64,000 nucleotides of DNA from Aristolochia californica. Its lineage: Eukaryota; Streptophyta; Magnoliopsida; Piperales; Aristolochiaceae. The position numbers were made by a program, and so were the translations under genes. The stretch spans positions 32,456,908-32,520,907 of the forward strand of contig JARWKL010000002.1 in assembly GCA_029961685.1 (NCBI GenBank). Direction: 5' to 3'. This document shows positions 1 through 64,000 of this stretch, in pieces. How positions within the stretch are numbered: position 1 is the first letter of the stretch; each line of letters starts with the position of its first letter. Below the pieces are notes generated by a model, which was given only the letters and a program-made list of their open reading frames with translations, searched no databases and was not told where the DNA came from.

Positions 1-2
1 TC

Positions 3-346
3 TCTATGTTGCAGAAGATAGTTGCTCTTTCCACTACTGAGGCAGAATATGTTGTTTTGACTGAAGCTAGGAAAGAGATGGTATGGTTGCAATCTTTCTG
101 GGAAGAATGTGTTGTGTTGCGACAAGTTAGAGTGCCATTCATTTAGAAAAGAATCCCGTTTATCCTGTTAAAACAAAGCACATACAGGTGCGTTCTCACT
201 TTGTCAGATCGGCTCTGGAGGATGGAGTCTTAGCACTTGAAAAGATTCAAGGAAATCAAAATTCGGCTGATATGTTGACAAAGATTGTTACGATTGAGAA
301 ATTGAAGTTGTGTGCAACTTCAGTTGGACTTCTCTCTATGGATTGA
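3..346 (+). pseudogene. Ty1/copia polyprotein, RNase H end (partial)
   Basis: This is the last part of a copia polyprotein, the RNase H that removes the RNA strand during reverse transcription. It reads ALSTTEAEYVVLTEA followed by KEMVWLQ, the usual copia RNase H signature. After a frame change near 120-150 it continues with KTKHIQVRSHFVRSAL, the NSADMLTK tail motif and a stop at 344-346. The upstream part lies outside the window. A purine-rich tract at 393-404 and an LTR start follow directly, so this is the genuine 3' end of an element. The frame change means the copy is dead. Family call firm; lineage not determined. Confidence 0.85.
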
Positions 347-404
347 GAAAGTGTTGCCTTTGCAAAGGAGATTTTGATGATGGATTAGTCTCCAAGTGGG
401 AGAT

Positions 405-860
405 TGTTAAGTTGTGGGGCCTAATCAACGCCCTACGCTGAGTCGGTACACAGATTGACCTTGTATCGTAGTTGCCTTAATTTTCTCTTTGTAATTGAGG
501 GGTGTCGCTATTAAATCATCACCGAGAAGGTGCTGGAGTTGTAGATCGAGAGAGGTTAGAGAAAACACCTGTAACTGTGTGCGAACCAGTGGTTTTCACC
601 CACCAAACCGAACAATGGCTATTTTGACGGAGTCCCGGTCCAAGCTGAGTTAACCCATCGAACCTGTGACAAACTTGGGGTAGCTGCTTCTGCTTTTGAT
701 TCGTTTGGGTTAACTCGAGTTATCTCGAACCGAGTCAACTTGATTTGGGTCAACTCGGGTCCCAGTTAACCTGACTCGGCCCACTTTTTTTTTTGCCTCA
801 GTTATATGGGTCCGGGTCCCGAGTTCTTTACATATTTCTTTTGCGACTCGACCATATTGG
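405..860 (+). repeat. Start of copia 3' LTR; far end undefined
   Basis: A TGTTAAGTTGTGGGG start sits right after the purine tract (CCAAGTGGGAGAT) that follows the RNase H stop, the standard copia layout. I could not find a convincing CA end, so the LTR length is unknown. The stretch from about 600 to 860 is rich in short motifs such as AACTCG and GACTCGG and has no coding sequence I recognise. Confidence 0.55.
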
Positions 861-1489
861 TCTAATATTTGACTTGGTTCCTTTTTTCTCTGACTGGATT
901 ATTATTTTTTATTGTTGGTAGCTTATTCCTTGGTCAACATATTATTCGGTGCATAACCTTCATGGACTCGCATCGGATTATTTTATGGGTTATTGGATTT
1001 TCATTATTTGGTACGTGTTATTGGGCCCAAGCTCATTTTAGCTACTACTGTTGTGTATCTTTGGCTTAGACATTATTATTGAAGAAGGCTTCCCAATTGA
1101 TGTTTTTTTCAGCATTGGTTATTTTGATAAAGAAGAAAGCACATGGTGGCCCTAGAATATTATCTTTCAAGTGATTTCCCATTACCATTATTACTCCTAC
1201 CATTTGAGAGTCAGTGTTCTATGGAGGGACACAGTGATGGAGGAGTTTTATTACACTTCTGAGCACTGCATATAGTTATTTGATTGGAGTATGGAACGAT
1301 ATCTTATAGCTAAGAGTAATTTTACTCTCACTTATATTATGCCAGTTGGGCCTCTTGGAAGAGACCACCAGTTTGAGGGGGAGTGTTGGAAGATATGGTG
1401 GACCGCCATTTTATACAGGAAGATCCTATACACCATTTGAAGCAAGCTGGTCGTTCATGATGTTCTCTCATCCCCAACCTGAGGGGGAG
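861..1489 (+). mobile_element. Copia-like 'B' element, 3' internal non-coding part
   Basis: This stretch has the same landmarks in the same order as four other B copies: a GGATTATTATTTT block, a GGGCCCAAGC block near 1024, ACATTATTATTGAAGAAG at 1069, a GAGAGTC(AG)TGTTCTATGGAGGGACAC block near 1207, and two GAGGGGGAGTGTTGGAAGAT blocks. Matching copies lie at 16640-17065 plus 22583-22813 and at 27930-28578. No coding domain is visible, and B looks non-autonomous throughout the window. The last block at 1479-1489 is the polypurine tract. Confidence 0.6.
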
Positions 1490-1502
1490 TGTTGGAAGAT
1501 AG
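1490..1502 (+). repeat. B element LTR, first bases before gypsy-1 insertion
   Basis: TGTTGGAAGATAG starts a B-type LTR straight after the purine tract. It is cut by gypsy-1 and resumes at 6614 with GCCCAAGCCC. The last five bases, GATAG (1498-1502), are the gypsy-1 target duplication, repeated at 6609-6613. Confidence 0.8.
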
Positions 1503-1876
1503 TGTTAGGCTCTCTAGCCATGGATCGAGTCACCCGGCGATCTCCTCTAGCTTCCAGATTGAATGATGAGGAAGGGAAGGATTTGGGGTTCTTGGAACGC
1601 CCAATGGTGAAGGACGTGAGTCTTGAAAGGAGCTCCCACGTTAGGCCTCTTTGGAGAGAGAACCTGATCTCATTTAGACTAATGATCAATGCTTCTCTTC
1701 ATTCCTTCACTTGACGCCCTAAATAGGTCAAGGAAAACATCAAAGGTTCTATAATTACAATTAGACCCTTATGGAACTTCAAATTAAAATTAAACCCCTA
1801 AGGTACTGAAATACAAGTTTACTCCATCTATTCTCTTCTCCGGTTAGCCACTCTTGATGCTATGGAGTCCATAACA
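1503..1876 (-). repeat. Gypsy-1 3' LTR
   Basis: A 374-bp direct repeat of 6235-6608. By eye the two copies differ at four sites, about 99 percent identity, so the insertion is young. On the reverse strand it holds the last 16 codons of Pol. It also contains the reading frame that opens Gag in the other LTR. Confidence 0.95.
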
Positions 1877-4800
1877 TCACCCCCCTCCTGAAGAAAGAGC
1901 TTGTCCTCAAGCTCGAAAGTGGGAAATAGAGTCTGGAAGGACTCGAGTGTCTCCCAAGAGGCTTCTATCAATTCCTTGTCAGTCCACCGAACCAACACTT
2001 CCCAAGCGTTGTTAACTCGCCTGGCTTGAAGGATCTGAGCGGGCGTGGGCATGGACCTGCCATCTTTGAGAGGAGGCAGAGGGGTATGCAGCAGTGGTGA
2101 GTCTCCCTTGAACGGTTTGAGAAGGGAGACGTGGAAGACGTCATGGAGCTTGGCGTCTGGTGGTAGTTTCAAACGATACGCCACAGTGCCAATACGTTGC
2201 ATGATCTGGAATGGCCCATAAAATTTTGGAGAGAGCTTATGGCGTTTGATGGCTGCAAGAGATAGTTGGCGGTATGGCTGAAGTTTGAGCCAAACAAATT
2301 CTCCAGGTGCAAAGGAAATGGGACGGTGTCCTTTGTCATAAGTATGCTTCATAGTTGCTTGTGAACGTTGTAACTGAAGGCGGACTTGAGCAAGCATTGC
2401 ATCTCTGTCGGCTAATGCTTGGTCCAATGCTGCTACCCGAGAAGACCCCGGTTCATAAGAAAGTAGTCGCGGAGGTTCGCGTCCATAAACAACTTGAAAA
2501 GGGGTAGTACCCAAGGCGGTGTGGTATGAGGTATTATAACAATACTCCGCCCATGCTAACCAACGAACCCACAGTCGGGGCGTGTCCCCCACAAAGCACC
2601 GCAAATACATCGCCAATGTGCGGTTAACCACTTCTGTCTTGCCGTCTGTTTGAGGGTGGTATGCTGACGAAAAAACTAACTTAGAACCATGGAGCTTAAA
2701 TAGTTCCCCCCAGAATTTACTGGTGAAGATAGCATCACGGTCGCTGGTGATGGTCTCTGGAAGGCCATGGAGACGGACAATATTATCCATGAAGAGCTGA
2801 GCGACCTGTGTGGCTGTATACGGATGGCTGAGGGCCATAAAATGGGCATATTTCGAGAACCGGTCTACCACAACAAAAATAACAGATTTCCCTGCAGAAG
2901 GAGGAAGACCATCGATAAAATCCATTGATAGATTTGCCCATACCTGTGAAGGAAGTGGAAGTGGCTGGAGCAAGCCGGCGGGTTGTAAGGATTCAGACTT
3001 ATTCCTCTGACAGATCTGGCACGCTGCAACATACTCAGCAATGACCCGCTTCATACCGCTCCAATAAAATTCCCGACTGAGGCGGAAGTATGTTTTCTGC
3101 TGGCCCTCATGTGTACTATCATGAAAGGAGGCAATAATGGCAGGAACGAGTACCGACGAAGGATGAAGATAAATGCGTCCTTTATACAGAATGAGACCGT
3201 CCTGTAGTGTCCAGTTCTTGTCCTTGGAATGGTTTTCGATTTGAGCTTGTAACTCAAGGAGATCTGGATGATGGCTAGTATCCTGACGGATTGTGTCCAG
3301 CAAGGGCGACTTGGGGTGGCTCAATGCGTGTAAATGTGAATCCTCTAGTTCTCGGCGTGACAAAGCGTCTGCTGCCCTGTTGAGATAACCCGGTTTGTAT
3401 TCTACTTGAAAATCGAATCCCATTAATTTGCTGAGCCAATGTTGTTGTGGGGATGTAGTAAGGCGCTGCTCCAATAAATATTTTAGGCTACAGTGGTCTG
3501 TCCTGATCACAAAAGGTCTGCCCCACAGATACGGCCGCCAATGCTGCACAGCTTTGGCCAAACCGATAAGTTCCCTTTCATACGTGGCTAACTTGTGATG
3601 GTGAGGAGCGAGATGGCGGCTGAAATAGGCAATGGGGTGACCCTGTTGCTGCAAGACGGCACCAATCCCTCCCCCGGATGCATCGCATTCTATGATGAAA
3701 TTTTCGGCAAAGTTGGGCAATTGGAGAACTGGTGCTGACGCTAATGCCTGTTTTAAGTTGGTAAATGAGGAGTCTGCCAACTGAGACCATTGAAAGGCAT
3801 GCTTCTTCAGTAAATTATGCAATGGTGCTGCCAGGTGACCGTAGTCTTTGATAAATTTTCTATAATACCCTGCGAGACCAAGGAACCCTTTCAAAGCTGT
3901 AACGGTGTGAGGTGTGGGCCAATCCATCACCGATTGCATCTTGCTGAAATCTGGTTTCACCCCGGATGCTGAGATCACATGCCCCAAATAAGCTACTTCG
4001 GATGTGGCAAAGTCACATTTGGCACGATTGAGAAATAAATGGTGTGCTCGGAGAATGGTGAAAACCTGTCTCAATTGATGCAAGTGTGCTGCCCAAGTTT
4101 TGCTATAGACCAGGATATCGTCAAAAAAAACTAAAACATGCTTCCGTAAGAAAGGGCGAAATACCTGGTTCATAAGCGCTTGAAAGGTGGACGGGGCATT
4201 GGATAGCCCAAATGGCATCACCAAGAACTCGTAGTGACCATGGTGGGTGCGGAAGGCAGTTTTTTCGATATCCTCTGAATAAACCCGAATCTGATGGTAG
4301 CCAGATTTTAAGTCCAACTTTGTAAATAGTTGAGAGCCGTGTAGCTCATCCAATAATTCATCGACCACTGGAATTGGAAATTTATCTTTGATGGTGCGAG
4401 CATTGAGGTCACGGTAATCCACACAAAAGCGCCAAGATTTGTCTGATTTCTTTACGAGTAATACCGGGGATGAAAAAGGAGAACGACTAGGCTGAATAAT
4501 ACCTTGGTGTAGCATTTGTTGACATTGTCGTTCTATCTCATCTTTTTGCACATGGGGATAGCGGTAGGGACGCACTACCACTGGTTCTGTGCCCATCTTC
4601 AAACGAATTCTGTGATCACACTCTCTTATAGGAGGAAGGTCGGCAGGTGCCTGAAATAAATCAGCATATTCGGCCAACAATGAAGCTAAGTTATCCCCTG
4701 TTGAAGGATCCACCGAAAGTGTGTGGATGCTGCATGGCCTCTGGGCGCTATTGCCATGGAGGGTGATCGGATGGGTGTCCTGGTTAAAACTCATGGTCAG

Positions 4801-5412
4801 GGATTGGAAATCCCATAGGATCGGACCCAATCGCTGTAGCCATTTAATTCCCAAGACAAGGTCAAACCCAGCCAGCGGTATGACCAAAAAATCTGCTACA
4901 AAGGAGTGACCTTCAATAGTAAAGGGCACTGCTGAACCGAACCCCACTGTGGTGACCTTGTCACCGTTAGCCACTGAGACTGATATTCCTGATTTCTGCT
5001 GTAGTGATAACCCCAACTGTTGTACTGCCTGGCTGCTTATAAAATTATGTGTGCTGCCTGAGTCCACGAGTGCTAGCAGAATATGATGGTTCATGGTGGC
5101 ATGGACCTGCATGGTATTTGTGCTATGCAGTCCGGTCATGGCATGGAGGGAGATCTCTGGTGTTTCCTCCTCGGTTTGGTCCATATCCTCCTGAAAGTCA
5201 TCCTCTGAGGGGTCTTCTATTTCTACCCAAAATAGTCTTTTGCATAGATGGCCCTTGACGAATTTCTCATCACAATTGAAACATAGGCCCTGAGCCCTCC
5301 TCTGATCAATTTCTGCTTTTGTCAGACGTTTGATAAATCCTGGTAGGGGGTGTAAAGGCTGGTGGTGGTGGTTGGTTGGGAGGAGGCCTGGGGTGAGTGG
5401 GATAAGGGCCAT
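1828..5412 (-). CDS. pol: Gypsy-1 Pol: zinc knuckle, protease, RT, RNase H, integrase, chromodomain
   Basis: One open frame of 1194 residues. In order: a zinc knuckle CFNCDEKFVKGHLC (44-57); an aspartic protease with LVDSGSTHNF (catalytic D117); RT with the active-site FFDDI at 429-433; RNase H with ECDASGGG near 576; an integrase zinc finger H764, H768, C798, C801; the integrase core with D831, D891 and E927; and a C-terminal chromodomain-like segment from about 1122 that ends in ELEDKLFLQEGG. All catalytic residues I could check are present. The last 16 residues are encoded across the polypurine tract and inside the 3' LTR. The listed start is simply the first Met. Other copies in the window keep gag, zinc knuckle and protease in one frame, so the separation from gag here looks like a single-base indel. 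Confidence 0.93.
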   Translation of the reverse strand: MALIPLTPGLLPTNHHHQPLHPLPGFIKRLTKAEIDQRRAQGLCFNCDEKFVKGHLCKRLFWVEIEDPSEDDFQEDMDQTEEETPEISLHAMTGLHSTNTMQVHATMNHHILLALVDSGSTHNFISSQAVQQLGLSLQQKSGISVSVANGDKVTTVGFGSAVPFTIEGHSFVADFLVIPLAGFDLVLGIKWLQRLGPILWDFQSLTMSFNQDTHPITLHGNSAQRPCSIHTLSVDPSTGDNLASLLAEYADLFQAPADLPPIRECDHRIRLKMGTEPVVVRPYRYPHVQKDEIERQCQQMLHQGIIQPSRSPFSSPVLLVKKSDKSWRFCVDYRDLNARTIKDKFPIPVVDELLDELHGSQLFTKLDLKSGYHQIRVYSEDIEKTAFRTHHGHYEFLVMPFGLSNAPSTFQALMNQVFRPFLRKHVLVFFDDILVYSKTWAAHLHQLRQVFTILRAHHLFLNRAKCDFATSEVAYLGHVISASGVKPDFSKMQSVMDWPTPHTVTALKGFLGLAGYYRKFIKDYGHLAAPLHNLLKKHAFQWSQLADSSFTNLKQALASAPVLQLPNFAENFIIECDASGGGIGAVLQQQGHPIAYFSRHLAPHHHKLATYERELIGLAKAVQHWRPYLWGRPFVIRTDHCSLKYLLEQRLTTSPQQHWLSKLMGFDFQVEYKPGYLNRAADALSRRELEDSHLHALSHPKSPLLDTIRQDTSHHPDLLELQAQIENHSKDKNWTLQDGLILYKGRIYLHPSSVLVPAIIASFHDSTHEGQQKTYFRLSREFYWSGMKRVIAEYVAACQICQRNKSESLQPAGLLQPLPLPSQVWANLSMDFIDGLPPSAGKSVIFVVVDRFSKYAHFMALSHPYTATQVAQLFMDNIVRLHGLPETITSDRDAIFTSKFWGELFKLHGSKLVFSSAYHPQTDGKTEVVNRTLAMYLRCFVGDTPRLWVRWLAWAEYCYNTSYHTALGTTPFQVVYGREPPRLLSYEPGSSRVAALDQALADRDAMLAQVRLQLQRSQATMKHTYDKGHRPISFAPGEFVWLKLQPYRQLSLAAIKRHKLSPKFYGPFQIMQRIGTVAYRLKLPPDAKLHDVFHVSLLKPFKGDSPLLHTPLPPLKDGRSMPTPAQILQARRVNNAWEVLVRWTDKELIEASWETLESFQTLFPTFELEDKLFLQEGGDVMDSIASRVANRRRE
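1877..1890 (-). promoter_or_regulatory. Gypsy-1 polypurine tract
   Basis: Reverse-strand CAGGAGGGGGGTGA directly abuts the 3' LTR. It primes plus-strand DNA synthesis and also encodes the Pol residues QEGGD. Confidence 0.85.
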
Positions 5413-6421
5413 GGGGCTGTGGGCGAGGTTGCCAAGGAGGACGTTTGTTTAAGGACTCACGGAAGAGGCGCTGTTTGGTGTCCAATGCTCTTGCCAAATT
5501 CATGGCGTGGGCTAGGGAGGTGGGGGCTTCCAATTCCACTTCTAGGCGAAGGGGTTCTACCAGGCCAGCCGTGAACAAATTGACATAAAGTTCAGGTCGG
5601 ACCAAATGACTTGCACGAGCAAGTTTTTCTTGGAACAATTTCTGATATTGTTCTATAGTGCCAAGCTGTTTTAGATTGACCAAATCCCCAACTGGGTTGC
5701 TGCGAAGCGGAGGACCAAACCGTAGCATACAATTTTCTTTGAAAAATTCCCAATCATAGACCACAAATTCGTTTTTGAATTGATGAAACCACATAAGCGC
5801 TTCATCGAGCATGTGGAAGGCGGCTAATTGAACCTTGCCTTCGGGCAGAGTTCCTTGATTGGAAAAGAAATGATCACACCTGTGCAACCACATTAAAGGG
5901 TCGGAGGACCCATCATACATTGGAAAATCAAGCTTTGTGTACCTTGGCACGGTAGGAGGGGCTGGATGGAGGCCCCCACGAGGTTGAGGTGTTTGGCGCA
6001 GGGGAGGAGGTGGAGGCGTTGGCAGAGGGTTGAGAGGATCTGCTGGACGTGATGAGGATGCCATCTGGACCGAAAGCTGGGTGAATCCTTCTTCCATGCG
6101 TGACAGCAACATCTGGAATTTTCCCTCCAAGCCATCGATTTGAGATTGAAGACCAGCATGGTTTTCTTCCACAAAATTTCGAATTTCTGCAGGTGAAGAG
6201 GAATCACCAAGGGTGGTCCTGTCTGATACCACGTTGTTAGGCTCTCTAGCCATGGATCGAGTCACCCGGCGATCTCCTCTAGCTTCCAGATTGAATGATG
6301 AGGAAGGGAAGGATTTGGGGTTCTTGGAACGCCCAATGGTGAAGGACGTGAGTCTTGAAAGGAGCTCCCACGTTAGGTCTCTTTGGAGAGAGAACCTGAT
6401 CTCATTTAGACTAATGATCAA
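5306..6421 (-). CDS. gag: Gypsy-1 Gag, opening inside the 5' LTR
   Basis: An open frame of 371 residues. Residues 1-62 lie inside the 5' LTR and the next few span the tRNA primer site, giving the run EPNNVVSDRTTLGDSSSP. The central part (about 155-330) is a Ty3-type Gag capsid region with YTKLDFPMYDGSSDPLMWL, HMLDEALMWFHQF, YQKLFQEKLARA and LEVELEAP, followed by a proline-rich linker. It ends early because the frame shifts within a run of five C (plus-strand G 5346-5350) just before the zinc knuckle, which is read in the pol frame. Which Met is used is unknown. VTRSMARE just upstream of the primer site is conserved in several other copies and is a good candidate. Confidence 0.88.
   Translation of the reverse strand: MIISLNEIRFSLQRDLTWELLSRLTSFTIGRSKNPKSFPSSSFNLEARGDRRVTRSMAREPNNVVSDRTTLGDSSSPAEIRNFVEENHAGLQSQIDGLEGKFQMLLSRMEEGFTQLSVQMASSSRPADPLNPLPTPPPPPLRQTPQPRGGLHPAPPTVPRYTKLDFPMYDGSSDPLMWLHRCDHFFSNQGTLPEGKVQLAAFHMLDEALMWFHQFKNEFVVYDWEFFKENCMLRFGPPLRSNPVGDLVNLKQLGTIEQYQKLFQEKLARASHLVRPELYVNLFTAGLVEPLRLEVELEAPTSLAHAMNLARALDTKQRLFRESLNKRPPWQPRPQPHGPYPTHPRPPPNQPPPPAFTPPTRIYQTSDKSRN
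6221..6231 (-). promoter_or_regulatory. Gypsy-1 primer binding site (initiator Met tRNA)
   Basis: Reverse-strand TGGTATCAGAC, three bases inside the 5' LTR, matches the initiator Met tRNA 3' end that primes most plant LTR elements. Here it is also part of the open Gag frame (VVSD). Confidence 0.85.
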
Positions 6422-6608
6422 TGCTTCTCTTCATTCCATCACTTGACGCCCTAAATAGGTCAAGGAAAACATCAAAGGTTCTATAATTACAATTAGACCC
6501 TTACGGAACTTCAAATTACAATTAAACCCCTAAGGTACTGAAATACAAGTTTACTCCATCTATTCTCTTCTCCGGTTAGCCACTCTTGATGCTATGGAGT
6601 CCATAACA
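6235..6608 (-). repeat. Gypsy-1 5' LTR
   Basis: A direct repeat of 1503-1876 with four visible substitutions. It is followed by the second GATAG copy at 6609-6613. On the reverse strand it encodes the first 62 residues of the long Gag frame. Confidence 0.95.
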
Positions 6609-6613
6609 GATAG

Positions 6614-6831
6614 GCCCAAGCCCACTTGACCAAGGAAGGCCCACAAATCCATGTGTGTTAGAAGATGGGCTCAAGCCCATTAGACAAAGAAAGGCCCACA
6701 CATCCAAGAGATGTGGAAGATGGGCTCAAGGTCCACATATCAAGGAGAAGGCCCATAAGCCCATATAGTGATGGCAAGATGGTAAATAAAGAGTCATCGC
6801 ATAGAGATGGCATTGTTGTAATTAGGTTAAT
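6614..6831 (+). repeat. B element LTR, resumed after gypsy-1
   Basis: It continues the LTR begun at 1490. The blocks AAGGCCCACA, GATGGGCTCAAGCCCA and AAATAAAGAGTCATC match the B LTR at 22814-23060 closely. At 6832 the match stops and a gypsy-type LTR start (TGTTATGGACTTGATAGCC) takes over. Confidence 0.75.
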
Positions 6832-7021
6832 GTTATGGACTTGATAGCCGAACGAGTCATCTAAAGGCGATGCAGAGAAGATCACTCTATTACTTAGAAC
6901 TTATGTTTTGATTTATTTCAGCAATTACTCAGAACTTATGTTTGAATTATTTCAGCTCATAGAGCGTGTAAGCCATAATGGCAATTCTATAAAACTGTTG
7001 TTGGTCCTCAACGAGCAGCTT
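6832..7021 (+). repeat. Short gypsy LTR-like start, then unassigned DNA
   Basis: TGTTATGGACTTGATAGCC followed by GAACGAGTCATC resembles the starts of the C and F gypsy LTRs at 7761, 53809 and 61171. The similarity fades after about 40 bases. The rest is AT-rich and holds no gene I can see. Confidence 0.4.
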
Positions 7022-7240
7022 CAATTACTGTTTTCTTGAGTCTACAATGCCTTTTGTTACTGCTTTATTTTTACTCCTAATCTAGTGTAGGCACAACAAT
7101 TACTGTTTTCATGATTCCAACATGCCTTTTGTTGCTTCTTTATTTTTACTCCTAATCTAGTGTAGGCACAACAATTACTGTTTTCATGCCCAACAATTAC
7201 TGTTTTCATGCCCAACATGCCTTTTGCTGCTTCTTACTTA
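7022..7240 (+). repeat. 75-bp tandem repeat, about 2.9 copies
   Basis: Units begin with CAATTACTGTTTTC at 7022, 7097, 7172 and 7194. The first two are full 75-bp units that include CCTTTTGTT and CCTAATCTAGTGTAGGCACAA. The third is cut to 22 bp, and the fourth stops partway. The array lies between an LTR fragment and a gypsy pol tail and has no coding potential. Confidence 0.85.
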
Positions 7241-7395
7241 TTTAGATTTTGACCCTAGCCTTATTGGCTTATCGGTAAGTAGGATAAATTGCCATTGGCA
7301 ACCTCACGGATTTTGAAGGTCCTTAAATTGTACATATTAACCAACGTGGTTCGTTAGCTACTTAGTAAGGTAGGGCACAACTCCATTTTGTTTCG
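7241..7395. other. Non-coding stretch, nothing recognised
   Basis: There is no convincing open frame and no repeat shared with the rest of the window. It separates the tandem repeat from the gypsy pol tail. Confidence 0.4.
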
Positions 7396-7736
7396 GGCCA
7401 CCAACATCGACTTTCTCCAAAGTACTTTGGGCCTTTCTATATTATTCAGCGAATCAGGCCAGTCGCCTATCAATTGCAACTTCCTGCAATGGCTAAACTT
7501 CATGATGTGTTCCATGCTTCCTTACTTAAACCCTTTAAGGGTCCCTTCCTTCGGTGGACAATAGATGGGTTATTCTTACTCCAGCTACGGTATTGCATGC
7601 CCATCATATTAATGACCAGTGAGAGATTCTAGTACATTGGAAGGACACCGAACAAGAGGATGCTACAAGGGAACAACTGGCAAACTTCAAACTGGTCTAC
7701 CCATCTTACGAGCTTGAGGACAAACTCTTTCTCCAT
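7396..7736 (+). pseudogene. Gypsy-C type Pol C-terminus (relic)
   Basis: It encodes the end of a chromovirus Pol. [12 protein letters not shown] and [19 protein letters not shown] lead to LLKPFKG, and a decayed chromodomain ends in YELEDKLFLHGG. The same run occurs at 60800-61160. The frame changes at least once near 7560. Everything upstream of the integrase C-terminus is missing, so this is the 3' end of a truncated element. Confidence 0.8.
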
Positions 7737-7754
7737 GGGGGGGGGGGGGGGGGG
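7737..7754 (+). promoter_or_regulatory. Polypurine tract expanded to an 18-G run
   Basis: The usual G-rich tract before the gypsy 3' LTR is here 18 consecutive G, followed by CGCAGT and the LTR start at 7761. Similar runs occur in two other elements of this window. Confidence 0.75.
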
Positions 7755-7760
7755 CGCAGT

Positions 7761-8574
7761 TGTTGAGGACTCAATAGCAGACTAAGTCACCCAAAGGAGG
7801 TGGCAATGACTTATTGAGTTAATTATTTTTAAATTTCATATGTTATATTGCTTTAAGTATATTTTTTCTTTAATTATGTAATGACCCAGGTCACAGAGGC
7901 AGAATTATCAATTGAAGCCCTAAAACTCTATTGACGTCAAACTCTATTTCGAGGGTAAAAAAATAGAAGAAAGACAAACATTGAATTAGGTTAGGCAGGG
8001 TTTGGGGTTCTCCTTGATGAGCTCTAGGGTTTGGGAGGTCTCCTTGACGAGCTCTAGGTAGTTCTTCCTTGATTTTGGGTTTATTCTTTCTCTTTTGAAT
8101 TCTGGTTTGCATTGATCTTACCGTAGACAAGGGGGAAGGATTGATTTACTATTTTTGAGTTCAATTAGAGGCTGTAGCCTCTCCTACATCCATAGGAGCA
8201 AGAGGGAGCTCCTCTCCTCCATTCCGAGCATGAATAGGGGTTTCCCCAAGCCCCAATCCGAGAGCAAATTCTAAAAAGATGCCTTTAGGAAATCCTTATC
8301 CCTCATACGTGAACATCAGCACCTTGCCAAGAGGGTCCTTACCCTCTCAGCCATGAGCAGCCAAGGGTTCAACCCCTTTTTGGCCGAGAACATAAAAAAT
8401 TATCATTTCTTACTGAGAAAAATCAAGAAAAGGAAACTCCTTTTCAGTCTTACCGAGACCAGCTCAAGAAAAGGAAACGTCTTTTCATCCTTACCGAGAG
8501 GAACAGCTCTATTACAGTGTTGGATTCACAAATCCCACACCGAGTTACTCGATCCATGGCTAGGGACAATAACA
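7761..8574 (+). repeat. Gypsy-C type 3' LTR
   Basis: It starts TGTTGAGGACTCAATAGCAG and ends GGGACAATAACA, matching the gypsy-C LTR at 61171-62019 along its length. Shared blocks include GGTCTCCTTGATGAGCTCT, GTGTTGGATTCACAAATCCC and CTCGATCCATG near the end. No matching 5' LTR is close by, because the element is truncated upstream. Confidence 0.8.
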
Positions 8575-10635
8575 AAGCGGCTGCATTTAGATTGGTCCAG
8601 TGTTCTTCTTAAGATCTAATAATTCCTGACGTAGCAAATTATCAAATCTCAATTGCTTCTCAAGTTAGAGGGATCAAATAATTATGGATTTGATATCTAA
8701 CCCAACAGTAGATTGCAACGAGTAATAAACTAGTAGGCCTCCTAGTGATTAAACGAGACAATCATGAAAAAAATTAAAGAAGAACATCTGATACTCAAAA
8801 CATAAATTGAATGATAAAAACAAATCAGATCTCACAATTTTATTGATTCTAATGGCTTTAGTTTCCTTTGACCAAGTCTGAAAGTTTAGCCACATAGGGC
8901 CATGAAGAAAGTTGAAGGAAAAACTAGAGAAAAGAGGAGGAAAAGCTGGAGAAGGGAAAAACGGGAGGGAGGGGGGTGTCATCCGAACTCTCCTTGTGCC
9001 TCCTTCTCTTCTTCATTCCTTAAGGTTTAGGGTTTTCCTCTTGTTATTCCCCCCCTTTTTCCTGTTCCAGGACGTCACAGTGCACATGCTGTGACTTGAA
9101 GCCAGATTTCGACCTAGATGCAGCTAGTATCTCTCAAAATTCAAAACATAAAAGTTATATAATTTTTTCCTGGCGTTCCATATCATCTTTTCTCATCTAA
9201 ATCAGAGCTCGGATGAGAGAGTTATTCCCAGATTACGAAGGAATGTTGAAACTGTCCAGAATCGCCCAATTAACTTCGTTTTGTACTTAACGCTTCCATT
9301 TGTATCATAAATAAAAATATAAGAATAATGAGTATATTTAGGCACCAAATAATAATAAAAGCGTAAGCATTAAGGGAGAAAAATATGATATTTTGCATTC
9401 TCATCAAATTCCCCCACACATAGCTTTTGCTCGTCCTCGGGCAAAACTCAAATTCACTTTCCCCAAAACACCAAGGTTGTAACACCATCGACAAAGAACA
9501 ACCGAGCTCTTAAAAAATCATAATATATCATGAAAAACATTCTTAAACAGCTTACAATTACTTAATAAGCATTTTTATTCAAAGATGGAGTAAACTAATT
9601 GAGTAGACCCTCACGGAAATAAACATTCGACTCTCATGTGTTTGAAGGGTATGTGTTTCGCTCAAATTCATTCCAATGGAAATGATCTACCATAGGCTTG
9701 CATATCTTCTCATTCTCCACCACTCACATCACATGCATAACACGGATCATAAGGACTTTTCAAGGGTTGTAACGAGGTTTAGTATCAAGGTGGGAAATAT
9801 TTGGAAATGTAGCTCAAAAGCCATCGAAACTAGTGGAGCAAAAATGAATCAACTCAAGCAAGAATATATAAGACCTGTAAAACCAATCACTACACTCAGC
9901 AGCTTCTTCAATTTGTATCCATCTCGTATAAACAAACCCCTTTCTTGGAATTTTTGGAGGAATTATGAGCACGAATAGTTTGTAACTTTAAAAGCCATTC
10001 CCTCCATCACTTCCTTTCTTCATTTATTTTTCTCTTTTCTTATTCTTTTTTCAAAATTATACTAACAATGGAACTCATGAATTGAGGATGAAAACATGTT
10101 CCATTTCACCAGTCATAGTCATACCACAAATCCAGACACCCCCATACTTATTTCTTGCACACCCATATGAATCATAATGATGAACAATGCTCCACTAGCT
10201 CTACTGCTTAGGGAATGGTTTTTTTTTTTTTTTTTTCGAGTTCAAAGCTTGTAACGTGGGTTCACAAAAAAAAAAAAACAATAAATCTCAAAGGGGTTCA
10301 ACAAAAGGAAAAAAAATTAATTACAAGGTAGGCTATTTGGCTTATGTAGCTTATAACAAAGAGTGCCTTAATCATGTTCATGCATGCATGTGTCAATGGG
10401 ACCTCAAAGAGAATCAAGACAAGTTCTAGAGAAAAAAAATCTATGGAAGAATATCTCTCATGAAAGAAGATAGTGAGACCGATATGGATGTGTCAGTCTA
10501 AAGGTTCAAAATCTCACTGGCTTTTGTCTACCAAATTTAGTCACTACCATCCTCAAAGCAAATAACTAGATTAATTAATTCTCAGTTGGAAGATTACTTA
10601 TTCAATCATGTTATGAATCTTTCAAGAGCCTTATT
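8575..10635 (-). mobile_element. Athila/Tat-like gypsy 3' spacer and possible LTR remains
   Basis: This non-coding region reads sensibly on the reverse strand. Near 9410-9440 the reverse strand carries GAGGACGAGCAAAAGC and TGTGTGGGGGAATTTGATGA, the G-rich spacer that plant Athila/Tat elements have downstream of their last coding frame. Further left, sequence around 9170-9260 resembles LTR text of that group. No coding domain remains. It may belong to the same element as 54206-54317 and 62025-62928, which carries the integrase. Poly-T and poly-A runs sit at about 10220-10238 and 10267-10278. Confidence 0.5.
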
Positions 10636-10792
10636 TAATCTTTCTCATGGCAAGTCTTGATTTACCTAGGTCTAGGTTCCCTTCAACGAATATGCTCTAT
10701 CTACTTCTCTTCTTGTTCTAAATCGTAGGACTCAACACTGGATCCTTTCCCACAACGCCATGTTACAAGATCCATGACCAGGGACCATAACA
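10636..10792 (+). repeat. 'F' gypsy 5' LTR, last part only
   Basis: From GTTCCCTTCAACGAAT near 10678 to GACCAGGGACCATAACA at 10792 it matches the end of the F LTR at 53809-54205, including GGACTCAACACTGGATCC. The first two-thirds of the LTR is missing, and the left limit is uncertain between 10606 and 10678. A tRNA primer site follows, so this is a 5' LTR. Confidence 0.7.
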
Positions 10793-11330
10793 ACTTGGTA
10801 TCAGAGAAGGGTAACATGGGGGATTCATCCTACAGTGACGAGGTGAGAACCAATGTCTGAGAGATGCAGGCAGACAATGAGGTGCGAATTAGAGAGATGA
10901 ACACATAGAAAGATGTGCGAAAGGCAGCATGGGAGACAAGTCTCAGACAACAGATGGAACAAATCATGAGCAAAGTTTCAAAGAAAGTGGCTGGAATAAA
11001 TCGGCCCCCTGATCGTTGGTATTAGAGTAGAAACACAATGAGCGATTCTTCGATCCAAAATGAACAGTGTGCTCTATTCCATGATCATTTTGCAGCAATG
11101 TGCAAAGAGTTAACTTCAGAAATATGTGATGATATCCATTTGGTTTCCATAAAAATGTTAGAGAGATTGGCCAAAATTGAGATGCATCTTTGATAAGGAT
11201 TTAAATGTGAAGGTCACTATTCTAGAAGAAGATGGTGCAGCCTCTATCACGGCAAATAATTTTGCCCGTCCCAAAGTCTTTTGACATCAAATCGCTTTGG
11301 AACAACACGATTTGGGTTTGCAAGTTTTTT
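10793..11330 (+). pseudogene. F gypsy primer site and gag start (relic)
   Basis: TTGGTATCAGAG (10795-10806) is the Met-tRNA primer site. An ATG at 10816 opens MGDSSYSDEVRTNV and is closed by a stop. The frame then continues with QADNEVRIREM and LRQQMEQIMSKVSKKV, a coiled N-terminal Gag region like that at 57700-57860 in gypsy-C. Several stops make it non-functional. The similarity fades after about 11190, and the join to the B element is near 11330. Confidence 0.6.
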
Positions 11331-11453
11331 ACGAGCTCGGTAATTTTTTTTTCTCTGGTAGGATTATTATTTTGAAGAATCGATAGATTATTCCTTGGTC
11401 TACATATTATTTGGTCTAGATATGTGCATTGGATTATTTCATGGGTGATATTA
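11331..11453 (+). mobile_element. B element internal piece, left of gypsy-2
   Basis: It has the landmarks GGATTATTATTTTGAAGA, TTATTCCTTGGTC and CATATTATTTGGT, as at 890-950. It is interrupted at the TSD TATTA (11449-11453) and resumes at 16625. No coding sequence. Confidence 0.65.
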
Positions 11454-11839
11454 TGTTATGGACTCCATAGCGTCCCGAGTTCTTAACAGACGTAGGAATT
11501 AAATTATGCTATTTCCCTTTGCATGTATGTTGAATTTGGTTTGGTTTGGTTTGAATGTAATTTTGTGTGAACCATGTGACCCATGGGTCTGAGTTGTAAT
11601 TTCATCCCCAAACCTATTTACTGGGACAAAGAGCTGAATGAAGATTAAGCATTGAATCATTTTGTTTTAATCAGGTCGGATTCTCCCTCAGAGGTCCAGG
11701 TCGAGCCTCCTCAAGGCTCAATCCATTTCCACCATTACACGTTCCAAGAACAGGAGTTCCCTTCCAGCGTCAACAACCAATTTGGAGGGAAGAGAGGGAA
11801 GAAGGGTGACAAGATCCATGGCCCGGGAAGATCCCAACA
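11454..11839 (+). repeat. Gypsy-2 5' LTR
   Basis: It runs from TGTTATGGACTCCATAGCG to GATCCCAACA. The primer site that follows (TTGGTGTCAGACAGG) carries one change from TGGTATCAGA. A GGTTTGGTTTGGTTTG microsatellite-like block lies near 11530. The end of the LTR encodes VTRSMAREDPNI in frame with Gag. Confidence 0.92.
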
Positions 11840-14800
11840 TCTTGGTGTCAGACAGGTCCACCCTTGGGGATTCCTCTTCCCCAGAGGATTTGCATCCACT
11901 AATTGAGGAAAATCGTCAGAGGACAGAGGCTCAATATCAATCCATTGCCGAGGTTCGTCAGACCACTGCTGACCTACATTCGGCCATGGCAGCCATGGAT
12001 GCATCAATCTAGCTCCTTCTCCGGCGACAAGAGGACAGTGGGCTTCGAGCGCTGACGTCGGGAAGCTGTACACCACCGGCAGAGCACCACCCACCACAGC
12101 TGCACCACCCACATGCCCCATGGGGACCTCACGCTACTGCCCCTAAATTTTGTTCCCAGGTACGTGAAATTGGACTTTCCTACATTTGATGGATCTAAGG
12201 ACCCTTTGATCTGGTTACACCAATGTGACTAGTTCTTTTACCATAAAAAATACCAGTGGATGACCAGGTCCAGTTGGCCATATTCCATATGCTCGATGAA
12301 GCACTTCTATGGTTCCACCAATTCAAAAATGAACATTTGGTTCCGGATTGGGATGTATTTAAACAATCTTGCATGATGAGGTTTGGTCCTCCAGCCAGTA
12401 GCAATCCGTTGGGTGAATTGGTGAATTTGAAACAGACGGGCACAATTGAAGATTACCAAAAAACCTTCCGGGAATGCTTGGCCAGAGCCAGTACCAATGT
12501 CACGCCCTCCCAGTATGTTAACCTCTTTACTGCTGGCTTGATAGAGGCCCTGTGTCTGGAGGTTGAATTACATGACCCTAGAGATTTGGACCACGCTATG
12601 AACTTGGCCAGGACCATTGATACTAAACAGCAAGTTCTGAAGGAATCCCTTGTCTGAAGACCAGCTTGGCCAAGCAGGGCGACTACCATTGCGCCCTCAC
12701 CCTATTCAGGGCCTCCACATATTGGACACAATGTAGCTCCACGTGCAGAGAGTTCTTCCTCCACGCCGCCAGTACCATACATAAAAAAATTGAATAGATA
12801 AGAGATGGAATAGAGGAGGACAAAGGGTCTTTGTTTTAATTGTGATGAACAATATGTCCAGGGTCACATATGTAAGAGATTATTCAGTATGCTTCTCTAT
12901 GAGGATACTGAAGAAATACTCCTAGAAGAAGACAGTGTTGAGACAGAACAAGATGTCCCAGCTATTTCACTCCATGCCATGACTAGAATGCACAGTTCCA
13001 ACACAATGCAAGTTCGGGCCAAGTTGTACCATCTATAGTAACTAGCCTTAGTTGACTCTAGCAGTACGCACAACTTCATAAGTCAGCCAGCGACAGAACA
13101 ACTTGGGTTGGTAATCAAGCCGAAAACAGGCCTCTCAGTCGTAGTGGCCAATGGGGCCAAAATCGCCAGTGTGGGTATCTCTACAGCCATCCCCTTTTGT
13201 ATTGAGGGCCACTCCTTTATTTCTGATTTCTTGGTGATTCCACTGGCAGGATTTGATTTGGTACTCGGAGTTAAATGGCTACAGATGTTGGGGCCTATCT
13301 TGTGGGATTTTCAGGCCCTAACCATGACCTTCACAGAGGGCCAGTGTCAGATCACCTTGCATGGCACACATGCTCCTATGCCCTGCACACTTCAGGCAGT
13401 TCAGGTCTAGAGTGCCGAGCTCTGTAAGTTATCTCAATTACTTACACACTTTGAAGATTTATTTCAGGAACCTACTGCTCTTCCACCTATTCGCCACTGT
13501 GATCACCGCATCAGATTGAAACTGGGGACAAAACCTGTGGTGGTTTGGCCTTACTGTTACCCCCACTTACAGAAGGATGAAATTGAGAGACAGTGCCAAC
13601 ATATGCTCACCCAGGGAATTATTCAGCCCAACAGGTTTCCTTTCTCATCCCCGGTGTTACTAGTAAAAAAACATGACAAGTCCTGGAGATTTTGTGTGGA
13701 CTTCAGGCAAATCAATTTTAACACAATTAAAGACAAATTTCCCATTCCCGTGGTGGACGAGCTGTTAGATGAGTTACATGGCCCCACTATATTTACAAAG
13801 CTGGACTTCAAGTCAGGTTATCATCAGATTAGAGTTCATCCTCTAGATGTGGAGAAGACCGTGTTCCGCACGCACCATGGGCATTTTGAGTTCCTAGTGA
13901 TGCCCTTTGGTCTCTCCAATGCACCATCCACTTTCTAGGCCCTCATGAATGAGGTATTTTAGCTCTATCTTACGAAAATATGTTCTAATATTTTTTTTGT
14001 GATATATTGATGTCTAGCAAACATTGGGACGAGCACCTTCAGCACCTTCACCAGGTATTTACTCTCCTACGTTCACATCATTTAGTTTTAAACAAGTGCA
14101 AATGTTCTATGGGCACACCTGAGGTGGCATACTTGGGCCACGTTATTTCCGCAATTGGGGTGAAGGTTGACCGGAGCAAGATTTAGGCCGTCATAGACTG
14201 GCCTCCTCCCATATCCATCACAACGTTAAGGGGATTTTTGGGCCTCACTGGTTATTACAGAAAATTTATCCATAGCTACGGACAGATTGCAACGCTACTC
14301 AACAATCTCCTTAGGAAAAATGCTTTTAACTGGTCCGGGCTAGCGGATCATTCTTTTCAGCAGTTGAAGGCAGCCTTATCTTCAATGCCAGTTTTTGAAC
14401 TACCAGACTTTGATGAGTTGTTTGTAGTGGAATGTGATACTTTGGGCGGGGGTATAGGTGCAGTGTTATAGCAAAAAGGCCACCCAATCACTTATTTTAG
14501 CTGACAACTTGGCCAACACCATCACAAACTTGCAACTTATGAAAGGGAATTGATCAGTTTAGCTAAAGCCATCCAGCATTGGAGGCCCTATCTCTGGGGC
14601 GCCCATTTCTTATTTGGACCGATCATTCAAGCCTGAAGTATCTTCTTGAGCAGCGTCTCACCACCTCTCCTCAGCAGCACTGGTTGGGTAACCTGATGGG
14701 GTTTGACTTTACCGTTGAGTATAAACCTAGCAGTCTGAATGTGGGGGCCGATGCCTTGTCTCTCCGGGACGTTCCAGAGCCACAATTGCATGCTATCAGT

Positions 14801-16257
14801 CAGCCTAGAAGTCTTTTGTTGGACTCTATTAGGGAGGAGACACATCAACATCCAGAACTCATTGCCTTATATCATGATAGTCAATAGGGGACCTCAGATA
14901 GCCATTGAACGATCCAGGATCATCTTATCCTGTTCAAAAACAGGATTTTTCGGCACCCCACCTCACCACTCATTACCAGCATCTTAATTTCTTTCCATGA
15001 TAGTACACATGAGGGCAGACAGAAAACATATTTCTTCCTCAATCACGATTTTTTTTGGAAGGGTATGAAGAGAAGTGTAATAGAGTATGTGGCAGCTTGT
15101 CAGACATGTCAACGGAACAAGACGGAATCATTAAGTCCAGCAGGATTGGTCCAACCTCTTCATCTACTATCATAGGTATGGTCAGATATTTCTATGGACT
15201 TCATTGATGGCCTCCCCATCTCTTTAGGAAAATTCGTTATATTTGTAGTGGTTGACCACTTCTCTAAGTATGGCCATTTCCTCCCTTTGGCACATCCCTA
15301 CACAGTAGCTCATGTGGCTCAGCTCTTCTTGGGTAATATTGTCTGGTTACATGGGGTACCTGCGTCCATTACCAGTGACAGGGACGCCATCTTCACCAGT
15401 ATGTTTTGGAAAGAACTCTTTAAGCTGCACGACACCAAATTGGCGTTCTCTTCTGCCTACCACCCGCAGACTGATGGATAGACCGAGGTGGTCAACAGGA
15501 CGCTTGAGATGTATCTCCATTGTTTTGTGGGGGACTCCCCTAAATGGTGGGTTCAGTGGCTGGCATGGGCCGAATTCTGTTATAACACATCATACCATTG
15601 CGCACTTGGCACTAATCCGTTCAAGGTAGTGTATGGTAGAGATCCGCCTTGATTTTTATCGTATGAACCAGGTGCATCCAAGGTCGCCACCTTGAACTAG
15701 GCTTTAGCAGAAAGGGATGCCATGCTCAGTGAGGTACGCACTCATCTCCAAGAGGCCCAACAGGCCATTAAAATCTATTATGATAAGAAGCACCGGGACG
15801 TGTTCTTCTCTCCAGGGGATTATGTGTGGCTACGTCTCCAACATTACCAACAACTTTCACTGACAGCCTCCAAACGTCACAAAATCTCCTCGAAATATTA
15901 TGGACCCTTTCAGGTGCTGGACCGCTTGCAGCTTCAACCAGAAGCCAAGATCCATATTGTGTTTCACGTCTCCCAATTGGAAACTCCCCATTCCTACACA
16001 CACCTCTACCACCGCTACATGAGGGTCGGGTCCTTTCTACTCTAGCACAGGTGTTGCAGGCTCGCCGCATTCAGGGTGATTGGGAGGTTCTGGTGCAGTG
16101 GGCTGATACTGACCCCATTGACACAACATGGGAGCACGTAGCTGCTTTCAGAGCTCTCTACCTCTCTTTCGAGCTCGAGGACAAACTCTTTCTCCAGGAG
16201 GGGGGTGATGTTATGGACTCCATAGCATCTCGATTGATCAACAGACGTAGGAATTAA
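11782..16257 (+). pseudogene. Gypsy-2 gag-pol, broken by many stops
   Basis: It opens inside the LTR with MEGREGRRVTRSMARE, continues through the primer site (SDRSTLGDSSSP) and then reads Gag (12130-12700). A zinc knuckle CFNCDEQYVQGHIC lies near 12830-12880. Protease (LVDSSSTHNF near 13055; the usual DSGS has become DSSS), RT (13516-14020), RNase H (14400-14760), integrase zinc finger (15000-15120), integrase core (15194-15560) and chromodomain (16050-16200) follow. It ends in QEGGDVMDSIASRLINRRRN within the 3' LTR. Stops lie at 13936, 14184, 14469, 14502, 14885, 15173 and 15479, among others, and a frame change near 13980 destroys the RT active-site region. Confidence 0.9.
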
Positions 16258-16619
16258 ATTATGCTATTTCCTTTTGCATGTATGTTGAATTTGGTTTGGT
16301 TTGGTTTGAATGTAATTTTGCGTGAACCATGTGACCCATGGGTTTGAGTTGTAATTTCGTCCCCAAACCTATTTATTGGGACAAAGAGCTGAATGAAGAT
16401 TAAGCATTGAATTATTTAGTTTTAGCCTGGTCGGATTCTCCCTCAGAGGTCCAAGTCGGATTCTCCCTTAGAGTTCCAGGTTGAGCCTCCTCAAGGCTCA
16501 ATCCATTTCCACCATTACACGTTCCAAGAATAGGAGTTCTCTTCCAGCGTCAACAACCAATCTAGAGGGAAGAGAGGGAAGAAGGGTGACAAGATCCATG
16601 GCCCGGGAAGATCCCAACA
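16209..16619 (+). repeat. Gypsy-2 3' LTR with 25-bp internal duplication
   Basis: The same sequence as 11454-11839 apart from scattered substitutions and one tandem duplication of about 25 bp around 16430-16480 (CGGATTCTCCCT present twice). Confidence 0.9.
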
Positions 16620-16624
16620 TATTA

Positions 16625-17065
16625 CAAGGATTATTTTGGGTTGTGTTACGTGGGCCCAAGACAAGCCCATATAAGGTGTTGTTATTGTGTCTATTGATGA
16701 GACATTATTATTGAAGAAGAGGTAGCCTCATACCATTTTTTATTGTCAACCCTGTCAAAAATATCAAAATGTTTTTGGTTCAGAGTCCTGACGGAGGAAC
16801 TTATTATTATATTTATTTTCCACCCCGTCAAAAATATCAAATTTTTGTGGTTGGGAGTCCATGACCGAGGAACTTCATCCCCATAAAAAAAACAAAATTT
16901 TTGTGGTTAGAAGTCCATGATGGAGGAACTTCATCCCCGTCAAAAATATAAAATTTTTGTGGTTTGAAGTCCTTGACGGACGGACTTATTGTTATATTTA
17001 TGTTACCTCCCCCCCCTCCCCCATTAATATCATATATTACTCTACCACGTGTGAGTCGTTATCCT
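16625..17065 (+). mobile_element. B element internal piece between gypsy-2 and copia-H
   Basis: It continues from 11453. GGGCCCAAG, GACATTATTATTGAAGAAG and a four-unit tandem repeat come in the same order as in other B copies. The last bases, GAGTCGTTATCCT, meet the copia-H LTR. Its continuation begins GTCCTGTGGAGGGACAC at 22583. No coding domain. Confidence 0.7.
16745..17005 (+). repeat. Tandem repeat of about 56-72 bp, four units
   Basis: Each unit has CCCGTCAAAAATATCAAA, TTTTTGTGGTT, AGTCCATGACGGAGGAACTT or close variants. Units start near 16749, 16822, 16878 and 16934. The B copy at 28160 has only one such unit (CATGACGGAAAAACTTATTA), so the array expanded in this copy. Confidence 0.8.
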
Positions 17066-17454
17066 TGTAAAAGTTAGGACCCCATGAAAATGACTCTAGG
17101 TTAACGTGGAAGAAGAAGGAGAGAAGAGAGAGAAGACGAAGAAAGGAGAAGGATGTTTGAGAGGAGAGTTTGGATTAAGGGAAGGAGATAATGTGTCAAG
17201 AGAGAAGAGAGGGCGGTTGGACGTTTTTCCAAATAGAGGAAGGATTGAATGCCTTACATCTTAGCTAATGCTCTTATTTATAGTGTTACAAAGCCGTTAG
17301 GGTTACAACTCAATAGATTAAAAGACATACTAAGATAATGTATTTACATCTCCATGCCATCCTTATGGAACATACCATACATAACCACTTTGCCACTCCT
17401 TTGACGTGTGGGCTTCTAGCCTTGATCTTGTGGGCTTGAGCCCATCTTCCAACA
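17066..17454 (-). repeat. Copia-H 3' LTR
   Basis: 389 bp, paired with 22193-22582. The purine tract on the element strand, GCTTGAGGGGTAG, lies at 17455-17467. A TATA-like TTATTTATA lies near 17274. Confidence 0.92.
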
Positions 17455-17461
17455 CTACCCC

Positions 17462-18199
17462 TCAAGCTAGTAGAGAAAATACATCATAAATACCCAACTT
17501 GCCGCCTATATAAGATAGAACTTTGGACGCTACCGGTTTGGTGAGGATATCAACTAATTGCTCTTGAGATGAAACATATTTAAGAGAAATTATTCCTGCT
17601 TGAAGCTTTTCCCATATAAAATGATAATCCACTTCAATACGTTTAGTTCTTTCATGGAAAACTGGATTTGACGTAATGTGAATAACTGCTTGATTATTAC
17701 AATGTAGGCCCATAGAACCTCCTTTATAAAATCCCATTTCAGTAAGAAGGGTCTTTATCCATAAAAGTTCACTTACAGTGTGGGCCATAGCTCGATATTC
17801 TGTTTCACCACTAGATCTTGCAACCACGTTTTGCTTTTTGCTTTTCCATGTGACCAAGTTTTCCCCAACAAGGGTACAATACCCAAATGTAGATTTTCTA
17901 TCATCGGGTGATCCAGCCCAATCTGCATCTGAGAAGCCTTCTATATTGAAGTGACCATGTTGTTTATAAACCAATCCTCTTCCTGGAGCACCTTTTAAGT
18001 ATTGTAGTATTGTCTCCAAGACGTATTTTCTTTGAGACAATACTATTCCATGATTTGACTGAAGGACTTCTATACCCAGAAAATATTTGAGCTTACCCAA
18101 ATCTTTAGTCTTGAAATCTTTACATATCATGTTCTTCACTTCTTGTATACTATGAGCATCATTTCCAGTCAAGATAATATCATCAACATACACGGCCAA
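17462..18199 (-). pseudogene. Copia-H RT end and RNase H
   Basis: An open stretch of 245 residues. It begins at MAVYVDDIILTGND, the copia RT active-site YVDD, and continues DLGKLKYFLGIEV. It then reads ILQYLKGAPGRGL, GFSDADWAGSPDDRKSTFG and the RNase H core RSSGETEYRAMAHTVSELLW, ending with ISLKYVSSQEQLVDILTKP. Compared with copia-G a block between RT and RNase H is missing: after RKYVLE it jumps straight to TILQYLKG. That is an internal deletion, so the copy is defective. Confidence 0.88.
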
Positions 18200-18342
18200 T
18201 AATATCTTCCCTTGATAGTATCTTTAATATATACTGAGTGATCAACCGAGCACCTATGAAAGCCAAATCGTAGAAGCGCTTGACAAAATTTATCAAACGA
18301 AGCCCGAGGGGACTGTTTAAGCCCATATAAAGATTTCTTTAA

Positions 18343-19607
18343 TCAGCATACGGACTCCCCCTCAACCACATATCCTGGTGGTTGGACCATATAAATGTTT
18401 TCGCGTATATCACCATTTAAAAATGCATTTTTTACATCGAGCTGATATACTAGCCAAGATGAGTTAACAGCAATAGAAAGGATGATATGTACCGAGTTCA
18501 GTTTTGCAACTGGAGAGAAACTCTCTTCATAATCTATTCCATAGCATTGAGTATAACCTTTTGCAACCAGGCGTGCTTTAAGGTGAGCAACCAACCCATC
18601 TGGGTTGTGTTTCACTGAAAAACTCATCTGCAACCAACTGGTCTTTTCCCTTTTGGGAGCGATGCCAATGTCCATGTTTGATTTTCATATAATGCATGCA
18701 TTTCTTCATCCATAGCCGCCTTCCATCCTGGATGCTTCAGGACCTCCTGATAGGATTGTGGTATGGAAAAAGACGAAAGAGAAGCAAGAAACTGAACACA
18801 CTGAGAAGATAAGCGATGAGAAGACATAAAATTGGCAATTGGATGAGATGTAGTGCAAGAACGAGTTGCCTTTCGTAATGCAATAGGCCGAGAATAAAAT
18901 TCAGGCCCAAACATAGGAGGAGGAGAAAGACTTACCTCAGGTGGATCAGACAACTCCACAGGTGAGGGGACAACTGGTGCTTCAGGGGGTTGAGTAATAT
19001 CTTCATGAAATGGCACAAGTGGACATGGAGTAGTAAGAGTAGATGTAAACCCTGGAGGAGCCTCATGTGAGGAGAAGAAGGAAGTGTCTTCAAAGAAAGT
19101 CAAATCCCGAGATACCATCAACCTTCGAAGTGCAGGATTATAAAAAAATATATCCTTTACGAGTTCAAGAATACCCCAAAAAATACACCTCAGAGACCGA
19201 GGATCAAGTTTTCTTTTATGTGGTGAAGTATCATGAACAAAACATGTGCAATCAAAATACTTTAATAGGAAGAGAAAATGGATCTTCACCATGAAACAAA
19301 ATAGAATACGGAGTTTGATTTCTAAGTATTGATGAAGGTAACCTATTGATGAGAAAACATGCTGTAAGAATAGCATGAGGCCAATAAAAGTAGGGTACCT
19401 TAATGGACTAGAGGAGGCCCCGAGCAACCTCAAGGAGGTGACAATTCTTTCTTTCAGTAGCACCATTTTTTTGAGGGGTATACGCACATGATGTTTGATG
19501 AAGAAGCTCATTACCCTCACAAAATGATTTAAACTCATTCGACAAATATTCCTTAGCTTTATCGGATCTAAGGATTTGAATTTTTTTCCAAATTGCGTTA
19601 GAACCAT
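18343..19607 (-). pseudogene. Copia-H integrase end and RT start
   Basis: Two overlapping open pieces. The upstream one (18624-19607) covers the integrase C-terminus and linker, with KRKLDPRSLRCIFWG, DVTFFEDTSFF-like RDLTFFEDTSFF and the RT entry [19 protein letters not shown]. The downstream one (18343-18675) has [20 protein letters not shown] and [15 protein letters not shown] frame change near 18650 separates them. The RT middle (18200-18342) is also shifted. Confidence 0.85.
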
Positions 19608-20120
19608 TGCATGAAAGTTTTTAAAAATAGAAAAAATTTCTGATCATTCTTTAAACAAAAACAACCAAGTCAATCGGGTAAAATCATCCACAAAAGTAAC
19701 AAAATATTGAACCTAAGAAATGTTAGAGACCTTTAAAGGGCCCCATACACCAGAATGTATTAATTCAAACAGAGCAGTACTAGTAGTTGTAAGAAGAGGA
19801 GAATATGTACTCCTAACATGCTTACTTAATTGACATGCCTCACAATTAAATATAGACAAAGATTTAAGAGATGGAACTAAAGAACGAAGTGACGATATAG
19901 CTGGATGACCAAGCCGGTTGTGCCAAAATTTGAGCCTCGAATGTAGTGGATGAAATAGTCGCTACTGGTGGAAGAGTAAAATAATATAAACCCCCTTTTT
20001 CAAGGCCACCACCACCTGTTTCGTAGTTCGATCCGGAAATATACACGAAGATGGTGAGAAAGTGACAAAACAATTCAATTTTTTGGTTAATTGACTAACG
20101 GAGAGCAAATTTAACGGAAA
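19608..20120 (-). pseudogene. Copia-H integrase core (frameshifted)
   Basis: Reading the reverse strand in changing frames gives an integrase zinc-finger region (LWHNRLGHPA, CEACQLSKHVRSTYSP) and core motifs (WGPLKVSN, FVTFVDDFTRLTWLF). Several stops and frame changes interrupt it, and no long frame survives. Confidence 0.7.
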
Positions 20121-21343
20121 TTAAGGAACAAATAACACATATTTGAGAGGAATAGACGCGGTAAGAGAGGAGGAACCCTTGCCAAACACCTTGGTTTGGG
20201 AACCATTAGCAATAGTGACCAATTTATGAGGAAGACATGGAGACAATGAATGAAGCATGTGCTTGTTACCTGACAAGTGTTTGGAAGCCCCAGAGTCAAT
20301 GATCCAAGAGGAAAGGGTTGAAGCGGAAGAAAGCATACCTGAGTCAATGGTAGTGGCACCAATAGGGCCTGGTGGAGTAGAGGACTGATCCAATAAGGAT
20401 TTCAGGTTCAGAATTACAGCATAGACTTCCGAAGAGATAGTCACATTCCTGGAATGAGAATCAGTCTTGTCCTCTTTTTTCTCAACATTAACTGAGGCTG
20501 GATTGGTTGTCACTCAATCAGGCTTACCATGGAGTTTACAGCATGAATCCACAAGGTGGTTCTGACCACCATAGTAAGTGCACAATCGAGCTCAGTACGG
20601 GAATGGGTCGGACCCGTTCGACCACCTCTATTGCAGCCTCCTCTTGTATTTCTACCACGTCCTCGAAATGGGGATGATGTACCCCAATTACCAGAGAACA
20701 TAGCTAATGGAGCATCAATGGGAGAAGGGGGAGATGGATCAAGAATCAATAACAACGTTGCATCGATGTCATCAAAAGAGGGAAGGGCAGAGGAACTAAG
20801 AAGCTGAGTCTTAGCCACCTCTAGATACGACTTAATATTGGTAAAGCAAATAACCGTTGCCAAGGCCTCGCGCTATTTTTCTTGGACAACAATGTCGGTA
20901 GAGTATGGTTGACCAATTTTCCATTCTTGGAGAAAGCCATGAAACAGGGCCAGAAACTCATTTGGTAGCCAACATACTTTGGAAAACATCATATACTCTT
21001 TGCAAGAAGGCGGTACTAGAATAGAGCTTAGCACATGTGTCCCAAATATCCTTCAAAGTTTCCATGTGGACCACATTGTTAGCAACATGCTCTTCCATGC
21101 TATTAATAAGCCAACTGATAACCATGTTATCATTTTTGACCCATTTATTGTAGACTTCATCTTCGTCATCACTCGGAGGAGGGATTTTGATAACATGATT
21201 GAGAGGTCACGAATAATGAGAACCCTCCGTACCAATTTGCACCAACTGAGGTAATTGGAAAGACCTCTTAGTGGAATTATAGTAATTCGGAGTATGTCAC
21301 TCTTATTACTCATTTTCCCACTCTCCATGTCGACGCAAATCAA
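20121..21343 (-). pseudogene. Copia-H Gag and protease (broken)
   Basis: The start, around 21287, reads MSNKSDILRITIIPLRGLSN, matching the Gag start of copia-G at 37699. Further on are a glycine/arginine-rich stretch (GRGRNTRGGCNRGG), a zinc knuckle readable across a frame change near 20560 (CAYCGGQNHLVDSCC), and the protease WIIDSGASKHLSGNKHML at about 20260-20310. Frame changes near 20510 and 20870-21000 break it. Confidence 0.82.
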
Positions 21344-22180
21344 CTAGTAAGGTCAATTGTCAAAGGAGCTCAAATAACAATTACACAACATAGTTTGAAG
21401 CACCCGTAGACCAATTTAGCCACCAAAACTAAGTAGAGAATATTTTCACGAGAATAAGCACCAAATCATGGAAAAATTGGTGCTTTTGTGAAGTGATAAC
21501 AAGAACCAGCCACTACTCAATTTCTCTTATATTTATCAAAAAAATATAGAGAAGAGAATAGATGCAACTCCTATCCTTAATCCAAACTCAACCACAAAAC
21601 CGAGAGCAACTTTAGACAAGCCCTTTCTTGGCAAACCGAGAGCAATTTCTTAACAAAAGAAACTCCAACTCATGGGAATACTTTGACAAAGCAAAAGATT
21701 CAATTGCTGAAGTTCAAACACAACAAATAATAGGGATAAGTGAATGCTAGAATTTCATCAAACATATAACGGGCATCCAACAACATGATGAGTCATATTA
21801 GATTATAGAATTGACAACAACATATGCTGGAATCCCATATCAACAATGTGTGATTACCGTTACATAAAGGTAACTGAATCCAAATAACAAACCAAAAAAA
21901 GCAACCATTGGTCAATCATGTAATTGTGCTACAAGATGATCAAGACTACAATATCCTTTTTAGTCATACACGATAGATCTTCACAATGTTTATGAAGATT
22001 ATCTTGCTTGACATGAATCAATAATTCAAGAAGAGAGGGAAAAAAAATTGAAACCATAAAGAGAGAATATGCAAAAAAAAAATGAAATTTTACCTATCTC
22101 TTCATGGCAGAGCTCCATCTTCTATACACAACTTCTTGAATGGATGACATAACTACTTGAATAGGGATTCTAACCTCCAA

Positions 22181-22192
22181 GCTCTGATACCA
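22181..22192 (-). promoter_or_regulatory. Copia-H primer binding site
   Basis: Reverse-strand TGGTATCAGAGC directly next to the 5' LTR: an intact initiator Met tRNA complement. Confidence 0.9.
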
Positions 22193-22582
22193 TGTAGAAG
22201 TTAGGAGCCCATGAGAATGACTCTAGGTTAACGTGGAAGAAGAAGGAGAGAAGAGAGAGAAGAGGGAGAAAGGAGAACGACGCTTAAGAAGAGAGTTTGG
22301 ATTAAGGGAAGGAAAGAATGCGTCAAAGAGAAGGGAGGGTGGCTGGATGTTTTTCCAAATAGAGGAGAAGGATTGAATTCCTTACCTCTTAGCTAATGCA
22401 CTTATTTATAGTGTTACAAAGCCCTGAGGATTACAACTCAATAGATTAAAAGACATACTAAGACAATGTATTTACATCTCCATACCATCCTTATGGAATA
22501 TACCATAAATAACCACTTTGCCACTCCTTTGATGTGTGGGCTTCTAGCCTTGAGCTTGTGGGCTTGAGCCCATCTTCCAACA
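22193..22582 (-). repeat. Copia-H 5' LTR
   Basis: 390 bp, partner of 17066-17454, with GTCCT directly to its right. Confidence 0.92.
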
Positions 22583-22813
22583 GTCCTGTGGAGGGACACG
22601 GTGGTGTAGGTGGACACTTCAAAGCAATGTCTTAGCGGCTAGGAGTGATTTTACTCTCACTGATATTATACCACCTGGGACTCATGAACGAGAGCACCAG
22701 CGTGAGGGGGAGTGTTGGAAGATGTAGGCATATTATATGAAAAAATATTTTATACATCATTTGCAGTAAGCTGGGAGTTCATGTTGTTCTCTCACCCCCA
22801 ACTTGAGGGGGAG
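22583..22813 (+). mobile_element. B element 3' internal end, right of copia-H
   Basis: GTGGAGGGACACGGTGGTG, then TTTTACTCTCACTGATATTAT, then two GAGGGGGAGTGTTGGAAGA blocks at about 22706 and 22806. The second is the purine tract before the LTR. This is the same layout as 28290-28578 and 1220-1489. Confidence 0.75.
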
Positions 22814-23225
22814 TGTTGGAAGACAGGGCCCTAGTCCACACGACCAAGGAAGGCCCACATATCAAAGTGTATAAGAAGATGGGTTCAAGCCCATAAGACC
22901 AAGGAAGACCCATGGATACAAGAGATAAAGAATATGGGCTCAAGGCCCACAAATCAAGGAGAAGGCCCATAGGCCCATATACATTGACGGTAGGATAGTA
23001 AATAAAGAGTCATCTCATAGAGATGGCATTTATGTAATTATGTTAATGTTCCAGGTTAAAACCCTAAACCTTAAACCCTAATCAGGGGTGTTACTATAAT
23101 ATTGTAGTTTCATAAATCTATAAATAGAGCCTCAGGGGGAGGGTAAGGAAGAATAAATTCCATAACCCTTCTTCCTCTAGTTTTCTCCCAATGGGTTTCT
23201 TTCCCTTTTTTCTCCTTGAGCTAAA
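22814..23225 (+). repeat. B element 3' LTR (older subfamily)
   Basis: It starts TGTTGGAAGACAGGG and shares AAGGCCCACATA, GGCTCAAGGCCCAC and AAATAAAGAGTCATC with 6614-6831. A TATA motif CTATAAATAGAG is at about 23117. CCCTAAACC-type repeats near 23050 are short and not telomeric. The right end is not defined; 23225 is an estimate. Confidence 0.65.
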
Positions 23226-23518
23226 TTCATGGAGTCCTGAAAATCAGCACATTTACTGTAATGCCTCGATTCCCATACACTGATATTTCAACTAGTGCTA
23301 CTGCAAATTTGGAAAGCTCAAAAGCTAATGTCCACAAAAGATCTATCCTCAGTTAAGGTGCACTTTGATCATGAATCAAAGAGACAGGAATTACACCTTG
23401 AATGTCAAGTTTTGCCATCAAATAAACCGAATCCTGTGGATGCAAATCTAGCTATTGAATGTGCATTTTGCTAGTCTTCCAAGGCTTTTGAGGTTACCAG
23501 GGCAATGCTGCATTATGC
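23226..23518 (+). pseudogene. Unidentified gene-like fragment
   Basis: One frame is almost open from about 23300 to 23520, with STKDLSSVKVHFDHESKRQ, LECQVLPSNKPNPVDANLA, a stop, then SSKAFEVTRAMLHYADT. The composition looks like protein and not like Gag or Pol, but I do not recognise it. It abuts the start of the D' LTR at 23519. It may be a piece of captured or host gene DNA, or chance. Confidence 0.3.
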
Positions 23519-23594
23519 TGATACGGTCACCGGATCTAACATGGTGATTCGTACTGGAGAAGAAAAGAAAATAGAAAATCAAGCCGAAGGGAAG
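23519..23594 (-). repeat. D' LTR (reverse), part left of D insertion
   Basis: TGATACGGTCACCGGATCT and CAAGCCGAAGGGAAG match the reverse D LTR at 54728-54840. It is continued at 29345 by CTTGAAAACCCTC. GGAAG (23590-23594) is the D target duplication, TGAAG at 29340-29344. Confidence 0.7.
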
Positions 23595-23921
23595 TGTTAT
23601 GCATGCAATAATAATATTATTTTAATTGTTTTTCCTTAATTTACTTTATTTTATTTCAGTTAAAGAATTAATAGGCCATAGGGGTATTTTTGTAATATTT
23701 TATCTTAAACCTTGTAAGGGTGAACCCTATTTAAGGGGTAAAAGGAATGCGAAAGGGCAAGCATTGATTTAGGTTAAAAAGGGTTTTGAGTTCTCCTCAA
23801 TGAGCTCAGGGTGTGCGTTCTCCTTAACGAACCTAGGGTTTTCAAACTTCCATTTGGCTTGATCTATGTCTTCCTCTTCTTCCTCCCTACGAATCCATGT
23901 GTCAGATCCGGGACCATAACA
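23595..23921 (+). repeat. D element 5' LTR
   Basis: 327 bp from TGTTATGCATGCAATAATA to GGACCATAACA. Its partner is 29017-29339; a reverse relative is at 54728-55067. Near its end, CCTCCCTACGAATCCATGTG is shared by all three. Confidence 0.85.
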
Positions 23922-24041
23922 ACTGGTTTCAAAGCAGGAACACAATGGGCTATTCTATATTAGGCTATTCTATATCCCAAGAAAAATGGATGGCCATACG
24001 CGAAGAATTGGAAGAAATACGTGCATCGTTAGCAGCTTCCA

Positions 24042-24494
24042 TTGAACGTTTTGAATGAGAGAAACTCGTTGTCGGAACGAAAGGCAACAGATGCTCTCTC
24101 AGACGGGAATCCTCAACTCATTGCTACTATAGATAAAATCGCTGCTGCAGTCGCTGGAGACGCTATCTTAGATGAGCGGGAGACGCAAGAAATTAGAGAG
24201 CCCTCTGTATCTCCAACGACGGCGACATCCGAAATTGGGGATTCAGAAATTCCAAAATTGGAAGGGTATTCAGCACACCTTTCGATGGAAAATCCAGAAT
24301 GGGGTTCGACATCAAACCCTTTCTCACTGGATGTCATACGTCTCCTCGAACAAAAGACGCATGAAATCCGAGAGCCCTCTATCTCAGAAAAACTCCCCAA
24401 ACTTCAAAAATCAAACGGCGGGGACCCCCATTTTTTGAAATTGGAGTGGTATTCCACAACCCCTTTCTCATGGGAAGCCACACGTCTTCAATAG
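24042..24494 (+). CDS. D element leader frame with internal duplication
   Basis: A frame of 150 residues downstream of a short Gag-like stretch (MAIREELEEIRASLAASIERF in another frame at 23991-24053). It contains a repeated block: ETQEIREPSVSPTTATSEIG, then after about 57 residues KTHEIREPSISEKLPKL, matched by a DNA repeat of about 170 bp (24178-24348 and 24349-24490). I do not recognise it. It may be a degenerate leader or Gag substitute, and whether it is translated is unknown. Confidence 0.4.
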   Translation: MNVLNERNSLSERKATDALSDGNPQLIATIDKIAAAVAGDAILDERETQEIREPSVSPTTATSEIGDSEIPKLEGYSAHLSMENPEWGSTSNPFSLDVIRLLEQKTHEIREPSISEKLPKLQKSNGGDPHFLKLEWYSTTPFSWEATRLQ

Positions 24495-24507
24495 GTGACG
24501 AAAAAAA

Positions 24508-24829
24508 ATGGCACTGGATGATTTGGGTGCGACCTCAAATCCGATTCATCCCCGATTTACTATTGTTCACCATCCGGCAAAGGTAGACGACAGAGCGGAT
24601 CGAACACTGGGAAAGTGGAAACGGCGACCATCATGGGGCCTCTGTCTTTGCAAATCATTTATGCGGGTTCGAGCTACCTCCGTCTCAACAAATCTGTTTG
24701 GCCGTCATTCAGAGGGTCGACCTAAACCCTCCAAGTGTGGAAATTCAGAGTCGACACCCAGCGTCGTGAAATCCGAAGTCGGGGAGACTGAAAGTTCCTG
24801 AGCCGAGAAGTTCCATGACAAATTCCGGC
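24508..24829 (+). other. D element internal DNA, uncertain open frame
   Basis: An open stretch of 97 residues starts at 24508 with no recognisable domain. It has scattered Arg, Pro and Ser, and may be shuffled captured DNA. No counterpart elsewhere in the window was seen. Confidence 0.25.
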
Positions 24830-26120
24830 CAGATGCCTCTGCTATTCATCATCTAGGAAGGCTTCCTCAGGTAGTTCTTCTCAGTGATGACGGGGCTGGG
24901 AATAGGAAAGCACAACAAATGAGAACAATTGATTTTGTCGTGGAGAGTGTGGCCTTGATGGAAACAAACACTTCTGGAACATTGATTCTCGTTCGGCCAT
25001 GGCCACAACAGGACGAGGACTCTGATGGTGGTGTGAGTGAAATCGCCTGGCGTGTCCAAGAGATGAATTTGATGTCACAGAAGAGTAGGTGTAGTGCCTG
25101 TTCGTCAAGAACAATGGATTTCCAATTAAAAGGTCCAATGTGCATGTTCCATTATACATCACAAGAGGTAAGGACTGCTTGTTTTATTAAAAAAATGCCC
25201 AAATCTACCAGAAATTGGAATCAGCTTTTACCTCTCCTTTTCAATTGCTGTCCCTGAATAAATTACCTGTTGGAAGTTGTTTTGGAATTTCTGGAATGTG
25301 TTGGAGGGAGATGAATACTGTTGATTATGGGATCAAACAAATTGTAACTCTTATGTTTGATACAAGGACGAGCAGAAAGGGGGAGTATGGGATGTCTGTG
25401 CCCAGAAGTCTTATTGAACAGGGGAGGGTGAGAAGTTCTTCATCACATGCCATTCTTGAAGATATTGCTGCTCGGGCACTGTTAGTGGAAGTGTTTCATT
25501 TCAGTGGGAGTTCAGCATATGTGAAGGGGATAATATTTTTTTGGGGATTCGGGGATATCTTGCATCACTGGGGTTCTTCTAAAAATTGGTATGTGCTGCT
25601 GCTATTGAACTGCATCAACCAGTGCTGCCACCAGTGGCACTGCTGAAACCAGTGCTGCCAGCGAGCCAAGCAAACAATGCTGCTGTGGCAGTCCGGCATA
25701 CATTGCTGCTAGGCAGCCAAGCCAAGGGGCTTCTTGAGGATGCAGATGACTATTTTAGCAATCAAGGCACTAAACCAGAGTGTTGGAATAGGGAAGTATG
25801 ATTCAGGAACTCTTACATTAGCAGGTGCTGAAGTTGATTGATCGGTGATTGGCGTAGTGAATTTTTTCTGCTCATGGTCTGGATTTGAAAGGTCAAAGGT
25901 GAGTTGTATGCTTCGTCCTATTAATGAGATGGAAGATATTTTTCAACAGGACCACAATGAATATGAAAGAGCCTTCAGTCTCGGTTGTACTCCTTTATTG
26001 CTCTCATTGACCTCTCGCATGGTCAATAAGGGTGCTCGATTGCTTTTGCCACTAAATGGCTCCAATACTGCTACAATTGCTGTGTTTGACAATGAAGGGG
26101 TTGATAAGTTCCGTGCAACT
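24830..26120 (+). pseudogene. Captured gene-like sequence 'gene X', copy 1
   Basis: This non-retroviral coding-like DNA is also present, diverged, on the reverse strand at 34981-36735. Shared residues include LKGPMC, the ACFI block, GISGMCWRE or GISGMCWRN followed by GIK and TLMFD, and GSQAK before LLE. At DNA level both copies share a TTAGCAGGTGCTGAAGTTGAT block. Stops and frame changes occur throughout. It lies between LTR-element leader and chromodomain tail in the sense direction, so it is cargo and not a resident gene. I do not recognise the parent protein. Confidence 0.55.
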
Positions 26121-26149
26121 TTACCAAAGGGGGGGCCACCATGAGGGGC

Positions 26150-26385
26150 AATCTCACACTAGTCCAGGACTGATGGACGGTAGAGATGCTACTTGGGGAG
26201 ACGTGGCAATGTTTGGCACACATCCCTACATTCGACCTCAAGAAAAAAAATTGCTGCTAGGGTGGAATGCTCCAGTTTTGGGCATCCAGAGGGCGGATAC
26301 AGTTACCGTGGATGATACTTGGGAACAGTTGGAGCCGTCTACTTACAACCCTACCTTCAAGCTTGTGGACAAGCTCTTTCTCCCA
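26150..26385 (+). pseudogene. Two decayed chromodomain tails of D element
   Basis: First, DATWGDVAMFGTH near 26170 followed in another frame by PTFDL. Then GIQRADTVTVDDTWEQLEP and FKLVDKLFLPGG. Both resemble the Pol C-terminal chromodomain ends seen in gypsy-1 and gypsy-C. They suggest that D descends from a chromovirus and kept only the sequence next to the purine tract. Confidence 0.6.
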
Positions 26386-26405
26386 GGGGGGGGGGGGGGG
26401 GGGGG
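26386..26405 (+). promoter_or_regulatory. D polypurine tract, 20-G run
   Basis: Twenty consecutive G followed by TATAA and then the inserted B LTR at 26411. It is the place where plus-strand synthesis would start in D. Confidence 0.75.
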
Positions 26406-26995
26406 TATAATGTGTTGGAAGATAAGCTCAAGCAGACACGACCAAGGAAGGCCCACATATATAAGATTATTATAATATGAGCCACACGACAAGGAAGGCC
26501 CACAAAATGGGCCCAAGCCCATAAGAAGTAGGACCCATAATGATTACCATGAGCTGGTATCCTTATCACATCAGTTGGAAGATCAAGAAGGACTCACAAA
26601 AGTATCTTATCTTATGGCCACGTCAAAGAAGAGTTTTAGTTTGAGTTATGTTTTTATTTTATCTATATTGAGTTATTTAATTATGTTAGGACTTATCTTT
26701 AAATGTTAGAGTTTGGGTGTAATTGGGACAAGGGTAGTTTTATTGTAATTGGACTCTACTACCTTCCTCTATTATAAATAGAGGTTCATGTACTCTGATT
26801 ACAACAAGTTATTGATGTCAATGAAGTATTAGAGCAGGTTCTATGAGTTGACTTGGTCAACTCACTGAGGTAATGTGATCCTTTTATCTAAACCCTAAAC
26901 CCTAAGTCTAGGCTTGTAGTTATTTTTTTTAGTCCCTATACCCTTAGTTTGGTTGCGTTTTTCTCCTCTATAATTATTTTTTATATTTAAAATAT

Positions 26996-27690
26996 ATATT
27001 TAAGGAAATATATTTGAGTCTACTTTCCAAAGAAAACCTATTTGTTCTAATCGGAGTTATCTATAGAGAGATATCGATATTTGAATGAGCGAAGGTCAGA
27101 TTTCAAAAAGGTTTGAGCAACAGCAGAAATCTTCAGATTCTGAGGTATTTTTTGCTATCAAGAACTAGACTTTATATGGATAAATATATATAAAAAATAA
27201 ATATCTGTAAGTCTATTCATTTACCTATTCAACAAATGTTTTATCTGAGTTATCTACAAAGAGAAATCGATATTTTAAGTAGCAAAGGTTAGATTGAAAA
27301 AGAGGTTCAAGCGACAGCAGAAAGCTTCAAATTCCGGGTATTTTATGCTATCAAGAGAGAGAATTTATATGGAGAATTATATATAAAAAAAAGATACTTA
27401 AGTCTATTTTCTCACCTATTCAACCAATCCTCAGTATAATTTTTCTACAAGGAGATATTGATCTTTGAAGAGTTAATGGTCATTCTGGAAAAACAGGCGA
27501 AACAATATTTAGTTCGGCCAGATGACAAAGACCGAAATATATCAGATTATTTATCTCATAAAAATTATATTTTATGAAGTGAACTTATACTTTTATAAAA
27601 TATATTTAAGTCTAGGTTCAGACAAATAAAATTTCATGTCAATTGGATCTATATTTAAAGAAATATTCGCATTGGATGAATCAAAGGTCA
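26996..27690 (+). repeat. Diverged tandem repeat inside B, about 180-220 bp, 3-4 units
   Basis: Units begin near 26996, 27181, 27362 and 27583. Each carries variants of AAGTCTATT..ACCTATTCAA, GAGTTATCTACAAAGAGA, ATCGATATTT, CAAAGGTCA, CAGCAGAAAGCTTCA and TATGCTATCAAGA. Divergence is high and no reading frame is shared. Confidence 0.65.
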
Positions 27691-27699
27691 TGCTAGTAT

Positions 27700-28578
27700 T
27701 CTATTGTATTGAAAAATCCGATTTTTTACCCATTTTTTTGCGTCACTTTTTGAGTTGATATATTAGAAAAATATCTCACTTCTCCCTGGTTTGAGGGCTT
27801 ATCTATGCATCTCTGTTATATGGGCTTATTGCTATATCTATGATATTTGGTTCAAGCTGGGATCACTGCCATTAACTCCTAGCTTGAGGGGGAGAAGTAG
27901 AAAAAGTACAAGAAAGAGGTATTTTATTTTATATGCTGAGAATAAGTTTATGTGACCAAAATATTCAAGAAAGGGGAGCACAAAAGATGAAGCTTGTGCA
28001 TATAAGAAGAAATTTTTATATCAGATTATTTCATGGGTTCTTTTACAAAGTTTATTATTTGGTTCGTGTTATATGTGTTGGAAGATGGTTGTGTTATATA
28101 CAGTTGTTGCTATTATGTCTCTTTGGGGACCTTATTTCTTGGGTTCTCTTTCGTGTTATATATCACATTGGGAAATCATGACGGAAAAACTTATTATTAC
28201 ATCAATGTAATCCTCCCCCCCCCTCCGCCCTCTCCTCCATCGTCCTCTCCCCCATGTAATGGCTTTTATGTCTCCTACCACTTGAGAGTCGTTGTCCTAT
28301 GGAGGGATACAGTGGTGGACACTTAAGAGAAATACCGATAGAAGACGGAGTGTGCCCTACATCCAACATGTTGACTGGAGATGAAGCAATGACTTACCGG
28401 CTAGGAGTGATTTTTACTCTCACTTATATAATGTTGTTGGGCCTCATGGAAGGACGCAACAACGTGAGGGGGAATGTTGGAAGATGAAGGCATATTGGAA
28501 GATATGCCATTTAATACAAAAATATTTTATACATCATTTTCAGCAAGCTGTTCTCTCACCCCCAGCTTGAGGGGGAGT
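27700..28578 (+). other. B element non-coding 3' region
   Basis: It contains the blocks shared by all B copies: CTTGAGGGGGAGAAG near 27881, a CCTCCCCCCCCCTCCGCC pyrimidine tract near 28211, GAGAGTCGTTGTCCTATGG, TTTTACTCTCACTTAT, and two GTGAGGGGGA/CTTGAGGGGGAG blocks. Open stretches near 27933-28490 show no domain and are not conserved between copies. Confidence 0.6.
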
Positions 28579-29013
28579 GTTGGAAGATAAGCTCAAGCCC
28601 ACACGACCAAGGAAGGCCCACATATCTAAGATTATTATAAGATTGGCCACACGACAAGGAAGGCCCACAGATGGGCCCAAGCCCATAAGAAGTAGGGCCC
28701 ACAATGATTACCATGAGCTGGCATCCTTATTACAACAGTTGGAAGATCAAGGACTCACAAAAGTATCTTATTTGATGGCCACGTCAAAGAAGAGTTTTAG
28801 TTTGAGTTATGTTTGTCTTTTATCTATATTGAGTTATTTAATTATGTTAGGACTTATCTTTAAGTGTTAGAGTTTGGGTGTAGTTGGGACAAGGGTAGTT
28901 TTATTGTAATTGGACTCTACTAACTTCCTCTATTAGAAATAGAGGTTCATGTTCTCTGATTTCAACAAGTTATTGATGTTAATGAAGTATTTCACTTTTC
29001 CATAAATTCAACA
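28579..29013 (+). repeat. B element 3' LTR
   Basis: 435 bp from TGTTGGAAGATAAGCTC to AATTCAACA, with TGTTG/CAACA ends. The closest relatives are 26411-26830 and the reverse copy 56614-57054. Confidence 0.9.
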
Positions 29014-29016
29014 TAA

Positions 29017-29339
29017 TGTTAGGCACACAATAACATTATTATTTTAAATTTTTTCTTTAATTTAATTTATTTTATTTCAGTTAAAGAATTAATAGGCCAC
29101 AAGGGCATTTTTGGATTATTTTATTTATAGGGGTATTTTTGTAATATTTTATCTTAAACGTTTTAAGGGTGAACCCTATTTAAGGGGTGAAATGGCAAGC
29201 ATTTGAGTTCTCCTCAATGAGCTCAGGGGTGTGCATTCTCCTTAACGAACCTAGGGTTTTCAAGCTTCCCTTTGGCTTGATCTTCGTTTTCCTCTTCTTC
29301 CTCCCTACGAATCCATGTGTTGGATCCGGGACCATAACA
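29017..29339 (+). repeat. D element 3' LTR
   Basis: TGTTAGGCACACAATAACATT to GGGACCATAACA, 323 bp. It is separated from its purine tract by the B insertion. Confidence 0.85.
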
Positions 29340-29344
29340 TGAAG

Positions 29345-29654
29345 CTTGAAAACCCTCAAGCTCGTTTAGGAGAACTCAAACCCTCTGTTTTGACCTAAAT
29401 TCAGACTTGTCTCTTTTCATTCCATTCCCCCTCTAAATAGGGTTCATTTCCACAAGGTTCAAGAGAAAATTAAAATTTTGCCCCTCCATTGCATTTAACC
29501 TGAAAATCAAAAGGTTCAAGGGAAAATTATAATTTTGTCCCTCTATGGCATTTAACTTAAAAAGTAAACTAAATGACTAAGTAACTGACCCAGCCAGAGT
29601 AATCGACTCAGCCACAACGTCTACATGACTCGGATTGTTGTTAGGTTCATAACA
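29345..29654 (-). repeat. D' LTR (reverse), part right of D insertion
   Basis: It resumes the LTR cut at 23594: CTTGAAAACCCTCAAGC, then CTAAATAGGGTTCA. Its last 80 bases (AACTGACCCAGCCAGAG to GTTCATAACA) are nearly identical to the end of the 33887-34864 LTR, so it mixes D-like and E-like parts. TTAC and a new LTR start follow. Confidence 0.65.
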
Positions 29655-29658
29655 TTAC

Positions 29659-30261
29659 TGTTACGGTCCCGGGTCATGGATCGAGTAACACGGCGTGGGA
29701 GTTGTGAATCCAGCACTGGTACTGAGTTGCTGGATTCGGTAAGGGGGGTTAAAGGTCCCTTCTTTGGGTACTCTTCCACCAGTGATTAGTCTCCCTTTTT
29801 ATGGTCTCATTCTAGTGCTAAAGTTATGGCTAGAATGAAAGTAATTCAGGTGGAGAAAGAATGGAAAAATACTTGTTTTGCTCACGTTAATCAGGGTTTC
29901 AACCCTGATTTGATGCAGCTCGTTCTAGGACTTGAAGACCTAGCTTGATGGGGGCAGCCTTGGCTCACATTGATGGCTGCCCTTGCTCTATTTTCGTGAT
30001 GAATTTCCAGAAAGAAGAGTTGCTATAACCCTTCACATGAAAGAACCAGAATTATTCCTCTTTTGCTGCTCGTCAAGAGGGAATGGAACCCAACTTCTTG
30101 TTGACGCTGGTGATGAGAGAAGGTCCTCTCTTTGGGCTCGGAAAAGGGGCAGGAAGCTCCTTTTCTTAGTATGGATGATGAGGGATGAATTTGGGTGAAG
30201 ATGAATGACAATGGAGGGTGAAGGATAGGTTGGATTTTTGGAGTAAACCCTAAACTCGAGA
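29659..30261 (-). repeat. E chromovirus 3' LTR, truncated
   Basis: It starts TGTTACGGTCCCGGGTCATGG and matches 33887-34495 closely, ending abruptly at CTAAACTCGAGA. The rest of the LTR, the purine tract and the Pol C-terminus are deleted. The joined sequence goes straight into integrase. Confidence 0.8.
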
Positions 30262-31182
30262 TACAGAGTGGAACGAAGTGTTGTAACAGTATTCGGCCCA
30301 CGAAAGCCATTGAACCCATTGCCATGGAAGATCCCCCACCAAGCATCGTAGATACATCTCGATGGTGCGGTTCACCACCTCAGTCTGCCCGTCTGTCTGT
30401 GGATGATAGGTGGAGGAGAACTTCAATTTTGTCCCACTCAAGCGAAATAGTTCCCGCCAAAAGGTGCTCATGGAAACTGCATCTCTGTCACTCACAATGG
30501 ATTCTGGAATGCCATGTAAGCGGACTATCTACTCCAGGAAAGTCTGAGCAACCCGTGTTACTATATACGGATGAGCCATCGGTATAAAATGCCCGTACTT
30601 GGAGAATCTATCAACCACTACAAAAAGTACGGATTTGCCGGCTGACAGAGGTAGGCCTTCCACAAAATCCATTGAAATGTCAGCCCAAACCTGCGTAGGA
30701 AGGGCCAGAGGCTGGAGAAGACCAGCTGGACTCAAGTGCTAGGCTTTGTTGCACTGGCATACCTGACAGTCGCGCACATAAGTCGCAATAGAGGGTTTCA
30801 TGGTTTGCCAGTAAAAATCAGCTCGAATTCTGTGCAAGGTCTTCTGGATCCCCTCGTGTGTACTGTCATGGTTGGCCGAGAGAATAGGTGGAATCAACTC
30901 GGACTCAGGTGGAAGGAAAATCCGCTGCTTGTAATAAATAAGTGAATCCTGGATGGACCACTTCAAATTCATTGTCCCTTCCGAGATCTTCTGATGCAGT
31001 TCCTGCAGTGTATGGTTAGTGGCATGTGCCTCTCGCACCAAGTCCAGAATGAGAAATCTCGGCTGGCTGATAGAATATACTGACTGCTGATCTTCAAAAC
31101 ATGGTGATAAGGCATCTGCCACCTTATTTAATCTCCCCGCACGATACTCCACCGAGAAGTCAAACCTCAACAACTTACTGAT
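30262..31182 (-). pseudogene. E integrase (3' truncated)
   Basis: The zinc finger H..H..C..C is seen in NHDSTHEGIQKTLHRIRADF and RDCQVCQCNKA. The core reads [19 protein letters not shown], then SDRDAVSMSTFW and SSTYHPQTDGQTEVVNRT, so D, D and E are present. A stop between the finger and the core (plus-strand CTAGGC at 30740) and a frame change near 30510 break it. It ends at YNTSFHSVSRV, where the deletion joins the LTR. Confidence 0.82.
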
Positions 31183-32484
31183 CTAGTGCTGCTGTGGCGA
31201 CGTCGTCAAACGCTGTTCTAGTAGGAATTTAAGGCCGTAGTGATCCGTGCGTATGAGAAAAGCCCGGCCCCAGAGATAAGGCCTCCAATGTTGGACCGCT
31301 TTGGCCAACCCAATCAATTCACGCTCATAGGCTGCCAGCTTGTGATGGCGGACTGCCAACTGTCTGCTTAAATACGCAATAGGATGGCCCAGCTGCTGTA
31401 AAACGGCCCCCATGCCCACGCCCGAAGCGTCGCACTCTACCACGAACAATTCGTCGAAGTTGGGAAGTTGTAATACTGGCACGGATGTGAGGGCAGCTTT
31501 GAGTTCCACAAACGATGTGGTGGCCCCCTCATGCCAAATAAAGGAATTTTTCTTGAGTAAACTCATCAATGGTGCTGCCACTGGCCCATAGTTCTGAATA
31601 AATTTGCGGTAGTAGCCCGTAAGACCCAGAAAACCCCGTAATGCAGAACACGACTGCCACTCGTAAATAGCTCGGATCTTCTCGGGATCCACCATAACCC
31701 CCTCATGTGAGATAATGTGTCCCAGATACCCCACATGTGAAGCCGCAAAAGAACACTTGGAATGTTTCAAATAGAGCTGATGTGCTCTTAACAAGTCGAA
31801 AACAATCCTCAAGTGTGCCAAGTGCTCCTCAACCGACTTGCTATATATCAAAATATCATCGAAAAATACAAGAACAAATTTTCGAAGATAGGGGCTAAAT
31901 ACCTCATTCATCAAAGCTTGAAAAGTGAAGGGTGCATTGGATAACCCGAACGGCATGACTACGAACTCAAAGTGGCCATGGTGCGTACGGAATGCCGTCT
32001 TCTCGATATCAGAGGGGTGCATCCGGACCTGATGGTATCCCGAATGGAGGTCGAGTTTAGTGAATAACCACGACCCATGTAACTCATCCAGAAGCTCATC
32101 CACTATCAAAATTGGGAACTTGTCTTTTACTGTCTGCACGTTCAACTCCCGATAATCCAAGCAGAACCTCCATGTCCCATCATGTTTCTTCACAAGTAAG
32201 ATGGGTGAAGAGAACGGGGAGCGGCTGGGGCAAATAAGACCCTGTTTCAACATCTCATGGCACTGACGCTCTATCTCGTCCTTCTGAATGTGTGGGTAAT
32301 GGTATGGTCGCACGACCACTACCTCAGAACCTGGTTTCAAACAGATCCTATGGTCACAGTGTCTCATGGGAGGCAACCCCGAAGGCTCATGGAAGAGGTC
32401 AGAGAACTCCTCAACCAAACCATCACTAGTACTGTCAGGCTGATCCTGTGTTTTCAAAGTGTGTAAACGGTGGGCCTTGTCCAC
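31183..32484 (-). pseudogene. E reverse transcriptase and RNase H
   Basis: An open stretch of 433 residues with [40 protein letters not shown], the RT active-site [33 protein letters not shown] [15 protein letters not shown] and RNase [16 protein letters not shown]. It ends at QQH followed by TAG where relatives have W. Catalytic residues are intact, so this domain block is well preserved. Confidence 0.88.
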
Positions 32485-33300
32485 CTAACAACCCTGTAAG
32501 ATTACCCGACTTTCGGCCAAATCAAAGCTCATGGTTAAAGCCGAAAAGTCCCACATAATGGGCCCCAACGTTTGTAACCATTTAATGCCTAAGACCATAT
32601 CAAATCCCGCCAGGGGAATAACAAAAAATTCTGCATTAAATGAAGTAAATCCAATGGAAAAAGTTACCGCCTTACTAATCCCTTAGCTAGGGACCTTCTC
32701 GCCATTGGCCACTGAGATGGTGGCTGTCGGATGAGTGTGTATCTGGAGCTGGAGATGTTGTGCGGCAGTCAAACTCAGAAAATTGTGTGTACTCCCCGAG
32801 TCGACTAGTCCCACCAGTTCTCGGTCGATGACATGAGCTTGGACTTGCATTGTAGTAGGTGATTTCTGCCTAGTAATAGCATGCAAGGATATCTCTGATG
32901 GTTCCTCCTCGATAATATCCTCTGGCTCCTCTGGATCCTCTGTATCCTCCACCTCGAGCCAAAACAATTGTTTACATTGGTGTCCAACCCGATACTGCTC
33001 ATCGCAGTTATAACAGAGATTTTTGGACCACCTTTCTGCCATCGCCGCACTCGTCAATTTTTTTATAAAGCTCGGTAGGGAATTACCAGGGCGGGGATCG
33101 GCTACCCTAGTCGTAGTCGGAGTGTATCTGGATGGTACTGCTGTAGATGCTCCCTGAGATGAATTATAGCGGCACCCTTGCCACGTGGAGGAAGTGTTCC
33201 TCTCACTCGACCAACCCGGCTTACGTTGTTGCAGTTGTTGTCGTTGTTCCATTGCTCGGTCCATATTCATGGCATGAGCTAGATCCATGGGCATAAGGAG
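32485..33300 (-). pseudogene. E Gag end, zinc knuckle and protease
   Basis: The frame at 32683-33294 runs from late Gag (MDLAHAMNMDRAMEQRQQL) through a zinc knuckle CYNCDEQYRVGHQC into the protease VDSGSTHNFLSLTAAQHL without a break. This shows that the normal arrangement in this group is one continuous gag-pol frame. A stop at about 32683 (plus-strand CTTAGCTAGG) interrupts the stretch between protease and RT. Confidence 0.82.
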
Positions 33301-33834
33301 TTCTACCTCTAGTCGTTAATACTCATTGAGACCTACTATGAATAAGGAGACCTACTGGTCAACTAATACCCTCTCCCCAGCACGAGCCAACTTTTCCTGG
33401 AATAGTTTTTGATATTGTTCCACCAAACCTGTTTGTCTCAATAGGACTAACTCTCCCAGGGGGTTGCTGTTGGCGGGAGGCCCAAATCTAACTGTGCATA
33501 GATTTTTAAATTCTCCCTAAGTCATTCCCGGTCTCTCTTTGTCTACTTGAGTCACCCATAAAATGGCTTCATCTGTCATATGGAAAGAGGCTAGTTGCAC
33601 CTTATCCCATTCAGTAGTCCCTTGGTTCAAAATTTTTTTTTTCACATCCATGCAACCAAATTACGGGATCCACAGAACCATTGAAAGAGGGAAACTCTAA
33701 CTTGGTGTACCTTGGGATTGTGCCTCCATGCTGAGGTGCTTGGACAGTAGTGCGCCCAGGCCACTGCTCCCCTCTTCTGTGATATGGTTGAGCAACCTCT
33801 CTCACCTTTGGACTTTGATGTCTCTATGTCCTCA
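33301..33834 (-). pseudogene. E Gag capsid region (broken)
   Basis: Fragments IPRYTKLEFPSFNGSVDP and, in other frames, FHMTDEAILWVTQ and EKLARAGERVLVDQ-like text show the Gag capsid. There are several stops and frame changes. The N-terminal part and any LTR-encoded start are missing. Confidence 0.7.
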
Positions 33835-33849
33835 ACTCCTGTAGCATGC

Positions 33850-33886
33850 TAATATGATTCGGATTTTGTTGGGTTCATAACATTAC
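33850..33886 (-). repeat. LTR tail plus TTAC, repeat of the 29655 junction
   Basis: GATTCGGATTTTGTTGGGTT to CATAACATTAC, followed by an LTR start at 33887. The same tail-TTAC-start order occurs at 29625-29660. It probably arose by recombination between related LTRs. Confidence 0.6.
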
Positions 33887-34864
33887 TGTTATGGTCCCGG
33901 GTCATGGCTCGAGTAACATGGCGTGGAAGTTGTGAATCCAGCACTGGTACTGAGTTGCTGGATTCGGTAAGGAGGGTCAAAGGTCCCTTATTTGGGTACT
34001 CTTCCACCAGTGATTTGTCTCCCTTTTTATGGTCTCATTCTAGTGCTAAAGTTATAGCTAGAATGGAAGTAATTCAGGTTGAGAAAGAATGGAAAAATAC
34101 CTATTTTGTTCACGTTAATCAGGGTTTCAACTCTGATTTGATGCAGCTCATTCTAAGACTTGAAGACCTAGCTTGATGGGGCAGCCTTGGCTCACGTTGA
34201 TGGCTGTCCTTGCTCTATTTTCATGATGAATTCCCAGCAAGAAGAGTTGCTATAACCCTTCACATGAAAGAACCAGAAATATTCCTCTTTTGCTACTCGT
34301 CAAGAGGGAATGGAACCCAACTTCTTGTTGACGCTGGTGATGAGAGAAGATCCTCTCTTTGGGCTCGGAAAAGGGGCAGGAAGCTCCTTTTCTTAGTATG
34401 GATGATGAGGGATGAATTTGGGTGAAGATGGATGGCAATGGAGGGTGAAGGATAGGTTGGATTTTTGGAGTAAACCCTAAACTCGAGATCAAGAGGTGAT
34501 CTCAACCTGTTTAGACTAGGTTATTCTCAAATCTCAAAGCTTACCTATTTCATTCATACCTTTCCCTTAAATAGGTCACCTCAAGGAGTTTTAGGGTTAG
34601 GGTTTCAATAATTCCCCATAATGCCCTTACATATAAAGTAATTAGAAATAACTCCTACTTAAAACAATATAAGAAATAAATCCTACTCAAAGAAATATAA
34701 GAATTAAATCCTATTGAGTGAGTTGTTGTTGTCTTCTTCGTTGTGTGACTCGGTGTGCTATTGAATCCAAAACAGCTAGAGTAATTAGAAGTAACTAACC
34801 CAGCCAGAGTAATTGACTCAGCCACAACGTCTACATGACTCGGATTGTAGTTGGGTTCATAACA
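33887..34864 (-). repeat. E-type LTR, full length (978 bp), 3' LTR of cargo element
   Basis: TGTTATGGTCCCGGG to GGGTTCATAACA on the plus strand. A C-run (purine tract on the reverse strand) follows, which makes this the 3' LTR of a reverse-strand element whose interior lies to the right. On the plus strand it contains open stretches (33904-34176 and 34210-34425) shared with 29659-30261 but antisense to the element, with no recognised domain. Confidence 0.8.
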
Positions 34865-34867
34865 TTA

Positions 34868-34889
34868 CCCCCCCCCCCCCCCCCCCCCC
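34868..34889 (-). promoter_or_regulatory. Polypurine tract, 22-base homopolymer
   Basis: 22 C on the plus strand, so 22 G on the element strand, three bases from the 3' LTR. Confidence 0.75.
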
Positions 34890-34980
34890 TGGAGAACGAG
34901 CTTGGCCTCAAACTTGAAACGATGGAGGCGCTGTTTGAAGAGTCGATTGTCTTCATGGGTGCAGCCGTGGTGGTCTCACC

Positions 34981-36735
34981 TTAACCAAGCCGAGCCCATT
35001 GCTCTTCCAGCACTCTTGCAGTGAATGGCATAAGTGGGAACTGCTGACTCATTTCATTGAATAGAAACCATGACGAATCCAATTCAACATGCCCTAGAGC
35101 ATGAAAAAATGAGTTTTCCATTATGGCATCTCCAACTGTCAGCTCCATACCATATCTTCCAGAGAGATAAAAAAACTTGTTCACTAGACAAAGAAAGACT
35201 AGAACTATCTCAAACTTCTTGCTGGAGCTGGCAACAATTTAGATAGGTTGGATGTTGCTCTCAACTTCAGGCCTATTTATCACTAGGGACATTAAACCTC
35301 CCAGAAGTTACTACAGAAAATGATGTGAATCCTTGAACTACAGAAGACGTGGTAGACAGAGGGCTTTGATGTTCCTTGGCATCAATAAGTTTCTCATCGA
35401 AATACAATGCCCCATCATCATAACTTTGAATGCTGTCATAATTTTCCACATGGTTCGAAAACAAAGAGTATGATGGCAACATGTGCATGAATACTTGTGT
35501 CAAGATTGTATATTGACATTCTTCAATGTGAATGACTCTCTCATCATAGTGATAAAGTAAGAGTTACCTTGCAAGATTCTCTTCTTTTACAAATTGATCA
35601 ACTTCAGCACCTGCTAATTTAAGAATTCCTGAAAATATGTTTCAAGTGCTACCCTGATGCATAAGCACTAGATTCAATACCACTGGAATCATACTTTCAT
35701 TTTCCATCACTCTGGCTTAGTGCCTTGATTGCATGAAAATAGCCATCTCCTTCCTCAAGAAGCACCTTGGCTTGGCTGCCTTGATCCTTAATAAGAACCA
35801 AACTACCAATATAGTGGTAGAAGTCAGAGAGTAAAGTTGCATCCTTCAGAACTGCGTGAAGCTTTGAAGTGATTGCCTAAAAAATTTTGTCATCAATATT
35901 CCAATTCAACATGCTACTGAAGTAGTCCTATGCACTAGAAGATGACAATACAATGGTCTCAACAACAATAGGGCATGTTCCTGGGCTTATATCAGCACTT
36001 TTCTCTACACAAAGAACTTGAAGTGTCCTCAACACTTCATAAGTTTCCTCTAGGCTTCCAAAAGATCCATCGATCGGAGCAAACAACTTCAATGCAGTAG
36101 ATCAATGCTCATTTGACTCTGGTTGGAAGATGCCTTACAGACAGTCAACCAAATAAATAGAACCAGAAGATCGAGGTTTCTGGCCAATCTGTGTCCACCA
36201 TTCTTACCGCAAAACAACAACAAGTATTTGGTCTGCTTCATCAAGCACCAGATAGTGACTTCACTTAATTGGAGGTCGTTACAATTAATCAAATCAATTA
36301 TACAGTCTGGTTTGCTTTTCAACATCATGTCAGTTTCAATATCTCCAATACTTCTGAGCACAAAAATCCAATACTCCACCCTTCTTTCAGGTCTTTCATC
36401 AAACATAAGAGTGAAAATTTCTTTGATCCCAGTATCAATGTCCTTCAGATTCCTCCAACACATTCCAGAAATTCCAATAGAACTTCCAGCAAGCAAATTA
36501 CTCAGAGACATCAATTGAAAAAAGATATGTATCAAAAGCAGACTCCATGTTCTGGTAAGTGTTTGTCACATTTTCAATAAAACAGGCCATCCTTATCTCA
36601 TGTGGTGTATACTGTAACTTGCACATTGGACCTTTCAATGTGAATTCCATTGATCTTGACAAACAGAAACTGCACATACTCTTATGCAATAGCAAATTCA
36701 TCACCTGGGCACGCAGAGTAGGCATCTCCTTTAAC
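34981..36735 (-). pseudogene. Captured gene-like sequence 'gene X', copy 2
   Basis: In order on the reverse strand: SMEFTLKGPMCKLQYT (about 36640), GISGMCWRNLKDIDTGIKE with IFTLMFDERPERRVEYW and SIGDIETDMMLKSKP (36089-36500), GSFGSLEETYEVLRTLQVL (about 36050), VVETIVLSSSSA then DYFSSMLNWNIDDKIF (about 35900), DFYHYIGSLVLIKDQ, LAGAEVDQFVKEEN (about 35600), ERVIHIEECQYTIL (about 35530), and MNKFFYLSGRYGMELTVGD (35184-34981). There are several stops and frame changes. It reads like a long helical, soluble host protein. I cannot name it, and no Pfam-type motif is evident by eye. Its diverged partner is 24830-26120. Confidence 0.58.
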
Positions 36736-37201
36736 AGATCAAGTGGGACCCACAAATATCTCACGAGCTGTCAACCTTATCAAGATGAGCTGGAAGATCA
36801 TGAGGGACCCACAAGGATAATGATATGGGATGGCCATCTCCCTTATATTCATGTGAATGAAGCAAGTGTCCTAGTTCAGCTCATATTAGGCTTCTAGTAG
36901 ATTGGTTTGAATAGACTTATCTTAGAGAGTTAGAGTTGGAATGTAATTAGGATTGAAAGGTTAATTGTATAAGGACTCTACCTCCTCCTCTACTATAAAT
37001 AGAGGTGTTGTAATTTGGAATAAATCAAGTTACGCATCTCAATCTCGAGTTACTCTCTCTCTCTCTCCCTTTGCTTGGCACAACCTCTCTTTGCTCTTTT
37101 ATTTTTTCTTCTCTCTACCTGAGAGCTCTTCTTCCCTTTTCTTCTTTTTATTTCTTCTTTCTCTTGCTCAGATTTATGGAAAATGGATCCTAAATTCAAC
37201 A
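36736..37201 (+). repeat. Copia-G 5' LTR, 5'-truncated
   Basis: From CAAGTGGGACCCACAAATAT to CCTAAATTCAACA. It matches 52913-53369 and the reverse copy 62929-63430. TATAAATA at 36994-37001 and a CT-rich tract (TCTCTCTCTCTCTCCC) follow. Confidence 0.88.
36994..37001 (+). promoter_or_regulatory. TATA box of copia-G LTR
   Basis: TATAAATA, at the same place in the 3' LTR (53162-53169) and in the reverse copy (63129-63136). The probable transcription start lies about 30 bp further on. Confidence 0.6.
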
Positions 37202-37754
37202 CGGTATCGGAGCATTATATTTAGGATCCCTCGTCAATGGAATGCTCTAAAGAAGTGATGATCAACACCACTCAAAGAAGGCTCTTTTATGAAGGAAGAA
37301 CACAAGCCGAGAGATAAGTGTTCAAATTTTTTTTTTCTTCATGTTACTGGTTTTCGAATTTAGAAGATGATTCAATGATGAATATGTGAATGCTTTCATA
37401 TTATTATTTTATAGATATGCATGCCTCTCTATCTAGAAGGAGTTATCAAAACAGTTTTGTCGGTTTGGAAATTCTGTTTACCGAGACAAGTCCATGATCA
37501 GATTATTGGAATTTTTTTTCGTGGGATAAGAGTTCCTTGATATTGAAGATTATTATTGAGTCTCTTATGAGTGGTTTTTGGAAAAAAATCAGAATAACAA
37601 TTTAGCATCAATGCAAAACTTCCCCATACATTGAGTTGATTGAAGAAGTACTACTTGTGTTATTATTAAATTTTTTTTTAAAGAAGGGTGGCCTATCATG
37701 GCTAACAAAAATATGAATATCAAAGGTGATATATTGAGAATCACCACCATACCC
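37202..37754 (+). other. Copia-G primer site, leader and Gag start
   Basis: CGGTATCGGAGC (37202-37213) is a two-base variant of the Met-tRNA site. An untranslated leader follows. ATG at 37699 opens MANKNMNIKGDILRITTIP, matching the copia-H Gag start, and is cut at 37754 by the composite insertion. Confidence 0.8.
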
Positions 37755-37819
37755 TGTTATGGTCCTGGGGTTAAGTACCTATGTCTTCCGCTCCTTACAG
37801 GCCGATCTTTTGGGTAGTA

Positions 37820-38229
37820 TGTTAGGATCCTCACGAGCCATGGATCTTGTCACCCTCCTCTCTTCTCTTCCTTCCATTATCTTGCTTGATGTTGAGATGG
37901 AATGAGGGTTGAAGGGGATTGAATTTCGGAAAGGAGAATTGGGGAAATTCGGAAGAGAGCTTGAAGGAGCTCTTGACCTGTTTATCTAAATTACGTTAAC
38001 TAGAGTGAACTCAATTCATCCTCTTCATTACCCTAGACGTCCCCTTAAATAGGGTGGAGGACGTCCAAAACCCTAAAGACCTCTTGGGTCAATGGTTCAA
38101 ACCAATAAATGCTAAACCAACCCAAACCAAAGACAAAACCAAACCAAAGACAATTACATGGAAATTGAAAAACACATTAATTAATTCCTACGCCTGTTGG
38201 TAACTCGTGATGCTATAGAGTCCATAACA
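37820..38229 (-). repeat. Gypsy-3 3' LTR
   Basis: 410 bp, TGTTAGGATCCTC to GTCCATAACA. It holds the last Pol codons on the reverse strand. Confidence 0.95.
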
Positions 38230-39629
38230 TCACCCCCCTCCTGGAGAAAGAGCTTGTCCTCAAGCTCGAAGGAAGGATATAAAAGTCGAAATGTTGATAA
38301 CTGCTCCCATGTGGTGTCACTGGGATCGGCATCGGCCCACTGGACTAGAATTTCCCAATCCCCTTGAATGTGGCGTGCTTGTATTACCTGAGCTGGAATA
38401 GAAAGGACTCTGCCCTCATGTAGTGGCGGCAGTGGAGTGTGTAGTAGGGGCGAGTCACCTTGGAAGGGCTTCAATTGGGAGACGTGAAATACATTGTGGA
38501 TCTTTGCTGCCGGTGGGAGCTGCAAACGGTATGCCACGGGCCCAATTTGGTCCAATATCGGAAATGGACCATAATATTTTGGAGACAGCTTATGGCGCTT
38601 GGCTGCAGTCAGGGACAGCTGGCGGTAGTGTTGAAGCTTTAACCACACATAGTCTCCAGGGCAATAAGATGCCTCCCGGTGCTTCTTATCATAAAAGCGT
38701 TTCATAGAGTGTTGGGCCGCTTGCAGATGTGTACGTACCTCAGTGTGCATAGCATCTCGTTCAGCTAATGCTTGGTCCAAAGTGACGACTTTGGATGCCC
38801 CCGGTTCATATGGTAACAAACGAGGTGGATCTCTGCCATAAACTACCCTGAAAGGAGTAGTACCCAGTGCTGTGTGGTAAGATGTGTTATAGCAAAATTC
38901 TGCCCATGAAAGCCATTTCACCCATCTTCTAGGTGCGTCCCCCACAAAACAACGAAGATACATTTCAATAGTGCGATTGACAACCTCTGTTTGTCTGTCC
39001 GTTTGTGGGTGATAGGCTGACGAAAATGCCAATTGGGTGCCCTGTAATTTGAATAATTCCTTCCAAAAGAGACTGGTAAAAATTGCATCCCTGTCACTGA
39101 TAATGGATGAGGGAATTCCATGTAATCTAACAATGTTGTCCATAAATAATTGAGCGACCTGAGCAGCAGTATATGGATGCGCCAAAGCAAGGAAGTGCCC
39201 ATATTTTGAAAACCGATCAACGACGACAAAGATCACCGATTTACCTGATGAAATGGGAAGTCCAACAATGAAGTCCATGGAAATATCAGACCAGATTTGA
39301 GATGGTAGTTGCAGAGGTTGCAGTAGGCCGGCTGGACTTAAGGATTCGGCCTTGTTTCTTTGACAAATCTGACAAGCAGCTACATAATCAGCAATTGTGC
39401 TCTTCATGCCCTTCCAGTAAAAGTCCCGACTGATTCGGAAATATGTTTTCTGTCGACCCTCATGTGTGCTATCATGGATAGAGGACAGGATTGTGTGAAG
39501 AAGTGGTGATGTATTATGTAAAAATATCATGTTTTTGTAGAGAATGAGACGATCCTGAATCGTCCAATGAGGAGCAGCTGTCCCCTGGAGCAACTGTCCC
39601 CTGTTGAATATCCTGATATAAAGACACAA
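38181..39629 (-). pseudogene. Gypsy-3 integrase and chromodomain
   Basis: A 482-residue open stretch: zinc finger HDSTHEGRQKTYFRISRDF and CQICQRNKAES; core ISMDFIVGLPISSGKSVIF, SDRDAIFTSLFW, YHPQTDRQTEVVNRTIE (the usual G is R here); then DYVWLKLQHYRQLSLT, KLSPKYYGPFPIL, and a chromodomain-like tail QARHIQGDWEILVQWADADP with FELEDKLFLQEGG. It ends VMDSIASRVTNRRRN in the LTR. The upstream frame changes near 39580. Confidence 0.9.
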
Positions 39630-39981
39630 GATCCGGATATTGATTTACTTCCTCACGAATAGAATCTAATAGCAGTGCACGTGGGTGACTGATAGCATAA
39701 ATGTGAGTGGTGGAAATATCCCGACGTGATAAGGCATCAGCCCCCAAATTCGAACTACCTGGCTTATAATGAACCGTAAAATCAAAGCCCATGAGTTTAG
39801 TTAACCAATGCTGCTGTGGGGATGTGGTGAGGCGCTGTTCCAGAAGATACTTGAGGCTGCAATGATCTGTACGAATGAGAAACGGTCTTCCCCAAAGATA
39901 CGGTCGCCAATGTTGGACAGCCTTGGCTAACCCAATCAATTCCCTCTCATATGCAGCTAACTTATGGTGGTGTTGTCCCAA
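39514..39981 (-). pseudogene. Gypsy-3 RNase H end
   Basis: It opens after an in-frame stop (AYFSR-stop-LGQHHHK, where relatives have Q) and reads [35 protein letters not shown] and GADALSRRDI, then loses frame near 39580 before the integrase. Confidence 0.88.
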
Positions 39982-41712
39982 CTAACGACTGAAATAAGCA
40001 ATGGGGTGCCCCAATTGTTGTAACACTGCCCCTATACCTCCCCCGGAGGCATCACATTCCACCACAAATTCTGCCTCAAAATCTGGTAATTGTAGGATTG
40101 GCGCTGAGGCTAAGGCCTCCTTTAACAGGTTAAATGCCTGTTCTGCTGAAGAAGACCAGTGGAAGGCATTTTTTTTGAGCAGGTTGTTGAGTGGTGCTGC
40201 TATCTGTCCATAAGATTGGATAAATTTTCTATAATATCCCGCTAAGCCCAAAAAGCCCTTTAATGCTGTAGTGGAGGTGGGAACCGGCCAATCTGTAACT
40301 GCCTGAATCTTGCTCTGGTCAACTTTCACGCCCCCAGCTGATATGACGTGACCCAAATATGCCACCTCAGATGTACCCATAGCACATTTTGATTGATTCA
40401 AAACCAAATGATGAGAGCGTAGAATGGTAAATACCTGGTGGAGGTGGTGGAGATGTTCTTCCCAATTTTTGCTGTAGACCAGAATGTCATCAAAAAAGAC
40501 TAACACATAGTGGCGCAGAAGTGAGGAAAAGACCTCATTCATGAGGGCCTGAAAGGTGGATGGTGCATTGGAGAGACCGAAGGGCATGACGAGGAACTCG
40601 AAATGACCGTGATGTGTGCGGAAGGCAGTCTTCTCCACATCCGCCTGGTGAACTCGTATTTGATGATAGCCCGATTTCAAATCTAATTTGGTAAAAATTG
40701 TAGCACCATGTAACTCATCCAGCAACTCGTCCACAACTGGAATGGGGAACTTGTCCTTAACTGTGTGCAAGTTTAGTTGCCTATAGTCGACACAAAATCT
40801 CCAAGATTTATCTTTTTTACGTACAAGTAACACTGGTGAGGAGAAAGGAGATCGACTGGGCTGGATCACACCCTGAGCGAGCATATGCATGCACTGTCGT
40901 TCTATTTCGTCTTTCTGGATATGTGGGTAACGATAAGGCCGCACCACTACTGGATCAGTTCCCAACTTTAAACGAATGCGGTGATCGCAATGACGCACTG
41001 GTGGTAGACCTGTAGGGTCATTAAATAAATCCGCAAATGCTGTAAGTAAAAGAGCTAACTGATCATCACCCGTGTGTTGAATATGCAAAGTGTGAAGTGC
41101 GTAAGGGACCTGTGCCACAATGCCTTGTAATGTAATCTGGCCCTGTGGTGCTGAAAATGTCATAGTCCGAGCCTGAAAGTCCCATAATATCGGTCCTAAT
41201 AACTGGAGCCATTTGACCCCGAGCACCAAATCAAATCCAGCCAATGGAATGACTAGTAAATCTGCCTGAAAGGAATGCCCCTCAATGGTGAAAGGGGTGT
41301 TAGCACATAACCCCACGCTAGCAATTTTGGCCCCATTGGCCACTGAAACTGAGAGACCCCTTTGTTGTTGAATTTCCAATCCCAATTGTTGCGCGGCTAG
41401 TTCACTGATAAAATTATGTGTGCTGCCCGAATCAACTAAAGCAAGTAGCATGAGATGATGTAACCTGGCCTTGACCTGCATGGTATTAGAACTACGCAGG
41501 CCATGCATGGCATGGAGGGAGAGCTCTGCTTCCTGATGTACCTCTTCCACAATTTCATTTTCAAGAAGCTCTTCTGAATCTTCTTCCAATAATTCAATAC
41601 TGAATAAACGTTTACAGGTATGTCCGGGCAAGAATTGTTCGTCACAATTAAAACATAGGCCCTTTGCCTTTCGAGCATCCATTTCCTGTTTAGTCAAAAA
41701 TTTACGTGGCAT
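39982..41712 (-). pseudogene. Gypsy-3 zinc knuckle, protease and RT
   Basis: 576 residues open: zinc knuckle CFNCDEQFLPGHTC, protease LVDSGSTHNFISELAAQ, RT with WRFCVDYRQLNLHTV, FFDDILVYSKN, YLGHVISAGGVKVD, and the RNase H start [15 protein letters not shown]. All catalytic residues are present. It ends at a TAG replacing Q. The junction with Gag near 41700 needs a frame change. Confidence 0.9.
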
Positions 41713-42650
41713 AGAGTGTGGAGGAACATTAGTAGCCTGATCTGCTCGGTTAGGGGCAGAGGACCCAAAACGTGGACCAGATGCAGTACCCTGTGTTCTG
41801 TTTTGCCAAAATGGTTTCTTTGTAAAGACTCTTTTAGAACTCTCTGTTTGTGCTCCACAGCCCTGGCATAATTCATTGCAGAGTCCAAATTGGTTGGACC
41901 CAGTAATTCCACTTCCAATCTGACTGCCTCTGTCAATCCAGCATTAAAAATCTGAACATGTAGGTGAGGAGGAACAAATTCACTAGCTCTGGCCAACCTT
42001 TCTTGGAACGTTTTTTGGTAAACCTCTAAGGTGCTGGTCTGTTTGTAGTTGATCAATTCCCCCACTGGGTTGCTGCTAGCTGGAGGTCCGAACCTTAACT
42101 GGCAAGCATGTTTAAAGTGCAGCCAATCCTGAATGGAATGGACATTTCGGTAGTGATGGAACCACATGAGCGCTTCATCGAGCATGTGGTAGGCGGCCAA
42201 AGTAACCTTGTCCATTTCCACCGTTTGTTGATGATAAAAGAATTGTTCACATTTCGTGAACCACAGTAAAGGATCTTTAGAGCCATCATATGTAGGAAAG
42301 TTAGGTTTAAAGTACCTGGGAACCGTTGATGGTGCTTGTGCGTGAGTGGTCATTGAACCCATTGGTTGGCGCAAGGGTGGATTTGGTGGTGGCGTGAATT
42401 GTTGGTGGGGAACTGGTTGTTGTTGAAAATTGGTTGCTGGTGGTGGCGTTGGTGCTTGAAGTGCAGCAAGTTGTCGTAGGATGGATTGTAGAGATGATTC
42501 CAGAGTTTGTAAGGTAGTATTGATGTGAGAAATTTCGGTACCTTGAAGAGTGGATCATTGTTGAAGGTCTGAAAGGACTTGACGTATGTCCTCTGGAGAA
42601 GAGGAATCACCGAGGGTGGACCTGTCTGATACCACGTTGTTAGGATCCTC
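41694..42650 (-). pseudogene. Gypsy-3 Gag
   Basis: The capsid part (42374-41694) reads VPRYFKPNFPTYDGSKDP, HMLDEALMWFHHYRN, YQKTFQERLARAS and RLEVELLGPTNLDSA. The N-terminal part reads through the primer site (SDRSTLGDSSSPEDIR) from the LTR frame VTRSMARE, with one stop near 42556. A glutamine/proline-rich linker separates it from the capsid part. A frame change near 41760 precedes the zinc knuckle. Confidence 0.85.
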
Positions 42651-43047
42651 ACGAGCCATGGATCTTGTCACCCTCCTCTCTTCTCTTCCTTCCATTATCT
42701 TGCTTGACGTTGAGATGGAATGAGGGTTGAAGGGGATTGAATTTCGGAAAGGAGAATTGGGGAAATTCGGAAGAGAGCTTGAAGGAGCTCTTGACCTGTT
42801 TATCTAAATTACGTTAACTAGAGTGAACTCAATTGATCCTCTTCATTACCCTAGCCGTCCCCTTAAATAGAGTGGAGGACGTCCAAAACCCTAAAGACCT
42901 CTTGGGTCAATGGTTCAAACCAATAAATGCTAAACCAACCCAAACCAAAGACAAAACCAAACCAAAGACAATTACATGGAAATTGAAAAACACATTAATT
43001 AATTCCTACGCCTGTTGGTAACTCGTGATGCTATAGAGTCCATAACA
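42638..43047 (-). repeat. Gypsy-3 5' LTR
   Basis: The pair of 37820-38229. TAGTA at 43048 completes the TSD. Near its left edge the reverse strand encodes MEGREERRVTRSMAREDPNN. Confidence 0.95.
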
Positions 43048-43229
43048 TAGTATTGGCTAGGTGCTTAACATTTGGTATCAAAGCTAGCGCTGCGTCTCGA
43101 GTTCGAATCCCGGTGCCCCCAAGGCGGATGCGGGTGGTCACGCGCCTGGACTGACCTGGGTTTGACCCGGCTCCGGTTGTTCTATTGTGGTAGCATCCGC
43201 GGTCGTCGGCTCGGGGAAGGGTGGGGTAG

Positions 43230-43393
43230 TGTTATGGTCTTGGGGTTAAGTACCTATGTCTTCCGCTCCTTACAGGCCGGTCTTTTGGGTAGTATTGGCT
43301 AGGTGCTTAACATTTAAGCACCTAGCCAATACTATCCAAAAGACGAGCCTGTTAGGAGCGGAAGACATAGGTACTTAACCCAGGACCATAACA
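43230..43393. repeat. Palindrome: two 83-bp LTRs end to end
   Basis: The forward LTR (43230-43312) ends GTGCTTAACA and is followed at once by TTTAAGCACC, the reverse copy, to 43393. The junction is exactly CA joined to TG with one base (G) lost. The two arms, about 82 bp each, can pair almost fully as a hairpin. Confidence 0.88.
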
Positions 43394-43760
43394 TCACACC
43401 CCTCCTTCGCAGGCCGATGTCCACGACCGCACGCCAGCAACCCCATTTCACCCCACCAGGAATCCTGGTCGCGCGCAACCCCATTTCGCCCAGCCAGAAG
43501 TGTCTGTTGGCGTGCTGCCTTGTGTCTAGGCTGGCTGCTGGGGTTATTGCATACCTTGTTGCTTGCCCATCCGTTTGGCAAGTGTAAGTACGTCTTCTTC
43601 CGCTGCAGCTGATTTCGGCCGGGCCATATGTGTGCGCCCCTCTGGGCTGTGCCATTGCACTTGGTCTTGGCTGTCGCTGCTATTGCTATGCATTGGACTT
43701 GCACAGTCTTCGGCCTTGGTGTTTGGCCACACCATGGCTTCATCCCCCGTCTCATAAAGA
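43394..43760 (-). other. GC-rich interior of short-LTR element 2
   Basis: It is much richer in GC than its surroundings. On the reverse strand it has open stretches in more than one frame, including MARPKSAAAEEDVLTLAKRM near 43640-43580, with no domain I recognise. It ends in GAAGGAGGGGTGTGA, a purine tract, before the 3' LTR. The GC content and the shared end with 43190-43229 mark it as internal sequence of the short-LTR family. Confidence 0.5.
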
Positions 43761-44209
43761 TGTTAGGTTCTTCCCTTGCCATGGATCGAGTCACCCTTCT
43801 TTCCTCTCTTCCCTCCATGGATGATCTTGACGTTGGAAGAGAATTCTTGTTTCTTGAACGAGTAATGGTGGAACTCAATTAGAACGAAGGAGCTTTGGAG
43901 GAAGCTCAACCTTGGACCTCAAAGGGAGAAATCCAACCTAGACCTCTGAGGGAGAATCTGACCTATAAAATATAATTTTCTCAATCCTTGCCTCTCTTCT
44001 CATTCACGTCCCCCTAAATAGGGTTGAGGACGAAAATACAAAGATGACCCATAGGTCAAGTGGTTCACGCCACATTACACTGAACCAACCCAAAGTGAAC
44101 CAAACCAAATAAAGTAAACCAAACCGAATTGAAATTACATGAAAAGTAAATTGACATAAATTAATTCTTATGCCTATGGATAACTCGTGATGCTATGGAG
44201 TCCATAACA
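43761..44209 (-). repeat. Gypsy-4 3' LTR
   Basis: 449 bp, related to but distinct from the LTRs of gypsy-1, -2 and -3. On the reverse strand it carries both the Pol tail (DVMDSIASRVIHRHKN) and the Gag start (VTRSMAREEPNI), as in the others. Confidence 0.88.
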
Positions 44210-45360
44210 TCACCCCCCTGAAGAAAGAGCTTGTCCTCAAGCTCAAAGTATGGGTAGAGGGTGCGAAATACCGCTAATGGCTCCCATGTCGTGTCACTGG
44301 GGTCAGCATCTGCCCATTGCACTAAGATCTCCCAATCACCCTGAATACGGTGAGTTTGTAATACCTGTGCTAGGGTAGAAAGTACACGTCCCTCATGGAG
44401 TGGGGGCAGCGGGGTGTGCAGCAAAGGCGAATCACCTTGGAAGGCCTTTAATTGGGAGACATGAAAGACGTTGTGAATTCTGGCCTCAAGCAGAAGCTGC
44501 AATCTGTAGGCCACTGTCCCAATGCGGTCCATCACCTGAAAGTGACCATAATATTTAGGAGAGAGCTTGTGACGTTTGGAGGCTGTCAACGACAGCTGCC
44601 TGTATTGTTGGAGACACAACCAAACATAATCTCCTGGAGAAAAGAAGACTTCCCGGTGCTTCTTGTCATAATATTTTTTCATAGAATGTTGTGCCTCTTG
44701 TAGATGAGTGCGCACCTCAGTGATGAATGTGTCTCTTTCAGCTAATGTTTGGTCCAAAGTGGCGACTTTAGAGGCCCCTAGTTCATAGGCTAAAAGACAT
44801 GGAGGTTCTCTACCATATACCACCTTTAATGGGGTTGCACCGAGTGCGCTGTGGTAGGAGGTGTTGTAACAGAACTCAGCCCAGGCGAGCCATTTAACCC
44901 ACCTCTTAGGTGAGTCCCCCACGAAATAGCGGAGATACATTTCAATGGTTCTGTTGATGACCTCTGTCTGACCATCAGTCTGCGGATGGTAGGCTGAAGA
45001 AAAGGCTAATGTTGTGCCCTGTAACTTGAAGAGTTCTTTCCAGAAGGTACTTGTAAAGATTGCATCCCTATCACTTGTAATTGAATTTGGCATCCCATGT
45101 AAGCGGACAATGTTATCCATAAAAAATTGAGCTACCTGAGTTGCAGTGTAAGGATGCGCCAGAGGAATGAAATGCCCATACTTAGAGAAACGATCCACCA
45201 CTACAAGGATAACAGATTTACCCGACGAAGAGGGAAGTCCATCTATGAAGTCCATAGAAATATCAGACCAGACCTGTGACGGAAGCTGAAGTGGTTGGAG
45301 CAACCCAGCTGGACTTAATGTTTCAGCTTTATTCCGTTGACAAGTCTAACAAGCTACCAC
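44161..45360 (-). pseudogene. Gypsy-4 integrase and chromodomain
   Basis: 380 residues are open from the integrase core to the end: ISMDFIDGLPSSSGKSVIL, SDRDAIFTSTFW, YHPQTDGQTEVINRT, DYVWLCLQQYRQLSLT, and a chromodomain tail THRIQGDWEILVQWADADP with FELEDKLFLQGG. The catalytic D, D, E are present. A stop in the zinc finger (CQTC changed to a stop near 45347) separates it from upstream coding. Confidence 0.88.
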
Positions 45361-47194
45361 ATAATCAGCTATACTGCACTTCATGCCCCTCCAATAAAAT
45401 TCCCTACTGATCCGGAAATATGTTTTTTGTCGGCCCTCATGTGTACTGTCATGGAAGGAGGCTAAAATGCTGTTAATCAGAAGGGATGTGTGGTGTAGAA
45501 AAATTCTGTTTTTTTAGAGGACGAGATTGTCCTGAACCCTCCAATGGTTTGCCGCTGTCCCCTGCTGAATGTCCTGGCATAAGAAGATAATATCCGGGTA
45601 CTGTTGTGCATCTTCCCGTATAGAATCCAACAAGAGAGCTTTGGGCTAACTGATGGCATTTAATTGCGGCTCTGGAACGTCCCGACGAGATAAGGCATCA
45701 GCCCCGACATTCAAACTTCCCGGTTTATACTCGACAGAAAAGTCAAACCCCATAAGCTTACTTAACCAATGCTGTTGTGTTGAAGTAGTGAGACGCTGCT
45801 CAAGAAGATACTTGAGGCTGAAATGATCAGTACGAATAAAAAAAGAACGTCCCCATAGATAAGGGAGCCAATGCTATATAGCTTTCACCAATCCGATCAA
45901 TTCCCTCTCATAAGCTGCCAACTTGACGACTAAAATAAGCAATCGGGTGGCCCTGTTGGTGCAACACTGCGCCAATACCACCCCCCGAAGCATCACATTC
46001 CACTACAAACGACTCCTCAAAGTCGGGGGGCTGCAACACTGGGGCTGATGATAAGGCGTCTTTCAATTGCTGAAAGGAATGAGTTGTTGTCTCTGACCAG
46101 GTAAAAGCATTTTTCTTGAGGAGATTGTTGAGCGGAGCTGCAAGCTGGCCATAGCTACAAATAAATTTTCTATAATATCCAGCTAGGTCCAAAAATCCTC
46201 TTAAGGCTGTAATAGATGTAGGAATAGGCTACTCTGTGACCACCTGTATCTTACTCTGGTCTACCTTCACCCCTGCTGCTGAAATAACGTGGCCCAAGTA
46301 TGCCACTTCTGATGTGCCCATAGAACATTTTGACCGATTTAAAACCAAAAGATGTGAGCGTATAAGAGAAAATACCTGGTGAAGGTGCTGAAGATGTTCT
46401 TCCCAGCTGTTGCTATAGACCAAAATATCGTCGAAAAATACCAATACATTTTTTCTCAAGAGAGAGGAAAATACCTCATTCAAGAGGGCCTGGAAGGTGG
46501 AAGGCGCATTTGACAGACCAAATGGCATTACAAGGAATTCAAAATGGCCGTGATGCGTGCGGAACACTGTTTTCTCCACATCTGATGGATGAACTCGGAT
46601 TTGATGATAGCCAGATTTCAAATCGAGTTTAGTAAAAATAGTAGCTCCATGGAGCTCGTCTAACAGCTCGTCCACCACTGGAATAGGAAATTTATCGTTA
46701 ATCGTATGGGCATTGAGTTGTCGGTAATCCACACAGAACCTCCATGACTTATCATGCTTGTGGAGTAGTAATACCGGTGAAGAAAAAGGAGACCTGCTGG
46801 GTTGAATAATACCCTGTGCTAACATCTGCTCGCACTGCCTTTCAATCTCATCCTTCTGTAAGTGAGGGTAACGATATGGATGCACCACTACCGGCTCGGT
46901 ACCCATTTTCAAATGGATACGGTGATCACAGTGCCTAAGTGGCGGTAAGGTAGTAGGGTCTTGAAAGATATCTTCAAATTCTGTAAGTAAGTGAGATAAC
47001 TTACATGTGTTTGTGGACTGGACCTGGGCAACCTGTAGTGAGTAGGTGAGTGGTGCTTGTGTGCCATGCAATATAATCTGATGTTGGTCCTCTATAAAAG
47101 ACATCGTTAGAGCTTGGAAATCCCATAGTATTGGTCCCAACAATTGTAGCCATTTAATCCCTAGCACCAAATCGAATCCTGATAGTGGAATCAC
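45361..47194 (-). pseudogene. Gypsy-4 RT and RNase H
   Basis: The RT is open at 46229-47194 with [42 protein letters not shown] and YLGHVISAAGVKVD. A stop (W to TAG) near 46230 and frame changes near 45905 and 45530 cut the RNase H ([15 protein letters not shown], then YIKLLGQ-like remains) into pieces. Confidence 0.85.
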
Positions 47195-48611
47195 CAGAAA
47201 ATCTGCAACAAATGCATATCCTTCAATATCAAAGTGTGTGGCTGGTGATATGCCTACACTAGTAATTTTAGCCCCATTGGCTACTGATACAGAAACACCA
47301 GTCTGTTGTTGTACTAGTAACCCAAGTTATTTTGTCGCCTGTTGACTAATGAAATTATGTGTACTGCCCAAGTCAACTAAAGCCAGTAACTGTAAATGAT
47401 GTAATTGGGCCTTAACCTGCATTGTGCTTGAACTACGTAGACCAGTCATAGCATGAAGGGAAATCTCTGGACCTTCTTGGTCAGTTTCCACAATTTCCTC
47501 CTCTGGTGGTATTTCTTCTCCATCCTCCCACAGACATATACTGAATAATCGTTTGCAATGGTGTCCAATGACATACTGTTCATCACAGTTAAAACAGAGG
47601 CCCTTGGCCTTTCTCTGGTCCATTTCCTGTCTAGTAAGTTTTTTGAAGTAAGGAGCAGGTGGAGCCGTATTAGAGATGTCTGGGCGTGGGGCTGCACTAT
47701 CTCTAAATCTTGGAGGTCCATAGGAAGGGTTTGGCGCTGAGGCATTGTGCCTCCCTGGCCAAGCTGGTTTTCTGACCAGTGACTCCTTTAGAACATGCTG
47801 CTTGTGCTCAATTGCCCTGGCAAAATTCATAGCGTGGTCTAAATCTGTAGGAGCATGTAATTCAACTTCTAATCGCAGAACTTCTGTCAAACCAGCAGTA
47901 AAAATATGAACATACTGTGTGTGGCTAACAAACTGGTTTGCTCGGGCTAACCTTTCCTGGAAGGTCTTTTGGTACACCTCTAGTGTTCCAGTTTGTTTGT
48001 AATTGATTAATTCTCCCAATGGGTTGCTACTAGCTGGAAGACCAAATCTCATCATGCAAGACTATCTAAAAGTTGTCCAATCCTGAACCACTTGGTCATT
48101 TCGGAATTGGTGGTACCATAGAAGCGCTTCATCGAGCATGTGGTAGGCGGCCAAATACACTTTCTCATCCGCAGGTGTTTTTTGATGATAAAAGAACTGA
48201 TCACACTTAGCTAACCAAATCAAAGGGTCCTTAGACCCATCATACATAGGAAATTCAAGTTTTAAATACCTGGGCACAGTGTTTGGTCCTTGAACGGCAG
48301 GCCCCAGATGGGGATGATGTTGACGCATTGGTGGTTGTGGGGGAGGTGGTGGGTGGAATTGATGGTGGTCGGCCTGTGGAGAGTAGGTAGCTGGTGGTTG
48401 GGCGCATGTATCATGGTCCTCTTGTCGCTGGAGGACAGCTTGGATGGCCGCATCCATTGATTTTATTGCTTCACGCAAATCAGAGGCTGTTTGATGCACC
48501 TCTTCCAGGGCATGAGCCTGGTTATCTGTCCTTTGCCTAGTATCTTCCACTAACTGTCTCAAATCGTCAGGGGAAGAGGAATCCCCAAGGGTGGACCTGT
48601 CTGATACCAAA
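47195..48611 (-). pseudogene. Gypsy-4 Gag, zinc knuckle and protease
   Basis: Gag N-terminus (48610-48062) with SDRSTLGDSSSPDDLRQL and a proline/histidine-rich linker; a stop near 48060; then Gag capsid, zinc knuckle CFNCDEQYVIGHHC and protease VDLGSTHNFISQQ in one frame (48055-47327). The protease DSG is DLG here, so the active site is damaged. Gag, knuckle and protease share one frame, as in E. The LTR-encoded Gag start is lost because a short LTR replaces the 5' LTR. Confidence 0.86.
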
Positions 48612-48694
48612 TGTTAAGCACCTAGCCAATACTACCCAAAAGACCGGCCTGTAAGGTGCGGAAGACATAGGTACTTAACCCCAGGACCATAACA
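48612..48694 (-). repeat. Short (83-bp) LTR, 5' LTR of element 2
   Basis: TGTTAAGCACCTAGCC to CCAGGACCATAACA, followed by TACCC (48695-48699), the outer TSD. Confidence 0.88.
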
Positions 48695-48699
48695 TACCC

Positions 48700-49540
48700 T
48701 TACGTGGGGTATCAAATTTTATGAGTTGGTCCACATCGGTTTAGAGGCTCCTTCTAACAAAAGACCTACTTGGTAACCTCACCACCCGTGGACCACCTAT
48801 TGATGAATATGATATTTTTTATATGAAATGGCTGAAAAATGATACTTTGGTAATTAGTTGGCTAATCAATAGCATGGAAGAACATGTCTCTAATAATTTT
48901 ATTCATCTGGACACTACTAAACAAATTTGGGAGACATGTGCTAAACTGTACTCATGCCCGGATACACTACATAGACCCTATGATATTCTCCAAAAAATGT
49001 TGAATACTAAACTAGGAGAAAATATTCATGTGTACTTGGCCCACTTTAGAGACTTTCTTCAAGAGTGGAAGTTAGCTCAGCCTTCAACCGCTAATGTTTC
49101 TATCCAAGACAAACAGAAGGAAGCCTTAATTACTGCTATTTGTCTTGCAAATGTTAAACCTCATCTCGAGATTGCCAAGAGTCAAATTTTGAGTGCTTCT
49201 ACTGTCCCAAACTTTGATGATGTGTGCGCAACACTACTTCATATTCCAGACACTTCTTCCTCCACTACTGACGTATCACTTGCTATGTATTCCGATTGTA
49301 GAGGATCATCATCTGACAGCAGCCGTGGCCGAGATAGAGGTTATAAAGGGGGTAGAGGAAGAGGTGGAAGGACTGGTGGTGGCTGATCAGATGGGAAAGA
49401 AGATACCAAGTGTACTCATTGTAAATATTTTGGCCACACAATAGATCAATGCCTTTACAAGGCATGCACTTACTGTGGAAAATATGGCCATTATAAAGAA
49501 ATATGTTATAAAGCCAAAGAACAACCAGAATTGACAAGGG
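48700..49540 (+). pseudogene. Copia-G Gag with zinc knuckle
   Basis: It continues the Gag frame cut at 37754. KWLKNDTLVISWLINSMEE, then TTKQIWETCAKLYSC, ENIHVYLAHFRDFLQEWK and a Gly/Arg-rich stretch (GRDRGYKGGRGRGGR) fit a copia Gag (UBN2-type). A stop at 49384 precedes the zinc knuckle region, read as CTHCKYFGHTIDQC followed by a second CTYCGKYGHYKEIC. Two stops lie near 48780-48800. Not functional. Confidence 0.85.
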
Positions 49541-49955
49541 CTAATCAAGCCTTTATGAGTGATACAAAAGAAGAACATCTCACAAAATATGCAACACAGA
49601 AAAATATTATTGATGAAGAGTATGAACTTTTTCAGAAAAAGAAGACAATGCTAGGTTCTTCTCCTAGTTCCTCCTCAACTATTGCTGCCACTATCGCTTT
49701 AGGTATGCTATCTGCCTCATCTTCATCCTGGATAATTGACTCAGGAGCCTTCGAGCATCTTACAAGTAACAAGTAACAAAAAATTATTACATTCTCTATC
49801 TCTGAGTCTTTCGCATAATTTTGTTACCATAGTTGAAGGTTCTCAAACCAAAGTCCAAGGGAAAGGTTCCACTTCTATCACCCCATCACTTCCGCTCACT
49901 GATATTCTTTTCTTTCCTACTTTTCCTTTGAATCTATTATTTTTTAGCAATTGAC
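49541..49955 (+). pseudogene. Copia-G protease region
   Basis: SSSSWIIDSGAFEHLTSNK carries the D-S-G of the copia aspartic protease near 49735. It is followed by a small duplication (TTACAAGTAACAAGTAACAA) that causes a frame change, then HSLSLSLSHNFVTIVEGSQT and KVQGKGSTSITPSLPLTDIL. Confidence 0.8.
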
Positions 49956-51030
49956 TAAATATTTTAATTGCTCGGTTACCTTCTCACCCACTTCAAGTGT
50001 CTTTCAGGATTTTATAATGAAGCAGGTGATTGGTGAAGGCCATGAACAAAGGGGCTTTATTACTTGGACGTGCCAAATATCAATATGGTTTCTACTACTA
50101 AAAATGAGACATGGTTATGGCACAATTGGTTGGGACATCCTTTTGCACAGTCTCTTCATTATATATTTTCATCTCTTAAAGTAAAGTCAGAATTGCATTG
50201 TGAGGTTTGTCAATTGAGTAAACATCAAAGGAGTACATACTCTCCTCATCTAGAAGTCAAAAGTGTCACTCCATTTCCGTTAATTCATACTGATGTTTGG
50301 GGGCCCTTGAGTGTTTCTAATATTTCTCAAGAAAAATATTTTATTACATTTATTGATGATTTCACTCGCACAACTTACTTGTTTTTCTTTAAGGAGCGTT
50401 CTGAGATACTATTCATTTTTAAGTCATTTCATGTAATGGTACTCACACAATTTGGTCAGAAAATAAAAATTTTCTGGTTTGAATATATTTCCAAAGACCT
50501 TGACTCTTTTTGTCAATAAAATGGCATTATCCATCAAACGACTTGCGCCTACACTTCTCAAAAAAATGGTGTAGCTGAAAGAAAAATTGTCATATTCTTG
50601 AGGTAGCTCGAGGTTTATTATATGCCATGAAAGTTCCATACTTTTATTGGCCTCATGCCGTCCTTACGACCTGCTTTCTTATAAATCATCTACCATCTAC
50701 TGTTCATGGTAATAAGTCTCCTTACTCTAGATTATTACTGAATGATGATCATTTTCCTTACCGTTGAAAGTCTTTGGATGTCAATGTTTTGTTCATAATT
50801 CATTACCTAGACACAACAAACTTGATCCTAAATCTATCAAGTGTATCTTTTTGGGATACTCTCACACAGAAAATGGTTATGTTTGTTATATTTCTACTCT
50901 TCAACATTTATTTGTGTCCAGGGATGTAACATTTTTTGAAGACTCCTCATTTTATTCTGATAGCACTCCTCTTGGTATGTCCTCAGTACCAAGTTCCCCT
51001 CGACTTGTTGTGCCTTGTGATACATAGATT
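49956..51030 (+). pseudogene. Copia-G integrase
   Basis: The zinc finger is LWHNWLGHPFAQSLHYIF with CEVCQLSKHQRSTYSP. The core has HTDVWGPLSVSN, ITFIDDFTRTTYLFFFKE and, after a frame change near 50520, an HQTTCAYTSQKNGVAERK-like stretch. Then MKVFGCQCFVHNSLPRHNKL and the C-terminal GYSHTENGYVCYI, SRDVTFFEDSSFY. Several frame changes and stops. Confidence 0.85.
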
Positions 51031-52200
51031 ATTCAACCCCCATAACAAGTGGCCGACACCACACCTGCCGAGTTAACAGATCCACCAGAGGTAAGTCCTT
51101 CATCACCAGTTATTTTTTGTCCTCACTATGATACTTGTCCTATTGCTATACGGAAAGAACCTCCATCATGCACTCAACCTTCTACTTCTCATCCTTTTTC
51201 AAATTTTTTGTCTCATCATCGCCTCTCACCTTTATGTTGTCATTTTATTTCTTCTATTTCCTCCTATTTGTTCCACAGTCATATCAGGAGGCTCTACAAC
51301 ATCCAAGGTGGAAGGTAGGAATGGATGAAGAAATGAAGGAACTTAATGACAATCATACACGGTCACTGGTTCCTCTTCCCACAGGTAAAAAACCCGTTGG
51401 TTTCAAGTGGGTTTATACTATCAAACATAATCCGGGTGGGTCAATTGCACGACTGAAGGCTCAACTGGTTGCCAAAGGTTATACTCAGTGCTATAGAATT
51501 GATTATGAAGAAACCTTCTCTCCAATGGCAAAAATGAACTCATTACGTATATTATTATCTCTGGCAGCCAATTCATCATGGCCGATATATCAACTGGATG
51601 TTAAAATTGCATTTCTTAATGGTGATATTAAAGAAGAAATTTACATGCACCAGACACCTGGGTATGTGGTTGAGGGGGAGTCCGTATGCCGTTGAAAAAA
51701 TCTTTATATGGTCTAAAACAGTCCCCTCGAGCATGGTTTGAGAAATTTAGTCAAGCCACCATACGGGCTGATTTTCACAGATTCTCTGTAGATCACTTAG
51801 TATTTATTGAAAATACACTAAGAGGTAAGGTGACTCTGGCTGTATATGTTGATGATATTATTTTAACTGGGAGCGATTATGAGGGCATTCAGAAATCAAA
51901 GGAGAAAATATGTGCTGAATTCAAAAAGAAGAATCTTGGATTACTCAAATATTTTTTGGGTATTGAAGTATTACAATCTAGACATGGGATTGTGCTATCC
52001 CAAAGGAAGTATGCCCTTGATCTACTAGAAGAAACATGAATGATGGGATGCAAACCAGCAGACACTCCTATGGACACAAATACAAAATTATGTGGAGGCC
52101 CTGGAGAAATAGATATTGGGAAATATCAAAGACTAGTGGGATGACTGACTTACCTGTGTGTAACAAGGTCTAACATTTCATACGCAGTAAGTGTGGTAAG
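51031..52200 (+). pseudogene. Copia-G reverse transcriptase
   Basis: SYQEALQHPRWKVGMDEEM, GFKWVYTIKHNPGGSIARLK, KGYTQCYRIDYEETFSPMAK and YQLDVKIAFLNGDIKEEIY lead to SLYGLKQSPRAWFEKFSQA after a frame change at about 51690. The active site VYVDDIILTGSD is at 51845-51880. A stop near 52037 and others follow. The catalytic YVDD is intact. Confidence 0.88.
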
Positions 52201-52207
52201 TCAATAA

Positions 52208-52794
52208 TTGCACAAGCTACAACTTAGTCATTTGCAAGCACTTGAAAGAATACTACGATATCTGAAAGGAGCTCCTAGAAGGGGGCTTCTCTATAAAAAC
52301 CATGGTCACTTCAACATTGAAGGGTTCTCAAATGCAGACTGGGCCGGATCCCCGGATGATAGAAAATCTAATTCGGGATTTTGTACGATGGTTGGAGGGA
52401 ATTTGGTTACATGGAAAAGAAAAAACCAAAATGTAGTAGCACGGTCAAGTGCAGAAGCAGAATACAGAACCATGGCACACACTGTTAGTGAACTCATATG
52501 GATAAGATCTCTTATGATTGAATTGGGATTCTACAAAGAAGCTCCAATAGATCTATACTATGACAGTCAAGAAATAATACACATTACATCGAATCCAGTC
52601 TTCCATGAAAGGACAAAGCATAGTGAAGTGTATTACAATTTTATATGAGAAAAGTTCCAATCTGGTTTCTTATCTCTGAATCATATATCATCACAAAATC
52701 AAGTTGCAAACATTCTCACCAAGCCAGTGACTCACAAGATTATATCTACCTTATGCAGCAAGCTAGGCATTTATGATGTCTTCTCACTGCTCAA
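52208..52794 (+). pseudogene. Copia-G RNase H
   Basis: ILRYLKGAPRRGLLYKNHG, GFSNADWAGSPDDRKS, RSSAEAEYRTMAHTVSELIW and SNPVFHERTKHSEVYYNFI, with a stop near 52646, then ISSQNQVANILTKPVTHKI to KLGIYDVFSLLK. The purine tract and the first LTR bases are missing right after CTGCTCAAG. Confidence 0.88.
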
Positions 52795-53369
52795 GTTGGT
52801 GGGACCCACCATGAGGACGTGGGACACTAAGAAGAGTCCTCACCCAAGCAAGCACGAGTCAAGGAATTAAGAAGCACAAGCTGAATTGAGTTAGAAGACT
52901 TGAAGTTCAAGTGGGACCCACAAATATCTCACGAGTTGTCAACCTTATCAACATGAGCTGGAAGATCATGAGGGACCCACAAGAATAAGGCTACGAGCTG
53001 GCCTTCTCACTTATATTCACGTGAATGAAGCAATAGTCCTAGTTCAACTCATATTAGGCTTCTAGTAGATTGGTTTGAATAGACTTATCTTAGAGAGTTA
53101 GAGTTGGAATGTAATTAGGATTGAAAGGCTAATTGTATAAGGACTCTACCTCATCCTCTACTATAAATAGAGGTGTTGTAAGTCGGAATAAATCAAGTTA
53201 CACATCTCAATCTCGAGTTACTGTCTCTCTCTCTCCCTTTGTTTGGTTCAACCTCTCTTTGCTCTTTTAGTTTTTCTTCTCTCTACCGAAGAGCTCTTCT
53301 TCCCTTTTCTTCTTTTTCTTTATTCTTTCTCTTGTTCGGAATTATAGAAAAGGGATCGTAAATTTAACA
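52795..53369 (+). repeat. Copia-G 3' LTR, first bases deleted
   Basis: GTTGGTGGGACCCACCATGAG to TAAATTTAACA. Compared with the reverse relative at 62929-63561, the purine tract and about 37 LTR bases are missing. The join lies between similar CTCAAG and CTCGAG hexamers, consistent with deletion by short homology. The TATA box is at 53162-53169. Confidence 0.85.
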
Positions 53370-53639
53370 CTACTCATTCTTCACTCAAGTGTCCAAGTGA
53401 AAAATCCAAATCCAAGAAACTCATTAAAGAAAGGCCATGTGCATTTCTAAAAGGTTCTTTGAAGTCTAATTCTCCAAGGGAAGAATCTACTGAATTTTGG
53501 ACAGCTTCACTTGCAGTGACCTGTGAGTGGGTTTTTTGTTGATTTGCTCTCGCTCCTGTAGAGAAAGATCTCATGAATGAGTTCGCAAGCTTGGCTAAAC
53601 TATTCAAAAGAATTAGGATCCAAGTGTCACTCTTGTGAT
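53370..53639 (+). other. Unidentified sequence, possible gene-like fragment
   Basis: One plus-strand frame reads CPSEKSKSKKLIKERPCAF, LKGSLKSNSPREESTEFW and later VEKDLMNEFASLAKLF with one stop. The opposite strand is also partly open, so coding is doubtful. It lies between the copia-G LTR and a gypsy Pol tail, a position like that of the captured sequences in the D-type elements. Confidence 0.3.
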
Positions 53640-53808
53640 TTCATCCACTGATGCAACTGATGCTAGCCGTAGAACGTTGAACATACTTTTGGGGATCTTG
53701 ACTGGATGATGTAGATGATGTGGCTGCCACGTGGGAGGATGTGGAGACATTCTGCCAAGCTACGTTGCCTTCGAGCTTGAGGACAAACTCTTTCTCCAGG
53801 GGGTGTGA
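53640..53808 (+). pseudogene. F gypsy chromodomain tail and purine tract
   Basis: AATWEDVETFCQA, then in the next frame YVAFELEDKLFLQG, ends at CCAGGGGGTGTGA directly before an LTR. It is the same Pol end as in gypsy-1 and gypsy-C, with one frame change. Confidence 0.7.
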
Positions 53809-54205
53809 TGTTATAGACTCAATAGCAGGTCGAGTCATTCAGAGGCGTCATGGCTGAGTCATTGAGTATTGAGTTATTTTCCTTCAATTTATTTTATAAG
53901 TCAATTTACTAGTAGCGTAGCCATAGGGGCAAATTTGTAATTTCTTCCTCTTTAACTCTTGGTGTCGTGAACCCTATTTGGGGGTGAATGGAATGGAAAA
54001 TGGGCAAATCTTGATTTATGTAAACCAAGGAATGGAGTTTTCCTCAAAGAAGCCAAGGATTGGAGTTCTCCTCAACGAACCCAAAGGTCCAAGTTCCCTT
54101 CAACGAATCTGCTCTATCTCCTTCTCTTCTTGTTCTAAATCATAGGACTCAACACTGGATCCTTTCCCACAACGTTGTGTTACAAGATCTATGACCAGGG
54201 ACCAT
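53809..54205 (+). repeat. F gypsy 3' LTR
   Basis: 397 bp, TGTTATAGACTCAATAGCAG to GACCAGGGACCATAACA. Its last third matches 10678-10792, which precedes an F Gag. Both copies border Athila-like DNA on their outer side, so they may be the two ends of one element now spread over 43 kb. Confidence 0.78.
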
Positions 54206-54317
54206 AACACCCCTCCCCAATACTTAGAACTTACATTGTCCCCAATTTAAGGTGAAATATAAAGAGAAGGAAAAAATATCAAAAATATAAATACGAAAAT
54301 AAAAAGAAAAAGGAATG
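54206..54317 (-). mobile_element. Athila/Tat-like spacer, left of gypsy-C
   Basis: The reverse strand reads AAATTGGGGACAATGTAAGT and TATTGGGGAGGGG, the G-rich spacer after the last coding frame of Athila/Tat elements. It ends in GAATG (54313-54317), the gypsy-C TSD, and continues at 62025. Confidence 0.65.
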
Positions 54318-54727
54318 TGTTGAGGACTCAATAGCTAACCGAATCATACAACATAGGCACACTGAGTTACAGAGTTAATAGCTTTCTTTCCATATTGTTT
54401 TAAATTCTTTTTTTACCCATTAATTAAGTTAAATTTTCGTAGGGGCAGAATTGTAATATTTAACCCTAAAACTAGGGTGGACGTCAAGCCTACTTAGAGG
54501 GCAAGGGAATGAGAAAAAAAAGGTATGTCTTGAATTAGGTTAAATAGTGTTTGGAGTTCTCCTCGATGACCTCTAGGGTTTGGAGGTCTCCTTGATGAGC
54601 TCTAGGTCCAAATTCCCTCTTGAATCTGAATTTCCTTCTTCCCTATTTTGATTTCTGTTTACATTGATCCATAACGAAGAGGAGAGGGTATTGTTGTCCC
54701 TTTTTTGAGTTCAATCAGGGGCTCCAG
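54318..54727 (+). repeat. Gypsy-C 5' LTR, first part
   Basis: TGTTGAGGACTCAATAGC to TCAATCAGGGGCTCCAG. It matches 61171-61560 closely, including AGGGCAAGGGAATGAGAAAA and GACCTCTAGGGTTTGGAGG. Confidence 0.9.
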
Positions 54728-55067
54728 TGTTACGGTCCTGGATCTGATACATGGATTCGTAGGGATTCTTAGGGAAGAAGAAGAGAAAGACGAAGAGAAA
54801 GACGAAGATCAAGCCAAAGGGAAGCTTGAAAATGCTAGAACTCATCAAGGAGAGCTCCCAACCTGTTTAACCTAAAATCAGTGCTTGTCTTTCTCATTAA
54901 TCTTACCCTTTAAATAGGGTTCACCCTCACATGGTTTACGATAAAATATTATTAAAATACCCCTATAAATAAAATATTCCAAAAATACCCCTGTCATCTT
55001 AAAATGAAAAATTATAATGTAAATTAAAGAAAAAATTAAAATATTAATGGTGTTACGTGCATAACAT
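54728..55067 (-). repeat. Reverse D element 3' LTR
   Basis: 340 bp, TGTTACGGTCCTGGATC to TTACGTGCATAACA. A purine tract (element strand AAGGGGGTGTAA) follows at 55068, so the element interior is to the right. Related to 23595-23921 and 29017-29339. Confidence 0.85.
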
Positions 55068-55188
55068 TACACCCCCTTAGAAGAACGAGCTTGTCTTCAA
55101 CCTTGAAAGTAAGGTCTGTATGCCGACGTCTCCCCCTGTTCCCAAGTAGCATACGTGGGAACTATGTCCGCCCTTTGGACGCCCAAAA

Positions 55189-55500
55189 CTAGAGCATAAA
55201 TCTCCCCCTGCATGGTTTTTCCTCATCACCAACATCAGTAGAAACCCCAGCATTGCATGACCCCAACCAGCTGTTCCTTCTCAAAATTCCAGACAACACA
55301 AGTTGTTGCTCACTGTCCTGAATTACAGCTAACACCTCATGATACGTACATTCCATGGTCTTTGAGATCTCTACCGCTACTTTTGGAAGCCATTTCAGAT
55401 GAAATTGGTCATTAAGTTCCACATTCAGAGGGAAGTGATCACTACGCTGACTGCAATAGTAGAAGCAAGTTGAAATTGCATCATCCTCTCACTTAGAACC
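55189..55500 (-). pseudogene. Unidentified captured fragment next to Hsp110 piece
   Basis: An open stretch (55422-55189, extendable upstream in the same frame to about 55500) reads FHLKWLPKVAVEISKTMEC, VLAVIQDSEQQLVLSGIL and RRNSWLGSCNAGV. It looks like protein and does not fit Hsp70/Hsp110 or any retroelement domain I know. It may be a second captured gene piece. Confidence 0.35.
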
Positions 55501-55635
55501 AATGTCTCGGTAAGACAGTCCTCTTGATAGAACCCATCAACCATAACGGTAATAAAAAAACACCTTCCCTATCATATTTTGCACCAATTTCAGAAACCCC
55601 AAACTGCTAAGAAGTAAATTACAGTATTCCCCCTG

Positions 55636-56600
55636 TCATCCAGGCATTTCATCAAACCACTGCCTGTACTCTTCCAATTTGTTTATCACCTTTGAATGAG
55701 TTCCAACCATACTATCTAGTGGAGCCCCTAGAGGTAATTCATTTGCATTCTCATCTTCACCTTCTTCATACAGCCAGTCTTCCACTTGCTGGTAGTTTTG
55801 CACAAAGTTGTGATACTTGTCATGAAGCTTGTTTCTCATGTCATAAACAGAAGCTTCAACAGTATTCTTCTATTCTTTGGTTTCTTCCATCACTCTGTCT
55901 TGCAAAGCCATCTCAAATTCCTTTTCTACCGCCTTTTGAACATCTCCTTCTGGCAGCATTGCACCATACACCAACTCTGCAACACACTCATTAGCATTCA
56001 TAGTACGCCTTGGTGCCTTTCCAAAAAACTCGGTTATTATCCTAATAATCGCTGGAATATGAGATCCTGATCCTACTACATCAATAGAATTAATGTTTAC
56101 AGTAGTAAGTCCAGATTCCAACAAGGCCTTCTTCAAGCGGGGGCTCTTAACCCTCTCCAAAATAGGAATAGTAATTTGGTCAAATTCATCCCTTTTGATG
56201 AATCTCTTCACATCCTTCTCCTCCAACAAACAATCAATATTAGGAGGTGCCTTTGGTTTTGCACACAAAACCTTCTTCAGCTTCTCACAGGCGGCACGAA
56301 ATCTAGTGCAAGCCCGAGCATTCTGATAGACATCAATCTTAGACTCCTCCTTAAATTTTGCAGTAAAGTGTCGGAACAAACGTCAACGAAGTCTCTTTCT
56401 CCAAGAGAAAGAACAATTGCATGTGCTAAGATCTTGAGCTGACCTTTCATGAATCCCACAATGCATACTTGCATGCTGGCATGATCAACATTCACAAAAG
56501 CAACATTTAACTGATCATTTTCATCTAGGGCCGTGTTATAGATTCCATACGCCAAAGCTGTTGCAGTGGTTTCATGCATGAACCTCAAAGGATGAAGACC
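55636..56600 (-). pseudogene. Hsp110/Hsp70-like chaperone fragment, processed and broken
   Basis: The reverse strand encodes part of a plant Hsp110-type chaperone. First comes the ATPase domain: MHETTATALAYGIYNTALDE, LNVAFVNVDHASMQVCIVGF, GQLKILAHA (56588-56430); after a frame change near 56390 FRHFTAKFKEESKIDVYQ, CEKLKKVLCAKPKAPPNIDC, IKRDEFDQITIPILERVK, VVGSGSHIPAIIRIITEFFG and RRTMNANECVA (to about 55975). It then jumps to the C-terminal helical part (EKEFEMALQDRVMEETKE, stop, MRNKLHDKYHNF, VEDWLYEEGEDE, NKLEEYRQWFDEMPG). The substrate-binding beta domain between them is missing and no intron is visible. The 5' end is cut by a B LTR. Not a working gene. Confidence 0.88.
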
Positions 56601-56613
56601 CGCAAGAGAAGCT

Positions 56614-57054
56614 TGTTGAATTTATGAAAAAGTGAAATACTTCATTGACATCAATAACTTGTTGTAATCAGAGTACATGAACTTCTATTTATAATAGAGG
56701 AAGGTAGTAGAGTCCAATTACAATAAAACTACCCTTGTCCCAATTACACCCAAACTCTAACACTTAAGGTAAGTCCAAACATAATTAGGTAACTCAATAT
56801 TGATAAAAGACAAATATAACTTAAAGTAAAACTCTTCTTGGTCATGACCCTAAGATAAAGATACTTTTGTGAGTCCTTCTTGATCTTCCAACTGATGTGA
56901 TTAGGATGCCAGCTCTTGGTAATCATTGTGGGTCATACTTCTTATGGTCTTGGGCTCATCTTGTGGGCCTTCCATGGTCATGTGGCCCATCTTATAATAA
57001 TCTTACATATGTGGGCCTTCCTTGGTCGTTTGGGCTTGATCTTATCTTCCAACA
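56614..57054 (-). repeat. Reverse B element 3' LTR
   Basis: 441 bp, TGTTGAATTTATG to CTTCCAACA on the plus strand; on the element strand TGTTGGAAGATAAG to TTCAACA. It matches 26411-26830 and 28579-29013. The TATA-like CTATTTATAATAGAGG is at about 56681. Confidence 0.9.
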
Positions 57055-57295
57055 CTCCCCCTCAAGCTGGGTGAGAGAACAATATGAAATCCCAGCTTGC
57101 TGCAAATGATGTATAAAATATTTTTGTATAAAATGGCACATCTTCCAATATGCCTTCATCTTCCAACATTCCCCCTCACGCTGTTGCATCCTTCCATGAG
57201 GCTCTGTGGCATTATAAGTGAGAGTAAAAATCACTCCTAGCCGGTAAGCCATTGCTTCATACTCTAGTGTTAATGTTGGATGTAGGGCATGCTCC
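57055..57295 (-). mobile_element. Reverse B element, 3' internal part
   Basis: On the element strand: ATGTTGGAAGATGAAGGC, AGCAAGCTGGGATTTCATAT and CTTGAGGGGGAG, the same as 28340-28578. It is truncated at about 57295 and joined to the resumed gypsy-C LTR. Confidence 0.82.
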
Positions 57296-57673
57296 ACTGC
57301 CATAAATCAGAGTTTTTCAGCATCAAGACCAGCAAGAAGCCAGGTTAGGAACCCCTAACCTCAGGTCCAAGGACTGTCCAAGTTAGGGGCTTGCAGGCCT
57401 AACATGAGCAGAAGCAAAGAGGGGTACAAACCCTCTTTTCCGTGACCAAGAAGGGGACCCCTTCCCCTCTTGTTCGAGTAACAGCAGCAAGGGCCCTCTG
57501 CCTGTATTGAGCAGCAACCTAGCCCCACAAAGGAGGCTGCTTTCTTCCTACCCGAGACCAGACCAAGAAAGGAGGCTCTTTATCTTGACTTACCAAAAGT
57601 AGCTGATCTATTACAATGCTGGATTCACAAATCCCACGCCAAGTTATTCGATCCATGACTAGGGACCATAACA
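57296..57673 (+). repeat. Gypsy-C 5' LTR, second part
   Basis: CATAAATCAGAGTTTTTCAG to GACCATAACA, matching 61651-62019. Confidence 0.9.
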
Positions 57674-58640
57674 ACTTGGTATTAGAGTAGGGTAACATGG
57701 GGGATACATCCATCAATGAAGAACTAAAAAGCATGACCAAAAGGATGCAAGATGAACAGGTTGAAGCACGAGAAAAGTGGGAACAAATTCCTAGCATGAG
57801 CTTGCAACTCCAGCACCTCACTAGCATGATATCAAATCTCATGGCAGAGAGACACTCTATCCCAAACTAAAGGGGGGAGATTCATTCGTACAGGCAAAGG
57901 GAGGAGCAGTTTGTTGGGTGCACCACTGTCCAGGCACCGCAGAGTGGAGGTACAATACCCAGTTACACAAAATTGGATTTTCCTACATATAATGGGTCCG
58001 TCGATCCCTTAATTTGGTTGCATAGATGTGAGAAATTATTTTCAAATCAAGGGACTGCTGAGTTTGACAAGGTGGGACTTGCCGCTTTCCACATGTTGGA
58101 TGAGGCACAACTATGGTTTCACTAGGTGGAAATAGAAAGATTAGTGCTGGAATGGGATGAATTTAAAGAGTTATTCACAATTATAGTTTGGTCCTCCCAC
58201 CCACAGAAACCCCTTGGGAGATTGGTCTTGTTGAGATAGGTCTGTTGAACTGTAATAAAAATAGTTCCAAGAAAAATTGGCTCGCGCTAGCCAGTTGGTA
58301 CGAGTCAACCATTAGGTCAACTTATTTAAAGCAGGCCTCACAGAATTTTGAGGTTAGAGGTGGAACTGCATTCACCTTCAGAACAGGATCGGGTAATGAA
58401 TTTCGATCGAGCAATGGAACAACGACAACGACTTCAGCATTGTAGGCCAGTTTGGCAAGGGGAAAGGAACACTTCCTCCAATAGGCAAGGGCGATGAAAT
58501 ACTTCTCCTCAAGTGCGACATCCTGCTTTACCACAGCCCAAAAATAATCTGATTCCTACTCTGGCATCCGACACACGCTCTAGTAAGCCCCACCTCAGTA
58601 TATAAAAAAATTAACCAGTTCTGAGATGGGGCCATGCCAT
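57674..58640 (+). pseudogene. Gypsy-C primer site and Gag
   Basis: After the primer site, MGDTSINEELKSMTKRMQDE (57699) opens a coiled N-terminal region. Then TIPSYTKLDFPTYNGSVDP, LIWLHRCEKLFSNQG and AAFHMLDEAQLWFH form the capsid region. Frame changes near 58170 and 58260 and a stop at 58123 break it. A zinc knuckle is not readable: sequence around 58600-58660 appears deleted. Confidence 0.8.
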
Positions 58641-59520
58641 GTTACAATAGGGCCTTATTCGCAGCAGCTGATCCCCTTTCTCTTCATCCGTCTTGCTCTT
58701 GAAGAAACATGATGGCACATGGAGATTTTGTATCTATTATAAGGAATTAAATGCATAGACCGTGAAGGATAAGTTTCCTATTTCGGTAGTGGAGGAGCTC
58801 CTGGATGAATTACATGGGTCGTGGATCCTCACTAAACTGGATTTACGCTTTGGATATCAACAACTTCATATCCACCCCTTCGACATTGAGAAGACAGCCT
58901 TTTGCACACATCATGACCATTTTGAGTTTGTGGTTATGCCGTTTGGGTTATCAAATGCACCATCCACTTTTCAAGCACTGATGAATGAGGTATCTAGCAA
59001 CTATCTTTGGATATTTGTACTTGTGTTTTTTTATAATATACTCATATATAGCAAGTCCGAGGAAGAGCATTTAGCGCATTACGGATAGTTTTTGAATTGT
59101 TACTATCCCATCAGATCTATTTGAAGAAATCCAAATGCTCTTTCGTGGCATCACATGTCGCCTATCTCGGCCATTTTATATCACATGCGGGGGTCACTAT
59201 TGATCATGAGAACATTCAGGTAATTCATGATTGGCCACAACCTCAGTCTTGCTAAGCTTTGAGAGAATTTTTCGGCCTAGCCGGATACTACCGCAAATTC
59301 ATTCAGAATTACTATTCCTTGGCAGCACCTTGGAATGAGGAGACCACACAGTCATTTGAGGCCCTCAAACGAACTCTTGCCTCTACCCAGTCCTAAAAAT
59401 TCCCAATTTTAAGGACTTATTTGTGGTTGAGTGTGATGCATCCGGTGGGGGCAATGGGGCCATCTTATAGCAGCAGTCACACCCCATTGCATATTTTAGA
59501 AGGCAGTTGGCAGCACAAGA
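58641..59520 (+). pseudogene. Gypsy-C reverse transcriptase
   Basis: [16 protein letters not shown] leads, after a stop, to [36 protein letters not shown] and [19 protein letters not shown]. The active site reads VFFYNILIYSK, where E, gypsy-1, -3 and -4 have FFDDI: both catalytic Asp are changed. Then YLGHFISHAGVTID and [14 protein letters not shown]. The protease and the region between it and RT are largely missing. Confidence 0.85.
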
Positions 59521-59526
59521 TACAAA

Positions 59527-59790
59527 TTGGCAGTGTATGAAAGAGAATTAATTGGGTTGGCCAAGATGATCCAACACTGGCAACCTTACTTATGGGTCCG
59601 TGCATTTCTCATCCGTACTGTTCATTATAGCCTTAAATTCTTACTTGAACAATGCCTCATGACTTTGCCACATCAGCACTGGATCAATAAGTTGATGGGA
59701 GTTGATTTTTTAGTTGAGTACCATTTGGGAAGATTAAACAAGGCAGCGGATGCCTTGTCACAACATTTTGAACACTAGCAGCTCAGCCAG
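59527..59790 (+). pseudogene. Gypsy-C RNase H end
   Basis: [38 protein letters not shown] and LNKAADALSQHF. The RTDH aspartate is V here, and the upstream ECDASGGGNGAIL (59430) is followed by a stop. Confidence 0.83.
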
Positions 59791-59799
59791 CTTCGTTTC

Positions 59800-60680
59800 C
59801 TTATCCTAGACTTGATGAGAGAGACCCATGCCACTCCTCTTGTCATACAGGAGCAATACAAAAAAATTACAGAGGGGACAATGGATTCTAAGTGGTCCAT
59901 CCAGGATTCCCTTATTTGCTACAAATATCAGATTTATCTACCACACAGTTCCGAGTTGATTTCAGCCATCCCCTCTGCTTACCATGACAACACACATTAA
60001 GGCATCCAAAAAACTTTACAGTGCGTTTGACCAGATTTTTATTGGCAAGCCATGAAGTCCACTATAGCGACATATGCCTCAGCATGTCAGGTATGTCAAT
60101 GCAAGAAAGCTGACCACTTAAATCCAGCAGGTCTTCTACAACCTCTCACACTCCCTACACAAGTCTAGGCCTATATTTCGATGGACTTTGTCCAGGGTCT
60201 TCCATAGGCAGCCAAAAAATCAGTATTATTTGTGGTGGTCAATCGCTTCTCCAAGTACGCACATTTTATTCCTATGGCTCATCCAAATACCGCATCACGA
60301 GTGGCACAAACCTTCCTTGAGCATATTGTCTGCTTACATGGCATTCCAGAATCTATTGTCAGTGATCGGGATGTGGTATTTACCAGCACTTTCTAGTGGG
60401 AACTTTTTTGTTTGAGCGGCATGAAGTTGAAATTTTCCATCACATATCATCCCCAGATAGATGGACAAACCGAGGTGGTTAACCGCACCGTCGAAATGTA
60501 TCTAACGTGCCTTGTGGGCGATCATCCGAAACACTCCGCCTGGAAATCCACTTCTTTCAGGGTTCTCTATGGCAGGGATCCCCCTAGGCTACTCACTTAT
60601 ACTCTAGGGTCCACCCGCGTGGACACCATTGATCAGGCATTCATGGATCACTACTAGATATTACACAATATTACAAAATG
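59800..60680 (+). pseudogene. Gypsy-C integrase
   Basis: The zinc-finger region is YHDNTH, then stop, GIQKTLQC, and CQVCQCKKADHLNPAGLLQ. The core shows [38 protein letters not shown] and ITYHPQIDGQTEVVNRTVEM, spread over different frames. A deletion removes the stretch between GDHPK and the FRVLYGRDPPRLL block (near 60530). Confidence 0.83.
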
Positions 60681-61170
60681 CTTACGCAGGTTCGCATGAA
60701 AGATTTCTATGAAAAGGGACACCGAGAAGTCTCATACGAGGTAGGTGACTATGTTTGGATACGCCTCAAACTGTACCGAAAATAGTCCATTGCCGGACCA
60801 CCACACCATAAGCTCTCACCCAAGTACTTTGGGCCTTTCTCTATTATTCGATGCATGGGACCAGTGGCCTATCAACTACAACTTCTAGCCATGATAAAGC
60901 TGCTTGATGTGTTACATGTATCCCTCTTGAAACCATATATGGGATCAATCCCACATCCACTCCGTTCCTTCCTCCAGTGGACAACGGACACATCATTCTT
61001 ACACCAGCCACGGTGTTACGTTCCTGTTTGGTCAATGACCAGTGAGAGATTCTTGTCCAGTGGACAGCTACAGAACCAGACGCAGCAACATGGCAATAGT
61101 TGGACACCTTCAAACAGGTATACCCTGCTTACAAGCTTGAAGACAAACTCTTTCTCCAAGGGGAGTCACA
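60681..61170 (+). pseudogene. Gypsy-C Pol C-terminus and purine tract
   Basis: [51 protein letters not shown] and a broken chromodomain tail that ends YKLEDKLFLQGE. A purine tract CCAAGGGGAGTCACA lies before the 3' LTR at 61171. It is the same end as 7396-7736. Confidence 0.85.
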
Positions 61171-62019
61171 TGTTGAGGACTCAATAGCTAACTGAGTCAT
61201 ACAATGGAGGTGCACTGAGTTATAGAGTTAATAGCTTTCTTTCCATATTTTTTAAATTCGTTTTTTATGTATTAATTAAGTTAAATTGCCATAGGGCAGA
61301 ATTCTGATATTTAACCCTAAAACTAGGGTGGATGTCAAGCCTACTTAGAGGGCAAGGGAATGAGAAAAAAGGCAAGTTTTGAATTTGGTTAAACAGGGTT
61401 TGGAGTTCTTCTTGACGACCTCTAGGGTTTGGAGGTCTCCTTGATGAGCTCTAGGTTCAGGTACCCTCTTGAATCTGAATTTCCTTCTTCCCTATTTTGA
61501 TTTCTGTTTACATTGATCCATACTGAAGAGGAGAGGGGAATTTTTGTCCCTTTTCTGAGTTCTCCCCTCCCTTCACAGAAGCTGTAGAGGGTTTCTCCCT
61601 CTCTTTCCAAGCCTGAATTGAGGCTTCTCCATCACCACACATCGAGCAGCCATAAATCAGAGTTTTTCAGCATCAAGACCAACCAGCAGCCAGGTTAGGA
61701 ACCCCTAACCTCAGGTCCTAGGACTATCCAAGTTAGGGGCTTGCAGCCCTAACATGAGCAGCAGAAAAGTGGGGTCCAAACCCTCTTTTCCGTGACCAAG
61801 AAGGGGACCCCTTCCCCTCCTGTCCGAGTAGTAGCAGCAAGGGTCCTCTACCTTACCGAGCAGCAGCACCCCACAAAGGAGGCTGCTTTCCACCTACCCG
61901 AGTCCAGACCAAGAAAGGAACCTCTTTATCTGGCTTTACCGAGAGAAGCTGCACTATTATAGTGCTGGATTCAAAAATCCCACGCCGATTTACTCGATCC
62001 ATGACTAAGGACCATAACA
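61171..62019 (+). repeat. Gypsy-C 3' LTR
   Basis: 849 bp, TGTTGAGGACTCAATAGC to AGGACCATAACA, followed by GAATG. It is the uninterrupted reference for the split 5' LTR. Confidence 0.93.
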
Positions 62020-62024
62020 GAATG

Positions 62025-62928
62025 AATTCCCCATGGGTTTCCTCCCAAGCAGCACCTTTGTTTATTGTCATTGGCTCGACTCAATGTTTCCTCCTTCAAC
62101 TAGTATAAATTGGATCCTTAAGGTCCAATGTTGCCTCATTCTCCGCTTTGAAACCTTCATAGAAAGATTTAAGTCTATGGCCATTCACCTTGAACACTTT
62201 GGAAGTTGCTAAACTTTGAATTTCAACTTCACCCTGAGGAAAAACAATAGTAACAACAAATGGTCCAATCCAATAAGAACGTAACTTACCCAGAAACAAA
62301 CGAAGCCGTGAATGGTATATAAGGAATTTTTGACCAACTTTAAACTCCTTCCTAGAGTTCATCTTGTCATGAAAAGCCTTCGTCTTTTCCTTGTAAATCT
62401 TTGCACTCTCATAGGCAACATTTTAAATTTCCTCTAACTCTTTTAGTTGCAACTTCCTGTGTTCTACACTTTCATCTGTCTTCATGTTGAAACTTTTGAT
62501 AGCCCAATAAGCCTTGTGTTCTAACTAAACTGGAAGGTGGCATGGTTTCCCAATCACCAACCGATAAGGTGACATACCAATGGGCGTCTTATATGCAGTC
62601 CTATATGCCCACAAGGCATCATCCAAGCGCAAACTCCAATCTTTTCTGCTTGGATTGACCGTCTTTTCAATGATGGAGTTGATCTCTTGATTTGACACTT
62701 TCGCTTGTCCTCTAGTTTGTAGATGATAGGCAGTTGACACCTTGTGGGTCACATGGTACTTTCTCAACAAAGTCTCCACAGTTTGATTGCAAAAGTGGGT
62801 GCCTCGATCGCTTATGAGAGCTCTTGGAATTCCAAATCTGGAGAATATGTTAGACTTGATAAAATCTGTAACAACTTTAGAATCATCAGTCCTGGTAGCC
62901 TTAGCTTCCACCCATTTCGAAACATAAT
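62025..62928 (-). pseudogene. Athila/Tat-like gypsy integrase (interrupted)
   Basis: The reverse strand reads [57 protein letters not shown], a stretch ending in [20 protein letters not shown] and [21 protein letters not shown] stop near 62525 follows. After frame changes it continues KAFHDKMNSRKEFKVGQKFL, SYWIGPFVVTIVFPQGEVEI and VNGHRLKSFYEG. This is the integrase C-terminal half of the Athila/Tat group and has no chromodomain. The normal YHPQT is YHLQT. It is split by a copia LTR at 62929 and by gypsy-C at 62024. Confidence 0.85.
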
Positions 62929-63561
62929 TATTGAATTAAGAATCCCTTTTCCATGATCACGAACAAGAGAAAGAAGAAAGGAAAAAAGAGAAAAGGGGAG
63001 AAAAGCTCTCGGGTAGAGCAGAAAAAATAAAAAGGAAAAGAGAAAGTTGAGCCAAGCAAGGAGAAGGAGAGAGAGAACCAACTCGGGATTGAATGTGTGA
63101 CTTGATATATTTTGACTTACAAGACCTCTATTTATAGTAGAGGAGGAGGTAGAGTCCTTATACAACTTATCATTCAATCCTAATTACATTCCAACTCTAC
63201 TTCTTCAATATAAGTAAGTCTATTTAAACTAAACAACTAGAAGACTAACTTGAGTAGAACTAGGAGTCCTTTATTATTCACGTGCACATAATGGATAAGC
63301 CAGCTCGTGTCCTTGTGGGCCCCTCATGATCCTCCAGCGCACCTTGATAATAGTGTCAGCTCGTGAGATCTTTGTGGGTCCCACTTGATCTTCAAGTCTT
63401 CTAGATCAATTCAACTTGTGCTTCTTGATTCCTTACTCGTGCTTGCTTTGGGAGAGGACTCTTCTTGGTGTCCCAAGTCCTCTACGATTCTTCTTGATGG
63501 CCTACGTCCACATGGTGGATCCCACCAGCTCGAGCACCATGGTGGGCCCCACATTGTAACA
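62929..63561 (-). repeat. Reverse copia-G-type 3' LTR (633 bp)
   Basis: On the element strand it starts TGTTACAATGTGGGGCCC and ends TTAATTCAATA (the usual CA is TA). It includes blocks AAGTGGGACCCACAAAGATC and a TATA box (63129-63136, reverse), followed by a CT-rich stretch. It is the only complete-length LTR of this family here. It interrupts the Athila-like integrase. Confidence 0.88.
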
Positions 63562-63589
63562 CTCCCCCTCAAGCTGGGGGTTAGAAGAC

Positions 63590-64000
63590 GTCACAAAGGC
63601 CCAACTTGCTGCATATGGTAGACATAATCTTGTGAGTGACTGGTTTGGTGAGAGTGTCTGTAACTTGATTTTGTGATGATATGTGCTTCAGTGATATGAG
63701 ACCAGCTCCGATTTTTGTCTGATAAAGTGGGTATCTACCTCAATATTCTTTGTCCTCTCATGAAAGACTGGATTCGATATAATATGTATTACAGCTTGAT
63801 TATCATAGTATAGATCCATTGGAGCTTCTGTGTAGAATCCCAATTCAGTAAGAAGAGATCTTATCCATAAGAGTTCTCTTACAGTGTGTGCCATGGCTAT
63901 GTACTCTGCTTCTGCACTTGAATGAGCTACTACGTCTTGTGTTTTTCTTTTCCATGTAACCAGGTTTCCTCCAACCATCGTGCAAAATCCAGAAGTAGAT
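63590..64000 (-). pseudogene. Copia RNase H (partial)
   Basis: MVGGNLVTWKRKTQDVVAHS, SAEAEYIAMAHTVRELLWIR, SLLTELGFYTEAPMDLYYDN and ISNPVFHERTKNIEVDTHFI, then a frame change near 63715 (ISSQNQVTDTLTKPVTHKI in the next frame). The end, AASWAF, precedes a stop and the purine tract. The same order as in copia-G. Confidence 0.86.

Follow-up and report, generated by a model that had tools for sequence, protein, structure and literature searches.

How does DNA that reads like ordinary plant genes come to stand, at three places in a single stretch of genome, beside the signals of LTR retrotransposons? The window analyzed here, 64,000 nucleotides of DNA from Aristolochia californica (California pipevine), raises this question. 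The answer proposed below is that its three loci very probably belong to a single family of LTR retrotransposons, non-autonomous and of Ty3 type, in which almost all of gag-pol has been replaced by fragments of spliced host mRNAs; as for the mechanism of this replacement, it is something that we infer.

Anatomy of the Three Loci

Locus 1 lies on the plus strand and opens with a D-type 5′ LTR (23594..23921; TGTTATG...ATAACA, a 77% gapped match to 29017-29339), inserted between the flanks GGAAG and TGAAG, which are alike in four of five bases. The primer binding site follows at 23924..23935 and reads TGGTTTCAAAGC, where several other copies have TGGTATCAGAGC; next comes a leader (23936..24822) that is common to other family members (L009-L016, L019-L021, L023-L025, and L027) and is possibly a relic of N-terminal Gag. 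The cargo comprises a piece named X5′ (24823..25425, with 77% identity to locus 2 at 25050-25412), a fragment of ribophorin II (RPN2; 25711..25871), and a further piece with no host gene assigned (25872..26112), which also occurs in L010, L014, L016, L044, and L045 and whose L016 counterpart stands ahead of a C3H24 piece. Within the RPN2 fragment, 25711-25804 is 87.5% identical to the RPN2 of locus 2 (35781-35686), and 25804-25871 matches L009. Locus 1 has no Pfam match of its own. The element ends with a chromodomain-tail relic of Ty3 chromovirus pol (26267..26391, 79% to 55197-55072), a G-rich polypurine tract (26386..26405), and a 3′ LTR (29014..29339) that is interrupted near its start, where an element flanked on either side by TAATG is nested (26413-29013). 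The K2P distance of its LTR pair is 0.071 over 295 columns.

Locus 3 is on the minus strand. Its cargo begins with Hsp70-14/15 (Hsp110) cDNA in which residues 160-370 are joined to 577-676 (55747..56613; parent L047/L038), and continues with a second piece (55205..55746) that is 87% identical to L039, occurs partly in L028, L044, and L045, and for which no parent was found. The relic and G-rich tract (55072..55204) and a D-type 3′ LTR (54724..55069; 68-72% to the LTRs of locus 1, 81-83% to the L039 pair) complete the locus. In the 7 kb beyond the window, no 5′ LTR, family feature, or Hsp match was found, only copia-type sequence. The locus does contain an Hsp110 piece under a D-type LTR, as the preliminary description had it.

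Locus 2, also on the minus strand, is the most intricate. From its 5′ side it carries X5′ (36285..36735; 88-90% to L017, L018, L023, and L024), a DEAD-box helicase fragment (36215..36284), RPN2 cDNA that runs from the start codon with its introns spliced out (35080..36186; PF05817, PF23860; parental exons in L033 and L040), and an EBP1/PA2G4 fragment (34976..35084). The DEAD-box fragment has no Pfam match in locus 2 itself; it is 86-87% identical in DNA to L017/L018 and falls inside the PF00270 match of L017, which is the only source of the DEAD match and whose strand had been set from its cargo. The RPN2 cDNA has internal deletions, and a stretch near 35430-35560 is without a match. As for the EBP1 piece, its match alone is not significant (best E 0.45), and its DNA is 90% identical to L023, whose neighboring ORF matches PA2G4 at 6.4e-13.

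A chromodomain-tail relic, read by eye, and a G-rich tract follow (34869..34975). The LTR-like DNA directly past this tract (34864 downward) was considered as the LTR of the locus and rejected, as it belongs to a separate inserted Ty3 element (34864-29659, minus strand). Beyond this insertion lies the locus's own 3′ LTR, of L2 type, the first part at 29340..29654 and the last at 23519..23593, severed when the locus-1 element inserted. A 5′ LTR of locus 2 was not found.

These features refine what had been described. Coding DNA other than Gag or Pol is present in the orientation described, as ribophorin II at locus 2, as Hsp70/Hsp110 at locus 3, and at locus 1 through the cargo shared with locus 2. 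The sequence of relic, polypurine tract, and 3′ LTR beside the cargo stands for locus 1 (26267-29339) and locus 3 (55204-54724), but not for locus 2, where the adjoining LTR is the separate Ty3 element. Likewise, the “gene X” assigned to two loci is indeed shared cargo (77% and 87.5% DNA identity), but it is not one gene, because its parents differ segment by segment: it is a mosaic of X5′, a DEAD-box bit, ribophorin II, and EBP1. Its identified parts match host genes and none matches a retroelement ORF; for X5′, no parent was found in Pfam, PDB, or one protein search.

The Family across the Genome

Are these loci isolated accidents? The same layout recurs elsewhere in the genome: LTR, primer site, leader, cargo, chromodomain-tail relic, G tract, LTR. 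The LTRs are paired and have TG...CA-type ends; a TGGTATCAGAGC-like primer site, which we take to be of the tRNA-iMet type, lies about 2 nt past the 5′ LTR, and a G-rich tract precedes the 3′ LTR. K2P distances are 0.081-0.123 across 12 LTR pairs (one of them truncated), and 0.087 for L039. The flanks of 15 elements outside the window (14 plus L039) were judged by eye: the 5-bp target duplication is perfect in 8, matches in four of five bases in 3, is absent in 2 (L009 and L014), and the flanks of the other 2 are untestable.

Between leader and relic, the window loci and L009, L016, L023, L043, L045, and L046 show no retroelement domain in their sense frames. Gag matches are present in the sense frames of L024 and L025, and the stretches bearing them can be read as nested elements. 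The relics of L009 and L016 are 82-84% identical over 57-76 bp to end sequences of Ty3 elements that carry gag-pol within the window (38210-38289 and 44190-44248). Judging by this relic of the pol 3′ end with its chromodomain tail, the family is derived from a Ty3 chromovirus.

The association of relic and cargo was tallied at 40 scored genome places, the best 40 of 671 first-look candidates for the relic. One of three cargoes lies upstream, on the same strand and within 6 kb, at 16 of the 40; none lies downstream on the same strand, and one lies on the opposite strand. The tally drew 40, 28, and 37 places from three cargo searches, leaving aside repeat rows of one place, parental genes, Hsp70 paralogues, and one C3H24 row (C489); these searches scored 40 of 400, 53 of 222, and 51 of 115 candidates, and all counts are lower bounds. 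With the locus 2 cargo as query, at least 58 matches were obtained at 40 scored places, including the window's two. As intron-bearing parental genes were found as well, the presence of cargo at these loci goes beyond chance.

One could still imagine that the gene fragments are ordinary pseudogene pieces beside which LTR elements came to insert by chance. Nesting in the region is heavy, loci 2 and 3 show no 5′ LTR within the window, and the LTR-like DNA beside locus 2 did arrive later. However, identical cargo orders recur between matched LTR pairs with target duplications; locus 2 and all 12 elements checked have the deletion in RPN2 exon 2 in common; and at six places, the window included, Hsp sequence jumps from about residue 370 to about 590, one of them ending at 361. 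Chance landing is therefore extremely improbable, and the idea of unrelated later insertions holds for the LTR next to locus 2 but not in general. The three loci are better read as members of one element family.

Spliced Sense Cargo

The cargo is spliced host cDNA, in sense orientation only in the elements tested. The parental genes of ribophorin II, Hsp70-14, and C3H24/TRM2-like are intron-bearing and lie on three scaffolds (C478, C24, and C1), and comparison with them, a check proposed in the preliminary description, shows intron loss for RPN2, Hsp70-14, and C3H24. The parental RPN2 introns measure 1.48 kb and 107 bp (GT..AG), and exon 2 runs straight into exon 3 in locus 2 and in all 13 fetched elements that match both. 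The Hsp70-14 intron at residue 641 is missing from locus 3 and L039, and one C3H24 intron from L010 and L016. In all, the cargo lacks introns at each of the four parental positions checked. In L009 and L016, RPN2 homology begins exactly at a 3′ splice site, between TTTTCTCAG and GATTTGCC, 12 nt upstream of the start codon.

With regard to strand, the sense frames of 10 elements yielded eight host gene families at E≤0.001 and two retroelement gag families, and the antisense frames of the same elements yielded no host family and two retroelement families. Three further elements gave three host families in sense and none in antisense; these are three of five cargo-blind loci, L042 and L044 having been omitted as they are largely occupied by nested elements.

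Cargo matches 13 host protein families in all, the Cpn60 match scoring under its curated cut-off. In many elements two or three genes could be identified, different cargo sets ride on one backbone, and some pieces consist of internal exons only (for example, C3H24 residues 482-678). The exon 2 deletion of RPN2, at the same place in locus 2 and the 12 elements, measures 15 bp (16 in L022). Since it is shared, the RPN2 part of the locus-2-like loci represents one capture and not repeated capture. Particular chimeras were amplified.

Could the capture have occurred at the DNA level, in the manner of Pack-MULEs or Helitrons, or through repair from genomic DNA? Multi-gene mosaics are typical of Pack-MULEs and Helitrons, which is a point in favor. 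The lack of introns at the four positions, the restriction of host matches to the sense strand in the elements tested, and ends formed by LTRs with 5-bp duplications speak against it, and leave this route a minimal probability. An RNA route is the reading kept here.

Coding Constraint

Another possibility, which has been argued for Bs1, is that a chimera is maintained as a protein gene and that its product aids the element or the plant. L016 keeps a frame of 384 amino acids and L045 one of 557, and differences between Hsp cargo and its parent fall mainly at third codon positions (positions 1/2/3: 18/22/50 for locus 3, 30/37/78 for L039). We read this third-position excess as constraint on the parent's branch, though some constraint on the cargo may have contributed. 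Against a maintained gene, variable sites in the RPN2 subfamily are spread evenly over codon positions 1/2/3 in nine elements (88/89/83 informative sites and 143/146/148 singletons), and stops and frameshifts break most of the listed frames. The codon alignment used 9 of 13 extracted interiors (L009, L020, L021, and L022 were omitted because their cargo arrangement differs) and skipped columns with fewer than five letters. By these counts, neither coding constraint nor a maintained hybrid ORF was detected in the subfamily tested, and a maintained gene is very unlikely.

How Is the Cargo Acquired?

The likely route would be template switching onto co-packaged host mRNA, followed by amplification of the chimeras. 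Element RNA may be packaged in particles made by a putative autonomous chromovirus, in which the reverse transcriptase would jump from the element template to a host mRNA and back; jumps could also occur within one mRNA. A chimera retaining the terminal signals would then transpose and amplify, and later switches might add pieces or replace them.

Would serial read-through transduction do as well? Here the element would be transcribed into an adjoining gene, the introns spliced, and the 3′ LTR regained through recombination. Spliced, sense cargo is expected under this scheme too, and the capture by Bs1 is termed transduction in a passage of a review. Nevertheless, the three known parents are on three scaffolds, pieces of two or three identified genes occur together in many elements, some of these pieces being internal exons only, and pieces of one mRNA are joined via a jump with a short overlap (6 nt at the internal Hsp junction, the single junction examined for microhomology). 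Read-through is accordingly unlikely, and template switching is preferred. Whether the lineage collects transcripts systematically, with its RNA or the reverse transcriptase of its helper switching to host mRNAs at a frequency that makes multi-gene mosaics the norm, is an evenly balanced question.

Relation to Known Systems

The closing claims of the preliminary description were that one group of non-autonomous LTR elements repeatedly carries transcripts and that this group and its cargo are seemingly undescribed. The former agrees with LTR-bounded copies with target duplications, intron-free sense cargo, and differing cargo sets. On the latter, a family of multi-gene mosaics seems new when set against the maize survey; capture by LTR elements as such is, as that description says, already known from Bs1.

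The cargo of Bs1 is spliced and sense-oriented. A review passage describes this maize element as carrying fragments of three host genes between its LTRs, a likeness to the intron-free host cDNA inside LTRs seen here. Against those three genes, there is here a family with many cargo sets and 13 host protein families, a distinction from Bs1 by description only, and the subfamily tested showed no sign of coding constraint.

LARDs and TRIMs share with these elements the LTRs, primer site, and polypurine tract and the lack of gag-pol; by definition, however, their interiors are anonymous or very short DNA, whereas host cDNA makes up the interior here. In maize, rice, and sorghum, full-length LTR elements with fragments of host genes inside have been described (PMC2774510, PMC3726574). 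The maize survey counts 425 elements, which go back to at least 189 captures, and states that no element had fragments of more than one standard nuclear gene under the conditions employed (PMC2774510); in the present family, elements with two or three identified genes are common. With Pack-MULEs and gene-capturing Helitrons, as treated in a review, the family shares the amplification of host gene fragments within an element family. It differs in its LTR ends and 5-bp duplications and in cargo that is without introns where checked and sense only in the elements tested, and therefore in an RNA route. The chimeric retrogenes described for a Magnaporthe LINE also fuse two or three transcripts through template jumps, but here an LTR element with both LTRs is involved, and its chimeras were amplified afterwards.

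Outlook

Plant LTR capture appears in the surveys considered here as single events, with one gene per element in maize (PMC2774510), and Bs1 is the multi-gene case named in a review. A family with many members carrying different spliced-mRNA mosaics makes the capture step measurable: its junctions, microhomology, choice of transcripts, and frequency. It also bears on the origin of retrogenes and of chimeric reading frames, and on gene models of magnoliid genomes that are false. The family shows that mobile DNA can take up a plant's genes again and again and shuffle them; if this lineage is indeed a transcript collector, it would be a counterpart to Pack-MULEs that works through RNA, and an open-ended engine of exon shuffling.

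Anatomy and cargo of the three loci

The three cargo-bearing loci of the window belong to a family of non-autonomous Ty3-type elements in which an LTR, primer site, leader, cargo, chromodomain-tail relic of a Ty3 chromovirus pol, G tract and second LTR follow one another. On the plus strand, locus 1 forms a complete element: the 5' LTR (23594-23921) is followed by the primer site (from 23924), the leader, the cargo, the chromodomain relic (26267-26391), the G tract, and a 3' LTR. A nested element (26413-29013), bordered by TAATG at either end, splits this LTR soon after it begins; the remainder continues to 29339. The flanks of locus 1, GGAAG and TGAAG, are identical at four of five bases, and the whole lies inside an older minus-strand LTR of opposite orientation (29654-29340 plus 23593-23519), which matches the LTR of L023, a relative from elsewhere in the assembly. 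Because of its position, this older LTR is assigned to locus 2 as its 3' LTR. The LTR-like DNA directly beside locus 2 belongs to a separate minus-strand Ty3 element (34864-29659), which sits at the start of the locus's own 3' LTR; upstream, locus 2 is interrupted by a copia element (36736-53370). Locus 3 is truncated at 56613 by a further nested element, and the 7 kb past the window end, where the rest of it was looked for, yielded no family feature.

The surroundings are themselves crowded. The nested element at 26413-29013 is a 2.6-kb LTR element with no long open frame among those listed; a relative of it adjoins locus 3 (56614-57067), and LTRs akin to its own are also present at the genomic places L015, L020 and L044. 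At 37820-43048, a Ty3 element has inserted recently among older ones; its LTRs share 99% identity across 411 bp. A chromodomain tail, G tract and LTR at 53719-54100, on the plus strand, are oriented opposite to locus 2 and adjoin its lost 5' side.

With regard to the cargo, locus 2 begins with X5', a piece with no assigned host gene that precedes the other three: ribophorin II (PF05817 and PF23860 matches), a short DEAD-box piece recognised through DNA identity to L017, and an EBP1 piece recognised through DNA identity to L023, its own protein match not being significant. Locus 1 carries X5', a ribophorin II fragment and one piece without an assigned host gene; a Pfam search of its frames gave no match. 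A single "gene X" had been proposed for these two loci: the sharing stands, in X5' and ribophorin II, but the cargo is not one gene, as the four pieces of locus 2 make clear. At locus 3, the Hsp110 piece expected under a D-type LTR is indeed there: Hsp70-14/15 residues 160-370 are fused to residues 577-676, with a tail lacking an assigned host gene, and the D-type LTR lies at the 3' end (55069-54724, minus strand).

Spliced origin of the cargo

Was this cargo copied from genes or from transcripts? The check proposed earlier, for loss of introns relative to the parent genes, gave a consistent answer, with introns absent from ribophorin II, Hsp70-14 and C3H24 cargo wherever examined. The parental ribophorin II gene (contig C478) has exons at L033 1-30, 1512-1704 and 1812-1901, with GT..AG introns, and exons 2 and 3 are directly joined in locus 2 and in all 13 fetched elements matching both. 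A 15-bp deletion occurs at one site in exon 2 of locus 2 and of 12/12 elements checked (16 bp in L022); therefore, this ribophorin II capture occurred once. In L009 and L016, the homology opens precisely at a 3' splice site, 12 nt upstream of the start codon. Locus 3 and L039 lack the intron that interrupts the Hsp70-14 parent (contig C24) at residue 641. The parent of zinc finger CCCH protein 24 (C3H24, TRM2-like; contig C1) matches in nine pieces spread over 14 kb; residues 482-678 are uninterrupted in L012 and L016, and the one intron checked is absent from L010 and L016.

Separately, an intronless Hsp70-14 piece covering residues 352-693 lies at G000:C57:7355184-7356200; its limits are unlike those of locus 3, and it is perhaps a second Hsp capture.

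Relatives across the genome

The searched genome is the 660-Mb, 521-contig assembly of A. californica, a magnoliid, in which the window occupies G000:C111:32456908-32520907. A DNA search with the locus 2 cargo gave 58 matches, the best 40 of 400 first-look candidates being scored, and same-strand LTR pairs could be delimited in 13 of 20 fetched places (one 3' LTR interrupted, one truncated). Paired LTRs differ by a K2P of 0.081-0.123 in the 12 pairs compared; those 12 elements and L039 are 2.3-7.1 kb long, nine of the 13 being 3.9-4.5 kb. Target-site flanks were read by eye in 15 elements, those of L021 and L022 not being scorable: the 5-bp duplication is perfect in eight (L012, L013, L016, L019, L020, L023, L024 and L039), alike at 4/5 bases in three (L010, L011 and L027), and absent from L009 and L014. 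The suggestion of an LTR-bounded, cargo-carrying group is thus borne out beyond the window by the 13 LTR pairs and eight perfect duplications. L039, reached via an Hsp70-14 search, is a complete element holding the Hsp pieces and tail of locus 3 at 87-88% identity.

Cargo and relic are also linked in position. Among the best 40 of 671 first-look relic candidates, at least 16 are preceded, on their own strand and by no more than 6 kb, by ribophorin II/X5', Hsp70-14 or C3H24; among the cargo matches listed, none of the 40 has same-strand cargo downstream, and one has cargo on the opposite strand.

Range of host genes

The sense frames of 10 elements match eight host gene families at E <=0.001: ribophorin II, tRNA-methyltransferase/C3H24 (two Pfam models), ABC transporter, carbamoyltransferase, DEAD helicase (solely from L017, whose strand was assigned from the cargo and not from an LTR), ketoacyl synthase, thiolase and Cpn60 (in L016, below the curated cut-off). 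They also match two gag families; the antisense frames match no host family and two retroelement families only. To these are added EBP1/PA2G4 and cytosolic leucyl-tRNA synthetase from L023 and Hsp70-14 from locus 3 and L039.

A cargo-blind sample comprised the five best relic matches without ribophorin II/X5', Hsp70-14 or C3H24 rows (L042-L046). L043 and L045 both hold RRM and beta-galactosidase sequence (an RRM piece in L043; RRMs in L045, where the beta-galactosidase piece is below cut-off); L046 holds carbamoyltransferase and, as read by eye, presumably a PPR-like piece; L044 the locus 3 tail and the unassigned piece of locus 1, around a nested element; and L042 is mainly nested copia. By eye, we take the RRM pieces to be poly(A)-binding protein. 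Antisense frames of L043, L045 and L046 matched no host family. With RRM and beta-galactosidase, the host protein families number 13 by tool matches, and host matches are in sense only in the elements tested, in keeping with the earlier idea of a group that repeatedly packages cellular transcripts.

Coding constraint and open frames

Counts of variable sites at codon positions 1/2/3 in nine members of the ribophorin II subfamily reveal no coding constraint: there are 88, 89 and 83 informative sites and 143, 146 and 148 singletons. Differences between Hsp cargo and parent are 18/22/50 for locus 3 and 30/37/78 for L039; the surplus at third positions is compatible with constraint acting along the parent's branch, and constraint on the cargo itself is possible.

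The longest frame of the family in this analysis (L045:1554-3224, 557 aa) runs from RRM domains into the beta-galactosidase piece. Leaders of L016, L043 and L045 hold open frames of 185-296 aa (e.g., L043:1497-2384 and L016:3007-3561); the leader could be either a Gag relic or captured sequence.

Known systems and proposed mechanism

Bs1 is described in a review as carrying pieces of three host genes. A maize survey reports 425 LTR elements with gene fragments, no element being found, under that survey's conditions, to combine several standard nuclear genes (PMC2774510), and many captured genes are reported from rice and sorghum (PMC3726574). A literature search mostly outside subscription journals listed no report of a comparable family from Aristolochia; in its main text, the A. 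fimbriata genome paper uses no word starting with "captur", and the A. californica genome paper (PMC11334207) does not use "retrotransposon" in its own.

At the internal Hsp junction, the one junction examined, there is a six-base overlap; this matches the expectation for template switching, a single junction being thin evidence. Read-through transduction may have been a contributor. The elements transposed as LTR units, the cargo examined derives from spliced RNA, and the chimeras underwent amplification; template switching would have taken place inside particles from an autonomous chromovirus.
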